A stretch of 64,000 nucleotides of DNA from Tetradesmus obliquus. Its lineage: Eukaryota > Chlorophyta > Chlorophyceae > Sphaeropleales > Scenedesmaceae. How positions within the stretch are numbered: the stretch's first letter is position 1; the number at the start of each line of letters is the position of its first letter. This document shows positions 1 through 64,000 of the stretch, one piece after another. The stretch spans positions 4,051,501 through 4,115,500 of the forward strand of contig CP126202.1 in the NCBI GenBank assembly GCA_030272155.1, read 5' to 3'. The position numbers and the translations under genes were made by a program. Below the pieces are notes generated by a model. It was not told where the DNA came from, did not search any database, and saw only the letters and a list, made by a program, of their open reading frames with translations.

Positions 1-1
1 T

Positions 2-211
2 GGTACCCTTCCCTGCCCTGAGTTGACTGCTGAGGAAAATAATCAAGTTGAGCTGGACCAAGCCAATGTGAAGCGGGAACTGCCGTTGAAGCGCACATCC
101 GCGACGAGCTCGACACATGAAGCAGCATGTCAGTCAAAAATTCTTGACACATTGGTGCCTGTGACGTACTCCACCGTCAACGCTTCCCAAACTGAACAAC
201 TGAAAGTGTAA
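2..211 (+). CDS. possible 3' terminal exon of a gene starting left of the window
   Basis: The frame is open from base 2 to a TAA at 209-211, giving about 69 codons. They are hydrophilic, rich in E, Q, K, S and T, and free of the CAG runs that dominate spurious frames here. There is no upstream ATG in the window, so this would be the end of a gene beginning off the left edge. The stop codon overlaps a TGTAA motif, the common green-algal polyadenylation signal. No family is recognised. It could equally be a chance open stretch. Confidence 0.3.
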   Translation, partial: GTLPCPELTAEENNQVELDQANVKRELPLKRTSATSSTHEAACQSKILDTLVPVTYSTVNASQTEQLKV

Positions 212-1126
212 TCACCTTAGAGGCCAGGCAAAAGCATCAATCCCGCGCAGATGAGGGCATCTTTGTCAGCAGCAGTACATGTGCAGGACATTTGATGGCA
301 GGATCCCATTGGTACAGAGATGGTAGGACTTTGTGCAGCATCCCAGCCTTTATCTCACCGGGATGCAGCGCAAAAGGCTTTTTAGTCCAATCTCAATAAA
401 ATATGCAGGATTGCAAGGTACAGCACAGGTACAGAGCAAGCAATCTCACTGCAGCTCATGAGCTCATCACAGCCACTACGGGATGCTGCCACAGCCTGGT
501 CTGTCAGAGCGAAACAGAGTCATGATTCGACTACTACACTACCTTACCAATGGCTTAAAAAGGAAAAGTAAGTGCGCATCTGGCAAGCTCTGGAATCTGG
601 GCAGCCATGGTTGGTTGTGGTGGAGCAGCAGCAAACCCTACTTGTCACTCCAAAAATGACGACACCACATTCAAAATTTAAGAATCAGTACATCTTACAT
701 CAAGCTTGTAATTGCAACCAGGAAGCGCTAAACAGCTCACAGCCATCATCTCATTATTCTCGCACTACTGTTGTTGGCCTGTGCCTTGTCGCTGAACGCA
801 GTGTGCTGTGAGCAGCAACTTTTGAAAGCTTTTCTTGGTTATCAGGGTACACTTGTAAGTAGCCCTGTCCTCAAGCGCAATACCCGCCGGAAATCACTTT
901 TGGCGGTGCTGGACTTTTGGCGGTGCTGGGCGGGAAGTCACCACGTTGCTAGCTGGGCTCTTGTAAGGCATTGTCTGACATCTACTTGGGTAAGAAAACC
1001 GTGTGCCGCTGCGTTGCGAGCTGGTAGCCCGAGCAAGCAAACGGCATCCCTGACACCACAACCATCGTGTCCCGCAAATTCGCAGCTATCTCAACGCGTG
1101 CAGTCGTCATTAGCAGCAGTAACAAC
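212..1126. other. intergenic / 5' region, no gene recognised
   Basis: No frame here shows splice-consistent coding sequence. It probably holds the 3' flank of the left-edge exon and the promoter or 5' UTR of the gene starting at 1127. The frame of that gene is closed by a TAG near 1024, so its coding region cannot extend further up without an extra exon. Confidence 0.5.
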
Positions 1127-3772
1127 ATGAACATGACCTACGATGGCGCCAGCAGTGCCACGGACGCTGCACCCCATTTCTTGGCAGCATTCCTGCGGGA
1201 GCCTGATGTACTGCAGGCCCTTGCAGCGCTGCAGCACAAGGGCAGCCTGCCTGTCTGCAGCAAAGATGGAAAAGGTAAGCAACTTGCAGCGCAAAGGCAT
1301 GCCACACGGACCTAGCAGTGCTGCCTGCAATAGCAGCCCGTCTCACTGCTACAGCAGCAGTATCAGCCCATCTGTCCTGTGCAAAGCATGCTAGCAACTT
1401 CCAACCTTGCACACTGTGCCGAACTCTTCCTGGGACATTTGTGTTCTGCTGCTGCAGACTCGCTGCCGGACACTCTGGCGCACATGTTTGTCATTGTGCA
1501 GCGCACAAACCAGAGCAGGATGTGCAGCGCACTGCGGGCGGCCACCTGCACACCAACCATGCACAGCCTGCTGCTGGCTCTGGTGAGACACTTCATGCAG
1601 TTGCCTCTGGCTATGCCTGTGCCTCTGGCTGGTGCTTGCCTGCTGCAATGCCTGCACCCAGAACGCTGCCCCCAGAAGTAGAAACGAGTCCAGCCATTTC
1701 ACTATCCTGCACAAAGCTGCACCAACACAACCAACCCCTCCTTGCTCACTACTCTGCTTCTGCCTGCGCTGCTGCTTACTGTGTTCAGCTGTGGCTGGTG
1801 GAGAGCTACAACAGTGGTGCCCCAAGGAGCCGCCCCATGGCAGTGCTGCAAGATTACTTGTTTTACCGGTCAGGTGAGAAACACGACCTGCTAGTCATGT
1901 TGCCTGTGAGCAGACAGCAGTGGCCAAACACTGCGCTGCAGCTTGCAGGAATCCTGCAAGCCCTGCACAATGTGATACAGCTTGCCTTTTCAAAGCAGCC
2001 TGCAGCCCTCAAGGACTCTGCTGCAGCTTGCAGGATTCCTGCAAGCCCTGCATGTCCTGCAAAGAGCTCTTGCACACTGCTCAGTCACAGCCCCAACAGC
2101 CCTTTCAGCGGCTTGCAGGAATCCTGCAAGCAATCTGCTGTCTGATTGACCAAGCAGTCAGCAGGCCTGCTGGCTTGTAGGCAGTATCATAGGCCATACG
2201 CTGCTGTAACTTACAGTTTACCACCGCTGCCTCATGCTGTGTGCTGCCAAACCTACAGACATGCCAGTGAAGGACCCACCCAAGGCCTGGAAGCTGCTGC
2301 GGCAGTTCACCCGGGCACTCAAAGAGATGCAGACCGCTGTCCTCAAGGGCTGCGGCACCGATGTGGGTGTGCTGCCCAAGCAGCTGGCAGCTGCCAACCA
2401 CGCGCTTGCCGCTGCCGGGGGCGGCAGCCTGCTGACTGGCCTGCAGGCAGCAGTGCAGCAGCGCGTGGACCGCTGGCGCCTGCAGGATGAGGCGGCAGCA
2501 GCAGCAGTGGCAATGCAGCAGCTCATCCGCAAGTGGAACATAGAGTATGAGGCAGCAGCAGCAGCGGCAGCAGCAGTGGCAGCAGCAGGGCCTGTTGAGG
2601 GGCATGCTGCCTGCCACCTGTCAAGCGGCCTACCGCAGATGGAGGGCGGCAGCAGCATCAGCAGCAGCGCTGGCAGCGCAGTCATGCCAGCTGCTGCGGC
2701 AAGTCCTGTTCAGCAAACAGCTGTGTTCCACTTTCCAGATGGCATGCTGGACGTCATGCTGGAGCTAGAGGGCAGCAGCAGCAGCAGCAGCGCTGGCAGC
2801 ACAGCCATGCCGGCTGCTGCAGCAGGCCCTGTTGAGCAGGCAGCTGTGTGCCACTTCCCAGATGGCGTGCTGGAGCTAGACGGCAGCCCTGATGAAAGCA
2901 GCAGCGGCATCAGCTGCGCGCACCGCAGCAGCTCTGGCAGCGGCAACAGCAGCAGCGGCTTCATCAGTGTGCGCCGCAGCAGCACTGGCAGCCGCCGCAG
3001 CATCTTGAGCTTTGTGCGCCGCAGCAGCAGTGTTGGCAGCAGCAGCAGCTTCGGCTGTGTGCGCCGCAGCAGCACTGACAGCAGCTGCAGCAGCAGCTTC
3101 AGGTATGTGCGCCGCAGCAGCACAAGCAGCATCAGTGACATCCTGAGCTATGTGCGCCGCAGCAGCAGTGGTGGCAGCAGCGGTGGGTTCAACTGTGTGC
3201 GCCACAGCAACACTGACACTAGCACCAGCCGTTTCAGCTGCTTGCGCCTCAGCAGCACTGACACCAGCAGCAATGGCTGTGGCTGGGTGCGCGGCAGCAT
3301 CGCTTGCAACAGCAGCAGCTTGAGCTTTGTTGACGGCATCAACATTGCTCGCAACGGCAGCAGCAGCAGCAACAGCATTGCCGGCAGCAGCATCAAGCGC
3401 GACAGCAGCAGCAGCATTGCCAGCAACTACATTGCAGACAGCAACAGCAGCAGCAGCAGCAGCGACGCGTACAGCTTTGAAGTCATCAGCAGCGCTGGCA
3501 GCTCCACCCTGCCGGCTGCTGCAGCAGGGCCTGACCAAGCAGCAGCTATTTACGGGCTGCCTGCTGACCCCTTTGCCATGGACTGCAGCGCCAGTGGCAG
3601 CAGCTGCGCAGCTGATGCTTACGAGCTGCCTCAAGACCCCTTTGGCATGGAGTGCAGCGGCGCAGCTGGCAGCAGCAATGCAGATGATGCCTTTGTGCTC
3701 CCAGACGACCCCTGGGGCATGGCGGCTTGCGGCAGCGCCACCGATGCTGCTGAGACGCTGGGCGATGACAGC

Positions 3773-3816
<44 letters not shown>

Positions 3817-3907
3817 CACCTGCAAGAAGCGCGGCCTGCTGAGGCGCGCTGCTGGCTGGGCGGCGCTGCCACTGGTGCTGCTGGCTGCCCGCAAGATGAT
3901 GAGCTAG
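1127..3907 (+). CDS. novel Ser/Arg-repeat protein with C-terminal hydrophobic tail, 4 exons
   Basis: Exons 1127-1274, 1458-1582, 1789-1873 and 2259-3907 join in phase (2007 nt, 668 aa). The start is the first ATG after an in-frame stop. Residues 1 to about 200 look globular (for example LWLVESYNSGAPRSRPMAVL, then KAWKLLRQFTRALKEMQTA). After poly-Ala/poly-Gln stretches come two copies of a block containing VxHFPDGxLxxxLE, then about nine repeats of roughly 20 residues built on VRRSSS. Three copies of an LPxDPxxM block follow (LPADPFAM, LPQDPFGM, LPDDPWGM). The end is poly-Gln, a basic stretch (KKRGLLRR) and a short hydrophobic segment close to the C-terminus, which suggests a tail anchor (inference). 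The RRSS repeats fit basophilic kinase sites. No known family is recognised. Confidence 0.75.
1942..2130. repeat. 85-bp tandem repeat with palindromic core
   Basis: Three copies of CTTGCAGGAATCCTGCAAG, or its single-base variant, start at 1942, 2027 and 2112, exactly 85 bp apart, inside intron 3 of the Ser/Arg-repeat gene. The core is a perfect inverted repeat around its central base. Each left half (CTTGCAG) looks like an algal 3' splice site on the plus strand, and the right half is the same on the minus strand. Confidence 0.85.
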
Positions 3908-5412
3908 GCCGTGGCGCAGCACACATGCAGCAGCTGCGGCAACGCTCCCAGGCGTGGTTGTCACTGGCTGGACGTCAACACAGGGGATTTGCCTGTTGGA
4001 GTGAGGTTGGGGGAGTGTTACTGTGAGGTTGCTTAACGTTCTGACCGGTTGGCATCATACTACGATATGACCTAGTATGTCAGGTTGGGACGATTTCAGT
4101 GTGAATTGTGAGCGCGGCTTGTGCCCCAGGCAGGTTTCAGTCTTGAGGTAGTTGTATTCTAAATTGGATTGTGAGCGCGCTGACGTACTCCTGTCTGCTT
4201 GAGTCAGGGCGGGAGGTTGTACTTTGGATTGTATGCTGGCTATTAATGTCCTTTCTGGGTGGAGTAGGTTGCAACTGGCTTTGCAGTGATATCTGCTTTG
4301 GCGCGCTTGTTGCTTGATTTTTAATTGTGCTGTCCCTGGTGATGGTACCTCATCTTGGGGTGTCCAGAGTGCTGATTGGACAGATTTACACTTGTGAATT
4401 GAGCTGCACAGTTTGAGCTGCACAGTGAATTGCTACGGCTTCATGTTGTGAGGCCCGGATGGAACGGTTGCCAGCTCGACCTTTCATCCATGTACCATAT
4501 GTTGCATAGATCTACATTGTACTATAGATTGGTGGCACAGAGCTACCTTGGTAACCCCGCATCAGGATCACCATCAAGTTGGTCACAAGACTTTCCTGCA
4601 GGGCGTTACTAACCCAAAAACAGCCAGCAGGGCGTGTCTGCGCTGCCACATGAGAAGATTATGCACGCCATAGCAGCAATACATGTGATACAAGAGCAAA
4701 GGTTGCTTTGACCACAGCAGCTGCCAGTCCATAGCTCGTTGATGCCCCCTGCAGGTAACTGACATCATGTGTGCTATGATAGCACAGCTTGCAAGGACCA
4801 TGTTCAACGCCACAACACAGACAGCAAATCCCAACACCACGCCATGCCGCAGAGGCCGTGCTATACAACTCAAGTTGTACGTCACCCCTCAGCTGAGTTT
4901 GCTGTAGACAACCGCACAGTGCGCATGTGCCAACTGAAGCCCCGACACGCAAACACAGCACATGTACAGTGCGCACAGCCCAGTCACCGGCTGCAGACAC
5001 GACACAACCATTCATTGAGCCAGCCATAGCTGCTATTAACATAACAGTGTGTCACACCACAGCAGAGGTTGCTGTGCACCTTCACACGCTGTGCCGTGTG
5101 CCATGACGTGCACTGGGCGCACAGCCCAGCTCTTGCCCAGCTCAAAAGCATGACGCTCAATGATGCGCCAGCATATGCAGAACTCATTGATCTGGACCCC
5201 GGAAAGCTGCCAACAAGAGACGTAATAAAAACAAAGGAAGCATCCAGTGCCCGCTGTGGAACACAGTGGTGTGGCTAAGATGTATAGTACAGCACAGCAA
5301 CTGCCAAGTGACACAGGGCTGTGCACAGTTTCGGCGTACCCCTAGAACTTGCAAATATCGTAATCTCTGCTTCGATTTAGCTGTGCAAAGCATCATTGCT
5401 GCTGCTGCGCTC
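3908..5412. other. convergent intergenic region, nothing recognised
   Basis: This lies between the 3' ends of the Ser/Arg-repeat gene (+) and the J-domain gene (-). It is less CAG-rich and more AT-rich than the coding DNA. Several short open frames exist, but none has splice-consistent or family-like content. It presumably holds the two 3' UTRs. Confidence 0.5.
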
Positions 5413-8237
5413 CTACAGAGGCTTGCCCCTAAACCCTCCACCCCCAGGAATGCCGCCGCCACCCCTCCTGCTAGGCCCGCTGCCCCTGCCACCCCCTAAA
5501 CCCTCATCCCCTTCCTCCTCCCAGCGCCGCCTAGGGTTTTGCCACTCCTGCCGTCCAGGGTTTGACCAGCCCTGGCGCTTTTCAAACGTGTCATCTCCTG
5601 GCCGGTATGGGTCCCATTCTGAGGGGCCTGCCCCGCCCCATTCATCATTATCGCCGCTGCCAAACATTGACCTGCCTCGGTAACCAAACCCTGCAAGGCA
5701 TACCAGCACAAAACAGTTTCTTGTTGTTGTTGGTGGTTACAGCGCATCTGTCAAGCAAAGTTTAATGAACCTGCTGTAGCACTTTGCTGTACATCAATAC
5801 TGCTGCACACCTCAAAGACAACTTGCAGCTGCAATCAACGCCTGCCACTGCATGCCGACACCCACCGCTGCATGCTTTCACCGCTCCTCACACGCCCACA
5901 CATGCTGCTTGCTGCTGATCACCTCGACTCCTCTGCTGGCACACAGTACGTATGCATGCATTGTGCTGTTAATCATCAGCACTTGATCTGCAACCGCCCA
6001 CCTGGATCCCTCGTCTGCTCTTCAACCCGCCTGTGCCACGCCTCGCTGCTGCCGCTGCCAAAAGGGTCTAACCGCCCGCTGCCCCACTGCCGCATGGGAG
6101 AGCCATACTGCCCACCCATCACTCGAGACAGCCTTTCTAGCATCTCCTCTGGCGACAGCTGCTGCTGCTGCTGTGAGGCATCGCCTGTGTCCTCCCTGCC
6201 GCTGCTGCTGGCTGCCTGCTGCTCCTCAGCCTCCCACATCTTCCTGCAAGCAGAGCAGCAGCACCCGCGGCAAGTGGATTAGTAGCAGACACCAGATACG
6301 GTTAATTCAAAGCTTGTTCAAATGCTAGATGTCGCTGACTGAGCCCCTGCCTGCCACACCTTCCTGCAAGCGCAGCAGCACAGCACGCACAACCAGCAGA
6401 TCAGTAGCGGGCACCAGGCGATGTGCTGTTCAAGTTGGGTCGGGTGCTGCTGGCTGCTGCTAATGCAGAGAACCACTACAACCTCCAGCGCACTGCACGA
6501 CTGCCCTCTCTGATGCTGCTTGCGCAGGCGCGTCTTGCTTGCGTCCCAAGACGTAAACCCACAGCATTTGATTCATCTCTAACCTAATTCACTGACAATC
6601 TAGATGATGCATATGATGTGACGGCATGCGATGACAAATGTAACGCCCGCACCTGTGCACCTCCCAAGGGTCGACTGTCTTGGGCGGCTGCCAGGCGCCA
6701 GGCAGCCCCTCGTCCTCCTCAACGTCCTGCAAGCAGCATCGACAGCCGATTCAAACACTGTTACATTTCAAATGTAACATGTTGCTCATCAACCCCAACA
6801 GCTGCTTGCAGGACAGCTGCCTCTCACATCTCCAGAACTCCAGCATGCAGGAACACCCACACGCTGCAAGAGCTGCAACAGCAAAAGCGGGACCGACGAG
6901 GTCGATTGGTAATGTCCTAATGATGCTGCAAAAGCTGGAAGCGTGGCACACCTGGAAGAAGTTGAGCCGGCGTGTGCGGTGTGTCTGATCGTACTGGCGC
7001 CTGCTGTCTGCATCCACCAGCGTCTCGTACGCAAGCTTGGCCTGCTTGAACTGCTGCTCAGCGTCATCCTGCGTCATTGAATGATGTCGACACCCACGGA
7101 CGCAACTCAACAATCGCGCAATAATCGCATGTCTGCAAAAAAACCTTGGCCTGCTGGAACTGCCGCTCCGCATCATTCTGTGCAATGAAAGGAGTGCGAG
7201 CATGTGAGGCCACGCGCATGTTGGCCATTGCCTTTGGTGCAGCCAGCAGACTGAGGCGCCAATCTACCATCACATATGCTGCTAGCAGCAGCAAGCAGGA
7301 CCTCAGGACCACACACATGTAGCTGCTGCAGCACACACAGCCCTGAATGAACATCCTGCACAGCCCTGCCTACAGCGTCATCACTACGCCGAGCGTGTGC
7401 TGATGCTGCCGTGCCGCTGCTGCTCCTGCCTGCGTGCTGTCATGTCGACACCACCACGCTCCTGCTGCTGCTGCTGCTTGAGCACCAGAGCACTGGCCAA
7501 AGCGCGTCCGCCTAGCACTCAGCAGCCAGGCAGCAGCAGTGCTGTTGCTCACCTCCTTGTCCACGTCTGGTTGCAACTGCTTGCTATGAACAGCAGGCTG
7601 CTTACTATGAACAGCATGCCAGCACAGCAAACATGTAGCTGCGGCAGCAATAGTGAATATTCACCTCTTTGTTCACATCTGGGTGCAGCTGCTTAGCGCG
7701 CTTCCTGTATGCTGCCCTGATGTCTTCTTCTGAGGCATCCACATCAACACCCAGCACATCGTAGTAGTTGGCTGCAGGAAGAACAAGGCAGCACGGCAAA
7801 GCATCTGCATCGGCAAGTGCTTAAAAGCAAAACTCGCACATGCTGGGCCAGCAGTTGATCTCTACATGCAGCCACGTCAGCAACCAGCACAACATAGTAG
7901 GTGGCTGCAAATCAGTTAAACGAAGGCAGTACGCAAAAGCGTGTAAACAAAACTTTAAGGAGAAACGCAGCCATGACGAATAGAAACAGTTGCTGTGAAT
8001 AGGGACAGTTGCTGTCATTGCCCAGCTCCCGGCAGCTGCCACTGGCGCCAGCTGCTGTCTGCGGCCTGGTGGAAACCTGCAGCCTGCGCCACTGCAGGTG
8101 GCCTGCTCCTGCACCATGACCTGCAATGACAGCTGTCCACCGCAGAAACACATCAATCTGCCACAGCAGTTGAAATACCACTCACGTGTCTTGGAGGCTG
8201 CTGCCACCACAGACAGCCTGCTGCTGGGCTGCCTCAT
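5413..8237 (-). CDS. J-domain (DnaJ-like) co-chaperone, 6 exons
   Basis: Exons 8237-8186, 7771-7665, 7068-6952, 6726-6661, 6239-6002 and 5690-5413 join in phase (858 nt, 285 aa). J-domain proteins stimulate Hsp70 ATPase and deliver clients. The J domain spans about residues 18-90: [19 protein letters not shown], then the HPD loop in [10 protein letters not shown], then a final helix with [19 protein letters not shown]. The short leader ending VVAAASKT resembles a plastid-targeted N-terminus, but it is brief for a transit peptide, so an upstream exon may be missing. The C-terminal two thirds has a poly-Gln run and a Gly/Arg/Trp-rich tail and lacks the Cys-repeat and substrate-binding domains of type I DnaJ, making it type III. 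The acceptor of exon 5 was chosen on phase grounds. Confidence 0.88.
7144..7177 (-). repeat. acceptor-side echo of J-domain exon 3
   Basis: Read on the minus strand, CACAG precedes sequence encoding [11 protein letters not shown]. This matches the true exon 3 start at 7068 ([11 protein letters not shown]) before degenerating. It lies in the intron upstream of the true exon. Confidence 0.8.
7548..7582 (-). repeat. donor-side echo of J-domain exon 2
   Basis: The minus strand encodes [10 protein letters not shown] followed by GTGAG, a copy of the exon 2 end ([10 protein letters not shown] then GTGAA at 7665). The copy sits downstream of the true exon in intron 2 and has the better donor consensus. 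Confidence 0.8.
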
Positions 8238-10148
8238 TCCAGCTGCAGCAGCAGCACATCCATGCTGCCTTGCTGCTGCTTTTGCGCCAGGCCTGCATGT
8301 GCATGCAATATGTGGCCGCTATGTTGTTGAATGCGGTGGATATAGTGAACAACTGCTACATCGGCCGAAGCGGGACGACATCGCACCTGCTGGTGCCACC
8401 TCGGTGTGTGTAGGTGAACATCGCTGCCCTGCTTGCTCAGCCGGCTAAAGCAGCAGGCAAACCCCCGAGAGCAATTTCCAAGCTGGAACAAAGCAGGTAT
8501 GCTTGCACCAGGCGAAGCTGGTGGTGGCCTTGTGGCCAAGACACAAGGCTGTCAACTGCTGGTGAGAGGGAGTGAAGTGAAGTGGGGTTGTGTTCGACCA
8601 GCTGCGGCCGTCACAGCTTACAATTGTGAACACTGCTGTCTACTATAGGCGTGGCATGTCGGCCTTGTGGACAGCTTGGTCTGAGCTCAGCTGGAGGGTT
8701 TGCCAGTGTAACAAGAACTGTAACAGACCCTGGTGGGTGCTCTTTGACAGGGCCCCACAGCATGCACTGTGCAGGCGCACAGCCAGGGCAACAACAGCGC
8801 AGAAGGAAACAATTTGGATGCTGTTACAAGTAACAGATAGTTACAGGACATGGCATCAGCTGCTTGTCATGGCAGGCGCCTGGTCAGAGCCTTAGCCAGC
8901 GTACTGTGCTCAATGTGCCTACTGCCGAGGTAACACAATGTAACGCTGCTGCGCTGTGCATGTGACGAGCCAAGCGGCATGTGCAGACCCCGTGACTGCT
9001 GCCTTGCACTGCTGTTCGATCAACACCAAAGTAGCCTGCTTAGGCGCCCTAGCGAGGTGCCACACCACCTGCAATGCAGCAACCTGCGCATGCACGTTTA
9101 GTGTGTTCCACGATGAGAGCACAGCCCGTCGCACCACACAGCTTGCAGGCAAGCTCTACGCTGTATTGCGACACACACAGGTTTGTGTACAGTCAGTAAC
9201 AAGCCAGGACGGCGACCACACACATGCCAAAGCGGCCTCCAAACACCCTGCCGCCGCTCCGAAAGTCCCTAAACTCTATGCCTGGGCTGGTTAAGCATAT
9301 TGGGTCAGCACAGCAATCTGGCCTGAGCAGCTTACGATCATGAACTGGATTCTGCATGTCATGGTTTTGCACGCACAGGCAGCAGCATTTGCCCACCACA
9401 GCATGTTGTGCCTGCCTGGCAGCCGCCAATCAGGAACTGCCACAACTGACAAAAAAACTGTAAGCCCAAGCCGCCACAGAAACCCCCTACAAATACGACG
9501 TGCAGCACTCTGCGCAGCACACAGAGCAGCTGCCTCCTATTCTGCCCACAAGCAGCACACCTCAGCATGCCCGGCCCCGGCCGCCCTGATCTACAGCTGC
9601 TGCTGTCATCCATAGCCACCCGCATCAATAAATCGATCACTGAAGCACAGACAGTGTTTTACAAGCCAAAATCATAAAGAAGAAGCCCAAAAGAGACCTG
9701 AGCATGCTATCCCTGGCACTGAACCTTTGCACCACCTGTTGTCCTCCGCATCATCACATGCGCTGTGTGCTGTTGGGTTAGCACACACGCTAGCTTGCGC
9801 TCCCTCTTGCTGCCGCTCCAGTGGGGCGCGGGGTTGATGCTGGGCGTCCTGCTAAGGCTTGGCAGGTAATTTGTTTATATGCTTTGATAAAAAGCACGCT
9901 AGCTGGAGGGTCCCATGGCCACAGGCACCACAGGATGGCTGCCTCTTGTGGATGCCAGGCGCTGAACTCTGGCACTCATCTCTGGCACACCACGTGATGA
10001 CCGCAACATCAGATGCGCTGTGTGCTGTTGGTTCAGGGCCCTCCTGCTGCTGCTGCTGCCGTGCTGCGACGCAGGGTGGTGATCCGCGTTGGTGCTGAGC
10101 TGCTGCTGAGCGCGCAGGTTGCGCTGCGGTTTAGGGCCCTGGAGTACG
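8238..10148. other. region between the J-domain and TBC genes; weak small-gene candidate
   Basis: This holds the promoter side of the J-domain gene and the 3' UTR of the TBC gene. A TGTAA on the minus strand at 9663-9659 may be the TBC polyadenylation signal. A minus-strand open frame from an ATG near 9616 would encode about 80 residues rich in Cys and Gly with a hydrophobic middle. No family or splice support was found for it, so it is not called as a gene. Confidence 0.4.
9898..9940 (-). repeat. echo of the TBC gene's coding end beyond its stop
   Basis: The minus strand again encodes [12 protein letters not shown] and a stop, almost the same as the true C-terminus at 10190-10149 ([12 protein letters not shown], stop). 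The copy lies about 250 bp past the true stop, in the 3' UTR or flank. Confidence 0.8.
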
Positions 10149-13100
10149 CTAGCTGGAGGGCCCCATGGCCACAGGCACCACCGGGTACTGAGCCTCGTCC
10201 GGGGTGACGCCGCCGCTGCCGCTGCTGCCACGTGCTGCTGCTGCCGCCGCCTGTGCTGCCGCCACCTGCTGCTGGTACTTATGCTGCAGCAGCTCGAGCT
10301 GGCGGGACACCGGGATGCGCAGCGCGGCCTGCGTCACAGTAGCAGCAGTTGGAGGAGGAGTGAGAGCAGCAGCAGCAGCAGTAGAGGGCACCAAGGTTAG
10401 TCACCAGTGAGCGGCACGGCGAATGACATGCACGCCAGACAGCCCAAGCACCTGATACACCCCGGCCGCGGCACCCCGGTGTGAAAATGGCTTGATGTGT
10501 TGCTGACGCGTACCAGAAACACACCTGCAGGATTCCTGTCCCTCGGGGTGCTGGCTTAGCGTCCCCACCAGCCGCTCAATGATGCGCACTTGCTTGATGC
10601 GTTACTCATGCGTTATTGTTATGTTTGACCGACACATCTTCATGAGTGCGTCGGGGTGCCGGCTTAGCAGCGGGAAGCGCCGGCCATTCAGCGCCTCCAT
10701 CAGCCGCTCCATGAACACATTGTGATAGATAGAGCGCATGTTACTAACACGTCATATAACACACACCTTCATAAGCGCGTCGGGGTGCCTGGACAGCAGC
10801 GGGAAGCGCCGGCCATTCAGCGCCTCCACCAGCCGCTCCATGAACACATTGTGATAGATAGAGCGCATGTTACTAGCACGTCATATAACACACACCTTCA
10901 TAAGCGCGTCGGGGTGCCTGGACAGCAGCGGGAAGCGCCGGCCATTGAGCGCCTCCACCAGCCGCTCAAAAGGAGCGGCCAGCAGCGTATCCTGCGCGCT
11001 CAGCAGCAGTGCAGCACCCACGCGGAACACCACCTGCATCACAGAACAGCAGCAGCAGCAGCAGCAGCAGCGATTGCATCGACCGCAGGGTGAGTACATC
11101 GAAGCACTAGACTACGTTCTACCCCCCAGCATAGACACAGCCGACCATGCATTGTAAAGGCAATCCTTCTCGGAGCAGCCAACCCCAAATAATGACCATG
11201 TTTGACCACCTTCGATGACAGTGCGACCAGGGTTCACCAGGTTTGACCGAGCAGCTGTCCTCACCTTCATGCCCTCCAGCAGGAACACGTCCCACACGCG
11301 CAGCAGCTGCTCAAAGGGCAGGCTGTACGCAAAGATGGTGTTGAACCAGTGCGTGCAGTACATGCTGGGCACCACGCCCTCCTGCAAGCAGAAGCAGTGG
11401 AACAGCAGCAACAACAGTGACAACGGTTACACTACGTGACCAAAAATTGGGTGCAGACGGTTGCAAACCAGTGCGTGCAGCACATGCTGGGCACCACGCC
11501 ATCCTGCCGGCGCCAAGCAGTGGAACAGCAGCCACAAATGTGGAGATGCGTACAGGTGATTATTGAACCAGTGCGTGCAGTACATGCTGGGCACCACGCC
11601 CTCCTGCAAGCAACAGCAATGGAACAGCAGCCACACCAGTGATAGCGGTTGCACTACATGAGTAAAGGTTGAATGAATGCAGTTGCAAACCAGTGCGTGC
11701 AGTACATGCTGGGCACCACGCCCTCCTGCAGGGGAGGGAGGCAGCAACGCCAATCAGCAGCGACACGTGACATGTCACATTGCTGGCTAGCTGCCTGCCC
11801 GGACCGTGGGCGGAGGAAGCAACCCGTGGGCATGTCGAAAAGCCCTGCTGCAGGAATGGCACCGATCCCACATGTAGAGCCACCGATACATTGAAGAGCA
11901 AGCCACGCGTGCTTGCAAACTGCAAGGCCCCGGCTGGTGGATTTTCTGCCTGCAGGCATCCAAGATGCACGCTTCACCAAAGCTGCGTTGATGCGAAGTC
12001 ATGTGATTGGCATTGGACATCATAGTCCATTTGAAATTCAATTTCGAATGAATTCCTTTGCAGGAATCTCACCGCCTCGAGGTGCCCTCCCAGCTTGGGC
12101 TGCTCCTGCTTGAGCAGCTCATGGAACTGGAACAAAAACTGCTGCAGCAGCGGCATGCCTGCCTGGTACATGCCCTCCAGCGGTGGGTGGCTGCTGCTGC
12201 CTTTCAGCAGAGCAGTCAGCGTCCAGAAGGCCTCCTCTTCCGACATGTACATCAGCAGGATGGCTGTCACAAAGCCCATGCCTTGCACGTAGCCCACCTG
12301 CGGCAGTACCAGGCAGGAAACAGCAACAGCAACCAATACAAGCCTTGTAACATTGAACCCAGGTAGAGCGCGTGTGGCTGCAGGAAGGGGTTGTAAGCAA
12401 CCACCTCGCTGCGACATTTACACAATTGACAGAATGGCCACAGCAGAGCAGTCAGCTTCCACAAGGCCTCCTCTTCGGACATGTACATCAGCAGGATGGC
12501 GGTCACAAAGCTCATGCCTTGCACGTAGCCCACCTGCGCATGTGTTTGGCAACAATACGTTTGGCAACAGTATGACTGACAGCGGGGAGCAGGCTTCAGC
12601 GCCAGCACCTTAATCAGACACTGTACTAAAGCGGGAACAACCAGCTTCAATTGCACAGTACAGGTGTGCTGCGCACCTGGCGCACTTGCGCACCAAACTG
12701 GAGACAAGGCGGACACATGCGCTGCTGGCCCAGCTCTGCCAAACACATGCAGCACACGCAGCTACACCGCAATGCAAACACAAACAAACTGACCGCTCTC
12801 TCGCGCACCGCCGGTCATGTGCACTGTACGCGCGCAGCACATGAAAGAAGCTCAAGGCAACCACCCTGGGTCTGGCAATCACACGGTTCCTGCAAACTCT
12901 CCACACCTGCCGGTCGTGTGCGCTGCACCATACATGCAGCACACGCAGCTACATCGCAACGCAAACACAAGCACAGCTGACGGCTCTCACGCCCACCTGC
13001 CGGCCGTGTGCGCTGTACGCACGCAGCACGTGGAACAGGCTCTGCCGGCCCAGGCCCTGCCAATCACAACACCCACAGGCATCACCAACCTCAGCCCCAG

Positions 13101-16100
13101 CAGCCACAACACAAAGTAACCACTGATGAACACACTGATGAACACACTGTTCCTGCACTTATCTACTTCTCACCTGCCGGTCGTGTGCGCTGTAGGCACG
13201 CAGCACGTGGAACAGGCTCTGCTGGCCTGGGCCCTGCCGCTGGTGGAAGAACACGTGGTTGGGGAAGGTGCGGTTGAGGTCTCGCATGATCTCCAGGTCC
13301 ACGGGGTCGCTGCCTGAGGTGAGCAGCCGCGCGTAGTGCCCAGGGTGCGCCTGCATCAGCTCACGCCCGCCTGCGCAGCGTTTGAAAAACAAAAACAGCA
13401 GCGAAAGGTGAGGGGCAGATGAGTGAACAGCAGGTAACGATGTGACGTGGGCGCGCGTAGTGCCCAGGGTGCGCCTGCATCAGCTCGCGCCCGCCTGCGA
13501 GGGACGTGACAAGGCCAGGAATGCACAAGCATCAGCACCGATGAGAGGGGTTTGGTGAATAGCTGACGTGTGCTGCTGCATTATTTGCACACGCCACGCC
13601 ACGCCACGCCACGCCACGCCACGCCACGCCACGCCACGCCACGCCACGCCACGCCAGGCCCTGAGCCCATCAGCCGGCAGCAACAGCGCGGCATCATATC
13701 ATACCCTGAACAAGTTCAGCACAACTTTGATCAAACAACACTCCATGCTGCACAAGCCCCAAACTGACAGGTACTGCCAGGACAGGCCCCTAAACTCGTC
13801 AGGGATGCCCTTGCGCACGCGGCGCTTTGAATCCACGTGACACCCTTGTGCTGTACAGCTGACAGTCACTCAACAAGTCACAACACGTCATGCGGAACCT
13901 GATCCCCACGTGACAGGTACTGCCGGGCCAGGCCCCTGCACAGAACAATCAGCAGGCAGTGACAGCGCGACACCATATTATACCCTGATCAACTTCCCAG
14001 TACACAACACATGCCTGAACCCAAACCCCCACCTGACAGGTACTGCCAGGCCAGCCCCCTGAACTCGTCAGGGATGCCTTTGCGCACGCGACGCTTCAGC
14101 TTCTTGGGCCGTGACGCAGCGTACGCCATGAACTCCTCCCTGCACGACACCAAAACAAGGGTGAAAAACTCACTCCATGCCAGTGAGAAGTCCACAGTGA
14201 GCTGATGAGAAGTATGCGATGTGCTGGCTAGCTTGCGGCGAGGGCTGATGTGTGAAGACCGTGAATATGGCCAGCGGTGGTACTTCTTTGCAAGACACAG
14301 CAGTGATGCTGCAATCAGCGCACCCAAGCTCCGGCACACACCTACACCCGCAGCTCACACACTTGACATACATGCAAGCTAAGCCCAGGCACAGCGCGCA
14401 ACGTGCAGCGCACCACCCAGCCAACGCACCTGCTGCTGCCCAGCATGCGCCGCCACTTGGCCACGTGCCGCTGCTCCCGCTTGGCCTGCGCGGGCGTGCG
14501 CCGCGCGCGTGCTGCGCGTGCATGCGCCTCTGCCTCACTCACTATGAAGCCGTATCTGTCCAGGTGCAGCCGCTCAGCATGCGCCAGCAGCACCTGCGTC
14601 TCTGTGAGCTTGCCTGCAGGACGGCAGCAGCACCAAGGGTTTTGTCACTTTACAACATGCCCGTCTGTAAGCATGGCTGCAGCCGCTCAGCATGCGCCAG
14701 CAGCACCTGCGTCTCTGTGAGCTTGCCTGCAGGGCAGATGATTGGCAACAACAGACACAGATATGCGTTTGGCGCGTAACACGACAGTTGCGATGCGCGA
14801 TGTTGGGTGAGCTTATGAACGCGTGCTGGCGCCACCTGCGTCCCCATGAGCGTGCCTGCACAGGGCAAATAACGGCAGCAGCCATGTTGTAAAACATGTT
14901 ACAGGACACGCTGCATGACCATGATGGTTGTTGAGTATGTGAGCTGGGCTGCCCCCAGGGGAGCAGCCTGCCTGCAGCACAGCGCTTGCTGGCCATTGCT
15001 GTTGAAGCATAGTATGCTGCACTCGGCTTTTGAACAACAAGACACAAAGCCAAAAGGCGCAGCGCAGCAGCAGCCTCACCTTGGGGCACCTCATAGTCAG
15101 GGTCACTGCTGATGCTGCGGGTGACAGAGCCGACTGCTCTGGCTGCTGCTGCTGCTGCTGCTGCTGCCCCTGCCTGGCCCTGCTGCTGCTGCGGCTGATG
15201 CTGCTGGCTGCTCCGCTGTCTGTTAGGTGGTTCTTGTACCTGCTGCTGCTGCTGACCAGGCTCCTGCGGCAGCTGCTCCTGCTGCTGCTGCTGTCCGTTA
15301 ATGCTACCCAACCCATTCTCCTGCTGCTGCAGCTGTATGCTAGGCCCCGCAGCGTCCATGCCCACATCAACCCAGCTACTGCTACTGCTGCTGCGCCTAT
15401 GACTTTCTGACAGCAGCCGATCCCTCTGCTGCTGCTGCTGCTGCAAGCACGCCCTGCTTGTACTACTGCTGCTGCTGGGCTCCGTTGTAAGGTCAACTGC
15501 AGCATCGCCGCACTCCAGCCCGCCACTATGCACAGCAGCAGCATCTGCTGTGTGACCACCACTCACTGATGAGCTTATGTCTGAGCTGCTGCTGCCATCA
15601 CCGTCGCTGCTGCTTTCAGCAGGCACACCAACAGCTGCCCTCAGCCGCTGCGCCATCATGCTGCTGCTGCTGCTGCTGCCAGCACTCGTGCTGGGTACTA
15701 AAGTAACATCAGGATCAGCAGCAGCGGGAGGAGCAGCAGTAGCAGCAACGGGGGGCGCATCGCTTGCTGCTGCTGGGGCAGGCATGCATGCTGCTGCTGG
15801 TTCTCGTGCTATCACTGCTGGCAGCCCCACTGCTGCTGCTGCTGCTGCTGCTGGTTCTGGTGCTATCGCTGCTGGCGGCCCCGCTGCTGCTGCTGCTGCA
15901 ACAGGTGGAGCCAGCAATGTGACAACGTGGCCCGGCTTCTGTCGTGGGCTGTGCTGTGAGCTTGGTGCCACATGCTGCCTGCTGTGCTGCTGTGCAAGTG
16001 CCTGCCGCACACTGTGCTGTGCTGGCTGCAGCATCCTTGAGCCTGCAGGGCTGCGCGGTGAAGCAGCAGCGCTGCGGGGGCTGCTGTTTGCGGCAGATTT

Positions 16101-16379
16101 CCGCTGCTGCTGATGTTGAGGCTGCTGCGGGTGCAGGTCGGGAGACCTGCTGCTGCTGGTACGGGGCGGTCCGAATTGAGCATAGCGCTGCGAGTAGCTG
16201 CCAGTGCCTGCAGGAGAGGTCCTGGAAGGGCTGCCTGGAGCGTGCTGGCGTTTTGGTGATTGCTGGGGCGAGCTTTGAGCACCAAGTGTAGAAGACTTGC
16301 TGCTGTCAGCTGCTGCTGTTGATGCTGTTGGCCTGCTGCTGTGCGCTGGTGGTGCAGTTGCTGCATGCTTCTGCTGCAT
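10149..16379 (-). CDS. TBC-domain Rab GTPase-activating protein, 8 exons
   Basis: Exons 16379-15080, 14613-14430, 14139-14033, 13370-13174, 12297-12073, 11381-11265, 11033-10896 and 10328-10149 join in frame (2448 nt, 815 aa). TBC proteins accelerate GTP hydrolysis by Rab GTPases in vesicle traffic. The first ~430 residues are disordered Ser/Gln/Ala-rich sequence. The TBC domain begins near [19 protein letters not shown]. It has the arginine-finger motif [13 protein letters not shown], the glutamine-finger motif GYVQGM, and then [15 protein letters not shown] and [12 protein letters not shown]. Both catalytic residues are present, so activity is expected. The tail after the domain includes a short helix ([14 protein letters not shown]). 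Five of the seven introns contain extra copies of exon edges. Confidence 0.9.
10609..10895 (-). repeat. 128-bp tandem donor-side echoes of TBC exon 7
   Basis: The end of exon 7 ([16 protein letters not shown] plus GTGTGTGTT donor) and the following intron are repeated downstream. The copy at 10737-10864 is close to identical to 10865-10992. A further copy at about 10620-10736 is more diverged and has lost the GT donor (ATGTGT). Copies keep the reading frame of ERLVEALNG. Confidence 0.9.
11465..11735 (-). repeat. three acceptor-side echoes of TBC exon 6
   Basis: Near 11470-11515, 11570-11612 and 11690-11732 the minus strand repeats the exon 6 start ([11 protein letters not shown]) or a close variant. 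The true exon starts at 11381. Each copy then breaks into non-coding sequence within about 40-50 bases. Confidence 0.9.
12441..12536 (-). repeat. acceptor-side echo of TBC exon 5
   Basis: This copy has GCAG followed by sequence encoding [20 protein letters not shown] through to LTALL. It parallels the true exon at 12297 ([20 protein letters not shown]), then diverges. It keeps the glutamine-finger motif but cannot supply the rest of the exon. Confidence 0.88.
12810..13060 (-). repeat. donor-side echoes of TBC exon 4
   Basis: Three partial copies (about 12815-12845, 12905-12945 and 13000-13060) repeat the exon 4 end encoding [15 protein letters not shown] or part of it plus the donor region. 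The true end is at 13174. Confidence 0.85.
13451..13499 (-). repeat. acceptor-side echo of TBC exon 4
   Basis: The minus strand repeats the start of exon 4 ([15 protein letters not shown]-like) about 130 bp upstream of the true exon start at 13370. Confidence 0.82.
13588..13655. repeat. (CCACG)n minisatellite
   Basis: About 13 uninterrupted copies of the pentanucleotide lie in a TBC-gene intron. The short open frames across it on either strand are artefacts of the repeat. Confidence 0.95.
13768..13935 (-). repeat. donor-side echoes of TBC exon 3
   Basis: Copies at 13768-13830 and about 13912-13935 repeat the exon 3 end ([18 protein letters not shown] plus GT donor), whose true end is at 14033. 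The further copy is longer but carries substitutions. Confidence 0.82.
14667..14860 (-). repeat. acceptor-side echoes of TBC exon 2
   Basis: Copies at about 14667-14736 and 14820-14860 repeat the exon 2 start ([16 protein letters not shown]; true start at 14613). The nearer copy is almost identical for over 50 bases including the CTGCAG acceptor. Confidence 0.85.
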
Positions 16380-16689
16380 GGCTGCTGCTGCATCACCAGA
16401 AGCAGGCTATAGGCAGGGCATCAGGTCATGCTTGGATGTGGAGGGCCAGAAAATCAAATCGTTTGAGCCGGTTGCTGCAGAAGCAATTACTCCACCGGGG
16501 CTGCTGTGGCCCTACAAAGATAAGATGAAATCAATTTCTTTGAGTAGCGTCACCGTTCTGTGTGATGTTTTGGCGTATGACGGAGGAAAGCTGTGGAGCT
16601 GGCGAAAGATGAAAGGCAAGGGCAAACCCCTGCCAACCGATCTTAAGGTGGTTGCCCAGCAGAAGTGCTCGGATAACAACACACGATAG
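16378..16689 (+). CDS. uncertain ORF divergent from the TBC gene
   Basis: An ATG at 16378 overlaps the TBC start codon on the opposite strand (shared CATG) and opens 103 codons to a TAG. After the first ten residues the sequence is not repeat-like (for example VEGQKIKSFEPVAAEAITPP, then GKLWSWRKMKGKGKPLPTD), and the DNA is less GC-rich than the neighbouring genes. It could be a small gene, a remnant, or simply the 5' UTR or promoter of the TBC gene read backwards. No family is recognised. Confidence 0.25.
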   Translation: MAAAASPEAGYRQGIRSCLDVEGQKIKSFEPVAAEAITPPGLLWPYKDKMKSISLSSVTVLCDVLAYDGGKLWSWRKMKGKGKPLPTDLKVVAQQKCSDNNTR

Positions 16690-17170
16690 CGTGACGACAG
16701 TCAAGGTTGCGAAGCCCGTCAAAACCAAATGCAGTTTTACAGGGAACGCTCAGGGGCAGGTGCGAGCTTGTGTTTTCGTCTGCGATTTGTCAATAATAGC
16801 GTTTGATGCATACCAACGGGTAAAGAACTTTATGGCCCTTCGTGAATAGCAGGCCACCCGTTTGCACCCGATGTTCAATGTTCTGCCATGTGCGCATGTG
16901 GGCAGCCCATTTACCAGTTGTCTGCAGCGGAACATCATGGTATTAGCAGTGAGTAGATGTTAAGAGCGGACGCCAAATACTGCATGCTTCACATGCAATG
17001 TCGATGATGTACAAGAGCAAGACCAGTGCTGTGTCTGAGTTGCATTGTTGACAGTCGTCTGAGTCTATTAAGCACGTCCTATCACGTCAGGTACCGGTTA
17101 GGTGCCCTGCTCAGACACCATGCTGCCCTAGCCTGCTGCAGCAGTCCTGCTGCTGTCAGCAGTGCACCCC
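16690..17170. other. intergenic, relatively AT-rich; probable divergent promoter region
   Basis: This lies between the TBC gene (-) and the ZC3H3-like gene (+). It is notably free of CAG runs until about 17130. No gene or recognisable motif was found. Confidence 0.5.
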
Positions 17171-17408
17171 ATGCAGCACAAGAAGTGGGCTAGGACAACA
17201 ACAAGCAGCAACATAGCATCAGCAAGTGCAATACAGCAAGCTAGTGGGACTAATGGCAGTGTACAACAGCCTTCAGCATCCAGCCAACAGCAGTATGCGA
17301 AGACCAGCAAGTTCTGCCTCAGGCTTGCCCCAACAGCTCCTCGAGCACCAGGCACAGCAGCAGCAACAACAGCAACAGGAGCAGCAGCAGAAACAGCAAC
17401 AACAGCAA

Positions 17409-17439
<31 letters not shown>

Positions 17440-18159
17440 TATAACGACAGCACCAGCTGATATAGCCAACAGTAAGCCTGCTACTGCTGCTGCTGCTGCT
17501 GCTGGTCCACCAAAAGCTGCCCTCAAGAGGCAGGGGCAGCATGCTGCAGCCACAGCAGCAGCAAGACACCTGCAGTGGCCCCCCCCTGCTGCTGCTGCTG
17601 CTGCCACCGCTGCTGCTGCCGCTGGTGCCGCTGCTGCTTCAGGGGCAGCGGGTCGCAGACTCGCATCAAAGACATATGTGCGGCCTGCTGCGCAGCCACC
17701 TGCAGGACAGGCTGCAGGACAGCAGCAAGGGCCACAAGGAAAACCTGGTCAGGCAGCACTGGCAGCAGCAGCTGCAGCAAGGTCAGCAGTAGCACCAGCC
17801 GTAGCTGCAGCAGCTCAACAACAGCAGGCAACAACAGGCCGGGCTGCAAAGGTCGCCGCAGCTGCGGCAGCAGCAGCACCGCAGCAAGCTTCCAGGCAAG
17901 CTAGCTGCTCGAAGCAGCCGGCACACCTTGCTCAGCAGCGGCAGCAGAGGCTTGCTGAGGCAGCGCTGCGCTCGCAGCAGCAGCCAGCAGCAGCGCAAGT
18001 GGAGTCACAGCCGCAGCAGTCAGCAGCAGCGCCAGCAAATCCCATGCCGCAGCAGCACAAGCGGCGGCAGCAGCAGCAGCACCCGGCAGAGGCGCTGCAG
18101 CAAGCGCAGCAGCTGAGGAAGCGGCGGAGGCTGGCGCCACAGGGCCTGCTGCAGCAGCT

Positions 18160-18212
<53 letters not shown>

Positions 18213-19548
18213 GTCTGCCCAACAGTCGCAAGCGTCGCGCTGCTGTTGGCTCTGCTGCTGCAGCAGCAGCAAGGACGCAGCTGATCACCAGGCCTGCCAA
18301 GGTGTGTTGCACAGCAGCGCTTGCTCCTGCCAGGCTTGAATGTAGTAGTTAGTGTGGTTGCTGCGTCAATTGTAGAGGCACCACATCCCCAGCAGCAACC
18401 ATAGGGATGCGTGCATGCCAATTTTTTGTGGAGGTTGGGCCTGTGCTTGTGTTTGCGCCTGTATTTGTTGCTTGATTTGATGTTGCGTGTACTGTACTGT
18501 ACAAACAGCTGAAGCGTCTGTCGAGACAGCGGTGTGCCTACTGGGCAGCTGTCACTGTCATGTGTGGCGCCTAGGATGGTGCTGTCACTTGAAGTGCTGT
18601 GTACAGGTGGGTTGAGGCGAGGCAGGCAAGGACGTACAGTGGTTGCGCAAACATGCTGCACACAGAGGTGTGCAGATAATCCCAAACAGCGCCACCAAGT
18701 CTTCGGCCCAATGCTGCCCTCTGATCGTCCCTGCTAAAGTTGCAGCTGAGTTCAAGCCCCATCTCTATGAAGTGCAGCCCCTGAGCAGCCGAAAGGTCAA
18801 CTCCTCAAGGCATGCTGCTGTTGGCCTGCTGCTATGTGTCATCTGCAGCATGATGGCATCAGCTTGCCCGCTGAGCATGCTGTGCATCGCCCGATCACCA
18901 ATCAGGCCATAGCAACAACGTTACTAACATGCTCCTGTTTGTTTTGCTGCTGTCTTGCACCTGCTGCAGGATGGCAGCAGCATGAGCCTGGTGTACAGGA
19001 AGTGCCGCAACAAGCTGCAGCGCACAGCAGTGACAGCAGTAGTGCCGGGCGCGCACCTGACCTGGGTGAATCCCACTGCAGCACCACACGTGCGGGATGC
19101 AGCAGCGGCAGCAGCAGCCAAACAGCAGCAGCGGCAGCAGCAGCAAGCAGCAGCAGCAGCAGCACGGCAGCGGCTGGTCGGCAAACAGCGCAAGTCGCTG
19201 GCAGGTGCAGCAGCAGCTGCCAGCGCTACACGCACCGCGGCAGCAGCAGCAGCAGCAGCAGCAGCAACAAGTGGTCCTGCACGCAGGCGAGGCCGGGTGC
19301 TGCCTGCAGGCCTCAACAATAGCAGGAGCTGCAAGCTGGTGCGTGTGGGCAGCCGTATGTACTACTCGACCCCGCAGGGCCTGCGCTCGCCTGCCGCTGC
19401 TGCTGCTGCCGCTGCTGCTGCCAGGGCGCGGCTGCTGAGCTGTAGCAGGACCTGGCACGGCTCTGCCTCTTTGGCAGCAGCAGCAGCAGCAGCTGCGGCC
19501 AAAGGAGTGACTGCAGGACGCTCGAAGCTGCCGCAGCGTGCTGGAGCA

Positions 19549-19579
<31 letters not shown>

Positions 19580-19793
19580 GGGCGCCTTCTGTGTTGGCAG
19601 CTCGCCAGACGGCGCTGCGGAAGCGTGCGCCTGGCAGCAGCACCGGCAACAGCAGGAGCTGGCACAGGAGCACTCCTCCTGCTGCAGCTGCTGCTGCTGC
19701 TGCTGTTGCTGCTCGTCCTGCGGCAGCAGTGCGCAGGAAGTCTGGTGCTGCTGCGGCAGTAGCGGCAGTTCAAGGCGTGCCAGCAGCAGCAGC

Positions 19794-19826
<33 letters not shown>

Positions 19827-20677
19827 GCGTGGTGTGTCCAAGAGGGTTGCCAGCAGCGGCGCAGTGGCGCGCAGCTTGGCCCTTGCACGGGCACGCGGCA
19901 GGCATGCGGCAAGCAGGGCAGCAGCCAAGCGCGGCTTGTGCCTGCACTACTGCAGGTACGGTTTGGCTCATGTTAGCACCAGCAGCAGCAGCAATTGGTG
20001 TGCTGATTGTGCTTGCGCTGCAGTGAATATTGGGTGTCTGCTGCTGCCACTTGACGTGCATCCGCAACTCCGGCTGTCCACACATTTGTCAAATGCTGAC
20101 GTTTTTCTTTTGAACTGGAGTGCATGCTGTTGCCACACCTCTTCGCACATGGGGATGATGCACCATGTTGCCTAGAACATGTGTGGTTTTGTTGCGCTGC
20201 TGGATTTATTATGTGTGCTCTGCCTGCTGCTGCCCTGTGCCGTCCTGCAGGCACGGCAAGTGTGACCTGGCCCTGCAGGGCAAGTGTGAGAAGGTGCATG
20301 ACCCAGCCAAGGTTGCGGTGTGCCCTCACTGGCTGGCAGGCCAGTGCAGCAGCAGCAGCAGCTGCAAGCTGCAGCACAAGGTGTGCAGACACATGACCGC
20401 GCAGATGTAGACAGAAGAACTGCGCCAATCAACTGTATGCAAGCAGGCTATTAATACATCCTACTAGGTGTAAGTTCCGATTAGGACAGTCATGTGGTCG
20501 ACCGTTGTTGGAACTCCAGAGTCGTATACTGAGCAAGAACAGGAGCGGACGTGCAAGCAAGATGTGCAGCACGTGTCGGTTGATGCAGCACAGCTCAACA
20601 CGGTTTATTCAAGCTTGCACAGGCATGCTGCGCACTGTCAAGCAACGTAGTTGCAGTCATCTTGTGCCGCGAGCTGC

Positions 20678-20749
<72 letters not shown>

Positions 20750-21462
20750 AGGTGGTGCCTGCACTGATGCCGGTCTGTTCCTACTTCCTAGAGGTGAGGC
20801 GCACTATCAGGCGGCTGCTGCTGCTGCTGCTCCTGCTGCTGCTGCTGCTGTGGTGGCTGCGGTGCTAGATACAGACTTGCAGGGGGCAGCTTACTGCATA
20901 GCCAGGCCTCCAGCTTACTGTACTGCCTCGTGTACTGCCCCGTGTACTGCCTCGTGTACTGCCTCGTGTACTGCCTTGCATAGCCTCGTGTACTGCCTTG
21001 CATAGCCTCGTGTACTGCCTTGCATAGCCTTGTGTACTACCTTGCATAGCCTTGTGTACTGCCAAGGCTGACACAGCCGAGGCTGGTGCAGCTGGCTTGT
21101 GTGGCCTGGCGGCATGCCAAGCGCCTGCCCGCCATCTTGTGTTATGCAGTGCAACCAGCAGTGATTTCTGGCCTGCGAGACGTCCATGTTGCTGCTGCTG
21201 CAACCCCACACCGTGTGTGCTGCTGCACTGATGGAGCCTGTGGCTGCTTGCTGCATGCCTGCTCTGCGTGCCCTTGTGGTGCATGCACCCGCTGCTGCCT
21301 GCTGCTGCTGCTCGCTGCTGCAGGGTGTGTGCAGCAACATGTCTTGCCCATACTTGCACGTGAAGGTGGCTGCTGACGCGCCGCCCTGCAAGGCGTTCCT
21401 GCAAGGGTACTGCCCGGCTGGAGCGGCCTGCCCTCACAAGCACCTCACACCTAGGATGGTCA

Positions 21463-21493
<31 letters not shown>

Positions 21494-21740
21494 CAGAGGG
21501 CTGGCTAGTGAATCAGCAGCGGCATCCGCAGCAGCAAGCAGGCCCAGACCTGGCACTTGGCAGTTGCAGCAGCAGAAGAAGCAGCTGCGAGGACAGCAGC
21601 CAGCAGCGGCAGCAGCAGCAGCAGAAGGGGGTGCGGCTGCAGTTGGTGCTGACGTGGCACAACTGGCCACGCAGCGCACTGGCTCGGGTGCGCTGCTCAG
21701 CAGCCTTGCAGCGCTGCTGCCGGAATGTCAGTCTGAGTGA
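17171..21740 (+). CDS. ZC3H3-like tandem CCCH zinc-finger protein, 5 exons
   Basis: Exons 17171-18301, 18970-19955, 20251-20380, 20752-20793 and 21324-21740 join in phase (2706 nt, 901 aa). The start is the first ATG after an in-frame TAG. The N-terminal ~690 residues are mostly poly-Ala/poly-Gln low complexity with two conserved-looking basic patches (SLVYRKCRNKLQRT and CKLVRVGSRMYYS). The C-terminal cluster has four CCCH units: CLHYCRHGKCD..HDPAKVAVC, CPHWLAGQC..H, MPVCSYFLEGVCSNMSC..H and CKAFLQGYCPAGAAC..H. The linkers match the order seen in animal ZC3H3 and its plant relatives, which act in nuclear mRNA polyadenylation and export; the usual fifth finger is absent and the first has an altered spacing. 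The tail is poly-Q/A. A TGTAA lies at 21915-21919. Confidence 0.85.
20676..20751 (+). repeat. (CTG)n array forming the tract before a 3' splice site
   Basis: More than 20 near-perfect CTG triplets run directly into CAG, the acceptor of the 42-nt exon 4 of the ZC3H3-like gene. The array occupies the position of the polypyrimidine tract. Confidence 0.85.
20918..21065. repeat. CTCGTGTACTGC-type minisatellite
   Basis: About eleven imperfect units of 10-20 bp (CTCGTGTACTGC, CCTTGCATAGC variants) lie in intron 4 of the ZC3H3-like gene. There is no coding meaning. Confidence 0.85.
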
Positions 21741-23284
21741 TGGAAAAGGGCTGTGAATGATGGTGGCGAGGGGGCATACCTTCTAGATGTGAGTACGCAT
21801 TATGTTGCATTGATGCTGTCGCGATATGCAATGTCTCTCCTGCAACTCATATTACTATGATTCGGATGGTGAGGGCAGCTTCATGGTACGGGCAGCTGTC
21901 CAGCAGCTCGTGTTTGTAAGGCATTCGGCATTCGTCTGCTGCTCTGCTGCTGCAGCTGGGATGTAGCTATGCATATTTAATGTGTGAGTGAGCATTATGA
22001 CGCATGCAGCTATTGCAGAATGTATCATCTTTCCTGCAAGTCTTTAAACCATAGAAGAAGGAGCAGGAGCAGCAGCAGGAGCAGCATGTAGAACTGCGGT
22101 TCAACAGCTATGGTGGCCTTTGGGGGGACCACTTCTAGACATGCGAGTGAAGCATTATGATGCATTGTGCTATTGCAATGTGGGTTGCCTCCAATCTTTG
22201 TACATCGTGATCTTGCGCTGCCCGGCAGCCTGGGCCAGGCTGTCGTCAACCAGAGTTTGACGCTGTACAAATGATGGTCTCTAACGGCCGTCATCGCTGC
22301 TTGAAATTTTGCGCATCATGTGTCTGCGACTATATTTGATGCATTTCGTGCTCGTAGTCCACAGGCGCAGGTGGAGACGTGGTAGTAGTGGCGATTATGC
22401 ACAGCTCGTGCACACCAGATGAATTTGCAAGCAATTGTAACCTGCAGGAAACATACTCTTAGTCGAACCACTGGGTCACCAGCGTGACGTTCTCTAGACT
22501 TTCACTGTAAATTGGCGACTCCAGTGCCTGAAGGCTGATGCTAATCGAGGATATCATTGCGGGAGGACTTGCACACCGAGCTGTCATGCGCAGATGGCGT
22601 TTCAGTGCCTTAAAAGATGATTAACAAGTAAACTATATGTTTTATAAGCAGTCCAGGCCTGGCAATACTCGCTTTTCCAGAGGCAAGTTTGGCAGTGTTA
22701 CCGACAACCAGGCACATGTGTCGGTGTGAACTGTTTTAAAAGCACAGCCTTTTTTGTTATCGGTGTATTAAAGCACCAGGCGAATGTTGAGCGATTTTGC
22801 ACGCGAAGCCTTCCTCCAAAAGCTGCTGCTGCTGCAAGTCGCCGCTGCAATCCACTACAGACTAGATCAGCTACTTGTTGAACTGCAGCTCAACTTCGAT
22901 CAGACATAGTTTGACTGGCTGGGACTTTCAGCAGCTCCAGGCTACGTGTGACTTGCTTGCAACTTACGCTATTGCGTATATTCAACGTTAATCAACTCAG
23001 CTTGGTGCCATCACGGCCTGGGAGCTGTTGTGCTGCAACTGCAGAACATGTGAGCGAGCGATGAGGGGAAGTCTTGTCGTGGCAAGCTGGCATCAAGCTG
23101 TCTGTGAAGAATGACAAGGTTTCGTCTTTTCAGAGCGTGCTACGGCTTCGTACTTGTGTCTGGACAGACAGCGTCGACTGATGCTCTTCTGCCCTTGCAG
23201 GAGCCACTAGCAGCAGCGTGGCCCGGCCACACGCAAGCCGTGCGACGTCGCTAGCTGACCTCAGGCTGCTCACAACGCCGAAGC
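21741..23284. other. AT-richer intergenic region with a dispersed three-copy repeat
   Basis: This lies between the ZC3H3-like gene and the next plus-strand gene. Three related stretches around 21785, 21985 and 22145 share GTGAGTxxGCATTATGxxGCAT followed by a CTATTGCA-type segment. They look like old duplicates in the 3' flank. The last ~100 bp ends in CTTGCAG near 23201, a possible 5' UTR intron acceptor for the downstream gene. No coding sequence was recognised. Confidence 0.5.
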
Positions 23285-24426
23285 ATGGAGGAGCTCCTCA
23301 CATCACAGCTGCAGCAGCTGCAGGTGGAGCTAGCACGCGCGCAGCAGGCCCATCAGGCTCTGCACATCAAGCAAGCAGTAGTCTCAGCCATGTGCACCGC
23401 GCTGCAGGCCATGCAGCACGAGCTGGACCCCTCAGAAGTAGTAGCAGACGAAGAGATGTATGACCCGATGGACTGCAGCGCAGCATTTAAAAATCCTGCA
23501 GCCAGCAGCTCCCAGCTCACACATGCTGACCTGGCGCTGCTGCAGCAGCTGCGCCCCGGCATGCAGCAGCAGCAGCCCTGCTGCTCAAGCCTCAGCAGCA
23601 ACCAGTACCCCTGCTCCCCAAGCACCCCTCGCCAGCCTCCAACCAACACAGCAGCAGCAGCCAGCAACGCCCCTGTTGCGGCCGGCAAGCCTTCTGCAGC
23701 AGCGGCTGCCGGCGATCTGCCCGCGTTGCGAGGCGACAGCAGCAGCAGCGGCAGCGGCGGCAGCAGCAGCATCGATGAGGCCGACGGCTGGCCAGACGAC
23801 ACCTTGTCACCACCCGACGACCCCCTGCGGTTCTTAAGGCAGCTTTTGCAGGATGGCCCTCTACCTTGGGCTGCTAGCATCACCCTACCTGAGCTACAGC
23901 AGCAGTACCTATCATCCTGCAGGGAGGGCCTGCTGCACCTAACCCTGCTGGACAACCAGCAGCACAACGAGCAGCAGCCAGCGCAGGCGCAGCAGTCGCT
24001 GGCGGTGGTCAAGCAGCTGCTGCAGCAGCACCTGCACCGCTGGACCAGCCTGCTGGTGTATGGCCGCAGTGACCTGCTGTACCAGTTCCACCTCACGTGA
24101 GCAGACACTGTTTCAACAATAACATTGGTATTTTTGGTCTGATAACATAATGATATAATTGATTGCCGCAGCGACCTGCTGCACCAGTTCCACCTCGTGT
24201 GAGCTGCAACTGAGAGGCACAGCAGCCAGCAGCCATGCTGTTGATACATGAGACACAACAGCCAGCAGCCGTGCAGATGAGACACCGCAGCCAGGTTCAG
24301 AGGTAGTGTGCAGCGCCTTGGATTGGCACTGCCATGGCAGCAGCTGGCTACTGCCCGAAGCAATAACATGCTGCTTGCATCACTTTGTGCAGTGCTAGTA
24401 GCCAACCCTGCTGTACTTTGTATCAT

Positions 24427-24458
<32 letters not shown>

Positions 24459-24562
24459 GCTTCTGTTGTCCTTGGCTGCTGCTGTCTGGCCTTGCCTGCT
24501 GCCGCAGCAACTGCCTGACTCGTGTGTGGGTGGAGCAGCAAGACATGCGGCCCTACCAGGCA

Positions 24563-24599
<37 letters not shown>

Positions 24600-25973
24600 A
24601 CTCACTTGCTTTGTTTCCTCTGCCTGCTGCTGTCTTTCCTTGCCTGCTGCTGCAACTGCCTGACGGGCGTACTGATGGAGCAGCAGGACATGTCGCCCTA
24701 CCAGGCACACTGCTGCTGCTGCTGTTACTCACTTGTTCTGTTTTCTCTGCCTGCTGCTGTCTTTCCTTGCCTGCTACCACAGCAACTGCCTGACGGGCGT
24801 ACAGATGGAGCAGCAGGACATGCGGCCCTACCAGGCTGCAGCACGCCAGCTGGGGCTCACCCGCCTGCAGAAGCAGCGCATCGCTGAGGGCTTCCCAGTA
24901 TTCAAACAGCTGCAGCAGGTGGTGCTGGATGAGCTGCAGCAGCTGCAGCAGCAGCCCGCGGATGAGGCGGGAGGGCCGGCACACAGCTGGGATGAGTGGC
25001 TGCACCAGCCGCAGCTGCCGATGGGTATGGTGCAGTCAACCAGCAGCTGGCAGCTGGCTCAGCAGCGCAACCGGCAGCGCACGCAGAGGTAAGTCAGGGG
25101 TGTGAAGGGTTGCTGGTGATGATGATGATGATGATTTTGGTGTTGCGTGTTGTTGCGTGCAGCTAATGTATGCTGGTGGTAGTAGCTCTGTTGCGATGTA
25201 GCGGCAAGGGCGCATTGCGTGCTGTGAGTGTATGTACAGCAACGAGGATGCCTGGTGTACAGATCCGTGCAGGGTGCTGTTGTGGTATCTGTCATTGGTG
25301 AAACACACACCCGAGCAGTGCATTGGACGTGACGTGGTGATTAACACGCATGCCGCAACAGATGTGGCAGTGGTGCAACTGGCTGTGCTTCAAGTGCCTT
25401 GCCATGAGCGCGCATTGTCAATTCGAGCTGACGCTGATGCTCAACAGTTGGCGAGCTGGCGGTCCTGCTTCTGACGCTGACACACATTCGACGCATGTAT
25501 GCACTCATGTGCGCTGCAGTCTGCTCATGCTACAATGTTGGTGCCGCCAGGCCGCCTTGTGGTGCTGACCCAAGCCTAAAACCATTCTTTGCAATGTGTG
25601 CTGCAGGCTGCACATGCTGCTAGTTTCTAACAGTTAGCAAGCTGACAGCCCTGCTTCTGGCTCTGACACGCATCCAATGTTTGTACACCGTGTGTGCTGC
25701 AGGCTGCACATGCTGCTGCGCAAGCAGCACCTCATTGGGGCCTGCTGCAACGCCTATATGGTGGGCTGTATGACGCACCTGCAGGCAGCCAAGCTGGGCC
25801 AGTTTACCTTCCCCTTTCCTGCATTCATGTTCCATCTGGGACAAGAGGTGGTGCAGCTGGTGCAGCAGGAGGCGCAGCAGCAGCAGCAGCTGCTTGATAT
25901 AGACATGGCAGCAGCAGCACCCGCGCCAGCAGGAGCAGCAGCGGCGGCAGCGGCGGCAGCAGCTCAGTTGTAG
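23285..25973 (+). CDS. unknown green-algal-type protein, 3 exons
   Basis: Exons 23285-24096, 24783-25088 and 25703-25973 join in frame (1389 nt, 462 aa). The ATG follows an in-frame TAG about 35 bp upstream. The N-terminus is a predicted coiled coil (LLTSQLQQLQVELARAQQ). A Ser/Ala-rich linker comes next, then helical segments: DDPLRFLRQLLQDGPLPWA, LPELQQQYLSSCREGLLHLT, LGLTRLQKQRIAEGFPVFKQ and LRKQHLIGACCNAYMVGCM. The end is poly-Ala. The alternation of a coiled coil with a helical C-terminal domain recalls regulatory proteins, but no basic region, DNA-binding motif or enzyme signature is visible. Function is unassigned. Confidence 0.75.
24161..24712 (+). repeat. echoes flanking intron 1 of the 23285 gene
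   Basis: 24161-24203 repeats the exon 1 end (RSDLLHQFHL, true end 24096). 24505-24570 and 24651-24712 repeat the exon 2 start (NCLTGVxMEQQDMxPYQA, true start 24783). Both exon 2 copies then run into CTG arrays. All copies share the orientation of the gene. Confidence 0.88.
25440..25645 (+). repeat. acceptor-side echoes before exon 3 of the 23285 gene
   Basis: GTGTGCTGCAG followed by GCTGCACATGCTGCT occurs at about 25598 and again at the true acceptor (25703). The segment between, with GAGCTGGCGGTCCTGCTTCTG-like sequence, has a related copy near 25450. Confidence 0.7.
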
Positions 25974-27586
25974 CAGGTGATGTCACTGAAGCTGGCAAGT
26001 ATAGTATAGTACCTTGTGGTTTGCTCCAAAGCTGCATGCAAGCGAGCATCAGCAGCTGCGTGCAGGATGGTCGGTCACGCAGCAGCACGCAATCTACGCA
26101 GCGTGCTGCAGCTGCACAGCGCATGGCGTGCTCCTCATTCACCAGCAGCACATTGAGCAGCATCGCCTGCGCAGATGGTGCAGCAGGAGGCACAGTAGCA
26201 GCAGCAGCAGCAACTTATTGCTAAGCATCCACTATGGACGCCTCTGGGATGCGGCTCTTGGGTGCATTGCTGCTAGCAGGAAGGGGGCGCAGGCACACCA
26301 TCAAGGAGGCAGGCAGCAGGGAGGTGCTCGAGGCGCTGCGCTAGTGGCAACATTGTCTTGCGTTTTTGGCACTACTGCGCATGGGGGATGCGGCGGTGGG
26401 CTTGGTGCTATTGCTGGGTGCGTTGAGCAAAAAGGCAATTCGAATCGCTCTCAAATTTTGCTCTCTCTGGAGCCACGGCAGCAGCATGGAAGGTTGGTGC
26501 GCCGCACAGGCTGCCTGGCATGCGTTGCTCTATCAGCCAGTGTGTGTAATTGCTGCAGTGCGCTGCATGGCGTTGCTGCTCCAATGGGAGCTGAGGGGAA
26601 GCCTCCTTTGGTGTGCATTGGCCGGCAAACTGCGATGCGCAGAACGTGTGTTTTGTTACACTGGGCATGTCTCTGGCGCCAGTTGCAGCTGCTGGACAGC
26701 AAGTTGTTGCTGCAGGCTTGCACTATGGATGCATTTGGATTGCAGCAGGGCATGTCTGCTGGCAAACTGCGATGCGCAAAACGTGTGTTTTGTTACACCG
26801 GGCATGTCTCTGGCGGCAGTTGCAGCTGCTGGACAGCGATTTGTTGCTGCGGGCTTGCATTGAAGGATGCATTTGGATTGCAGCAGGGCACGTCTATGCA
26901 GCAGTTGCAGCTGCTAGGCGGCATGCTGTTGCGGCGGGCTTGCATCGAAGGATGCATTTGGATTGCAGCAGGGCGCAGCAGAGTCCAGCACATGCTTTTC
27001 TGCATCATGTACTGGGCGATTGAGCAGTAAGCTTGGGTGGCAAGGGTCAGGAAATTGGTTCACCTAGAAAGCTCAGAGTGGCATTTGCCATGCATATGGC
27101 TTTCAGGGTGTGTGTGTTGCAGCAGCTTGGGTGTTGACTGGCGGTGTAGTGGTGAAAGTGGCTACATGGGTGGGCAGGGTGGGGGTGTGACTGGGATAAT
27201 TATTTAGTGGCGAGGCTGTTGATGTCAGAGGAGTTGCATTCAGATGCAGCATGCAGGATAGCGATAGATACATTGTTGTGCAGCCACCATGCGGCACACT
27301 GCATGCATTCTGAGCGATGTTAAGTGCGTGCAGGCAGTCCAGTGGCACTACTACTAGTTGTATGATTGTTTTTATACTAGCGTGATACTAGTGTTATTAG
27401 CAAGCGTTACACGGTGCTCAGTTGTGTATGCATGTACTTTGAAAAGCTGACAAAAAAAAGCTGACTGCAAGCTAGGCCTGTGGGGGCCGGTAGTGGCTGC
27501 AGGTGGTTGCAGCATCATCCTGCATGGCACTGCATTGAAGCGGCGGCTGTGTACGTCCGCATTGTGTCTTGCGCTGCAATCAATCA
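25974..27586. other. intergenic region holding the 137-bp repeat
   Basis: Apart from the 26.6-27.0 kb repeat, no coding or RNA feature is visible. From 27050 to 27586 the DNA is AT-richer, and its right end is the left target-site duplication of the LINE. Confidence 0.5.
26624..26985. repeat. 137-bp tandem repeat, about 2.6 copies
   Basis: Units start at 26624 and 26761. A third, lacking the first part, spans about 26904-26985. Shared landmarks are CAAACTGCGATGCGCA, TTTTGTTACAC, TGCAGCTGCTGG and GGATGCATTTGGATTGCAGC. Long open frames cross it on both strands but nothing resembles a protein family. It lies in the 3' flank of the 23285 gene. Confidence 0.88.
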
Positions 27587-27611
27587 ATTACACGTTTTGC
27601 TAGCAAGAGAT
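27587..27611. repeat. LINE target-site duplication, left copy
   Basis: ATTACACGTTTTGCTAGCAA plus five further bases, identical to 29283-29307. Confidence 0.93.
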
Positions 27612-29282
27612 GGTACCCAGAAAGGCAGCCACTCCCAAACCACCTCAGGTGATTCCTGACCAGAAGGGCAAACCCACAAGCCAGGGCCAGATACGGCCAG
27701 AACCTTCAAACACAGAAGAATAAGCAGGTCTCTCAATCGCTGATGGCCCTGAGCTGGACCACCTCGTCATTGCACTCCCGTGTTGGGTGAATCCTTCCAC
27801 AAGGGCACTGCCAACCCACACCAGCAATCATGAATGGCTCGTTTGATGCCGGGTACATCTGCTGTAGGCGCTGCTGTCGCAAAAGTGACTGCTGCTGCCT
27901 GTAAGAGTGGGAGGATGAGCGGGAACTCCTCATAGGAGTCCCTACAGCATCAGGGTGGGTAATCCTGTATACCATACACTGCCATGCACCCCTCATGAGA
28001 CAATAACCACGAAGGTCATCCATCTGATGGGGGAGTTCTAGTTGCTGCAAATCACTGTGTACACAGTCCGTCCACCGAACTGGAGGCCGGCCCCTAGGCC
28101 GCTTCGTCACTCCATGTAATGAAGAAAACAAAGCGACATGGGGGATCCTGCCCTCATCCATGCGCACAACATGCCCCAACCACCTGAGGCGGGCCGCCGT
28201 CAGGTGATCTGCAAGGCTGACTGTGCCGCACTGCTTTCTGATTTCAACCAGCCGGTGTCTATCAGAGAGGTGCACATGTAGCAGCTGCCGCAAACAACTA
28301 GAATGCACACATTCCAAGCTCTCCGTCTGCTGCTTAGTCAAAGCCCATGTCTCACTGGCAAACATGAGAACAGGCAATACATACGCATTATACCATCGCA
28401 ACTTCACATGCACAGACATGTTCTTCATCCCCCAGAGTCTCTGCATCTGCGCAAACCTGCCTTTGGCCTTGCTTATGCGGGCACGTACTTCTGCATCACA
28501 AGTGGCAGTTGTATCGACAATGCCACCCAGGTACTTGAAGCTGGGCACATAGTTTGCAACACCTCCAGACAGCTGCACGCCTTGCGGCAGCGAGCCATCT
28601 GAGGATGGTGCCAGAGCAACCAACTCTGTCTTGCTGGCATTGATACGCATACCCATGTTGTTGCAAATGTCATCCACAATCCTGGGCATGCATTCAAGCT
28701 CTTCCTGACAGCAACTCATGAGCACCATATCATCTGCATACAGCAGTGTGGAGAGGGTGAACAGGCAGGAGCCTGCACCAGCAGACCGTTGAAACAGCTC
28801 ACCATTTGCATGGTAGGACAGCTGCACACCACAGCCTGCTGGCATAGCTGCCTGCGCTTGCCTAACAACACAATCAAAGAACACGTTGAACAGCAGGGGA
28901 GCAATGACGCAACCCTGCCGCACCCCGCTGCTGATACCAAACCACTCGCCTACTCTGCCTGCCAGTTGTATGGCTGCTTGGGTGCCTGTATGCAGATCAG
29001 TTAGCAGCTGTACCAGCTTGTCATCAACTCCATAAGCACGTAGCACACACCACAATGCGTGCCTTGGTATGGAATCATATGCTTTGGTCAGGTCAACAAA
29101 AGCCATGTACAGCGGCTGCTTGTACTCGCGACACTTAGACATAAGCATCCGCAAGGTGAAGGCAGCATCCGACAAACCTCTGTTTTTCCTGAAAGCACTC
29201 TGACAATCTAGTAGCTGTGCCTCAATTTGGGCATTCACCCTGCTGAGCAGTAACAGTGCATAAACCTTGCCAGGAATGCGCT
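27612..29282 (-). mobile_element. 5'-truncated LINE (non-LTR retrotransposon)
   Basis: A 1.67-kb insertion carries reverse-transcriptase coding sequence on the minus strand. It is bracketed by an identical 25-bp direct repeat at 27587-27611 and 29283-29307; five more bases match with one difference. Coding sequence is open right up to the 5' junction, so the element lost its front (endonuclease and upstream) on insertion. That is typical of target-primed reverse transcription. The 3' end has no obvious poly-A tail. Confidence 0.93.
27733..29280 (-). CDS. reverse transcriptase fragment of the LINE
   Basis: About 515 codons are open from the truncated 5' end to the stop at 27733, with no frameshift. 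The protein runs from KVYALLLLSR (fingers) through CQSAFRKNRGLSDAAFTL, the palm motif FVDLTKAYDSIPRHALW, SGVRQGCVIAPLLFN and the catalytic LYADDMVLM. The thumb region follows (LRWLGHVVRMDEGRIP, then RPRGRPPVRWTDCV). Near the C-terminus a Cys/His cluster (CPCGRIHPTREC) may be a small zinc-binding knuckle. All palm aspartates are present. The lack of disabling mutations suggests recent insertion. There is no start codon of its own, so expression is doubtful. Confidence 0.93.
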   Translation of the reverse strand, partial: RIPGKVYALLLLSRVNAQIEAQLLDCQSAFRKNRGLSDAAFTLRMLMSKCREYKQPLYMAFVDLTKAYDSIPRHALWCVLRAYGVDDKLVQLLTDLHTGTQAAIQLAGRVGEWFGISSGVRQGCVIAPLLFNVFFDCVVRQAQAAMPAGCGVQLSYHANGELFQRSAGAGSCLFTLSTLLYADDMVLMSCCQEELECMPRIVDDICNNMGMRINASKTELVALAPSSDGSLPQGVQLSGGVANYVPSFKYLGGIVDTTATCDAEVRARISKAKGRFAQMQRLWGMKNMSVHVKLRWYNAYVLPVLMFASETWALTKQQTESLECVHSSCLRQLLHVHLSDRHRLVEIRKQCGTVSLADHLTAARLRWLGHVVRMDEGRIPHVALFSSLHGVTKRPRGRPPVRWTDCVHSDLQQLELPHQMDDLRGYCLMRGAWQCMVYRITHPDAVGTPMRSSRSSSHSYRQQQSLLRQQRLQQMYPASNEPFMIAGVGWQCPCGRIHPTRECNDEVVQLRAISD

Positions 29283-29307
29283 ATTACACGTTTTGCTAGC
29301 AAGAGAT
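29283..29307. repeat. LINE target-site duplication, right copy
   Basis: Identical to 27587-27611. The pre-insertion site can be read by joining 27611 to 29308. Confidence 0.93.
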
Positions 29308-29603
29308 AGTACTGCATGCGTCTAGCTAATTGCAGCGCAACAGCAGCTGTAGCTGCTGCAGCAACGGAAGCAGCAGCAGCTATGGTGGCGGCGGCTGTAC
29401 AGCGCAGCACTATGTGTGCAACAGCTCCAGCTCATTGCATTGCGCATTTTTTGATGCAGCATTTTCGATGTGTGCGGCTGCCTAGGTGTTTCCACGTCGC
29501 TGGACCCTTACCTTGTGATGGCCTTGAACAAGTCACATATATGGCCAATGCGTTCAGTTGCACCAGCTGCGCATGCGCTTCGTGTATTCTATCAGGACAC
29601 ACT

Positions 29604-29675
29604 CGCTTGCGTCAACGTGTTGTACAGCGCTTGCGTCAACGTGTTGTGCAGCGCTTGCGTCAACGTGTTGTGTTC
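29604..29675. repeat. 24-bp tandem repeat, three copies
   Basis: CGCTTGCGTCAACGTGTTGT plus four bases is repeated at 29604, 29628 and 29652 with one or a few end differences. Confidence 0.92.
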
Positions 29676-30124
29676 TGTACTGCTGGAGCTACAACCCAAT
29701 ACAACAAGCTGTACTGCCAGTGCAGGCTGCAGTGCAGGCTGGCTTTGTTTCAGGCTGGCGGTTGCAGTGCATGGCCTGCCCGGGCAAGCAAGGGCAGCTG
29801 CAGTCAGCATGCTGAACACATGCTGAACACATGAACACATGAGATGCATGAGCACGAATGTGTTCTCAGCAGTAGCTGGTCTGGGAGTGGTTTTGCTTAC
29901 AGTTCATTAATCGCACTTGCCATTGACACAAGTTGCCATCACCACGGTGTACAGTTGAGCGGTGATGTATGGCAAACGTTACTCACAAGCAAGGGTGCAC
30001 AGGCGCACACGCCTGACGCTGTAAACGCTGCCAAGCAGGTTGTAGAGCATTTCAAGCATGATACAATGGCTCGTATCATCATCATGTTACCCATCAAGCC
30101 ATAGCATCAACGCCAGCACTAAGG

Positions 30125-30148
30125 CTAACCCTAAACCCCTAACCCTAA
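30125..30148. repeat. short interstitial telomere-like tract
   Basis: CTAACCCTAAACCCCTAACC and a further CTAA: about three degenerate CCCTAA(A) units. It is too short to mark a chromosome end. Confidence 0.6.
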
Positions 30149-31224
30149 TACAATCGGCTCGAATCAACAAAGGCTCAAACGCAGCCCAACAGTTTAATGA
30201 CCGTCTTCATTTGGCAAATCAGGCACACTCATGCTTTGCCTGTTGAGAAAATTAGGCACCAGCACACAACTGCAGCCGCCACTCAACAGGCCGCTTGCGC
30301 AACCAGGCGAACACCGCATATGTATAGACATACTGCACTGTGGAAGGCACAGCGGCTTACAGTGGGCACCTAGAACCTCCTCTGCACCACGCCAGGCTGC
30401 TTTCTACAATTTGGAAGTGCATGCACCACTGTGCAACCTTCCTTCTCTACTCTGCGCAGAGTGTTCCGCTGACAACAAGCAACTTGCTTGAACAGGACGG
30501 ACTCCTGCAGCAATTGCAGCTACTGGAAGGCAACCTGCTGCCAATGAACAACCGCTGCTCAGAGCTCTGCTGGTTGAAATATCTGTTGCTGCCTGCTGGG
30601 TGACGCGCACCTCATGCCTCATCCTGTCCAGTGCAGTGGCACAGGATCAGCGCTGCGAACACTGCTGCTGCAGCACTGCTGCTTTGGCTGGCCCACAATC
30701 ATGGCACTGAGATGCCTGCAACACCAACCAAGTCACTCTCTGCAACAGTCAAGTGCCACACCATAGAAGGCTGTTCAGCTGGAGCTACAGCCAAGCAGAA
30801 GGGAATGAGGTGGGGGGTCAAGCCTGGTGCACTGGCACCTACCTCTTCCCCAACTGCTGGCAAACAAGAAGCGTGCCATACATACAAAAGTGCCCCATAT
30901 ATATACAGCGGGGCCTGCATCACAAGCACATAAATATGAGCTGGGTTATACAAATTTAAGCACGTGAATGCAAGCAAGTGCGCACATCTCCTGGACAGCA
31001 GGGATCACACACTGTACAGTTGAACTCACAAGTTCATCCCCGTTGCAATTCCTTGGTCCCGCAATCTTCAATACCCACCACAGCTGCGTCCCGACCCAGC
31101 TCAATTGCTACCTCTGCCACCAACACTGCTGCACTACGACACCACGGAGCCAACTTGGCTTGAAGCCAGCTGAGCAGTGATGCTGGCGCCAGCAGAGCAC
31201 TGATGGGGTGCCGCAAAGCCGTAC

Positions 31225-31727
31225 CTATTGCTGCTGCAGCTGCTGCCGCTGTTGCTGCTGCTGCAGCAGCTGCCTCTCTAGCCGCTCAAAGGCATCCATG
31301 GATGCATCCATCATCTGCTGCTGCTGCTGCTGCTCCTCAACATCTGGCAGCGGCACGCCTGGGTGATGCTGCTGCATGTACGCCCTGTATGCATTCATTT
31401 TGTCTCTGTAGATGTCCCAAACGCAAACTTTGCAGCCCTTCTGGCAGCAATCATCGGGGCCGGGTGCCTTGGGGCATGCTGGAGGCTTGCAGCTGCAGCT
31501 GCAGCAAGCAGCAGGACAACAGACACAAAGCATGTCAACGGCATGTCGATGATGGCACTGCGGGCAAGGAACGAGTACAAATGTCTCAAATCCAGTATGA
31601 TTATGCAGCGACTGGGGCGCTAGGTTTTGCGCATGCTGGCAGCTAACACAGCTACTACTACTACTGCTGCTGCTGGCCAGGCTCACCCGTTGCATGCCTC
31701 CATGAGCTGCTCGACGCCGAAGTCCCA
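31225..31727 (-). CDS. OXLD1-like small Cys-rich protein (oxidoreductase-like domain), 5' end unresolved
   Basis: Two exons are clear: 31727-31687 (WDFGVEQLMEACN) and 31498-31225, joined in phase 2. The second encodes CKPPACPKAPGPDDCCQKGC followed by KVCVWDIYRDKMNAY, the signature of the 'oxidoreductase-like' N-terminal domain (CCxxGCxxCVWDxY). That domain is found in small, often mitochondrial proteins of unknown biochemistry. The tail is a Gln-rich helix. Upstream, an ATG at 32026 opens an exon-like stretch (MFAMLACRASSLPGSWPSK) that could supply a targeting peptide, but I could not place its donor. Probably about 110-150 residues in all. Confidence 0.72.
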
Positions 31728-33919
31728 CTGTCTATGTACGCGTAGGGCAAATTAAAACCCTGTTGACGCAGCCTGATCGTGATGGCCAGGAGCACATGCA
31801 AAGCAATGCTGTCGCTGCGCGCGTGCACTGTTTTCAGCCACAACAAAGATCGACATTCAATTACGATTCCATTGCGCTTCTCTGCAACCCGGCACTTTAC
31901 GTTGCTGTGGCACATGACATAAACTGACGATGTGTCATCAGGACAGATTGTCACTGGCTTGGGCCTGATCTTACTGGGCCAGCTGCCCGGCAAGCTGCTA
32001 GCTCTGCATGCCAACATTGCGAACACCTATTAAGTTATGAGTGCGAAGTCATCGTGACACTTCAATTTTACCCTTCGTCAGCACAAGGGGACAGGTGTGG
32101 GTCTGTCTCACAGATGTTGTAGCCTGAGCTACCAGACACGCCATGCATGCCACCATGAACATGTGTCTGGCTGGCTGCAGCAGCACCAGGCATGTTGGAC
32201 GTGCAGCACTTTGTATCACCTCAGGCGGACCAATCATGCACTGTGTTGGCCTGACCAGCTGCATGACAGCCGCCCGGCTTTGGGCCTGACAGACAGCCTG
32301 CCAGATGCGCATGGTGTGGAGCCCCCGGGAGCATGTAGGCCATGCATGCACATATGTGTCTACAGCGAACCAGGTGGTCGGCAGCACTACTGCCCATTCA
32401 TAAGATGACAAGATGACCCCGCAGCAGTTGGCTGGCCATGGCTAGGAACAACACTGTTACAAAGACCGTCACGGTCTTAGTTTGCATAGTATGCAGGTGT
32501 AACATCTGCAACCGCCTGGCCTGCAACCAAGCCTATAACCTGTTGACTGAAACACCTAGTGTATCCTATCATCCTATGCTGCACCTAGTCCTGCGGCCTA
32601 ACTACCCTGCCTGCTGAGAGATACGACGTGACCTGAACAGTAGTGCCATGTGACACATGTACTGGACACCACTCAAGTGCCACTATAACCCCTCCACCAT
32701 AATGTGCAGTGCTGCTAGCATAACTTGTTATTGCTGATGAGGCTGCCTGATATGGGACAACAGCCCTGACACAGTCAACAGCAAAGCATTAGTGGGAAGT
32801 GGCACAGCCTGCAATTCAAGAGCAACTGATGCAGACACATAAGCCGAGGAACAGATGTATCTGACCCGCACCATGCCAAACATACAGCGCGCTATACAGA
32901 CCTATTGAGGCTAGCTTGCCACAGTAAGCTACCACCTCCTGCACTGCCATGGTCAAACAAACACGCGGAGTTCTTCAAGCAGTGACGCCCAAGCGCCTCA
33001 AGCAGTAATGGCCGAGTTTGCAAGCCACACAATTCCCCACTGCCGCATATACACATTGTTGTCCGCAGCAGTTGCAGCACAAGAAGCATTGAATGACAGA
33101 GACCACCCATTTGCACAGGCTTCCACCTGTGTGTCTGCCAATCTGGCCTGTCAGGTGCATGTGGAGCCATTGGCATTGGCATGCAGGAGCTGCACATACC
33201 ATAGTGCAGCTGCCGGCCTCAGCCATTCTCAACACAGCAGAGCTTTGTGACCCTTGTAAAGTATCTGCTGATTGAGTCAACGTATCAGACAGCAAAGCAT
33301 AAGGTCATTGCCAGTGCTGGTGCAGCTCAACAACCTGCAGGTGGGCCAGCTGGGCAGTCACTTTGACACCTGACACTAGGCCCTACACCAAACAGGGGAG
33401 CTCGGCACTGCATGGCGCACACACTGCCAGACCCCTGCCAGCAGCGGCACACGCGTAAGACCACAAGGAAGAAGCTGTGTCCATTTTTCACCTGCTGACT
33501 CCGGTTTCAGAAAGAGAGAAACAGTATATGCCCATACATGAGCGCTGTGGTTTGCACATAGGAAGTTTTTTCTGCCCATCCTCAATGACTAATGCTAGCC
33601 TGCAGCTAGCTTCTGCAGTCACCGCGGCTGAAGACGGGTGACGGTGCCAACCATTGGACAGGCACAAGCACATGCTGTGTATCACACCCAGCACAGCTGT
33701 CACCGTGCATTGCCGCCTCACTGCCACACATCAACCCACCCAACCACAACTGCGACCACCACGATACATTGCTGCAGATGGCTGTCTCCCAAACATACCT
33801 GCAAGCACAGAACACAACCCCATACTTTCCCCTGCATCCAGGCCATTCTAACAGCTACCTATGCTGCCGCAACCCACCCAACCGCATATTCACACTTCCA
33901 TCTACCACAGCCGTGCCTG
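31728..33919. other. upstream of the OXLD1-like gene and 3' flank of the kinesin gene; no gene recognised
   Basis: 32030-33900 has no coding sequence I can support on either strand. Open frames are short and composition-driven. The first exon of the OXLD1-like gene may lie at 31.8-32.03 kb. Confidence 0.45.
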
Positions 33920-36527
33920 CTACTGTGTGTGTGATGAGCTGTCAGTCCTCGCCGCACCCGCCACCTGAGGCAGCGCCCCTGCCCAGAGCTGCGCCAGGTC
34001 AGCAGCAGTGGCAGCAGCAGCCTCCTCAGGCGCCACAGCAGCAGCAGCAGCAGCAGCAGCAGGGATGCCTCCTGCCTCCCTGGCAGCAGCAGCAGCGACA
34101 GCAGCAAGCCCAGGCTGCCCAGACTTCAGCCTGTTGATCGGCCCCAGCAGCGGACTGCCAACAGACAGCAGCGCCTGCTGCCGCTCACTGCTGCCGCTGC
34201 CGCTGACACTCCCGCTGCCATCATGCCGCTGCTTTGCTGACAGCGACCCTGCCAGGGTGCCTGCCAGGCTGCCGCTCAAGCTGCTGCCAGCTACAGCAGC
34301 GCCCAGGTCAGCCGAGCTGCTCCTGCTGTGCAGCGCACCACTGTGCGCTGCCGCACCTGGTGCCGGGCTGGCGCCCCGGCTGACACTGCCATACTGGTGT
34401 GCTGCACTGCCGCCTCCAGCCAATGGCGGCTTCAAGCTAGACGCAGCAGGCCTCAGGTTGGACTGGCTGAAGCTCCCACTGCTGCTGCTGAGGCCAGGTA
34501 TGCCGCTCGCGCTGCCGCCTGCAGTGCCTGCAGGCGAGCTGTATGGTGCAATGCTGCCAGCGCCGCCAAAGGACCCCACCGCACCACCAGCAGAGGCAGC
34601 AGCGGAGCTGCAGCTGCTGGACGGCGCTGACGGCAGCCTGCTGCCGCTGCTCTGCAGCATGCCTAGCTTCAGCAGCATGCTGTCAGCGCCCAGCTGCTTC
34701 GGCCGCTGCTGCAGGCACGGCGGCATTGGAATACGGGAGGCGCCTGTGTGCAGCGCTGTATTGAGCAGTGAAGGGCTGCCAGATGGTGGTGTGGGTGAGG
34801 AGGATGTAGCTAAAGGAGAGCCGCTGTTGCCTGCAGCAGCTGCAGCAGTGATCAGCGCGCTGATGCTGCCCCCAGTGGCTGATGCCCGTGCAGAGTGAGC
34901 TCCAGACCCTGCTGCTGTTGCAGCAGGTCGGCGATTGCCTGGAGCTGCTGCTGCTGGCTCGCCGTGCTGCTGCTGTACATCGCCAAATGGTGAGGTGATG
35001 CAGATGGGATTGAGCTGACTGCTGCACAGTGCAGACGCACCCCGGCCGTCGCTGCTAACACTGCTGACCAACGCGTTAGAGTGGGACTGCGCGCTGCGCA
35101 GTGCAGCTGCGGCGGCGGCAGCTAAACTGCCACTGCTACTGCTGCTGCTGCCACTGCTGTTGCTGCGGCTGTGCAAGGTATGCCGCGGTGTAACATTTGC
35201 ACTCTGTGATGACTGCAGCCCTCCTAGTGGCACGCCCGCTGCAGCTGCAAATGCAGATCTTTGCAGCTGACTTTGCCCATATGATGCTGTTGCAGATTTT
35301 GGCCGTACAAATCCAGGACTGCTGCTTGCCACAGGGACAGACCCTCCTCCTCCTGCTGCTGCCGCTGCTGCCATGGGTGCTGTAGCCAGCATCCCTTTGC
35401 GCGGGCTGGCTGCTGCACCCCCACTCCCTGGCAGCCTCGATGCTGCTGCCTCTGCACCCACCCCAATGCTGCCGGCACTCGCGCTGAAGCAGGCGCTGAG
35501 CCGTCCTTTCAGCTGCTGCATCTCCGCTGCCGCTGCGTGGTTCTGCTCCGTGAGCTTCTGCACCTTGCCGTACAGGCTGTAGGCTGTGTCGTACAGCTCC
35601 TCCTTTTCTGCCTCGTAGTCCTTGAGCACAGACTGGTAGCTGGCCAGCTGCTGCTCTGCTTCGGCGAGCTTGTCGCGCAGCAGGGCGCGGTCTGCTGCTG
35701 TGATGGTGAGGCGCAGCTGCAGCGCCTGGCCTTCTTGCTGCCAGGCGTAACAGGGGTGGTGGGCATGGCAGCAAGGTGTGTTGTTGGACAAGTGCGACGA
35801 GGCAGTCAGACACAGCCACACCTCAACAACTTATGCTACGCATACCCCAACATATCCTGCTTAGTGTTTGCAGCGACCACCACCACCACGCAAGTGCCAC
35901 CTCCTGCAGAGCCCTAGCACACCCAACCAATTCCTGCAACCCACGCACTTACCATCTGCCGTGCGTCCCTCAGCAGCGCCTCTTTGTCATCCAGCAGCTG
36001 CTGCAGCACCTCCAGCCGCGCCTGCTGCGCCGCCAGCTGCCGGTGCGCCTCCACAACCTCAGACAGCGCGCTGCAGCCCGCCGCAGCCGCCGCTGCTGCG
36101 CTCACAGTCATGACAGGGCCCAGCCAGGAGGCCGTGGCTGCTCCTTCAACCGGCATGTGTGAGACGCCAGGCACTGCGATGGCTAGGGTTTTTGAGGTCC
36201 TGCGGTTGCCTGGGAAGTAGATGCTGCAAGGCACAACAGGGGCCACGCTGGGAATGTTGTTGCTGCTGGCACATGCGGCTGCGCCCATGAGCTGCATGTG
36301 GGAGCTGCTGCTGCTGTAGCTGTTGCTGCGGCGGCCGGTGTTGTAGAGCGCAAAGCTGCTCTGCAGGCTGCTGTTAATCCCTTGCATTCCTGGTGCTGCT
36401 GCTGCTGCTGCTGTTGCTGCTGCTGGGCCAGGGTCCTGCAGCGGTGCTGTGCCATCGTCTTGTGAGAGGCTGAGCAGGTCTGAGGAGCCAAGGCCTGACA
36501 GGCACTTGGCACCTTGGCTGCTGCTCC

Positions 36528-36565
<38 letters not shown>

Positions 36566-38869
36566 TGCTCCTGCCAGCTGCCGTAGTACTGCAGTGACTG
36601 CGTTAAACAGAAGGAAAAGCAGTGCAGCAGGCGTTAGCAAGAACCGTCAACATTTGCATATTGCACCACCCACAGCACGGTTGGAAACAAGATGCCAAGC
36701 AGCACTCTTGTTGCTGTCAGCGCAACAAACTGCTGCTCTGACCAGCGCAGCACCAGCATGTGTGTCCTAGCAGCAGCAGCAGCAGCAGCAGAAACACTGA
36801 GCAGCTGAACGCACCTCAAAGCTCAGGCATCGCCGCAGCCTTGCAGCGCCGCGCCCTGCCTTCTCACCAGCACAGCCATGCCCAGATTCCGCACAGCTCT
36901 GCCCCGGCACGCTGCTGCTGCTGCTGCTGCTGGCAGCTGCCTCCACACTGCTGCTGCCGCTGCTGTTGCTGCTGCCCAAGCCTTTGATCTGCTCCACCAG
37001 CAGTGACACCATGCGCCGGTTCAGCGTCAGCAGCTGGTCCCGTTCCGCCACAACCAGCGAGTTGCTCTCCTGCAGGTAGCGCAGCTGCGCCTCCTGGTCT
37101 GCCAGCTGATCAGCCGCATTTGCGCTGCTGCTGTCAGCCCAGCTGTCCTGCATGGCGCGCAGCAGCGCGGGCGACAGCGCGCCGCCGCCAGCTGCTGCGG
37201 CACCTGCAGCAGCAACAAGCGCACACCCAGGCTCACACCAGCAGACTGTAGGCGCACGTCAAAAGAAGACGCACAAGCAGCTCGCTGTGTGCATCCAGCC
37301 ACTCGGCATCAGCACAGGCAGATACCATGCTGCCAGCGTAGAGCAAATCAGATCATGGCACGCCTGCTGCCACAGAGAACCTACAGCATTCTGGCCTGTC
37401 CCAGGGCTGCACCGCACCTGTGAGTGCTGCCAGCTGCGCCTTGAGCCCCTCCACCTCACGCTGGTACTGCGCCACCACAGCTGCCACGTCCAGCGCCTCG
37501 TTCTTCACCGCAGACACCTGCATCCAGTTTTGTGGTCCGTTCAAAAACTTCAAGCTGTGAGGTTTGTGGTTCCTGAGTATGCTGAGCAAGCTTGAGAGGG
37601 TGCAGTGAATGCAGCAACATACATGTGGGCTAGGCATAGGTCCGCGCCGCATGCTGGTGCAGCAGGTTTCCCCTTGCTGCTGCTGCAGCAGCCCCCCCCC
37701 CACACCTTGATGCGCTTGGCGCCGTCCGCAAAGCGCAGCGTGTTCCACGTCTCCTCACTCTGGCTGGAGGCGGGCGTCACGTTGCAGATGATGGCCACCT
37801 TGGCGCCGTGGCCCGTCAGCGACGGCTGCAGCACAACACCGCGCCGCAACACACTTGCAGGATTCAGGCAGAGGACGAGCTTCTCCAAATGTGTGTGGCC
37901 ACGTGCCTGACAGCACATTCACACAGCTAGCAACTGCCATGCGGCTTCCTTGTGGGCAAGTGCAAGTGTACGTGCTTGCCAATCCATGACCGTGGCGAAA
38001 TGGGTGTGTTACATCGCAACAGCTTGGCAGCACAACCCCTGCACCCACCTTGAGCAGGCGCGTGAGCAGGCTGTCTCTGAAGGGCACGTGGCCGCCTTGG
38101 CTGCCCTTGGCCAGCTCGAAGACCACCTTGCCCAGCGTGAGCAGGCTGCGGTTGATGTCGCGCGCCTCGGCCTGCTGGTCCTTGGACAGCGCAGCCTTGG
38201 CGCCCTCAGAGCCTGCGGACATGCAGGTACAGCAGATGCGGTAGGTTTGATGGAACTGCGTTTCATGCCAGCAAAGCAGCATGGTTGTATGTAGTTGACA
38301 ACGCGTACAGAACGAGGCGCAGCAGTGCTGCACTTGCTCAGCTGCATATGGCTGCGGTCAGACCAACCTGCCAGCTTCCTACCCACCTGCGAGATCCACC
38401 AGGGTGAGCCAAGCACTGGTGCGAGTGGTGGCTGCACTGCTGCTGCTGCAGCCCGGCCCGGTGCTGAGCGCGCTGCTGGTGCTGTGCAGGGGGTATGCCG
38501 CCGTGCTGGTGGCACTGCCGCTGCTGCTGGCTGCAGGGCAGGACTCCACCAGGAAGCGGCACAGTGTGTGGCTGCGGCTGCTCTGGTCGTTGTATGCAGT
38601 GGTGCCCACCTGCATGGTTGATCACATTGCATGCACAAGCGCACATAGCAGCTTATCAGCAGCAGGAGGAGTAGCGTGTATGTGCCCCGCTCATGGCATA
38701 CCGTATCTGCCGGGTGTTGCAGGACACGCCGCACCTCCTGCAAGCCGCAGCTCAAGTTGGCTTTCAGCACACTTTGGCACGTCTTCTTGTGAGCTGCCGC
38801 GCTGCTGCGGCTGCTGGTGCCGGTGCTGCCACGTGCAAGGTGCTGCTGCTTTCATCTTGCAACGCGCTG

Positions 38870-38906
<37 letters not shown>

Positions 38907-40737
38907 CACCTTGCGGTTGTCCAGGCCCTGCTGGATCAGCGCCAGTGCAGCGCCCGCTGACGCCACCTTGCCCTCAGTCAAATTCTTCACCAGCATAGTG
39001 GCGCCACGCACGCCCGGCAGCTCACGCTCCTGCAGGAGCACATCCAGGCATCAGAAAGGTGCTTGTCACATGTGCAGCACGCAACTGCTTCCTGCCAGCT
39101 GCAACTGCAAGCCCTTTTGCTGCTCCAGCCAGTGTCAACTTGTGCCTGCTGCCTGCCCTGCAGACAGCTTTGCTGCTCTGCCTGTTTGGTGACCACAAAA
39201 TGTATTTCATAAGATGATCGTCCAATTCAAGCACTTAGGGAGATGACTGGCGCCGCACCTGCACGTCTAGGTTGAGCTTGGAAGGGTCCAGCAAGTCATT
39301 CAGCATCTCGCAGTAGATCTCCATCATGCTAAACGTCACAGTGAACACCCTGCAGAGGCCGTGCAGCAACACCAGCAGCAGGCACAGCACTGGCGTCAGC
39401 TGCTGCGTTGCTGTCGTGTGCACAGTCATGTGGAGCTGCTGTCTGGCATGGTGCTCAACTTCATGCTGCATGACGCGCCAAGACCAGAAGCTGGCACAAT
39501 AGTTTAAAGCCGACAGTGACAGCACCACCTGGAAGATGCCTGCAGGAGCGCTGCTGCCGCTGTGATGTAGCTGCAACCGCCGTTTCCGCTGTGCGTGTGT
39601 TTCCTGCAAGCCGCACCTGTCTGTAGCCTGGCTGATCTCCTCAAACAGCGCTGTGATGGCACGCGGCACCACGCCAGGGTCTGCTGTTGTGCCCATCATG
39701 GTGTGTGTTTTGCCGCTGCTTGTCACACCGTACGCAAACACTGTGCCGCTGATGCCCTGCACCACTGGCTCAACTGCGGGCCTGCCCACGTGCTCGAAGA
39801 CCTGCAGATGACACAAAGTAAGGCAAAGGCAACATCAGTGCACATTACAGAACGAGAGACGTGATACCAGCAGCTTTCACGGGGAACATATGTCGTTGTG
39901 ATGCGCAGTGTGGAAGCATCCAGCAGACTTGATCTCTCACTGCTGCTGTGCTGATGCTGAAGCCACACAGACCCTGCATCTGCAGCTGCAGCTGCTGCAG
40001 GACACAGCTGGTGCTGCTGGCAGCTGTCTGAGCTGTCACCTAATAGCCACTGCCTGTCCTGCAAGTGCTGATGATTGTCAGCGCACCTGCTCGTTGCTTG
40101 TGGTCGTGTCGAACACGAGGTCATATGCATACTTGATGTTGATCTTGTCGGGTGCACGTGCTGATGTGAGGCCCACGCCGCCGCTGCCATCCGTGGCCCA
40201 CACAGCATTATCACCACGGCCACGTTCCTTGTCGCTGTTACATGCAGAGAACAACATAGGATGCTTGTTGGAGGGCATGGGCTGGAAGGGCTGATTGTCC
40301 TGCAAGCACTTGCTGTGCATGTGCAGCTCTGTACTGTACCTGTTGCCACTGCTGTTTGATGCTGTGACGTGTTGTGAGTAACCTTCGGCTGCCCGGTGCT
40401 TTGCATGCCTTGAATGCTGTTCACATGCTACGTGCTGGGTGTACTGCCGATGGCTGATGTGACTGGCAGCTACTGCTGCTTGCTGATTACTGGTTGTTGG
40501 TGCCTGGACCCACCTCAAAGGTCGTACTCTGACAGCGACCTTTATATTGTTTTTTGAAGGCTTTTGCTCATTGGTTCCCGTGTCCAGAGCGCTGCGGCTG
40601 CTGTCTGAACGCTTGACAGCAATAGCTCCCTCCTCAGTGCCTCTGTTTGCGTTGCGGCTGCTAGGCCGGCTGTTGCTTCCACTGCCGTAGCTTCCACCAG
40701 ATGGCTGCACTCCCTGCTTGAATATCATGGAAGCCAT
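33920..40737 (-). CDS. N-terminal-motor kinesin, probably kinesin-7 type, about 13 exons
   Basis: Exons: 40737-40514, 40299-40087, 39801-39617, 39349-39259, 39029-38910, 38609-38387, 38212-38049, 37825-37706, 37517-37418, 37203-36815, 36597-35953, 35737-33920. All junctions keep frame except the first, where exon 1 ends in phase 2 and the next needs phase 0, so a micro-exon is missing between 40513 and 40300. The product is about 1430 aa. Motor residues: VAVRVRPLR start, P-loop GVTSSGKTHTMMG, switch I NDQSSRSHT, switch II LVDLAGSEG, then DINRSLLTLGKVV and ETWNTLRFADGAKRIK. The GVTSSGKTHTM P-loop is characteristic of plant kinesin-7. A Ser/Gly insertion sits between switch I and switch II. Coiled coils follow (QYQREVEGLKAQLAAL, AAQQARLEVLQQLLDDKEAL, KLAEAEQQLASYQSVLKDY), then a long disordered Ser/Ala-rich tail. 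It is a plus-end-directed microtubule motor by family. Confidence 0.93.
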
Positions 40738-41251
40738 GCTGCGAGCGAGGGCTGCTTGTTTCCCGCCTTCCTTGCCGTGCTGCTACAGCTGCCGCATTTG
40801 TACAAGCATCAGCATAGTGTATACAGCAAGCTGAAATAAAATGAAGCGTACGCAATCACAGAGCACGCGTGTGGAAGCGAGCTCTTGTGTACTGCTATGT
40901 CCAGCGTGTGTTGAACAGCCACCAGTGAGGCACAAGGGGTGAAGTAAACATATAATTGAAAGGAAGTACTGGGTGCTGTCTAAGCCCTTGCAGCTGCCGA
41001 ACGCCCAGGGCGTGCATGGAAATGGTTACGCTTAGTGCCTCCGCATCTTCTTCTAAGGGATAGCGACGACAATCTTGCGTCACCTCCACAACAATTACTT
41101 TCTTGCCAGCTTGATGATCAGCTGTGCATCCTGCACTTGCCGCGTAGTTTCGGAGAGCGGAGTCGCACTGCTGTACACCCTTTCCCCTGCTTGCTGCAGG
41201 CCATCAACTGCCACAGCCCTGGAACATAGCTGATCGAAACAAAAGATCGCT
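40738..41251. other. divergent intergenic region between the kinesin and GST genes
   Basis: This is a 0.5-kb shared upstream region of two divergently transcribed genes, relatively AT-rich with no CAG arrays. It is a likely bidirectional promoter. No specific motif is claimed. Confidence 0.5.
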
Positions 41252-43416
41252 ATGTCGAAGAAGATTCAGCTTTACTCTCTGGCCACACGTAAGTCTTTCC
41301 ACATGCATTCAAGCATCAGCAGCATCAGCATCAGCAGGCGCAATCCCACCCTTGCATCATGTGCATTGCTGAGCTTATGCCCGCCTAAGCTAGTTGAGGA
41401 GTACCTTTTTGTTTCATACTTCTTGATTTCGCAAGCAGATCTACTGGGTCCATGTACAAGCTAGTAGTAGGCTGGCCACATTTTGCTGTGCAATGTGTTG
41501 CTGAGCACTGTGCTGCTGCTTTGAAATGCGCATGCAGCAAATGGCCAGAAGGTGTCTGTGGCGCTGCACGAGCTAGGACTGGACTTCGACACACATGTGA
41601 TTGACATCAGGAAAGGTGAGAGCCTGCAACACACAGCCATGCTCTGCAGGATCAATCCGCATACACGCATAGCACAGGATGCATGCCAGAATGCAGCGGT
41701 GCACCATGTAGCGGTACATCATGTGATGAGCTGCATTGTGCACCACTCAGCAAACAAAGCTTGCAGGACGTCTGCCATGCTGTTGTTGCAGTGCATTCTG
41801 TAACGCATCCCGTGCTACATGTGCAACAGTATGAAACTATGCCTCACACGTTGCTCACTTGCATCAATGGTTCATTGCGCTGCAGGCGACCAGTTCACTG
41901 ATGAGTTCAAGAAGATCAACCCCAACTCAAAGATCCCTGCTCTGGTGGACCCAGATGGGCCTGGTGAGCGCACCTGGCACAGCTGTGCACTGCTGTGCAC
42001 CTGCTGTGCACTGCTGTGCTCATGGCTGCCTTGCAGAAGCAACGTATTTGCAGTGTTGCCTGACAGTTTCAGCCCTACATAACACATTTGAATGTTGCGC
42101 ACCTTGCAGGTGGCAAGGAGCTGGCCCTGTTTGAGTCTGGGGCCATTCTGCTGTACCTCGCTGAGAAGACCGGCAAGCTGCTGCTCAACTAACAACATAA
42201 CACTTTTCAAATGCTACGCACCTTGCACTGCAATGCAGGTGGCAAGGAGCTGGCTCTTTTTGAGTCTGGGGCCATCCTGCTGTACCTCGCTGAGAAGACC
42301 GGCAAGCTGCTGCCTGCTGACCCAGCGGCCAAGTGGGAGACTGTCAGCTGGCTCATGTTCCAGATGGGAGGCGTGGGTGAGACATAGCATCAAAAGTCAC
42401 AAACAATCCAAGTATAGATGCCACCTGTCAGCACCTGCAAGCAAGGCACTCCTAGTGTTCCAGATGGGAGGCGTGGGTGAAACATAGCAACAAAAGTTGT
42501 AAACAATTAAAGTAGAGATGCCACCGTCACTTGCAAGCAAGGCACTCCTAGGGTTCCAGATGCTGTTAACACGAGGGTGCCGGCACAAACAAAGACTGTC
42601 CATCTTTACAAAGAAGGTAGCTTATGTGCAGTGTACAGCAGTACAAAGAAGGCAGGCTCTGTGCAGTGTACAGCAGCTGCTGTGCATGGCTTCCTGATGG
42701 CTGCTGCATTCTGCTGTGCTTCCTGTGCTGTGCTGGCTGCAGGCCCCATGTTTGGCCAGTTTGGCCACTTTACCAAGTATGCGCCTGAGAAGGTGCCATA
42801 CGCCATCAACAGATACACCACAGGTGCGATCCAGCACAACAGATCGTCACAAAGGCACAGCACAATTGTACACAATGGTCACAAATGCACAACAGAATGG
42901 TCAGAAAGGCTGTGGGGTTGCCTTCCTTCACACAAGCATTGTAGGGCCTGCAGCTGCATCAAGGCTGCTGTGCAGGCAGCACCGCATGGAACCAGCCACA
43001 GCAATCTTCAGCACAAGCGGATGCATGACTTCCTGCCCGAACCTGCACGCTGCTCTGCCGCTGCTGCTCCTCGCCCGCTGTTCCTTGCAGAGGCCAAGCG
43101 GCTGTTAGGCGTGCTGGAGGTGAGTCATGCTGTGAGGGGCATGGTGAGGTGTGCTTCAAACAAGGTCTTGTGTCAGGACAGAAAGTACGTGCTTGCCGGC
43201 AAACCGCAGAACGTGTGTGCTTGCTTGGCTTGCCGGCAAACCGCTGACAAATGCCGCCCAGTGCTGATGCCAATCCTTTTGGTTTGCTGCTGCTGGTGCC
43301 GCCGGTTTTTTTGTGCTTTCGTCGTGCAGGCTCGCCTCACTGGCCAACAGCACATCATGGGTGACGATTTATCCCCAATGCTGATGCATCCAATGCCCCT
43401 GCTGTGGCTGCTGCTT

Positions 43417-43447
<31 letters not shown>

Positions 43448-43571
43448 GGCTGCTGCTGCTGCTGCTGCCGTTTCCCGTGTGCAGGCTTGCCTCACTGGCC
43501 GGCAGCACATCATGGGTGACGATTTATCCCCAATGCTGATGCATCCAATGCCCCTGCTGTGGCTGCTGCTT

Positions 43572-43614
<43 letters not shown>

Positions 43615-43738
43615 GGCTGCTGCTGCTGCTGCTGCTGCTGCTGCCGTTTCCCGTGTGCAGGCTTGCCTCACTGGACGGCAGTACATCATGGGTGACAGCT
43701 TATCCCCAATGCTGATGCATCCAATGCCCCTGCTGCTT

Positions 43739-43769
<31 letters not shown>

Positions 43770-45101
43770 CCATCGGCCGTGCAGGCTCGCCTCACTGGAC
43801 GGCAGTACATCATGGGCGACGACTACACCATCGCAGACATCGCAACCTTCCCCTGGGTGGTGTGCCTGTCTGCCTTTTACAATGCTGACGAGGCGCTGGG
43901 CCTGGCTGGTTTCAAGGCAGTACAGGCCTGGGTGAACCGCTGCATGGAGCGCCCGGCAAGCAAGGTGCGTGCGACTGCTTTATCAGCAATAACATTGATT
44001 CAACCGCAGCTCAGATCAATGAATGCTCGGTTTGGGCCTGGCTGACTTCAAGGCGGTGCAGGCCTGGGTGGGCCGCTGCATGGAGCACCCGGCAAGCAAG
44101 GTGCGATTGACTGTTTGACCAACCGTTATATTATGTTTGACCGCACATGTTGAGTCAGCGTGTTCGGTGCGTACAACTGCTGGGTCATAGCTAGCTGTGA
44201 TGCCGGAGGCGGCGCCATGTGTAAAGAAGCAGCACTGTCTGCCTATCACAATGCTGACGAGGCGCTGGGCCTGGCTGACTTCAAGGCGGTGCAGGCCTGG
44301 GTGGACCGCTGCATGGAGCGCCCGGCAAGCAAGGTGCGTTCTTTATTGTTTGCTATTTATTGTTACCAGGCCAAATAACATTGACATTGTGTTTGACCAC
44401 GGCTGATCAGGTCGTTATTGTCAGTGTGTGCAACAACTACTTACAACTGGCTGTAAAGCCGCAGCAGTGCGTAACCAGCGAAGCAGCGCCGCCTGTTCTC
44501 GCAATGCCATGATGCAGCTATTGCTGGTGGATGCTACTATGTGCTGGTTGCTGCCTGAGCTCAATACCAGCTCCAACATCCAAGAACCCCTGCTCTTCCT
44601 GTGCTGCTGACTGGGATGCATGCAGGCTGGGATGCATGTGGCGCCGTTTCCTGCGAGCTGATCTCAGCACTGCTGGCACTGAGCCGCCAGTTTCCTGCAA
44701 GCTGTGACAGCTGACCTCGGCACGTGCATGCCGCTAAAGGCCCGTCAGAACCAGAGTCACACGCTGCGGTGGTTTATTACTGCTTGAGCTCTGCCAGGGC
44801 AGCGTTGCTGGCAGCAGAAGGATGGAATCGGTGTTGTTTTGGAGCAGCATGCTTGCATGCTGGCAACTGCATTATCATAGCATGGAGAACACTGACGGCA
44901 GTTCAGCATGCACTGCTGTTATCAGCAAGAGTTGCAGACCACGTTGGGTCATCTGTGCAGCAGACTGGCATGCTGACCGTGCTGACCGTAACGGCGCTGA
45001 AACGACGTTTGCGTGGCTTGTGCCTGGGGTTCAGGCAGGGACTGATTGGACAGTTGAATGTATTCACAACGAATGGACCCCCAAAGTATCATTTGATGTA
45101 A
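41252..45101 (+). CDS. glutathione S-transferase, YfcG/Ure2p-like (nu-type), at least 7 exons
   Basis: Exons 41252-41288, 41538-41615, 41886-41963, 42239-42376, 42743-42823, 43091-43119 and 43785-43964 join in frame (207 codons). The last exon is not certain; 45039-45101 fits in phase and gives about 227 aa in total. The thioredoxin-fold domain starts [20 protein letters not shown] (the TPNGQK turn replaces a catalytic Tyr/Cys, as in YfcG). [14 protein letters not shown] has the cis-Pro, and [18 protein letters not shown] contains the glutathione-binding E-S pair. The C-terminal domain has [25 protein letters not shown] and the [16 protein letters not shown]-capping motif. YfcG/Ure2p-class proteins have glutathione-dependent disulfide reductase or peroxidase activity; role here inferred. 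Its introns are packed with exon echoes. Confidence 0.92.
42078..42196 (+). repeat. acceptor-side echo of GST exon 4
   Basis: 42112-42186 repeats the first 75 bases of exon 4 (42239-42313) with three differences, all synonymous. It then reads CTCAACTAA, an in-frame stop, and has no donor. About 30 bp of the preceding intron are also duplicated. Confidence 0.93.
42377..42570 (+). repeat. donor-side echoes of GST exon 4, about 100-bp period
   Basis: The exon 4 end (TTCCAGATGGGAGGCGTGG, GTGAGACATAGC) recurs at about 42458 with GTGAAACATAGC, and a third, shorter start (TTCCAGATG) occurs at about 42555. The intron sequence between is repeated too. Confidence 0.9.
43329..43740 (+). repeat. three acceptor-side echoes of GST exon 7 with CTG arrays
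   Basis: GTGCAG plus an exon 7 start (xCxLTGxQxIMGDxL) occurs at 43329, 43484 and 43659, before the true exon at 43785. Each unit continues with CCCCAATGCTGATGCATCCA and then a CTG array of different length. Units are about 155-175 bp. Confidence 0.92.
44015..44340 (+). repeat. two donor-side echoes of GST exon 7
   Basis: The exon 7 end ([23 protein letters not shown] plus GTGCG donor) is repeated at about 44028-44105 and 44237-44334. The second copy also keeps the preceding YHNADEALG residues and differs from the true exon at few positions. Confidence 0.92.
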
Positions 45102-45391
45102 AGTTTCATGTCTGATTGAGGGCCAAATGATTCAGCAGCAATAACTGACCTACTTAGGACTTTGGCTGTTCCCCACACTGTGCTGCTGTTGCTGCTGCTG
45201 GCACGCCGTGCTTGCTCGTCTGCAAAAGTCGTCTCAAAGCATCGCGTTATCACATTTGGTCCTTCAACATCAACGAAGCTTACACGCTGCTCGGTGCAGA
45301 TGACAAGGGCTTTCGTAGCAGCCTCTTCGAGCAAACACGCTGGTGGTTAAGACACCCCTTTCGCCGCGCTCAACCAGTAGTCTGAGACCTT

Positions 45392-46021
45392 ATGGGCGAT
45401 CAGGGCTGCGGGCTTGTCGGCAAGGTGCGCCTTGCACGTTGCTGCTGCTGCTGTCTGCCGCTGCTACTGCTGCTGCTGCTGTCTGCCTGCTGCTCTTTCC
45501 AGCTTCCAGCTTCAAACCTCAACCCAACACTGCTCGGCATCGCAGGTAGTAGCTCCTGGTGATGCAGTGCAAGCGCTTCCGGCTTCTGGCAGCGTGAGGA
45601 TAGGCCCGGGCCTGCGGGCAGAAGGCAGCTACGTGGTGGCACAGAGATGCGGCGTGGTGCGGCAAACGCGCAACGGCAAGCTGTGGCTCGAGAGCAAGCA
45701 GAAAAGGTGGGACTGCAAAAGTTGATGCGTGAAGCATGGTTGGATTGGGATGTGCAGCATGCTGTTTATCTGCCTGTCTAAGCAGTTCTTTGCACGGTGC
45801 TGGTGCAGCAGCAGGCTGGCACTGGCAACATGACACACAGCAGGCAGTGCAGCAGGACTTTGCGGCGGGACCAAGTGATTTGACTTGCAGTGAAGCCCAG
45901 TGCTTTTGTACTTCCTGACATGTTGCTGCTGATGCTGCTGCTGCAGGTACATTCCAGCAGAGGAAGACTTGGTGGTGGGGACCATCACAGACAGGAGGGG
46001 CGAGGTGAGCACCCAGGCAGC

Positions 46022-46057
<36 letters not shown>

Positions 46058-46735
46058 TCGAAAGCAACAATGATTAGTGCAGCTTAGCTCGAGCCGCTAG
46101 TGCATGTGTCAATGCAGTCAAAGGGCAGGCATGCACTGCTCACCTTTGCGGCTCGCAGCCATGTTGCAGCTGCAGCTATATTCAACTTCCCAGCTGCCTG
46201 CAGCTAGCCATCAACCACGCCTGCGGACCTGCTTTGTGCCGCTTCTTTCAACCCCTGCCACACCCGCCTGCTGCCTTGTTCCCTGCAGAACTTTGTGGTA
46301 GACATTGGTGCGCCCTTCCCTGCACAGCTTCCCATGCTGTCATTTGAGGGCGCCACACGCCGCAACCGGCCCAACCTGGTTGCAGGAGACCTCGTGTACG
46401 CGCGCGTCATTACAGCCAACCGAGATATGGATCCAGTGCTAACATGTGTGGACGCACAGGGCAAGTCCAGCGGTTTTGGGGCGCTGAAAGGCGGTTTTGT
46501 GCTGGAGTGTGGTTTAGGGCATGCACGCGCACTGCTGGCGAGGCCTCCGGCACCGCTGCTGGCTGCCTTGGGGGCCAAGCTGCAGTTTGAATTAGCAGTA
46601 GGGTTGAACGGCAGGGTTTGGTTAGATTCCAGCAGCTGCGCAACAACAGTCAAAGTGGCGAACGTGCTGCAGCAGGCGCAGGGTGTGGCGGCGGCTGAGG
46701 TGCAGCAGTGGGTGGCAGCGCAGCTGCAGCAGTAG
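45392..46735 (+). CDS. RRP40: RNA exosome subunit RRP40 (EXOSC3 family), 4 exons
   Basis: Exons 45392-45424, 45546-45706, 45947-46004 and 46289-46735 join in frame (699 nt, 232 aa, the family's normal length). RRP40 is one of three S1/KH cap subunits that thread RNA into the exosome in nucleus and cytoplasm. The N-terminal domain has VVAPGDAV and VRIGPGLR. The S1 domain has RYIPAEEDLVVGTITDRRGE, then VDIGAPFPAQLPMLSFEGAT and RRNRPNLVAGDLVYARV. The KH part has the diagnostic GLNGRVWLD (GMNGRIW in animals). The tail ends EVQQWVAAQLQQ, and that stretch is duplicated beyond the stop. Confidence 0.95.
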
Positions 46736-46737
46736 CA

Positions 46738-46925
46738 GCAGTGGCCGCCGGCGCAAGGCGTGGCGACCGCTGAGGTGCAGCAGTGGGTGGCAGCGCAGCC
46801 GCAGCGAGAGCAGCAGTGGCAGCTGAACCAGCGGGCAACAGCAGCAGTGGCAGCAGGCGCTGCGACCGCTGAGGTGCAGCAGTGGGTGGCAGCGCAGCTG
46901 CAGCGACACCAGCAGCTGCAGTGGT
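46738..46925 (+). repeat. two echoes of the RRP40 coding end beyond the stop
   Basis: TGAGGTGCAGCAGTGGGTGG followed by CAGCGCAG recurs at about 46770 and 46870 after the true copy at 46696, each time in a GCGxCGGCTGAGGTG context. They lie in the 3' UTR or flank. Confidence 0.9.
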
Positions 46926-48381
46926 TGTTTGTTGTCCTAGGCTAGTGGGTGGGTGGGGTTGCAGCAGTGTGCTGCATCCAGCCGCCCTGCTGCTGGAGGC
47001 AGTGGAGCAGGCAGTTGCAGAAAGCTGGGGGTAAATGACTAATCTGCTGCCTGTAGCTGCCCTGCTGCTGGAGCAGCAACAGCTGCTGGCAGTTGATGGC
47101 AGCTGCTGGCATTGATGCTTAGCAGAGTGTGGCAGTGCTCAGCTGCAGCAGTGGCAGCTGCAGTGGGCGATGTGCGCAGTCGGCCGTGCGTGCTGCGCTG
47201 TGCATTTTACATGCCGGGCTTTGTGGCAGCACGGTGTGCTGCGGTGTACGCGGGTAGACCTGCCGGACTTTGGCAGCTGCGGTGCTGCTTGTGGTTGGCT
47301 CAGCAGTGCGCTTGCAAGTTGCAGCAGCCATTGAAGCACGTTGAGACATAGGCTCAGCAGTGCCAGCTTCAGTCCTGCTCACATATTGTGAAATGAAATC
47401 TCACCCTTTACATACTGCACTGTCGCTCAAGCTAGCACATCCGCTGCATTGTCAGCAAGCGCCGGCATGGTGCTGTTGGTGCGGTTGCAGGGGCATATGC
47501 AGCACCGTGTTCATGATGGCTATTCTCCCGCGGCCCGGCCCTGAAAGCGAGCTGCCAGTGTTATGGAGTGGTCAACATACGGTCATCGTGTGACGCACCA
47601 ATTGGATGCAAGGAGGTTGCGATGCATGTTTGGCACATGCCAGTGTTTGCACCGCAGAGCATGGTGTGCACTGAGTGTGCAGCTACTAGCTGCAAACGGC
47701 ATTTGTGCAGCTACGTTTGTGGCAGTTGTGCAGTTGTGTACGTGTCAATGTGTGGCGACCGGTACCTGAGTGGCTGCGAGCCTGATATCAGCCAATCGGT
47801 TGGCGGTCAGCCTGCACATGCTATGACGCTGCAGAGTATTCTCACCCTGCACATGCTATGACGCACAGGAAGCGCTGAAAGAGCGCTGTCATTTAGTCAA
47901 GCCATAGCAATGATGGCTCATATGGTAACATGATGATAGTCTTTACACAAAGGAACATCTGCGGGCTCCCAGCTGCAGGTTCAAACCAATTATTTTATTT
48001 GGCAAAGTTGGCAAGCCTCTGAGAGTGGCTGCCCTCCAGCAACTCAGCCGGGTGCCTGGCCCACACCACACAAGAACACGCGGCGTGCTTATGCACAACA
48101 GGCAGCCTGCAACCAACACTTTACACATCACGGTTGTCAAGCCGTGGCGATAGCCCCATCAGCCTGCCACAGCACGCCTGTACGTGCCTGCATGTGCTCA
48201 ACAACTGTGCATCTGCGGTTGCAAACTCAACAACTCCGCAGCCCCCTGTCAGCAAAAGCTGTGCAGAACACACACACACAGAGGTTATCGACTCCATGAC
48301 ATCCAAATTCAAATCCTCAAAGAAGATCTGAGTAGGCGGTCTGTGCAGCACTCACACCTATGATATTTCACAAGACAACAC
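46926..48381. other. intergenic region between RRP40 and the PILS-like carrier
   Basis: Convergent 3' flanks. Minus-strand TGTAA motifs near 48124 and 47950 are plausible polyadenylation signals for the carrier gene. No coding sequence was recognised. Confidence 0.5.
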
Positions 48382-48443
48382 TCACAGCACCAGCTTTGCA
48401 AACACAGACACCCACAGCGTCACCGGCAGCACCGCCAGCGTAT

Positions 48444-48479
<36 letters not shown>

Positions 48480-48480
48480 A
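48382..48480 (-). repeat. echo of the carrier gene's coding end beyond its stop
   Basis: The minus strand encodes YTLAVLPVTLWVSVFAKLVL and a stop, the same as the true C-terminus at 48663, preceded by a CTG array. It lies about 200 bp past the true stop. Confidence 0.92.
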
Positions 48481-48662
48481 TGGCAACACCACAATCCGCC
48501 CGCCTGCACATGCCTGAATATGCTCACCGACTGTGCAGCTTTGTATTACCAAATGAAACCGGCTGCAGGCCCCCTCACAGCACACGCTTTGCACACACAG
48601 ACATCCAGAGCTTATTGAATCCGGAACCTCAACAAGCTTTGGATAGTTGGTATTTCAAGCAC

Positions 48663-51424
48663 TCACAGCACCAGCTTTGCAAACACAGACACCCATAGCG
48701 TCACCGGCAGCACCGCCAGCGTATACAGCTGCAGCAGCAGCCGCGCCGTTGCCGGCGCCAGCCCCGCAGTGCTCGGCTGCAGCTGCATCATCAGCACCAG
48801 GTTCTGTGCAGGCGGCATGGCGCTCTGCAGCAGCAGCATGAACGCACACACAGGATCTGCCGGCAGCAAGCTGTAGCGCAATGCACCTAGCACTAGCAGC
48901 ATAGTGGCAGAAGGCAGCAATACAAAGCGTACTGCTGCTACAGCCAGCAGCGTACGCCACTCCCAGGGTGATTGAGGAGTCAACTGACTCAGCACGGAGC
49001 TGCTTGCGTCATCTGCTGTTGTGGCGGAGCGGTGAGTAACTACGATGCCGCTGACGCTAGCTTGCCGGTAGCCGCCGCCGCCGCCGCTGCTGCTGCTGCT
49101 GCTTGCTGCTGCTCCTGGTGGTGAAGTGGGCAACCGGGTGAAGCTGCTGCTAAAGCTGCCCTGCTGCGGACCAAATAGCGATGTACCGGCACTGCTGCTG
49201 CTGCCGCCAATATTGCTGCTGCTGCTGCTGCCACTGAGTGGTGTCAAGCCCAATTCTGTACTGCTTGCAAGTCCCTCAAATTCAAGTGTACTGCCTCCAG
49301 GTGACTCAACCTCCACTGTACCCTGGGCATTCCTGAACCCTGAAGCATCAAACCCTGCAACCGGGCCGCTGTCACCCCCACCCGCGACATCTGCCATGCT
49401 GCTCGTGCTGCTGCTGCTGCTGCCGGTGCTGCTGCTGCTGCCTTGCTTAGGCCCAAACAGTGAAGCGGCAAGGACAATCGCCTGCAATGCGAGTGTCCCT
49501 GATGCTAAAAGCTCTACAGTCTCCCAGCAGCAGCGCAGCACTCCCAGCAGCACTGACAGCTCCCAAGCTGTGAAGGCAGTGGTGGTATGCGCTGTTACAA
49601 ATGCTGCTGCTGCTGAGCCGTCACACAACAGTATGCCTGCAGGACTCAGGCCCAAAGCCAACCCTGCAGCAATGCAGACAAGCAGCACAGCATTTGTGGG
49701 TCAATGGTTCCGTTGATTTGCTGTCAAAGAACACACAGACTTGCTCCGTGTCAGGGACAGTGCGCAGCGGCCAGGGCAGTTGACAAGGGGTTGTTTGCTG
49801 CCTCAGCCAGCCTGACACATTTTGCCCCAAACATATGCTCTTCGGCATGTGCTTGTGGCAGATTGATCCACGTGACGCTGCTTACACTGCTGTCCTGCAA
49901 GCACGCACATGCAGAGCCATGAGTTTTAGCCACCACTATTGTCCTGATGATCAGCTCAACAAATGCAGCTGCAGCCAACCCAGCCCAAACCATTATCCAC
50001 CCCGCCAGCGCACCTGCAATGACTGCCGCCACGGGAGGGTTTATCGCCTGCCGCACTGCCTGCACAAACCCTAAACCCCCAACCGCCGTCAGCACCCCCC
50101 AGAGCCTCTTCACCAGCATCTCAGCGGGAGTTTCATCGTGAACTTCTGCCTCACTCTCACTGGGAACTGCATACACAGCACGGCCAGCTGACCCTGGCCC
50201 TGCTGCTGCTGAGGGCAGCTGCTTTGTTATCAGCACTGCGGGTTGGCTGCTGGGGGGCGAGAAGCCGCTGCTGCTGCCGCTGCTGCTGCTGCCTTGCTGA
50301 GAAGTGTCACTGCTGCTGCTGCTGCCGCCGCTGAGTGCTGCTGCCAGGCGGGACCAGATGAAGCGCAGCTGGCTGCGGAAGCCTGCGGCATGTTATATAA
50401 CAAAGTCAAAACGGTCAAACACAGGCAATGTTCGACTGTTGACCCGTATTGTCCAGAACCCAGGAGCACATATACCGCAGCAGAGAAGCTGTGACAGCCT
50501 GAGGCGAGCAGGCCAGCACAAAGCAACGCTTTCCTGCAACACCTTTTGTGATGCATGTGGGGAACAGCCTGCATGCACCTCTTTCCTATTAAGCCTAGCG
50601 CAGATGCCAGGCGGTTGGCCGCAGTCCCAAGTCTGTGTCTGTCACAATGCGTGTCGTGGCCAAGGTGCCAACATCAAGGGCGTGAAACTTCCAAGAGGAC
50701 ACAACAAGACACAGGATACACGATCATAAAGGTGGTCGGCTGTGATAACAAGTGTGCATTGTAGTAATCGCTTTGTGGCCTTCGCACCTCTCCGCCTGCC
50801 CTTGGGCCTGCCAGTTGCCTGTATGCTGCTGTAGCCAAACACACATATCATTCAGAACATGCCAGGACCCGCATGTCACTATCCTCTGTCAAACACAGTG
50901 CTGGCGCCGCCTCACCTCTCCGCCTGCCCTGAGGCCTGCTAGTGCCTTGGATGCTGCTGTATCCAAACACCCACAGGCAGGGCGACCACGCCGCATGGAA
51001 CAATGACATGAAGCCTGTGGCACGAGCAGCCTCTGCCGCCGGCAGCATCGTCAGCAGGTACATCAGTGGTAGGGTGACTGTGTTACCAAAGGCGCAGGCG
51101 AGCCGCGTCAGCTGCGGCAGGCCTTCTGGAGTGCCCTGAGATCTAGGCAGCAGCGCAGGAGCGGCCTGCACAGAGCATGAAAACAGCAGCAGCAGCAGCA
51201 GCGGCAGCAGCAGGTTGCAGCGTAAGGAAGTTGGTTCAAAACAGCAAGCGAGTCAGTACACAGGACCGCACATGCAAGCGGCAAGACGCGCTCCTGCAAG
51301 GTACACCAACGGCAGCGCGACTGTGTTGCCAAAGGCGCAGGCCAGCCGCGTCAGCTGCAACAGGCCCTGGGGGGTGCCCTGAGATCTAGGCAGCAGCGCA
51401 GGGGCGGCCTGCAAAGAGCATGAA

Positions 51425-51458
<34 letters not shown>

Positions 51459-52629
51459 GCAGCAGCAGCAGCAAGTTGCAGCGTGAGGAAGTTGGTTCAC
51501 GACATCAAGCGAGTGAGCACACCTGACCGCACAGCTGCAAGCGGGAGGAGCTTTCCTGCAAGCGCGCGCGTGCACTGCAGCATACATCACCAACAGGTGG
51601 CTACACCCAGCCAAACAGAGTGGCGAGCTGCAGCTGCGGATGAACCGCCCCTGCTGCCATGCCTAAACTTACCGCCGGAGCGCGCAGCGCAGCAGCAGTG
51701 CTGGCCGAGATTGCTGCTGCTGACGGCGTGGGGTGCAGGTCTCCCCAGCGCAGCAGTAGCCGGGTGATCGGCAGGCGGCCCTCTACTGCTGCTGCTGCCC
51801 AGCGCCCAAACAGCGCCCCGAGTGCGATTTGTGCCACTGCAATGCAGGGTATGGCGATGAGGTTTGCTGCCTGGGTGTTGGCCAGGGTCCTGGTGGTGCT
51901 TGCGAGCAGCATTGCTGGGATAGTCAGGCTGAAGGCCACCTGCGGCAGGTGACAGCATTGGTGTCAGGTGCCAGCTGGCGTCTGCTTCTGCTGTGCCAGC
52001 TGGCTACATGCGCGTGCTGCGGCAGGTGACAGCATTGGTGTCAGGCGGCAAGAACAGCGAGCCGAGGTAGCTGCGGCAAGCCAGCCGCCTGCGGCAAGCG
52101 ATAGCATACGTCTCAGGTGTCAACTGGCTCCTGCTTACATGCGCAGCACGAACAATGCACATGCAACCACACATCATCCTGGCAGGGGCATGCCGGCAGC
52201 AGCAGCAGCAGCACATGGCCTGCTGCTTTGTTACAAGTGTACTTGACACCTGCTCGTCTGGTTTGTGTCAGCGGTGCAACGGCTGCTTCACTGGCCATGC
52301 TGCTGCTGCTGCTGCCATGATCTCAGCATTCCAGATGGAGTCAGTTGCACACCAGCACTGCACTGGCCATGCTGCTGCGGTGAAACCGGCTACGCCAATT
52401 GATGGCTGCCAGTGATGCTGTAGCCACTGCCCCTGCTGTTGCTGCTGCTGCTCCTGCTGCTGCTACACACAAGCAAACGAGCACCCACCTTGGACATGAC
52501 CTGTGATGTGTTCGCTGGGATCATGCCGCGCTCGCTCATCCATGCCACCACACCACACAGGAACAGCAGCTTGAAGGAAGCCTGCCCTGCTGCTGACACA
52601 ATGTTCAAGTCCAGCAGTTGACCGGCACC

Positions 52630-52670
<41 letters not shown>

Positions 52671-52706
52671 GTCCTGCAAGCATAGCCCTGCGGTGTCTGG
52701 GCTTGA

Positions 52707-52743
<37 letters not shown>

Positions 52744-52929
52744 GCCATTGCTGATTCCTGCATAGGTATATGCTGCTGCCAGTGATGCTGCTGGCCTGTA
52801 CTGACAGACGGGCAAGCGTAATATGAATGTTTGCCTCCAGCTGCTGTTGCGCAGCAGACAACTTGTGTGCTGCGTTCGTGTGTGGCACAGCATTTGCTGG
52901 CGCGCAGTCCATTGATGAGAAAACGCCAT
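48663..52929 (-). CDS. PIN-LIKES / auxin-efflux-carrier family membrane transporter, 5 exons
   Basis: Exons 52929-52489, 51939-51673, 51165-50916, 50382-50014 and 49663-48663 join in frame (2328 nt, up to 775 aa). The first 80 residues are poly-Ser and basic, so the true start may be the ATG at 52683. TM segments: SFKLLFLCGVVAWMSERGMI, VAFSLTIPAMLLASTT, IAIPCIAVAQIALGALFGRW, CAFGNTVTLPLMYLL, then an extended loop. The family's second half follows: INPPVAAVIAGLALGLSPAG (matching the INPP..AaiiGlilGl motif of PILS proteins), AVRFVLLPSATMLLVLGALR, FMLLLQSAMPPAQNLVLMM (LLQ..MP motif) and YTLAVLPVTLWVSVF. A long disordered Ser/Gly loop splits the C-terminal half. PILS proteins sit in the ER membrane of plants and move auxin-like substrates; substrate here unknown. 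Confidence 0.85.
50770..50840 (-). repeat. donor-side echo of carrier exon 3
   Basis: The minus strand encodes FGYSSIQATGRPKGRRRG, parallel to the true exon 3 end (FGYSSIQGTSRPQGRRRG at 50916). Confidence 0.88.
51295..51420 (-). repeat. acceptor-side echo of carrier exon 3
   Basis: The minus strand repeats AAPALLPRSQGTPQGLLQL and TRLACAFGNTVALPLVYL before diverging. The true exon 3 starts at 51165. A CAG array and ~100 bp of intron are duplicated with it. Confidence 0.9.
51940..52110 (-). repeat. short repeats at the exon 2 acceptor of the carrier gene
   Basis: CTGCGGCAGGTGACAGCATT occurs at 51940 and 52018, and a relative (GCGGCAAGCGATAGCATACG) occurs near 52091. Each contains the CCGCAG acceptor seen on the minus strand. 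Confidence 0.8.
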
Positions 52930-53603
52930 GTTGGCAACTTTGCTGAGCTGTGTGTGCCGCTTTAGATGTCACATTGGTGTATTAGTTGGACCTTACATAT
53001 CATGCGGTTGGGACAGACACAAACAGTATAGCAAGATATAATCAAGATCGACTAAGGCAGCAGCAGTGCTGCGCTGTCCAGCACTGGCATAACTGGTGTG
53101 CCCCAGCAGAAGAGATTGCTTGCTTGATTAGGCTCAGAGTCATGCAATTTCTTCTTGATGGCAAAAGCGCATGCATGCAGTGGCGTGCTTGCATCTTGAC
53201 CACCCAACAGTGGTAGCTGTACAGGCGATGTCATTCTGCCGATTTGTTGTGACAGCTGGCACTATAGTTGTGCAAAACGTGTTATGCGAACTAGTCACGC
53301 TGTTCTGGATTTGAAAACGTTCTCAAGCGGTGGCTTTTTGCAGTTCCGTACAGCCAACTGATAGGAAGGTGCTGCCGGCATTCTTTGACACCTGCAGTTT
53401 ACACATTTGCTGCTAATCCGAGTTGTGTACTGCAAAGATTGAGCCGTACCGTCGCACATGGTCACCCAACCTTCTGCTCTTCTGGTGTAGCGCGGCCTAG
53501 GCCGCCTCGAACCAGCTGCAATGTGTCTTCTGGAGCTATTTTCTATCGTATAGTGCAACTTGTCAGGCCATACCAGGGAGAGAGACAGCATAGTAGCAGC
53601 ACG
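52930..53603. other. divergent intergenic region, no gene recognised
   Basis: This is the shared upstream region of the carrier (-) and the 53604 gene (+), AT-richer than its surroundings. An in-frame extension or 5' exon of the 53604 gene cannot be excluded. Confidence 0.45.
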
Positions 53604-56600
53604 ATGCATACTGCCCCAGTGCAGGTGACTGTCGTGGAGTATGTCTCTGAGTTCTTCCGAAAGTACAAGAGCAGGGCCTATGGCAAGAGCATCAGCGTCA
53701 ATGCCAAAGGCGGGGCTGATGCCCTCATGGGTGAGCGCAGCCAGCAGCAATTGCAGCAGCAGCATCTGCCAGAGGCGGGGCTGGCGGTCCCATGCATCGT
53801 TCAGCATCTTCTGCCAGAGCACATATATAGACACTCCCTAGCTTGCTGGGCTTGAAAACTAGCTGTCAAATGCTCAAAAAGCCAGCAGCAGCCGCATGCA
53901 CGACTCAACTGTACTCTGCATGTGCTTGCTTGCAGGAATGCTCAAGCTCGTGCTGTCCAAGGGAGGCAGGGAGGAGCTGCGCATCGCCCTGCACTGCTTC
54001 AAAGACCAGCTGACAGCAGCAGTTAACAGGTATGGTGGTGCCAGCACGCACTCAAAGTCAGCAGCCAACACCTTGCAGGGCCCTGACAGTGTTTGTGTTT
54101 GCTGTGATTGTCCGCACAAGCTGAAATCCCAGCAGGCAGCACAGCTTGCAACAACGGCGGTACCAGCAGGTAAGCTGTGAGCAGATTGTGCGCTCAAGCA
54201 ACGCGCCTGCACAGCAAGAAAGGGTGGGTTAGTTTGACCAGGGTTGGATCAAGCCCAAAGTGATGTGCTTTGCAGTTGACTCGCAAACGCTTACGCTTAC
54301 TTCCGCGTGTCCACTGCCTGCAGCGCCCCTGCCACGCGCAGCCAGCAGGTGGAGGAACTGTTTGCGGTGAGCCACTGCAACAAGACATTCAGGAGATAGC
54401 AGCGGGTGCAGCAACAGCAGGCAGGAAGGCAGCAGGCTGGCAGTTGTATCAGCTGTGTGAAGCAGCAGCTGTGCACACCGCACCCGGCATCTGGCAGACC
54501 CATGGCGCATGCGCGACCGTGCTGCCTGTGCTGCCGCTCTGCAGTGGCTGTCGTGACGTTGACACTTGTGTCGTTTCACTGCTGCTGCAGCTGCTGTCTG
54601 CGCTGGTGGATGCTGCGGAGCGTCTGCGCCAGTTCAGCGCCTGCTTGCCTCCAACGCTTGCCTGTGTTATGATGCCACCCTTCTGCCGCTGCTGTCACTG
54701 CTGCTGCAGCTGCTGTCTGCGCTGGTGGATGCTGCGGAGCGTCTGCGCCAGTTCAGCCCCGTGAAGGAGGGCCTCAGCGCGGCAGTACTGGAGGAGGTGC
54801 GCTGGAGGCTCTTCAGAGTGGTGAGTCGCTGCTGCTGCTGCTGCTGCTGCTGTGTGGTAATGGTTGGTGCTGCTGTGTTCAGTTCAGTGCGTGGTGCGTG
54901 AGGATGCACAGCTGCAGCTGCATGTGGTGCTGCTGGAGGTGCGCTGATGGCTCTTAAGAGCGGTGAGCTGCTGGGCCCTAGCTGCTGGGATCCAGCTGGT
55001 TACTGGAGTCAGCATGGCAGGCGGCGGTGTTTGAAGTTTTCTGGCTGCATGCATGCATGTGTCTGCATGCATGCATGCACAGCTGCAGCTGCAAGTGGCT
55101 CAGCAGCCACGTGTTTGCAAGAAGTTGTCGGCTGCAGCTCGTGTCTGCATCGCCAGTGTGAGTTTTGTTTACAGGTGGGGCGCGTAGGTCGTGTGCAGGG
55201 CAGTTCCTGCAAGGCCTGCCATACTTCCCTGCTGCCATTTCTGTTACCACCCTTCCTGCAGCTCGCTGGTGATGGCTGCAGCGAGGTGCCAGGCGTGCAG
55301 TTGATTTGATTTGCCATGCTGCCAACGCTCATGCCGCTCTGCCGTTTGCCTGCAGCTGTGGCCGGTGACGGCTTCAGTGAGGCGCGGGATGTGCACACTG
55401 CACAGCATCGCATCTAAAGTGATTGCCAAGGTGACAACCCCAATCTTCTACCCTGTCTTACTGTCCTTCCTGCTGCTTGCAGCTGGCTGGTGACGGTTTC
55501 AGTGAGGCGCCAGATGTGCGGCGGCGTGCATTGGACCTGGTCTTCCTCTCCCACATGCGCGAGGCGGCCGAGCTGCAGCAGCAGCAGCAGCGGCACAAGC
55601 AGCTGGTGGCCGGCGGCGCGGCCGCCGCAGCCGGGCCTGCAGCAGGCATTGCTGCTGGCATTGCGGCAGCAAATGCAGCGGCGGCTGGGTTCACTGTCGG
55701 TGGGTCAAGTGGGAAGCCCGGGTCACCAAGTAAGGCTGCGCGGCTGCTGCAGCGGCGGGCTGGTGGGCTTGCCGGGCCTGATGTGAGCAGCTGGGAGGGG
55801 CTGTGGTGCAGCCTGGGCGCAATGTCTGGCCGGCGCATGCTGCCGCTGCTGCAGGTGGGTGGCGAGGGGAGGCAGGCGCAGGCACATAGCGCAGGCATTG
55901 GACAGTATGCATGCAGGGTTGATGTGTTGGCTGGTTGCGTGTGCTGTGTGGTTGAGCAATCCTGAACGTTGATTTCGTGTATGACAGCTTGCTGTCATAC
56001 GATGGCTGTGCTTTGTCTGCAGGATTCGTGCCGCATCCAAAGCTCTGACCTGTGTTATCATGCTTGCTGCTGCAGTCTGTTATGGCTGATCTGTACCTGG
56101 GCAAGCTCATTCCTGGAACACCAGCAGCAGCAGTCGGGGCAGCTGCCAAAGCAGGTGCATCACAAGCAGCAGCAAAGCAGCAGCAGCAGCTTCAGCTACA
56201 GACAGCAAGCATTAGCAGACCTGCAGAGGCTGGGGTGAACACCAAAGCAGCAGCAGGCACCACAGCACCTGCTTCAGCAGCAGCAACAGTGGGGCCAGCA
56301 ACAGCAGCAGGTATAGCAGCGGCAGCAGTTGGGGACGACGCAGCTTGCGGTGTGCACACGCCTCCGCAGCGCACCTCAGATAATGACGCAGCGGAAAGCA
56401 GCAGCAACCAGCAGCAGGATGTGGATGGCAGCTCGAGCAGCGTCGACGCTGCAACTGTGGTCACTGCCGGGCATGCGCTGTCAGCTGGTGACGCTGCCCT
56501 GCATGGTGGCGGCCCTGGCAAGCAGCAGCAGCAGCAGCTGGAAGCAGCAGCAGCAGATGCAGATGACACTGATGCTCGGGATGAGGGCGCAGTTGAGGCT

Positions 56601-57323
56601 GTTTATATGCAGCTACCAGCAGCAGCAACAGCAGCAGCAGCAGCAGGTTGTGCCTTGCAGGATGCAGAGCCAGGGCCTGCCTCGTCAGCAGAGCTGCCTG
56701 CTGAGCTGGCGTTGTCAGCAGAGCTGGTGTATGCGCCTGTGCTGGACCGCTCCACGTGGGTGAGCTGCGCCAGCAGCAGCGTGTGCGCCACTGATGCCGG
56801 CAGCATTGACGGCAGCGCATTCTCACTGTCTGAGGCGTCCCTGCCAGCAGCTGCAGCGGCAGCTGCAGCAGGCTATGACAGTGCGGATGGCGCTGGGTTG
56901 GCCGAGCAGCAGCAGCAGCAGTGCCAGGAGCAGGAGCAGGCGTGCTGCAGCCCCTGCTCGAGCCCTCCCGGGGCTGGCCGCAGCCGCTTTGCTGCCAAGT
57001 TTGGGCGGCTGCGGGAGAGTGTGAAGGAGAGTGTGAGCATTGGGGGCGGGAATGGCAGCGGCAGCGGCAGCGGTGGCGCGGCTTGGAAGCTACCACGGGC
57101 GTGGGTGCAGCAGCTGAGGCATGGGCATGACAAGGAGCGAGACAAGGAGCAGCAGCAGCAGCAGCAGGTGTCGGATGTAGAGCTGGATCAGCAGCAGAGT
57201 GTGGATGATGATCATGCAGCAGGTAGCGGGGGTAGCAGCAGCAGCACGGTAGAGCAGCAGCAGGGTGTGCAGTGCGTTGCGCCACTGCCGGCAGCATCAC
57301 TGGCAGCAGCAGCGTCACAGTAG
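53604..57323 (+). CDS. unknown conserved-looking protein with low-complexity C-terminal half, 7 exons
   Basis: Exons 53604-53730, 53936-54029, 54324-54366, 54710-54820, 54888-54938, 55483-55854 and 56076-57323 join in frame (2046 nt, 681 aa). The first ~260 residues look helical and constrained: VEYVSEFFRKYKSRAYGKSI, MLKLVLSKGGREELRIALHC, LLSALVDAAERLRQFSPVKE, LAGDGFSEAPDVRRRALDLV and SVMADLYLGKLIPGTP. From about residue 290 the sequence becomes Ala/Gln/Ser-rich, with acidic islands and a basic stretch (AKFGRLRESVKESVSIGG). No catalytic motif, TM segment or known domain is recognised. A TGTAA lies at 57632-57636. The upstream extent is uncertain. Confidence 0.75.
54570..54650 (+). repeat. acceptor-side echo of exon 4 of the 53604 gene
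   Basis: CTGCTGCAG followed by sequence encoding LLSALVDAAERLRQFS is duplicated about 120 bp upstream of the true exon 4 (54710), essentially identical over more than 50 bases. Confidence 0.92.
54928..55395 (+). repeat. further exon-edge echoes in intron 5 of the 53604 gene
   Basis: 54928-54965 resembles the exon 4 end (GAGGTGCGCTG..GGCTCTT then GGTGAG). 55260-55300 (LAGDGCSEVPGV) and 55351-55392 repeat the exon 6 start LAGDGFSEAPDV, whose true start is 55483. Confidence 0.8.
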
Positions 57324-58395
57324 CGCTGCTGAGCAGCTGTGGATTACGCAGTAGCTTGCACCAATGCCAGTCGAATTGGGTTGTAGTTTGGGTCAGAGTG
57401 AACAGCAAACACGATGACAGACTCATGTCGGCTGTTGCTGTCCAGCTGTACACGTGGGACAGGAAGCACATTTAGAAATGCAATACTATGTGATGGCAAA
57501 AGTGTCCATCTGGGTGGCTTGTGGCGAAGCCTCATCTGCAGCAGCAAGGGAGCCGCCCTTCTGGTTGGTCTAACAATGTTGAGCTGCCTGATCAGTGCAG
57601 CTGGGTGCAGTGCCTGCACACAGTGATCCTGTGTAAGCGTCCCGGTGTGTTGCCTGAGCAACGTGCGTGCAGGGATGTGGTGCCAACAGGACACATATAA
57701 CGACACAGCCTCCAGTGAGCCGTCGTGTAACACACAAATCGTGAGCTGTACCGTACAGCCGTGACAGTTAGTAGTCATCCTTGCCAGCCGTGACGGTCAG
57801 TAGTTATCCCGTGACGGTCAGTAGTTATCCTTGTACACAGCGTTGCATGCACAGTATGTCACAACAGATGCTTACTGGGGCAGCGGGGTGGGGCCTCAAC
57901 TTGTGACTGTGGCTGCAATTGATGGGTGCCTGGGTAGCCCGGGTAGACCGAATGAATGAATGAATGAGCTACGCGTGGTGTGTTAAAACTCGCCACCCGC
58001 GTAAGTTAAGGGAGGGTGTGTGTGTGACGATGAGGATACCTCATGCGCCTTCACACCTCCTACCATCCTCACTGATCCCTAGGGCTCAGCAAGGTACCCG
58101 TGGGGCCATTAGGTTTTGTCACTTCTTCCTTTTGACTGTGGTTCCGTGGTGTGGAGTAAAACCATGGCAGGGTCCCGGGTAGACCGGGACCTGTGGCCCC
58201 ACATCTGCGACGAGAAGTGATTCACCCACTTCGACACAGGTTGTTTGCAACGCAACGCACAGCGACAAATGGATGCGACCAGCTGCACGAAAGACGGCTT
58301 GCTGTGCTGCACGATGCGCCTACCGACAGCCAAGCTGCTCTGGCGAACCGTATGATATTGTAAAACGACCCATAACTTCATGCAAAAATGTTATT
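57324..58395. other. intergenic region, 3' flank to the tRNA pair
   Basis: This contains short direct repeats (GTGACGGTCAGTAGTTATCC at about 57790 and 57812) and an (AATG)4 microsatellite near 57952. The latter sits directly after GGTAGCCCGGGTAGACCG, a layout like the 3' tail of a small retroelement, but I cannot assign one. No gene was recognised. Confidence 0.45.
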
Positions 58396-58468
58396 TGGAG
58401 TCGGAGGGTATCGATCCCCCTACCTCTCGCATGCTAAGCGAGCGCTCTACCATCTGAGCTACGACCCC
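58396..58468 (-). tRNA. trnA-AGC: tRNA-Ala (AGC anticodon)
   Basis: The 73-nt minus-strand sequence folds as a cloverleaf. The acceptor GGGGTCG pairs with CGACTCC (one G-U), the D arm starts AGCTCAGATGG, the anticodon loop is CTTAGCATG with AGC, the T arm is GGGGG/CCCTC, and the discriminator is A. There is no intron. A TTTTT run (minus strand, 58388-58384) lies 7 nt downstream as an RNA polymerase III terminator. Confidence 0.97.
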
Positions 58469-58540
58469 GGAACCACACCCCGCGTCAGCGACTCACGGAC
58501 AGGGATGCTTTGCCGGTGAGCCTCTGACAGCAGTTCCGAG

Positions 58541-58614
58541 TGCCACCTATCGGATTCGAACCAATGACCTCCTCCTTACTAAAGAGGCGCTCTAACCAAC
58601 TGAGCTAAGGCGGC
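58541..58614 (-). tRNA. trnT-AGT: tRNA-Thr (AGT anticodon)
   Basis: The 74-nt minus-strand cloverleaf has acceptor GCCGCCT pairing with AGGTGGC (one G-U), AGCTCAGTTGG in the D arm, anticodon loop CTTTAGTAAG with AGT, GGTTCGAATCC as B box, and discriminator A. No T-run follows it before tRNA-Ala, 72 bp downstream. Confidence 0.97.
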
Positions 58615-59337
58615 TTGCTGCTGTTGATGGCCTGGTGTCCGGGTAGCCCAGCCTTGGACGGCGCGCGGCGCCAATTTTCAAACCGCCAGGCGCGAAATTT
58701 TGCAAACCGTGTTAAGCCAATGTTCTTCGTCTTAAGCCTCTCACTAGACAACACAGTATCCACGTCCAACTTCATCACAGGATGCTGCCCTACGACAGTG
58801 CACCACAGCGCGTGCCATGACTCATGGCTGAGCAATGACTCATTGCCTCGGGCCAGCAGGGCTGACAAGCAGACACAGCTGTGCGCCCTTATCGGAAAGG
58901 CTACCGCTCTTCCTGCGTAACCAGGCCAGAACAACACTCTCGGCATAACAAGCTACGCAAGCTGCAGCCAGTCACATGAGAGCACTGCCAGTGCGGCGAG
59001 CGCCCAGCAACCCTGCGCGCATGCACTGCGGCAGCTCTCGGGCCACATGCATATGGCGATGGCTGCACCAGCGACATCCAAAACACATGCCGTGCATGTG
59101 CTGTACACATGCTGAAAATTATTTGTGCAGCAGCTGCTGCTGCGTCACCAGCAGTCATAAGCAACACTAACCGCAGCGCTGGCAGCTGCCTCAGGCAGAT
59201 CTGTGCTCTGTCTGCTGCCATGGTGCGGCAGCGGACTCATCACCTCAACACTCCGCCTTGCCAGCCGTCGCAAACACCGCCGCCGTTGCTGCTGCTTGTT
59301 GCTGCTCTTCAAACACTGGAGCTGCTCCTAGGGGATC

Positions 59338-59381
<44 letters not shown>

Positions 59382-59406
59382 GCTGCTGCTGCTGCTGCTG
59401 CTGCTG
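58615..59406. other. intergenic region between the tRNAs and the kinase gene, with a CTG array
   Basis: No gene was recognised. 59338-59405 is a CTG array directly abutting the kinase stop codon on the 3' side. Confidence 0.5.
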
Positions 59407-59518
59407 TCACTCCTCCTGCAGGAACTCGTGCTGCAGCAGCTCGCCGGCGCTGGGCCGCTGCGCGGGGTCGTACGCCAGCATGGACATGACCATGCTCTGG
59501 AGCTGCAGCACCTGCGCG

Positions 59519-59549
<31 letters not shown>

Positions 59550-61101
59550 GAGCAGCCATGTATGCGCGATGTGCACTTATATTTAGCATTTCAAACGAGG
59601 TGCTAGTTTGATATGTCCAATACCAAAATATCACATCTCATCAGCATGATGCGCTGTTTGTCCCAAGCTGTGCAATGCCGTGCCCGGTGGGGCTCCTGTA
59701 GCTGTTAATGTTGCATCCCCTCAGCATGCGACACCCGGGGATGCTGGGTTCAAGGTTGTGCGTTTCAAATACTGGGGAGTGTAACAACAGGCCGTGGCCC
59801 CTGCCCCACACTTGCTGAAGCATGTCTTGGCTAATGTGAGGTGCCATGAACACTCACGGCACAGCCAGCACAAGCAGGCAAGACGGAAAGCAGGATAGTT
59901 GTGAGGTGTCTGCTGCCGCACCTGGCACATGTTGCGGCTGATGTTATTGCAACATACCATGTGCGGACGACATGCATTGATGGCAGAGGATGACATACCA
60001 AGTTCAAATTCAACTTCAAGCTGAATTGCAGGGCTGCACGTATTGCAGCCGCACCTGGCACATGTCGGGGCTGATGTGGCGCACTGTAAAGTAACACAAT
60101 AAAATTGAAGTCCAACAACAATAGAGGCGTATCCTCATGCGCTATCGCATCCAGTGCATATCAAGGCAACATAGCCGCATCATGCACGGCACATCGCCAG
60201 GCCAAATCCACCGCACACGTGATTCAAATAAATAACACATGCTATTGTGTAATTAAAGACTTAGCCAAGACACGCACCGGGGTCATGTCAGGCGTGATGC
60301 TGCGCAGGATGTTTTTCTTCTCCACCTGTGCTGCGATGGAGAGCGTGCTGCCCTTGAGCTCATACACCGCGCACAGGTGCAGCAGGTCGTTGGGAAGGTA
60401 CAGCTCGCGGAAGCGCGGCGAGCTGCGCGTAAACTGCAGAGATGCAGAAACAGCACACACGTCAAACAGCGGAATAAAGGCCAAGACAGCTCTAAAAGGC
60501 GACCAGAAGGCAGCACACAGGTGCAGCAGGTCGCGGAACCGCGGCGAGCTGCGCGTGAACTGCACCGGGAAAAGACAAGGCAAGTAGAGCAGCGGAGATA
60601 TCAGCAAGGCGGCGCACAGGTGCAGCAGGCCGTTGGGCAGGCACAGCTGGCTGAAGCGCGGCGAGTTGCGCGTGAACTGCAGCGATGCAGAAGCAGCAAG
60701 GCACACACGTCATACAGCAGAATTCAAAAAAAGCAAAGGCAGCTCTAAAAGACGCCAAGAATTGCGACCGCTGCTGCTGAAAAGAGGTGCAGGGCTGGCT
60801 GGGCATGCCCGCATCAGCGGTGAGAGCTTTGTTACCAGCTGTATAACACAATGCCACCTTGATCACCGCTCATGCGGGCATGCCCAGCCAGCCCTGCATC
60901 TCCATTAACAGCAGCTGTTATGACAAAGTGTTGCTGTGTTGTTACTAATGTGTTACTGACTGTTATAACACACTGTTACAAAGCGCTCACCGCTCGTGGC
61001 GGCGAGCCCAGCCAGGCCTGCATCTCCATCAGCAGCAGCGCATCGTCGGAGTATGGTTTTGTTCGAGGGTAATCCTCCCGGCGCCCCGCCAAGCTGCAAG
61101 G

Positions 61102-61132
<31 letters not shown>

Positions 61133-61605
61133 GTGGCAGGCGGTGTCGACGGACTGTATCAGGGAACGGGAGCCTCAAGCAGCACTACTGCCGGCGTGGA
61201 AAGCAGCCTGGCAATACTCTGCTGTGAAAAGTGGGGTATGCAAGCCGGCGGGATTGCCTGTGGCCCTATTCTGCTCAATCGGTGTGTGGCTCATCTATTA
61301 TTTAATCAATCAGTTGGACGCTTTTCTAGCAAGAAGTGGCTCATCTGCAATACCCATACCAGTTGCACACCATCCCATACACACCACCCGCATTAGCTGC
61401 TGCTCGAGAAGGTTCATCCCCTTGTGCTGTCTGTTTGGGTAGATTTGTAACAACAAACTGTAACACATAACAACATAACATAACACAACTCACTCTTTCT
61501 CATCCCACATGCGGTACCCCATGGCCAGCTCTGCCAGCAGGCAGCCGAGGCGCCAGATGTCATAGGCGGGGGTGGCATACGGCAGGCCAAGGATCTCCTG
61601 TGCAC

Positions 61606-61652
<47 letters not shown>

Positions 61653-63321
61653 GGGTCATACACATGTGTTGTAGGTGGGAGCGGCATACGGCAGCCCCAG
61701 GATCTCATGCATGCAGCGACAGCAGCAGCGAAACGCAAAAGACCAGGGTTGCAGGCAACAGACACGAGTGCTTCAACACAAATATACATCATGGCAGCAC
61801 CAGCTTCCGACTCCCCTGTTACACATCGTCCAGATACGAGATTAACATACATGTGACAATGTAACACCGTTATAATGCCTCACCTCCGGCGGCCGCAGGC
61901 AGGGGTCCGTGGCAGCCAGGGCGCCGTCGAGCTCATACGGCGCTGGCTGCAGCAATATCTTCGAGCCTTGCGCGCTCACAACTCGCTTCAGCCGCATGAG
62001 TGCAGTGCCTGCTTCCGGCCCGGAAAGCTTCCGCGGGTCGTGAATGGGTGGGGCAGCCTCCAGCAGAGACCCCTGCTGCGCGGCCAGAGGTTTAATCAGC
62101 ACTGCGCGGCCAAAGTCTGCCAGTCGGAATGTTGCGGTGTGCAGCATGAAGATGTTGTACTCTTCCTGCAAGCTTTCCTGCAGGAGGCACAGAGTGGGAT
62201 GGAGAAATGGGAAGTGACTATGAACGCTTTTGTTTGTCATGAATTACCATGAAGTTCTAAACTAGATGTAAAGCTTTAAGCGTCTACCTATTGTTACTTT
62301 TTCATGTGTCTACATACCTTTTGGCAGCCATCGTGCACGGCACAGCGGCTTGCAGCTGGACAGCAGGTGCTCGTTTGTGGCGGCCTGTGAAACTCCTGAG
62401 TGCAGGTGATAAAAAAGACCTAAAACATGCAGTGCGCGTCGAAGATATGTATGCTCTAGAATCAAAGATCGATGACACGCTTTGGTTGGCTGTGCGACAT
62501 GCACGGAGAAACATGCCAACCCAAGTCGCATCAATGCATGTGCATTGCTCTGCTACTGCGGAGTCGGGATCCTGCGCCTGATTGTGACGCAAGTGCAGCT
62601 GTGCAGTATGCGGGGAGGATATGCCGGCGCGATGTGCGTCAATGACACTGCTGTCGGCGCACACGAGCAACTACTACTGCAAGCACGCTGCGCAGCGCTC
62701 ACCTCTGTGCCGTGCTCTGCGGCATCCCCTTCTTTGCCTGCTTTGAATGGCTTGGACTTGGCTGGCCGCAGCTTTTGCAGCAGCACCTCACGCATCGCCT
62801 TGGCCAGCACCCAGCCGACTTTCAGGTAGTCTCCAAGACCCACACTCCGCTTGGTGCCAAGGACGACAGCATGCTGCAGGTGTGACAGGAGGTGTGACAT
62901 CAGGTGTGACATCAGGAGTGACATCAGATGTGACATCAGGTGTGACATCAGCTGTGACATCAGGTGTGACATCAGATGTGACATCAGGTGTGACATCAGC
63001 TGTGACATCAGGTGTGACATCAGATGTGACATCAGATGTGACATCAGGTGTGACATCAGATGTGACATCAGGTGTGACATCAGATGTGACATCAGGTGTG
63101 ACAGCAGGTATCCAAGGACCGCAGCATGCTGCACGGCAGCAACATCCGGCTGGCATTGTTGCACCCTTTCAGATCAAGATCATAAATTGTCATCATGATT
63201 ATCGTTGACAAACATTACTGATTAGTAACATTTCATATGTGTTCCAAGTGGCCGCCTCACCGGCTTATCCATGATTATGTTGTCCAGAGATAGGTCCATG
63301 TGCACAATGCCCCGCCTGCAC

Positions 63322-63371
<50 letters not shown>

Positions 63372-64000
63372 GCCAGCTGAGCCAGCAGTGCAGATCAGTG
63401 CAGTGCATAGCGCTGTGGCACAAGCCAGGGCAACGCACCACATCAGCCACCAGCTTAGGGGCTGAACCCCAAACCTAACCTAGCCAGCAGCCAACAGCCT
63501 GTAATCCTGCCAGGTGATGACGCACCTGCAGCAGCTGCTGGGCTGTGCTGCCACCGCATCCTAAGACAATTACTGCAGAGAACCCTGTTCAGATAGTTCA
63601 GCCTCACTCACGAGTGCAGATGGTGCAGCGCCTGCAGCAGCTGCCGGCATATGCTGCCGCAGAATCCCATATAATGCACTGCAGAGATCGCGTTTGAAGC
63701 AGCTCAGCCTTACTCACGGGTGCAGGTGGTGCAGCGCCTGCAGCAGCTGCCTCTTAATGTTGCCGCTGGATCCTATCCAATGTACTGCAGAGAATGCATT
63801 CAAAGCAGCTCAGCCTCACTCGCGAGTGCAGGTGGTGCAGCACCTGCAGCAGCTGGCTCGCACTGCTGCCACCGCATCCCAACCAATTCACTGCAGAAAA
63901 CCCCGTTCAGCTGGTTCAGCCTCACTCGCGAGTGCAGGTTGCGCAGCGCCTGCAGCAGCTGCCTCGCAATGCTGCCGCTGGATCCTACCCAGTGCACTGC
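59407..64000 (-). CDS. protein kinase, 5' part beyond the right edge, at least 8 exons
   Basis: Exons 63315-63261, 62873-62703, 62177-61884, 61597-61494, 61093-60991, 60433-60278 and 59511-59407 join in frame to a TGA at 59407. A further exon in 63.6-64.0 kb (RQLLQALHHLHS) splices in phase 2 to the catalytic loop. Landmarks: catalytic loop GIVHMDLSLDNIIM (HxDLxxxN with Asp present), an insertion with KRSVGLGDYLKVGWVLAKAM, ADFGRA (DFG), LRPPEE in place of APE, YDIWRLGCLLAELAMG (subdomain IX), YSDDALLLMEMQAWLGSPP, and finally MLAYDPAQRPSAGELLQHEF (subdomain XI Arg). The ATP-binding lobe is outside the window. HMDLSLDN and PPE are atypical. Family and substrate are not assignable. Confidence 0.87.
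59825..60085 (-). repeat. three donor-side echoes of the kinase exon ending at 60278
   Basis: The exon end RSITPDMTP plus GTGCG recurs as HISPDMCQ (about 60051-60080), ISRNMCQ (about 59920-59945) and HISQDMLQ (about 59815-59842), each close to a GTGCGG or decayed donor. All are downstream of the true exon. Confidence 0.75.
60500..60685 (-). repeat. acceptor-side echoes of the kinase exon starting at 60433
   Basis: Copies at about 60500-60562 and 60615-60682 encode QFTRSSPRFRDLLHLC and QFTRNSPRFSQLCLPNGLLHL, against the true FTRSSPRFRELYLPNDLLHL. Both lie upstream of the true exon. Confidence 0.88.
60786..60900. repeat. inverted pair of exon-end echoes (38-bp hairpin arms)
   Basis: Arms 60786-60823 and 60863-60900 are reverse complements with 36 of 38 matches and a 39-nt loop. 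Both derive from the kinase exon end MEMQAWLGSPP plus donor at 60991. One copy is in gene orientation, the other inverted. Confidence 0.9.
61676..61712 (-). repeat. acceptor-side echo of the kinase exon starting at 61597
   Basis: The minus strand repeats EILGLPYA (true exon start at 61597), then diverges. A CAG array separates it from the true exon. Confidence 0.85.
62880..63106. repeat. 12-bp minisatellite (GTGTGACATCAG)n
   Basis: About 19 head-to-tail copies with GTG/ATG/GAG variation at the first bases lie in a kinase intron. The sequence flanking on the right (CAAGGACCGCAGCATGCTGC) echoes the exon start on the left (CAAGGACGACAGCATGCTGC). Confidence 0.95.
63510..64000 (-). repeat. about 106-bp tandem array of a kinase exon end
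   Basis: Five copies (near 63515 partial, 63602, 63709, 63814 and 63920) encode variants of RQLLQALHHLHS and its donor. Only the copies near 63602 and 63709 keep a GT at the right place, and the 63602 copy gives the best in-phase junction to the catalytic-loop exon. The array runs to the window edge. Confidence 0.9.

Follow-up and report, generated by a model that had tools for sequence, protein, structure and literature searches.

Mutually exclusive tandem exons are whole exons that carry both of their splice sites. Intron gain or growth by tandem duplication has usually been argued from few cases, according to the reported passages of a potato study, which also describe the closest precedent for the features analysed here, a gene in which the 3′ end of an intron and the 5′ start of the next exon were directly duplicated (PMC4974935). 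Passages of a study on the fill-in of break ends describe small tandem duplications as the commonest short (<100 bp) insertions of the human genome (PMC8355091). Here we analyse a 64,000-nucleotide stretch of Tetradesmus obliquus DNA (the window), in which a first-pass annotation had reported that partial copies of exon edges, or echoes, lie with their splice sites in the neighbouring introns of seven genes.

Exon-edge echoes are local, direct and regularly spaced

Comparison of the window with itself by blastn gave 64 local direct repeats less than 4 kb apart; exon edges and their echoes are collected in Table 1. The TBC edge ...cag/GAGGGCGTGGTGCCC is present in four copies in a row, the copy joined to the exon body being the last along transcription. 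A lag scan for direct repeat pairs at spacings of 60–419 bp detected 2, 20, 4, 9, 9, 3 and 7 pairs in the J-domain, TBC, 23285, GST, PILS-like, 53604 and kinase genes, respectively, which bears out the first-pass annotation, and 0 in both the kinesin and the ZC3H3-like genes, in line with its claim that the process is patchy. Over a 314-kb sample, composed of the window and of one block each from C1 and C5, the scan gave 206 pairs, versus 20, 1 and 0 in control ranges of equal width (420–779, 1000–1359 and 2000–2359 bp, respectively); the shortest control range, 20–59 bp, contained 16. The phenomenon is real, extends outside the window and lies far above chance.

The copies are close together and direct (160 direct pairs versus 1 inverted below 400 bp), as tandem duplication across an exon–intron boundary needs. 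Their spacing is not arbitrary, which corrects the initial description: it peaks at ~122 bp in each block taken separately (medians of 123.5, 121.5 and 122 bp), with harmonics at 200–300 bp (56 pairs, median 243) and 330–410 bp (21 pairs, median 369). Inside the 60–160 bp range, the median is 124 bp for exon–intron pairs (n = 65), 122 bp for intron pairs (n = 37) and 123 bp for exon–exon pairs (n = 7), and acceptor and donor echoes are similar in number (31 versus 28) and in spacing (125 versus 123 bp). The ruler is less clear in intergenic DNA, with only four pairs (85, 100, 106 and 137 bp), and no clear periodicity of 122 bp emerges from intron lengths (the largest Rayleigh value, 2.25, being at 120). 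The correlation between copy and gap lengths (−0.69) is partly built in, spacing being restricted to 80–150 bp, and the ruler was therefore rested on the spacing histograms instead. A second correction is that some arrays in the window are whole-unit tandem repeats (10632–10967) or coding repeats (46669–46921).

Table 1. Exon edges and associated echoes in the window (spacings and periods in bp)
Gene	Feature	Position	Strand	Details	Basis
J-domain	Acceptor edge, predicted exon	7033..7081	-		
J-domain	Acceptor echo	7142..7189	-		
TBC	Whole-unit tandem array at predicted donor edge	10632..10967	-	129-bp period, 2.6 copies	
TBC	True acceptor edge, intron end + exon start GAGGGCGTGGTGCCC...	11344..11386	-		blastn self-comparison; RabGAP-TBC Pfam match
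TBC	Acceptor echo 1 of 11344 edge	11466..11508	-	spacing 122	
TBC	Acceptor echo 2 of 11344 edge	11566..11608	-	spacing 222	
TBC	Acceptor echo 3 of 11344 edge	11688..11730	-	spacing 344, 43/43 identical	
TBC	True acceptor edge, exon VGYVQGMGF...	12205..12302	-		self-comparison + Pfam
TBC	Acceptor echo of 12205 edge	12441..12538	-	98 bp, 95%, spacing 236	
TBC	Donor echo of 13171 edge	12994..13061	-	spacing 177	
TBC	True donor edge ...AYSAHDRQ/gt	13171..13238	-		
TBC	True acceptor edge GCGGGCGTGAGC...	13328..13375	-		
TBC	Acceptor echo of 13328 edge	13452..13499	-	48 bp, 98%, spacing 124	
TBC	Acceptor edge GCAAGCTCACAG..., predicted exon	14565..14620	-		
TBC	Acceptor echo of 14565 edge	14678..14733	-	56/56 identical, spacing 113	
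23285	Donor edge, predicted exon	24060..24110	+		
23285	Donor echo	24162..24212	+	spacing 102	
23285	Two acceptor echoes of 24710 edge	24435..24706	+	periods 145 and 130	
23285	Acceptor edge NCLTGVQMEQQDMRPYQ, predicted exon	24710..24836	+		
GST	Acceptor echo of 42234 edge	42105..42184	+	80 bp, 96%, spacing 129	
GST	Acceptor edge, predicted exon	42234..42313	+		
GST	Acceptor echo array upstream of 43779	43324..43696	+		
GST	Acceptor edge, predicted exon	43779..43820	+		
GST	Donor edge, predicted exon	43897..43980	+		
GST	Two donor echoes of 43897 edge	44033..44339	+	spacings 136 and 369	
PILS-like	Donor echo	50785..50845	-	spacing 128	
PILS-like	Donor edge, predicted exon	50913..50973	-		
53604	Acceptor echo	54576..54641	+	66 bp, 98.5%, spacing 119	
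53604	Acceptor edge LLSALVDAAERLRQF, predicted exon	54695..54760	+		
Kinase	Donor echo	60863..60915	-	spacing 124	
Kinase	Donor edge, predicted exon	60987..61039	-		
Kinase	Acceptor edge	61563..61622	-		exon with weak Pkinase match
Kinase	Acceptor echo	61672..61729	-	spacing 109	

Polarity of the echoes

Gene prediction is misled by echoes: repeated peptide segments were inserted into RPT3 and TBC by the self-trained gene finder from which all exon calls outside homologous genes derive, with some junctions misplaced and some echoes taken as exons. The claim that acceptor copies lie upstream and donor copies downstream of the true edge was tested free of these models, on the homology-mapped proteasome gene RPT3 and on matches to Pfam families PF00118 and PF00133, scanned over the 104.66-Mb genome. 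All 13 echoes identified in RPT3 obey this polarity. The two families yielded 23 truncated repeats, of which 16 fit, 1 opposes and 6 are unclassifiable (p = 1.4e-4 for 16 of 17, under a classification rule written post hoc, with the tables already seen). More specifically, 17 of the 23 share one end with their partner and stop short of the opposite end, the side of truncation being as predicted in 16. The distance between a repeat and its longest partner is 134–758 bp in these families, with only 3 of 17 at or below 150 bp. Taking the lag scan, RPT3 and the two families together, fitting cases lie on 8 of 17 contigs (C1, C5, C10, C12, C13, C14, C16 and C17). Polarity does not in itself point to a special process, because presumably no other arrangement would keep the normal mRNA intact.

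A working model of recurrent local duplication

The explanation we favour, and consider somewhat probable, is that tandem duplication recurs locally, in units of preferentially ~122 bp, is tolerated at junctions and leaves an echo that is neutral thereafter. Such duplication would be frequent in the genome. Where a duplicated unit spans an exon edge, normal mRNA could still be made from whichever copy lies closer to the exon body, and the remaining copy would persist as an intronic echo, upstream for acceptors and downstream for donors; junction duplications would be tolerated because the original splice pair persists. Within coding exons, only in-frame units should survive, and the spacings of the few exon–exon pairs are all multiples of three (7 of 7). 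The echo would then drift neutrally with its partner edge under purifying selection, so that the exon half would stay recognisable longest. Further copies may arise from existing repeats in unit multiples, giving arrays of two to five copies and longer introns.

Duplication may found every pair, the exon edges being presumably kept alike by exon-restricted re-copying or homogenisation, and introns would grow longer through echo formation. The mean intron of T. obliquus (462 bp, versus 230–302 bp in three other Sphaeropleales) and its number of introns per gene (7.8 versus 4.0–5.7) match the prediction of continued echo formation, a mere correlation that is tempered by Chlamydomonas reinhardtii, which has nearly as many introns per gene (7.5) with a mean of 270 bp (PMC5966456 Table 1). 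Plain duplication explains neither the length ruler nor the exon bias.

Similarity is concentrated at exon edges

An excess of boundary-spanning copies, which the first-pass annotation had proposed as a check, is indeed present: contact with an exon edge is seen in 59 of 77 clusters versus 33% expected (p = 3e-15; predicted exons, with 3 exon–exon clusters left out). Were junction copies visible twice as long, the expectation would rise to 49%, with p = 7e-7 overall and p = 0.03 for clusters with at least 95% identity (n = 21; predicted exons). Among one-sided pairs, similarity extends to or past the predicted exon edge on the echo side in 44 of 51.

Simple tandem duplication, the process initially proposed, holds only in part: local duplication across exon–intron junctions stands, but the intron flanks are far more diverged than the exon edges, whereas a plain 122-bp duplication should leave the two halves nearly equally alike. 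Where exon identity is at least 95% (n = 10), intron-side identity drops to 0.41–0.53 past 6 nt. Ungapped comparison exaggerated the unrelatedness of the flanks, and a gap-tolerant anchored alignment was used for the 17 curated loci (an eighteenth gave no copies and was left out). In 8 of them intron-side similarity is not above chance, with exon edges that are 90–100% identical, so that clock-like decay cannot explain them; in 9 at least one copy pair exceeds the 95th percentile of the null distribution (at c1 33269, 2 of 6 pairs only). Intron-side similarity is detectable in 35 of 59 junction pairs, and the median ungapped overhang past the splice motif is 7 nt for acceptors and 13.5 nt for donors.

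Among pairs with at least 95% identity and spacings of 80–160 bp (n = 29), ungapped copies cover at least 90% of the spacing in 6, three of which are one 22-bp satellite, and less than 60% in 21; at 97% identity or above (n = 13), the corresponding numbers are 1, again the 22-bp satellite, and 11. Whole-unit similarity is found in some arrays (10632–10967, c1 62911 and c1 100392) but not in young copies overall; tandem duplication is therefore no more than a working model. The low coverage of near-identical pairs and the Pfam spacings weigh against plain duplication and slightly favour a reading centred on exon edges.

One such reading, rather unlikely in our view though with a real chance, ties copying to splicing: an exon edge extending ~25–100 nt from the splice site and ending a few nt past the junction would be inserted ~120 bp off in the adjacent intron, from nascent RNA or exposed DNA as template, copying stopping where splicing factors sit. 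The short overhangs, the eight loci with unrelated flanks, the low coverage of 11 of the 13 most similar pairs, the direct orientation only, the exon-edge excess that persists at high identity and the two tested introns without another genomic source (see below) all speak for it, but have to be set against the pairs with some intron-side similarity, the whole-unit arrays, the in-frame exon–exon pairs of similar median spacing and the pyrimidine-rich stretch that is also found upstream of echo acceptors. To our knowledge, no enzyme copies exon edges in this way, which also counts against it. The pyrimidine fraction upstream of acceptors is 0.619 in echoes (n = 31), 0.625 in partners and 0.494 at random intronic CAG (some junctions being misplaced), as expected had that stretch once been duplicated too. 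The same stretch disfavours the pasting of exon pieces at random intron positions; partial gene conversion found no support, mismatches not being clustered (p < 0.05 in 5 of 70 pairs). We regard as unlikely a splicing- or transcription-linked process by which splice-site-defined exon edges are preferentially copied, and repeatedly copied again, to a constant distance of ~122 bp within the neighbouring intron; if true, it would mean that splicing marks DNA for duplication and propels intron growth.

Decay of the echoes and of their splice sites

Identity between echoes and exon edges spans ~79–100%, consistent with the graded decay first described. Differences at codon positions 1, 2 and 3 amount to 0.120, 0.102 and 0.185 below 90% identity and to 0.041, 0.032 and 0.092 above, close to the expectation for one neutral and one constrained copy; strong coding selection on the echoes is thereby rejected. 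The suggestion that echoes carry decoy splice sites is plausible, 25 of 31 acceptor echoes keeping AG and 24 of 28 donor echoes keeping GT, a retention compatible with neutrality (expectations of 25.7 and 22.3, respectively). The echoes keeping them have median scores of 5.0 (acceptor) and 5.6 (donor), versus 5.7 and 6.9 for true sites; the 90th percentile of random intronic AG is 5.8 and the 95th of GT is 4.6.

These good scores, together with the relative rarity of multiples of three among exon–intron spacings (14 of 65, p = 0.048), as if in-frame mis-splicing were avoided, would suit alternative or decoy sites under selection that tune splicing or trigger the decay of mis-spliced mRNA. We nevertheless consider such a function very unlikely, given that the codon-position pattern and the loss of AG and GT match neutral decay and that echoes vary in number and are present in unrelated housekeeping genes.

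Search for a mobile source

When two echo-bearing stretches were searched against the whole genome, nothing matched beyond their own place and, for one of them, the local true edge; no mobile family was found with these two, which are too few for exclusion. Mobile introns of the introner type, if their insertion produced very long target-site duplications, would give the copy–gap–copy layout with unrelated gaps, but this is highly improbable: the two stretches lack dispersed matches, 22 of 45 gap sequences have no further match in the 314 kb (the other 23 matching mostly neighbouring copies, or weakly) and total spacing does not follow the variable copy length. Likewise, the gaps of 35 flank-unrelated pairs, compared with their local ±800-bp context, gave 8 strong matches, to neighbouring copies, the rest being weak or absent, and inverted matches of gap sequences are weak (largest z 4.7). 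Finally, an artefact of assembly, or similarity arising by chance in a repetitive and CTG-rich sequence, is scarcely credible despite abundant simple repeats and some falsely called exons, given the nearly empty far control ranges (1 and 0 pairs), the low-complexity masking, the graded divergence, the polarity in homology-mapped genes and the spread of fitting cases over 8 of 17 contigs.

Comparison with known systems

Judged by title and abstract opening, searches of the open-licence PubMed Central literature yielded no report of genome-wide exon-edge echoes. Echoes of graded age occur here in numerous genes of one genome, so that rate, unit length, splicing tolerance and conversion to new introns become measurable; they also supply many sites that could plausibly pass for true splice sites, and material from which introns may grow.

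The fill-in of break ends likewise produces short duplications in direct orientation, with no mobile element involved, but the passages describing it report neither a length peak at ~122 bp nor an exon-edge bias, both of which the echoes have (PMC8355091). As in mutually exclusive exon duplication, exon sequence recurs in the neighbouring intron (PMC5224494 and PMC5740500); the echoes differ in being truncated, with one exon edge each, and are not whole exons. The potato gene resembles them in that an incomplete copy of the exon lies next to the true one, giving two acceptors. It is, however, a single gene in which the copy made a new intron, whereas many genes are concerned here, known from DNA sequence, and its reported passages mention no unit-length ruler, unlike the ~122 bp found here (PMC4974935). 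Lastly, the AGGT model of intron creation also invokes a genic tandem duplication that splicing resolves, leaving the protein unchanged, but it starts at an exon-internal AGGT, whereas the echoes copy a splice site that already existed, and it is an existing intron that would grow.

Local direct repeats and their spacing

Self-comparison of the window revealed 64 local direct repeats. A lag scan, that is, a search for direct repeat pairs by spacing, was run with low-complexity masking on the window, on 200 kb of a second contig (C1 block) and on 50 kb of a third (C5 block), and found 63, 64 and 79 pairs, respectively, at spacings of 60–419 bp; control spacings yielded 16 (20–59 bp), 20 (420–779 bp), 1 (1000–1359 bp) and 0 pairs (2000–2359 bp), and repeats less than 400 bp apart comprised 160 direct versus 1 inverted. 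Pairs are present in 7 of the 7 genes in which the first-pass annotation had described echoes, i.e. partial copies of an exon edge with its splice site inside the adjacent intron, and there are 0 in the kinesin and ZC3H3-like genes, where it had seen no clear ones. In the window, Pfam matches above the cut-off include RabGAP-TBC, kinesin and RRP40, those to DnaJ and Pkinase falling below it; the remaining gene names are those of the first-pass annotation, made from sequence only. The window is C12:4051501–4115500; the genome comprises 104.66 Mb in 17 contigs, with 57.3% G+C in the window and 57.6% in the C1 block, and the genes are intron-rich, as in Tetradesmus obliquus, for which Table 1 of PMC5966456 lists 108 Mb and 57% G+C.

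Within 60–160 bp, the median spacing is 123.5 bp in the window (n = 34), 121.5 bp in C1 (n = 40) and 122 bp in C5 (n = 39); by location, it is 124 bp for exon–intron pairs (quartiles 113–133, n = 65), 122 bp for intron pairs (n = 37) and 123 bp for exon–exon pairs (n = 7, all seven spacings being multiples of three), the four intergenic pairs (85, 100, 106 and 137 bp) being too few to reveal a peak. Longer spacings have medians of 243 bp (56 pairs at 200–300 bp) and 369 bp (21 pairs at 330–410 bp). Note that exon–intron spacings in the 314-kb sample (window plus both blocks) are uneven modulo 3 (14, 33 and 18 for 0, 1 and 2; chi-square p = 0.01), multiples of three being scarce.

Polarity of the echoes

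Since predicted gene models take echoes for exons, as seen in the proteasome gene RPT3 of the C5 block, polarity was tested with outside evidence, namely homology. The C5 block was aligned with residues 20–311 of 8amz_K, an RPT3-like protein in a proteasome of known structure that we take to be from spinach. The polarity first proposed, with acceptor copies upstream and donor copies downstream of the true exon, was recovered for 13/13 RPT3 echoes chosen by eye from the protein alignment; one of them, at 40869, scores just 18.9 bits, yet lies inside a 61-bp repeat of the lag scan. A genome-wide Pfam sample (PF00118, 96 matches; PF00133, 47 matches; among the best candidates scored) contained 23 truncated repeats, of which 17 were classifiable and 6 fell in neither class under a rule drawn up after the tables had been seen. 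Sixteen of the 17 agree with this polarity (7 upstream sharing the exon start, 9 downstream sharing the exon end, 1 discordant; p = 1.4e-4). Their longest partner lies 134 to 758 bp away, at most 150 bp in only 3/17, and the ruler of about 122 bp therefore rests on the 314-kb sample. Some genes contain no echoes. The polarity may reflect viability, as only that arrangement would leave a normal mRNA.

Echoes at RPT3 exon edges and other features of the sampled sequence
Feature	Location	Strand	Description
RPT3 acceptor edge GPRMVRDVF	C5 block, true 43660		four upstream copies near 43159, 43269, 43411, 43540
RPT3 acceptor edge QEEYIKEEQ	C5 block, true 40591		three upstream copies
RPT3 donor edges STTG, GPPGTG, SVNVK	C5 block		two downstream copies apiece
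22-bp satellite array in RPT3 intron	c5 39796–40060 (L026 end to L027 start)		~97% identical; no relation to echoes
Acceptor echo	c1 69627–69827 (L009:9627–9827)		directly followed by donor-like GTAAGC, a good match
ORF	window 27733–29238	-	resembles reverse-transcriptase end of a non-LTR retrotransposon (translation judged by eye)
75-bp tandem repeats	window 46669–46921	+	RRP40-like coding region; multiple of three, as expected within an exon
tRNA-Ala(AGC) and tRNA-Thr(AGT) genes	window 58396–58468 and 58540–58614	-	~70 bp between
12-bp minisatellite (~19 copies) and 106-bp tandem array	window 62877–63109 and 63511–64000		within or beside kinase gene

Excess at exon edges

The 80 clusters at spacings of 80–150 bp comprise 59 exon–intron, 15 intron, 3 exon–exon and 3 intergenic ones. 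A 122-bp unit placed uniformly, units within exons being left out, would fall at edges in 33% of cases; the excess of junction-spanning copies on which the first-pass proposal hinged is borne out in the 314-kb sample, with 59/77 (p = 3e-15). It persists if edge copies stay visible twice as long (expectation 49%, p = 7e-7), and also for the clusters of at least 95% identity, of which 15/21 lie at edges (p = 0.03 under the twofold lifetime). These figures are only indicative, because exons are predicted and some clusters scored as intron resemble missed edges by eye.

Origin of the copies

Plain tandem duplication, as initially suggested, should leave intron flanks nearly as alike as exon edges. 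Where exon identity is at least 95% (n = 10), intron-side identity is 0.87 over the first 6 nt and 0.41–0.53 beyond; among 29 pairs of at least 95% identity, 21 cover less than 60% of the spacing and 6 cover 90%, three of these in one satellite. By gap-tolerant, junction-anchored alignment, one or more flank pairs are related in 9/17 curated loci. The suggestion stands in part: flanks are unrelated in the other 8/17, but the pyrimidine fraction upstream of echo acceptors is 0.619 versus 0.494 at random CAG (some predicted junctions being misplaced), and 0.624 in 10 pairs with unalike flanks, which favours descent from a duplication that took in the entire acceptor region. Either exon edges were homogenised after founding, or copying was exon-limited from the start. 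No second genomic source was found across the whole genome for two echo-bearing stretches, nor any mismatch clustering within pairs. In the arrays of RPT3 QEEY and TBC (a minus-strand window gene), alternate copies share flanks better (scores 82.5 and 81.5) than adjacent ones (16–27 and 38–42), which suggests that blocks of two units were duplicated at a later stage.

Decay, predicted decoy sites and precedent

Acceptor echoes (n = 31) have a median exon part of 45 nt and spacing of 125, donor echoes (n = 28) 43 nt and 123. First, second and third codon positions differ at 0.041, 0.032 and 0.092 in pairs of ≥90% identity and at 0.120, 0.102 and 0.185 below 90%, near the values for one constrained and one neutral copy. 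AG/GT are kept in echoes at a rate matching neutrality, and sites with AG or GT intact score nearly equal to true sites; judged by such scores, they are predicted decoy splice sites.

PMC4974935 describes one potato gene in which a duplication spanning this type of junction gave rise to a new intron. By analogy, the acceptor echo of L009, a piece of the C1 block, and the gap after it could serve as mini-exon and short intron. What seems new here is the density within one genome, the ruler of about 122 bp and the exon-biased persistence.
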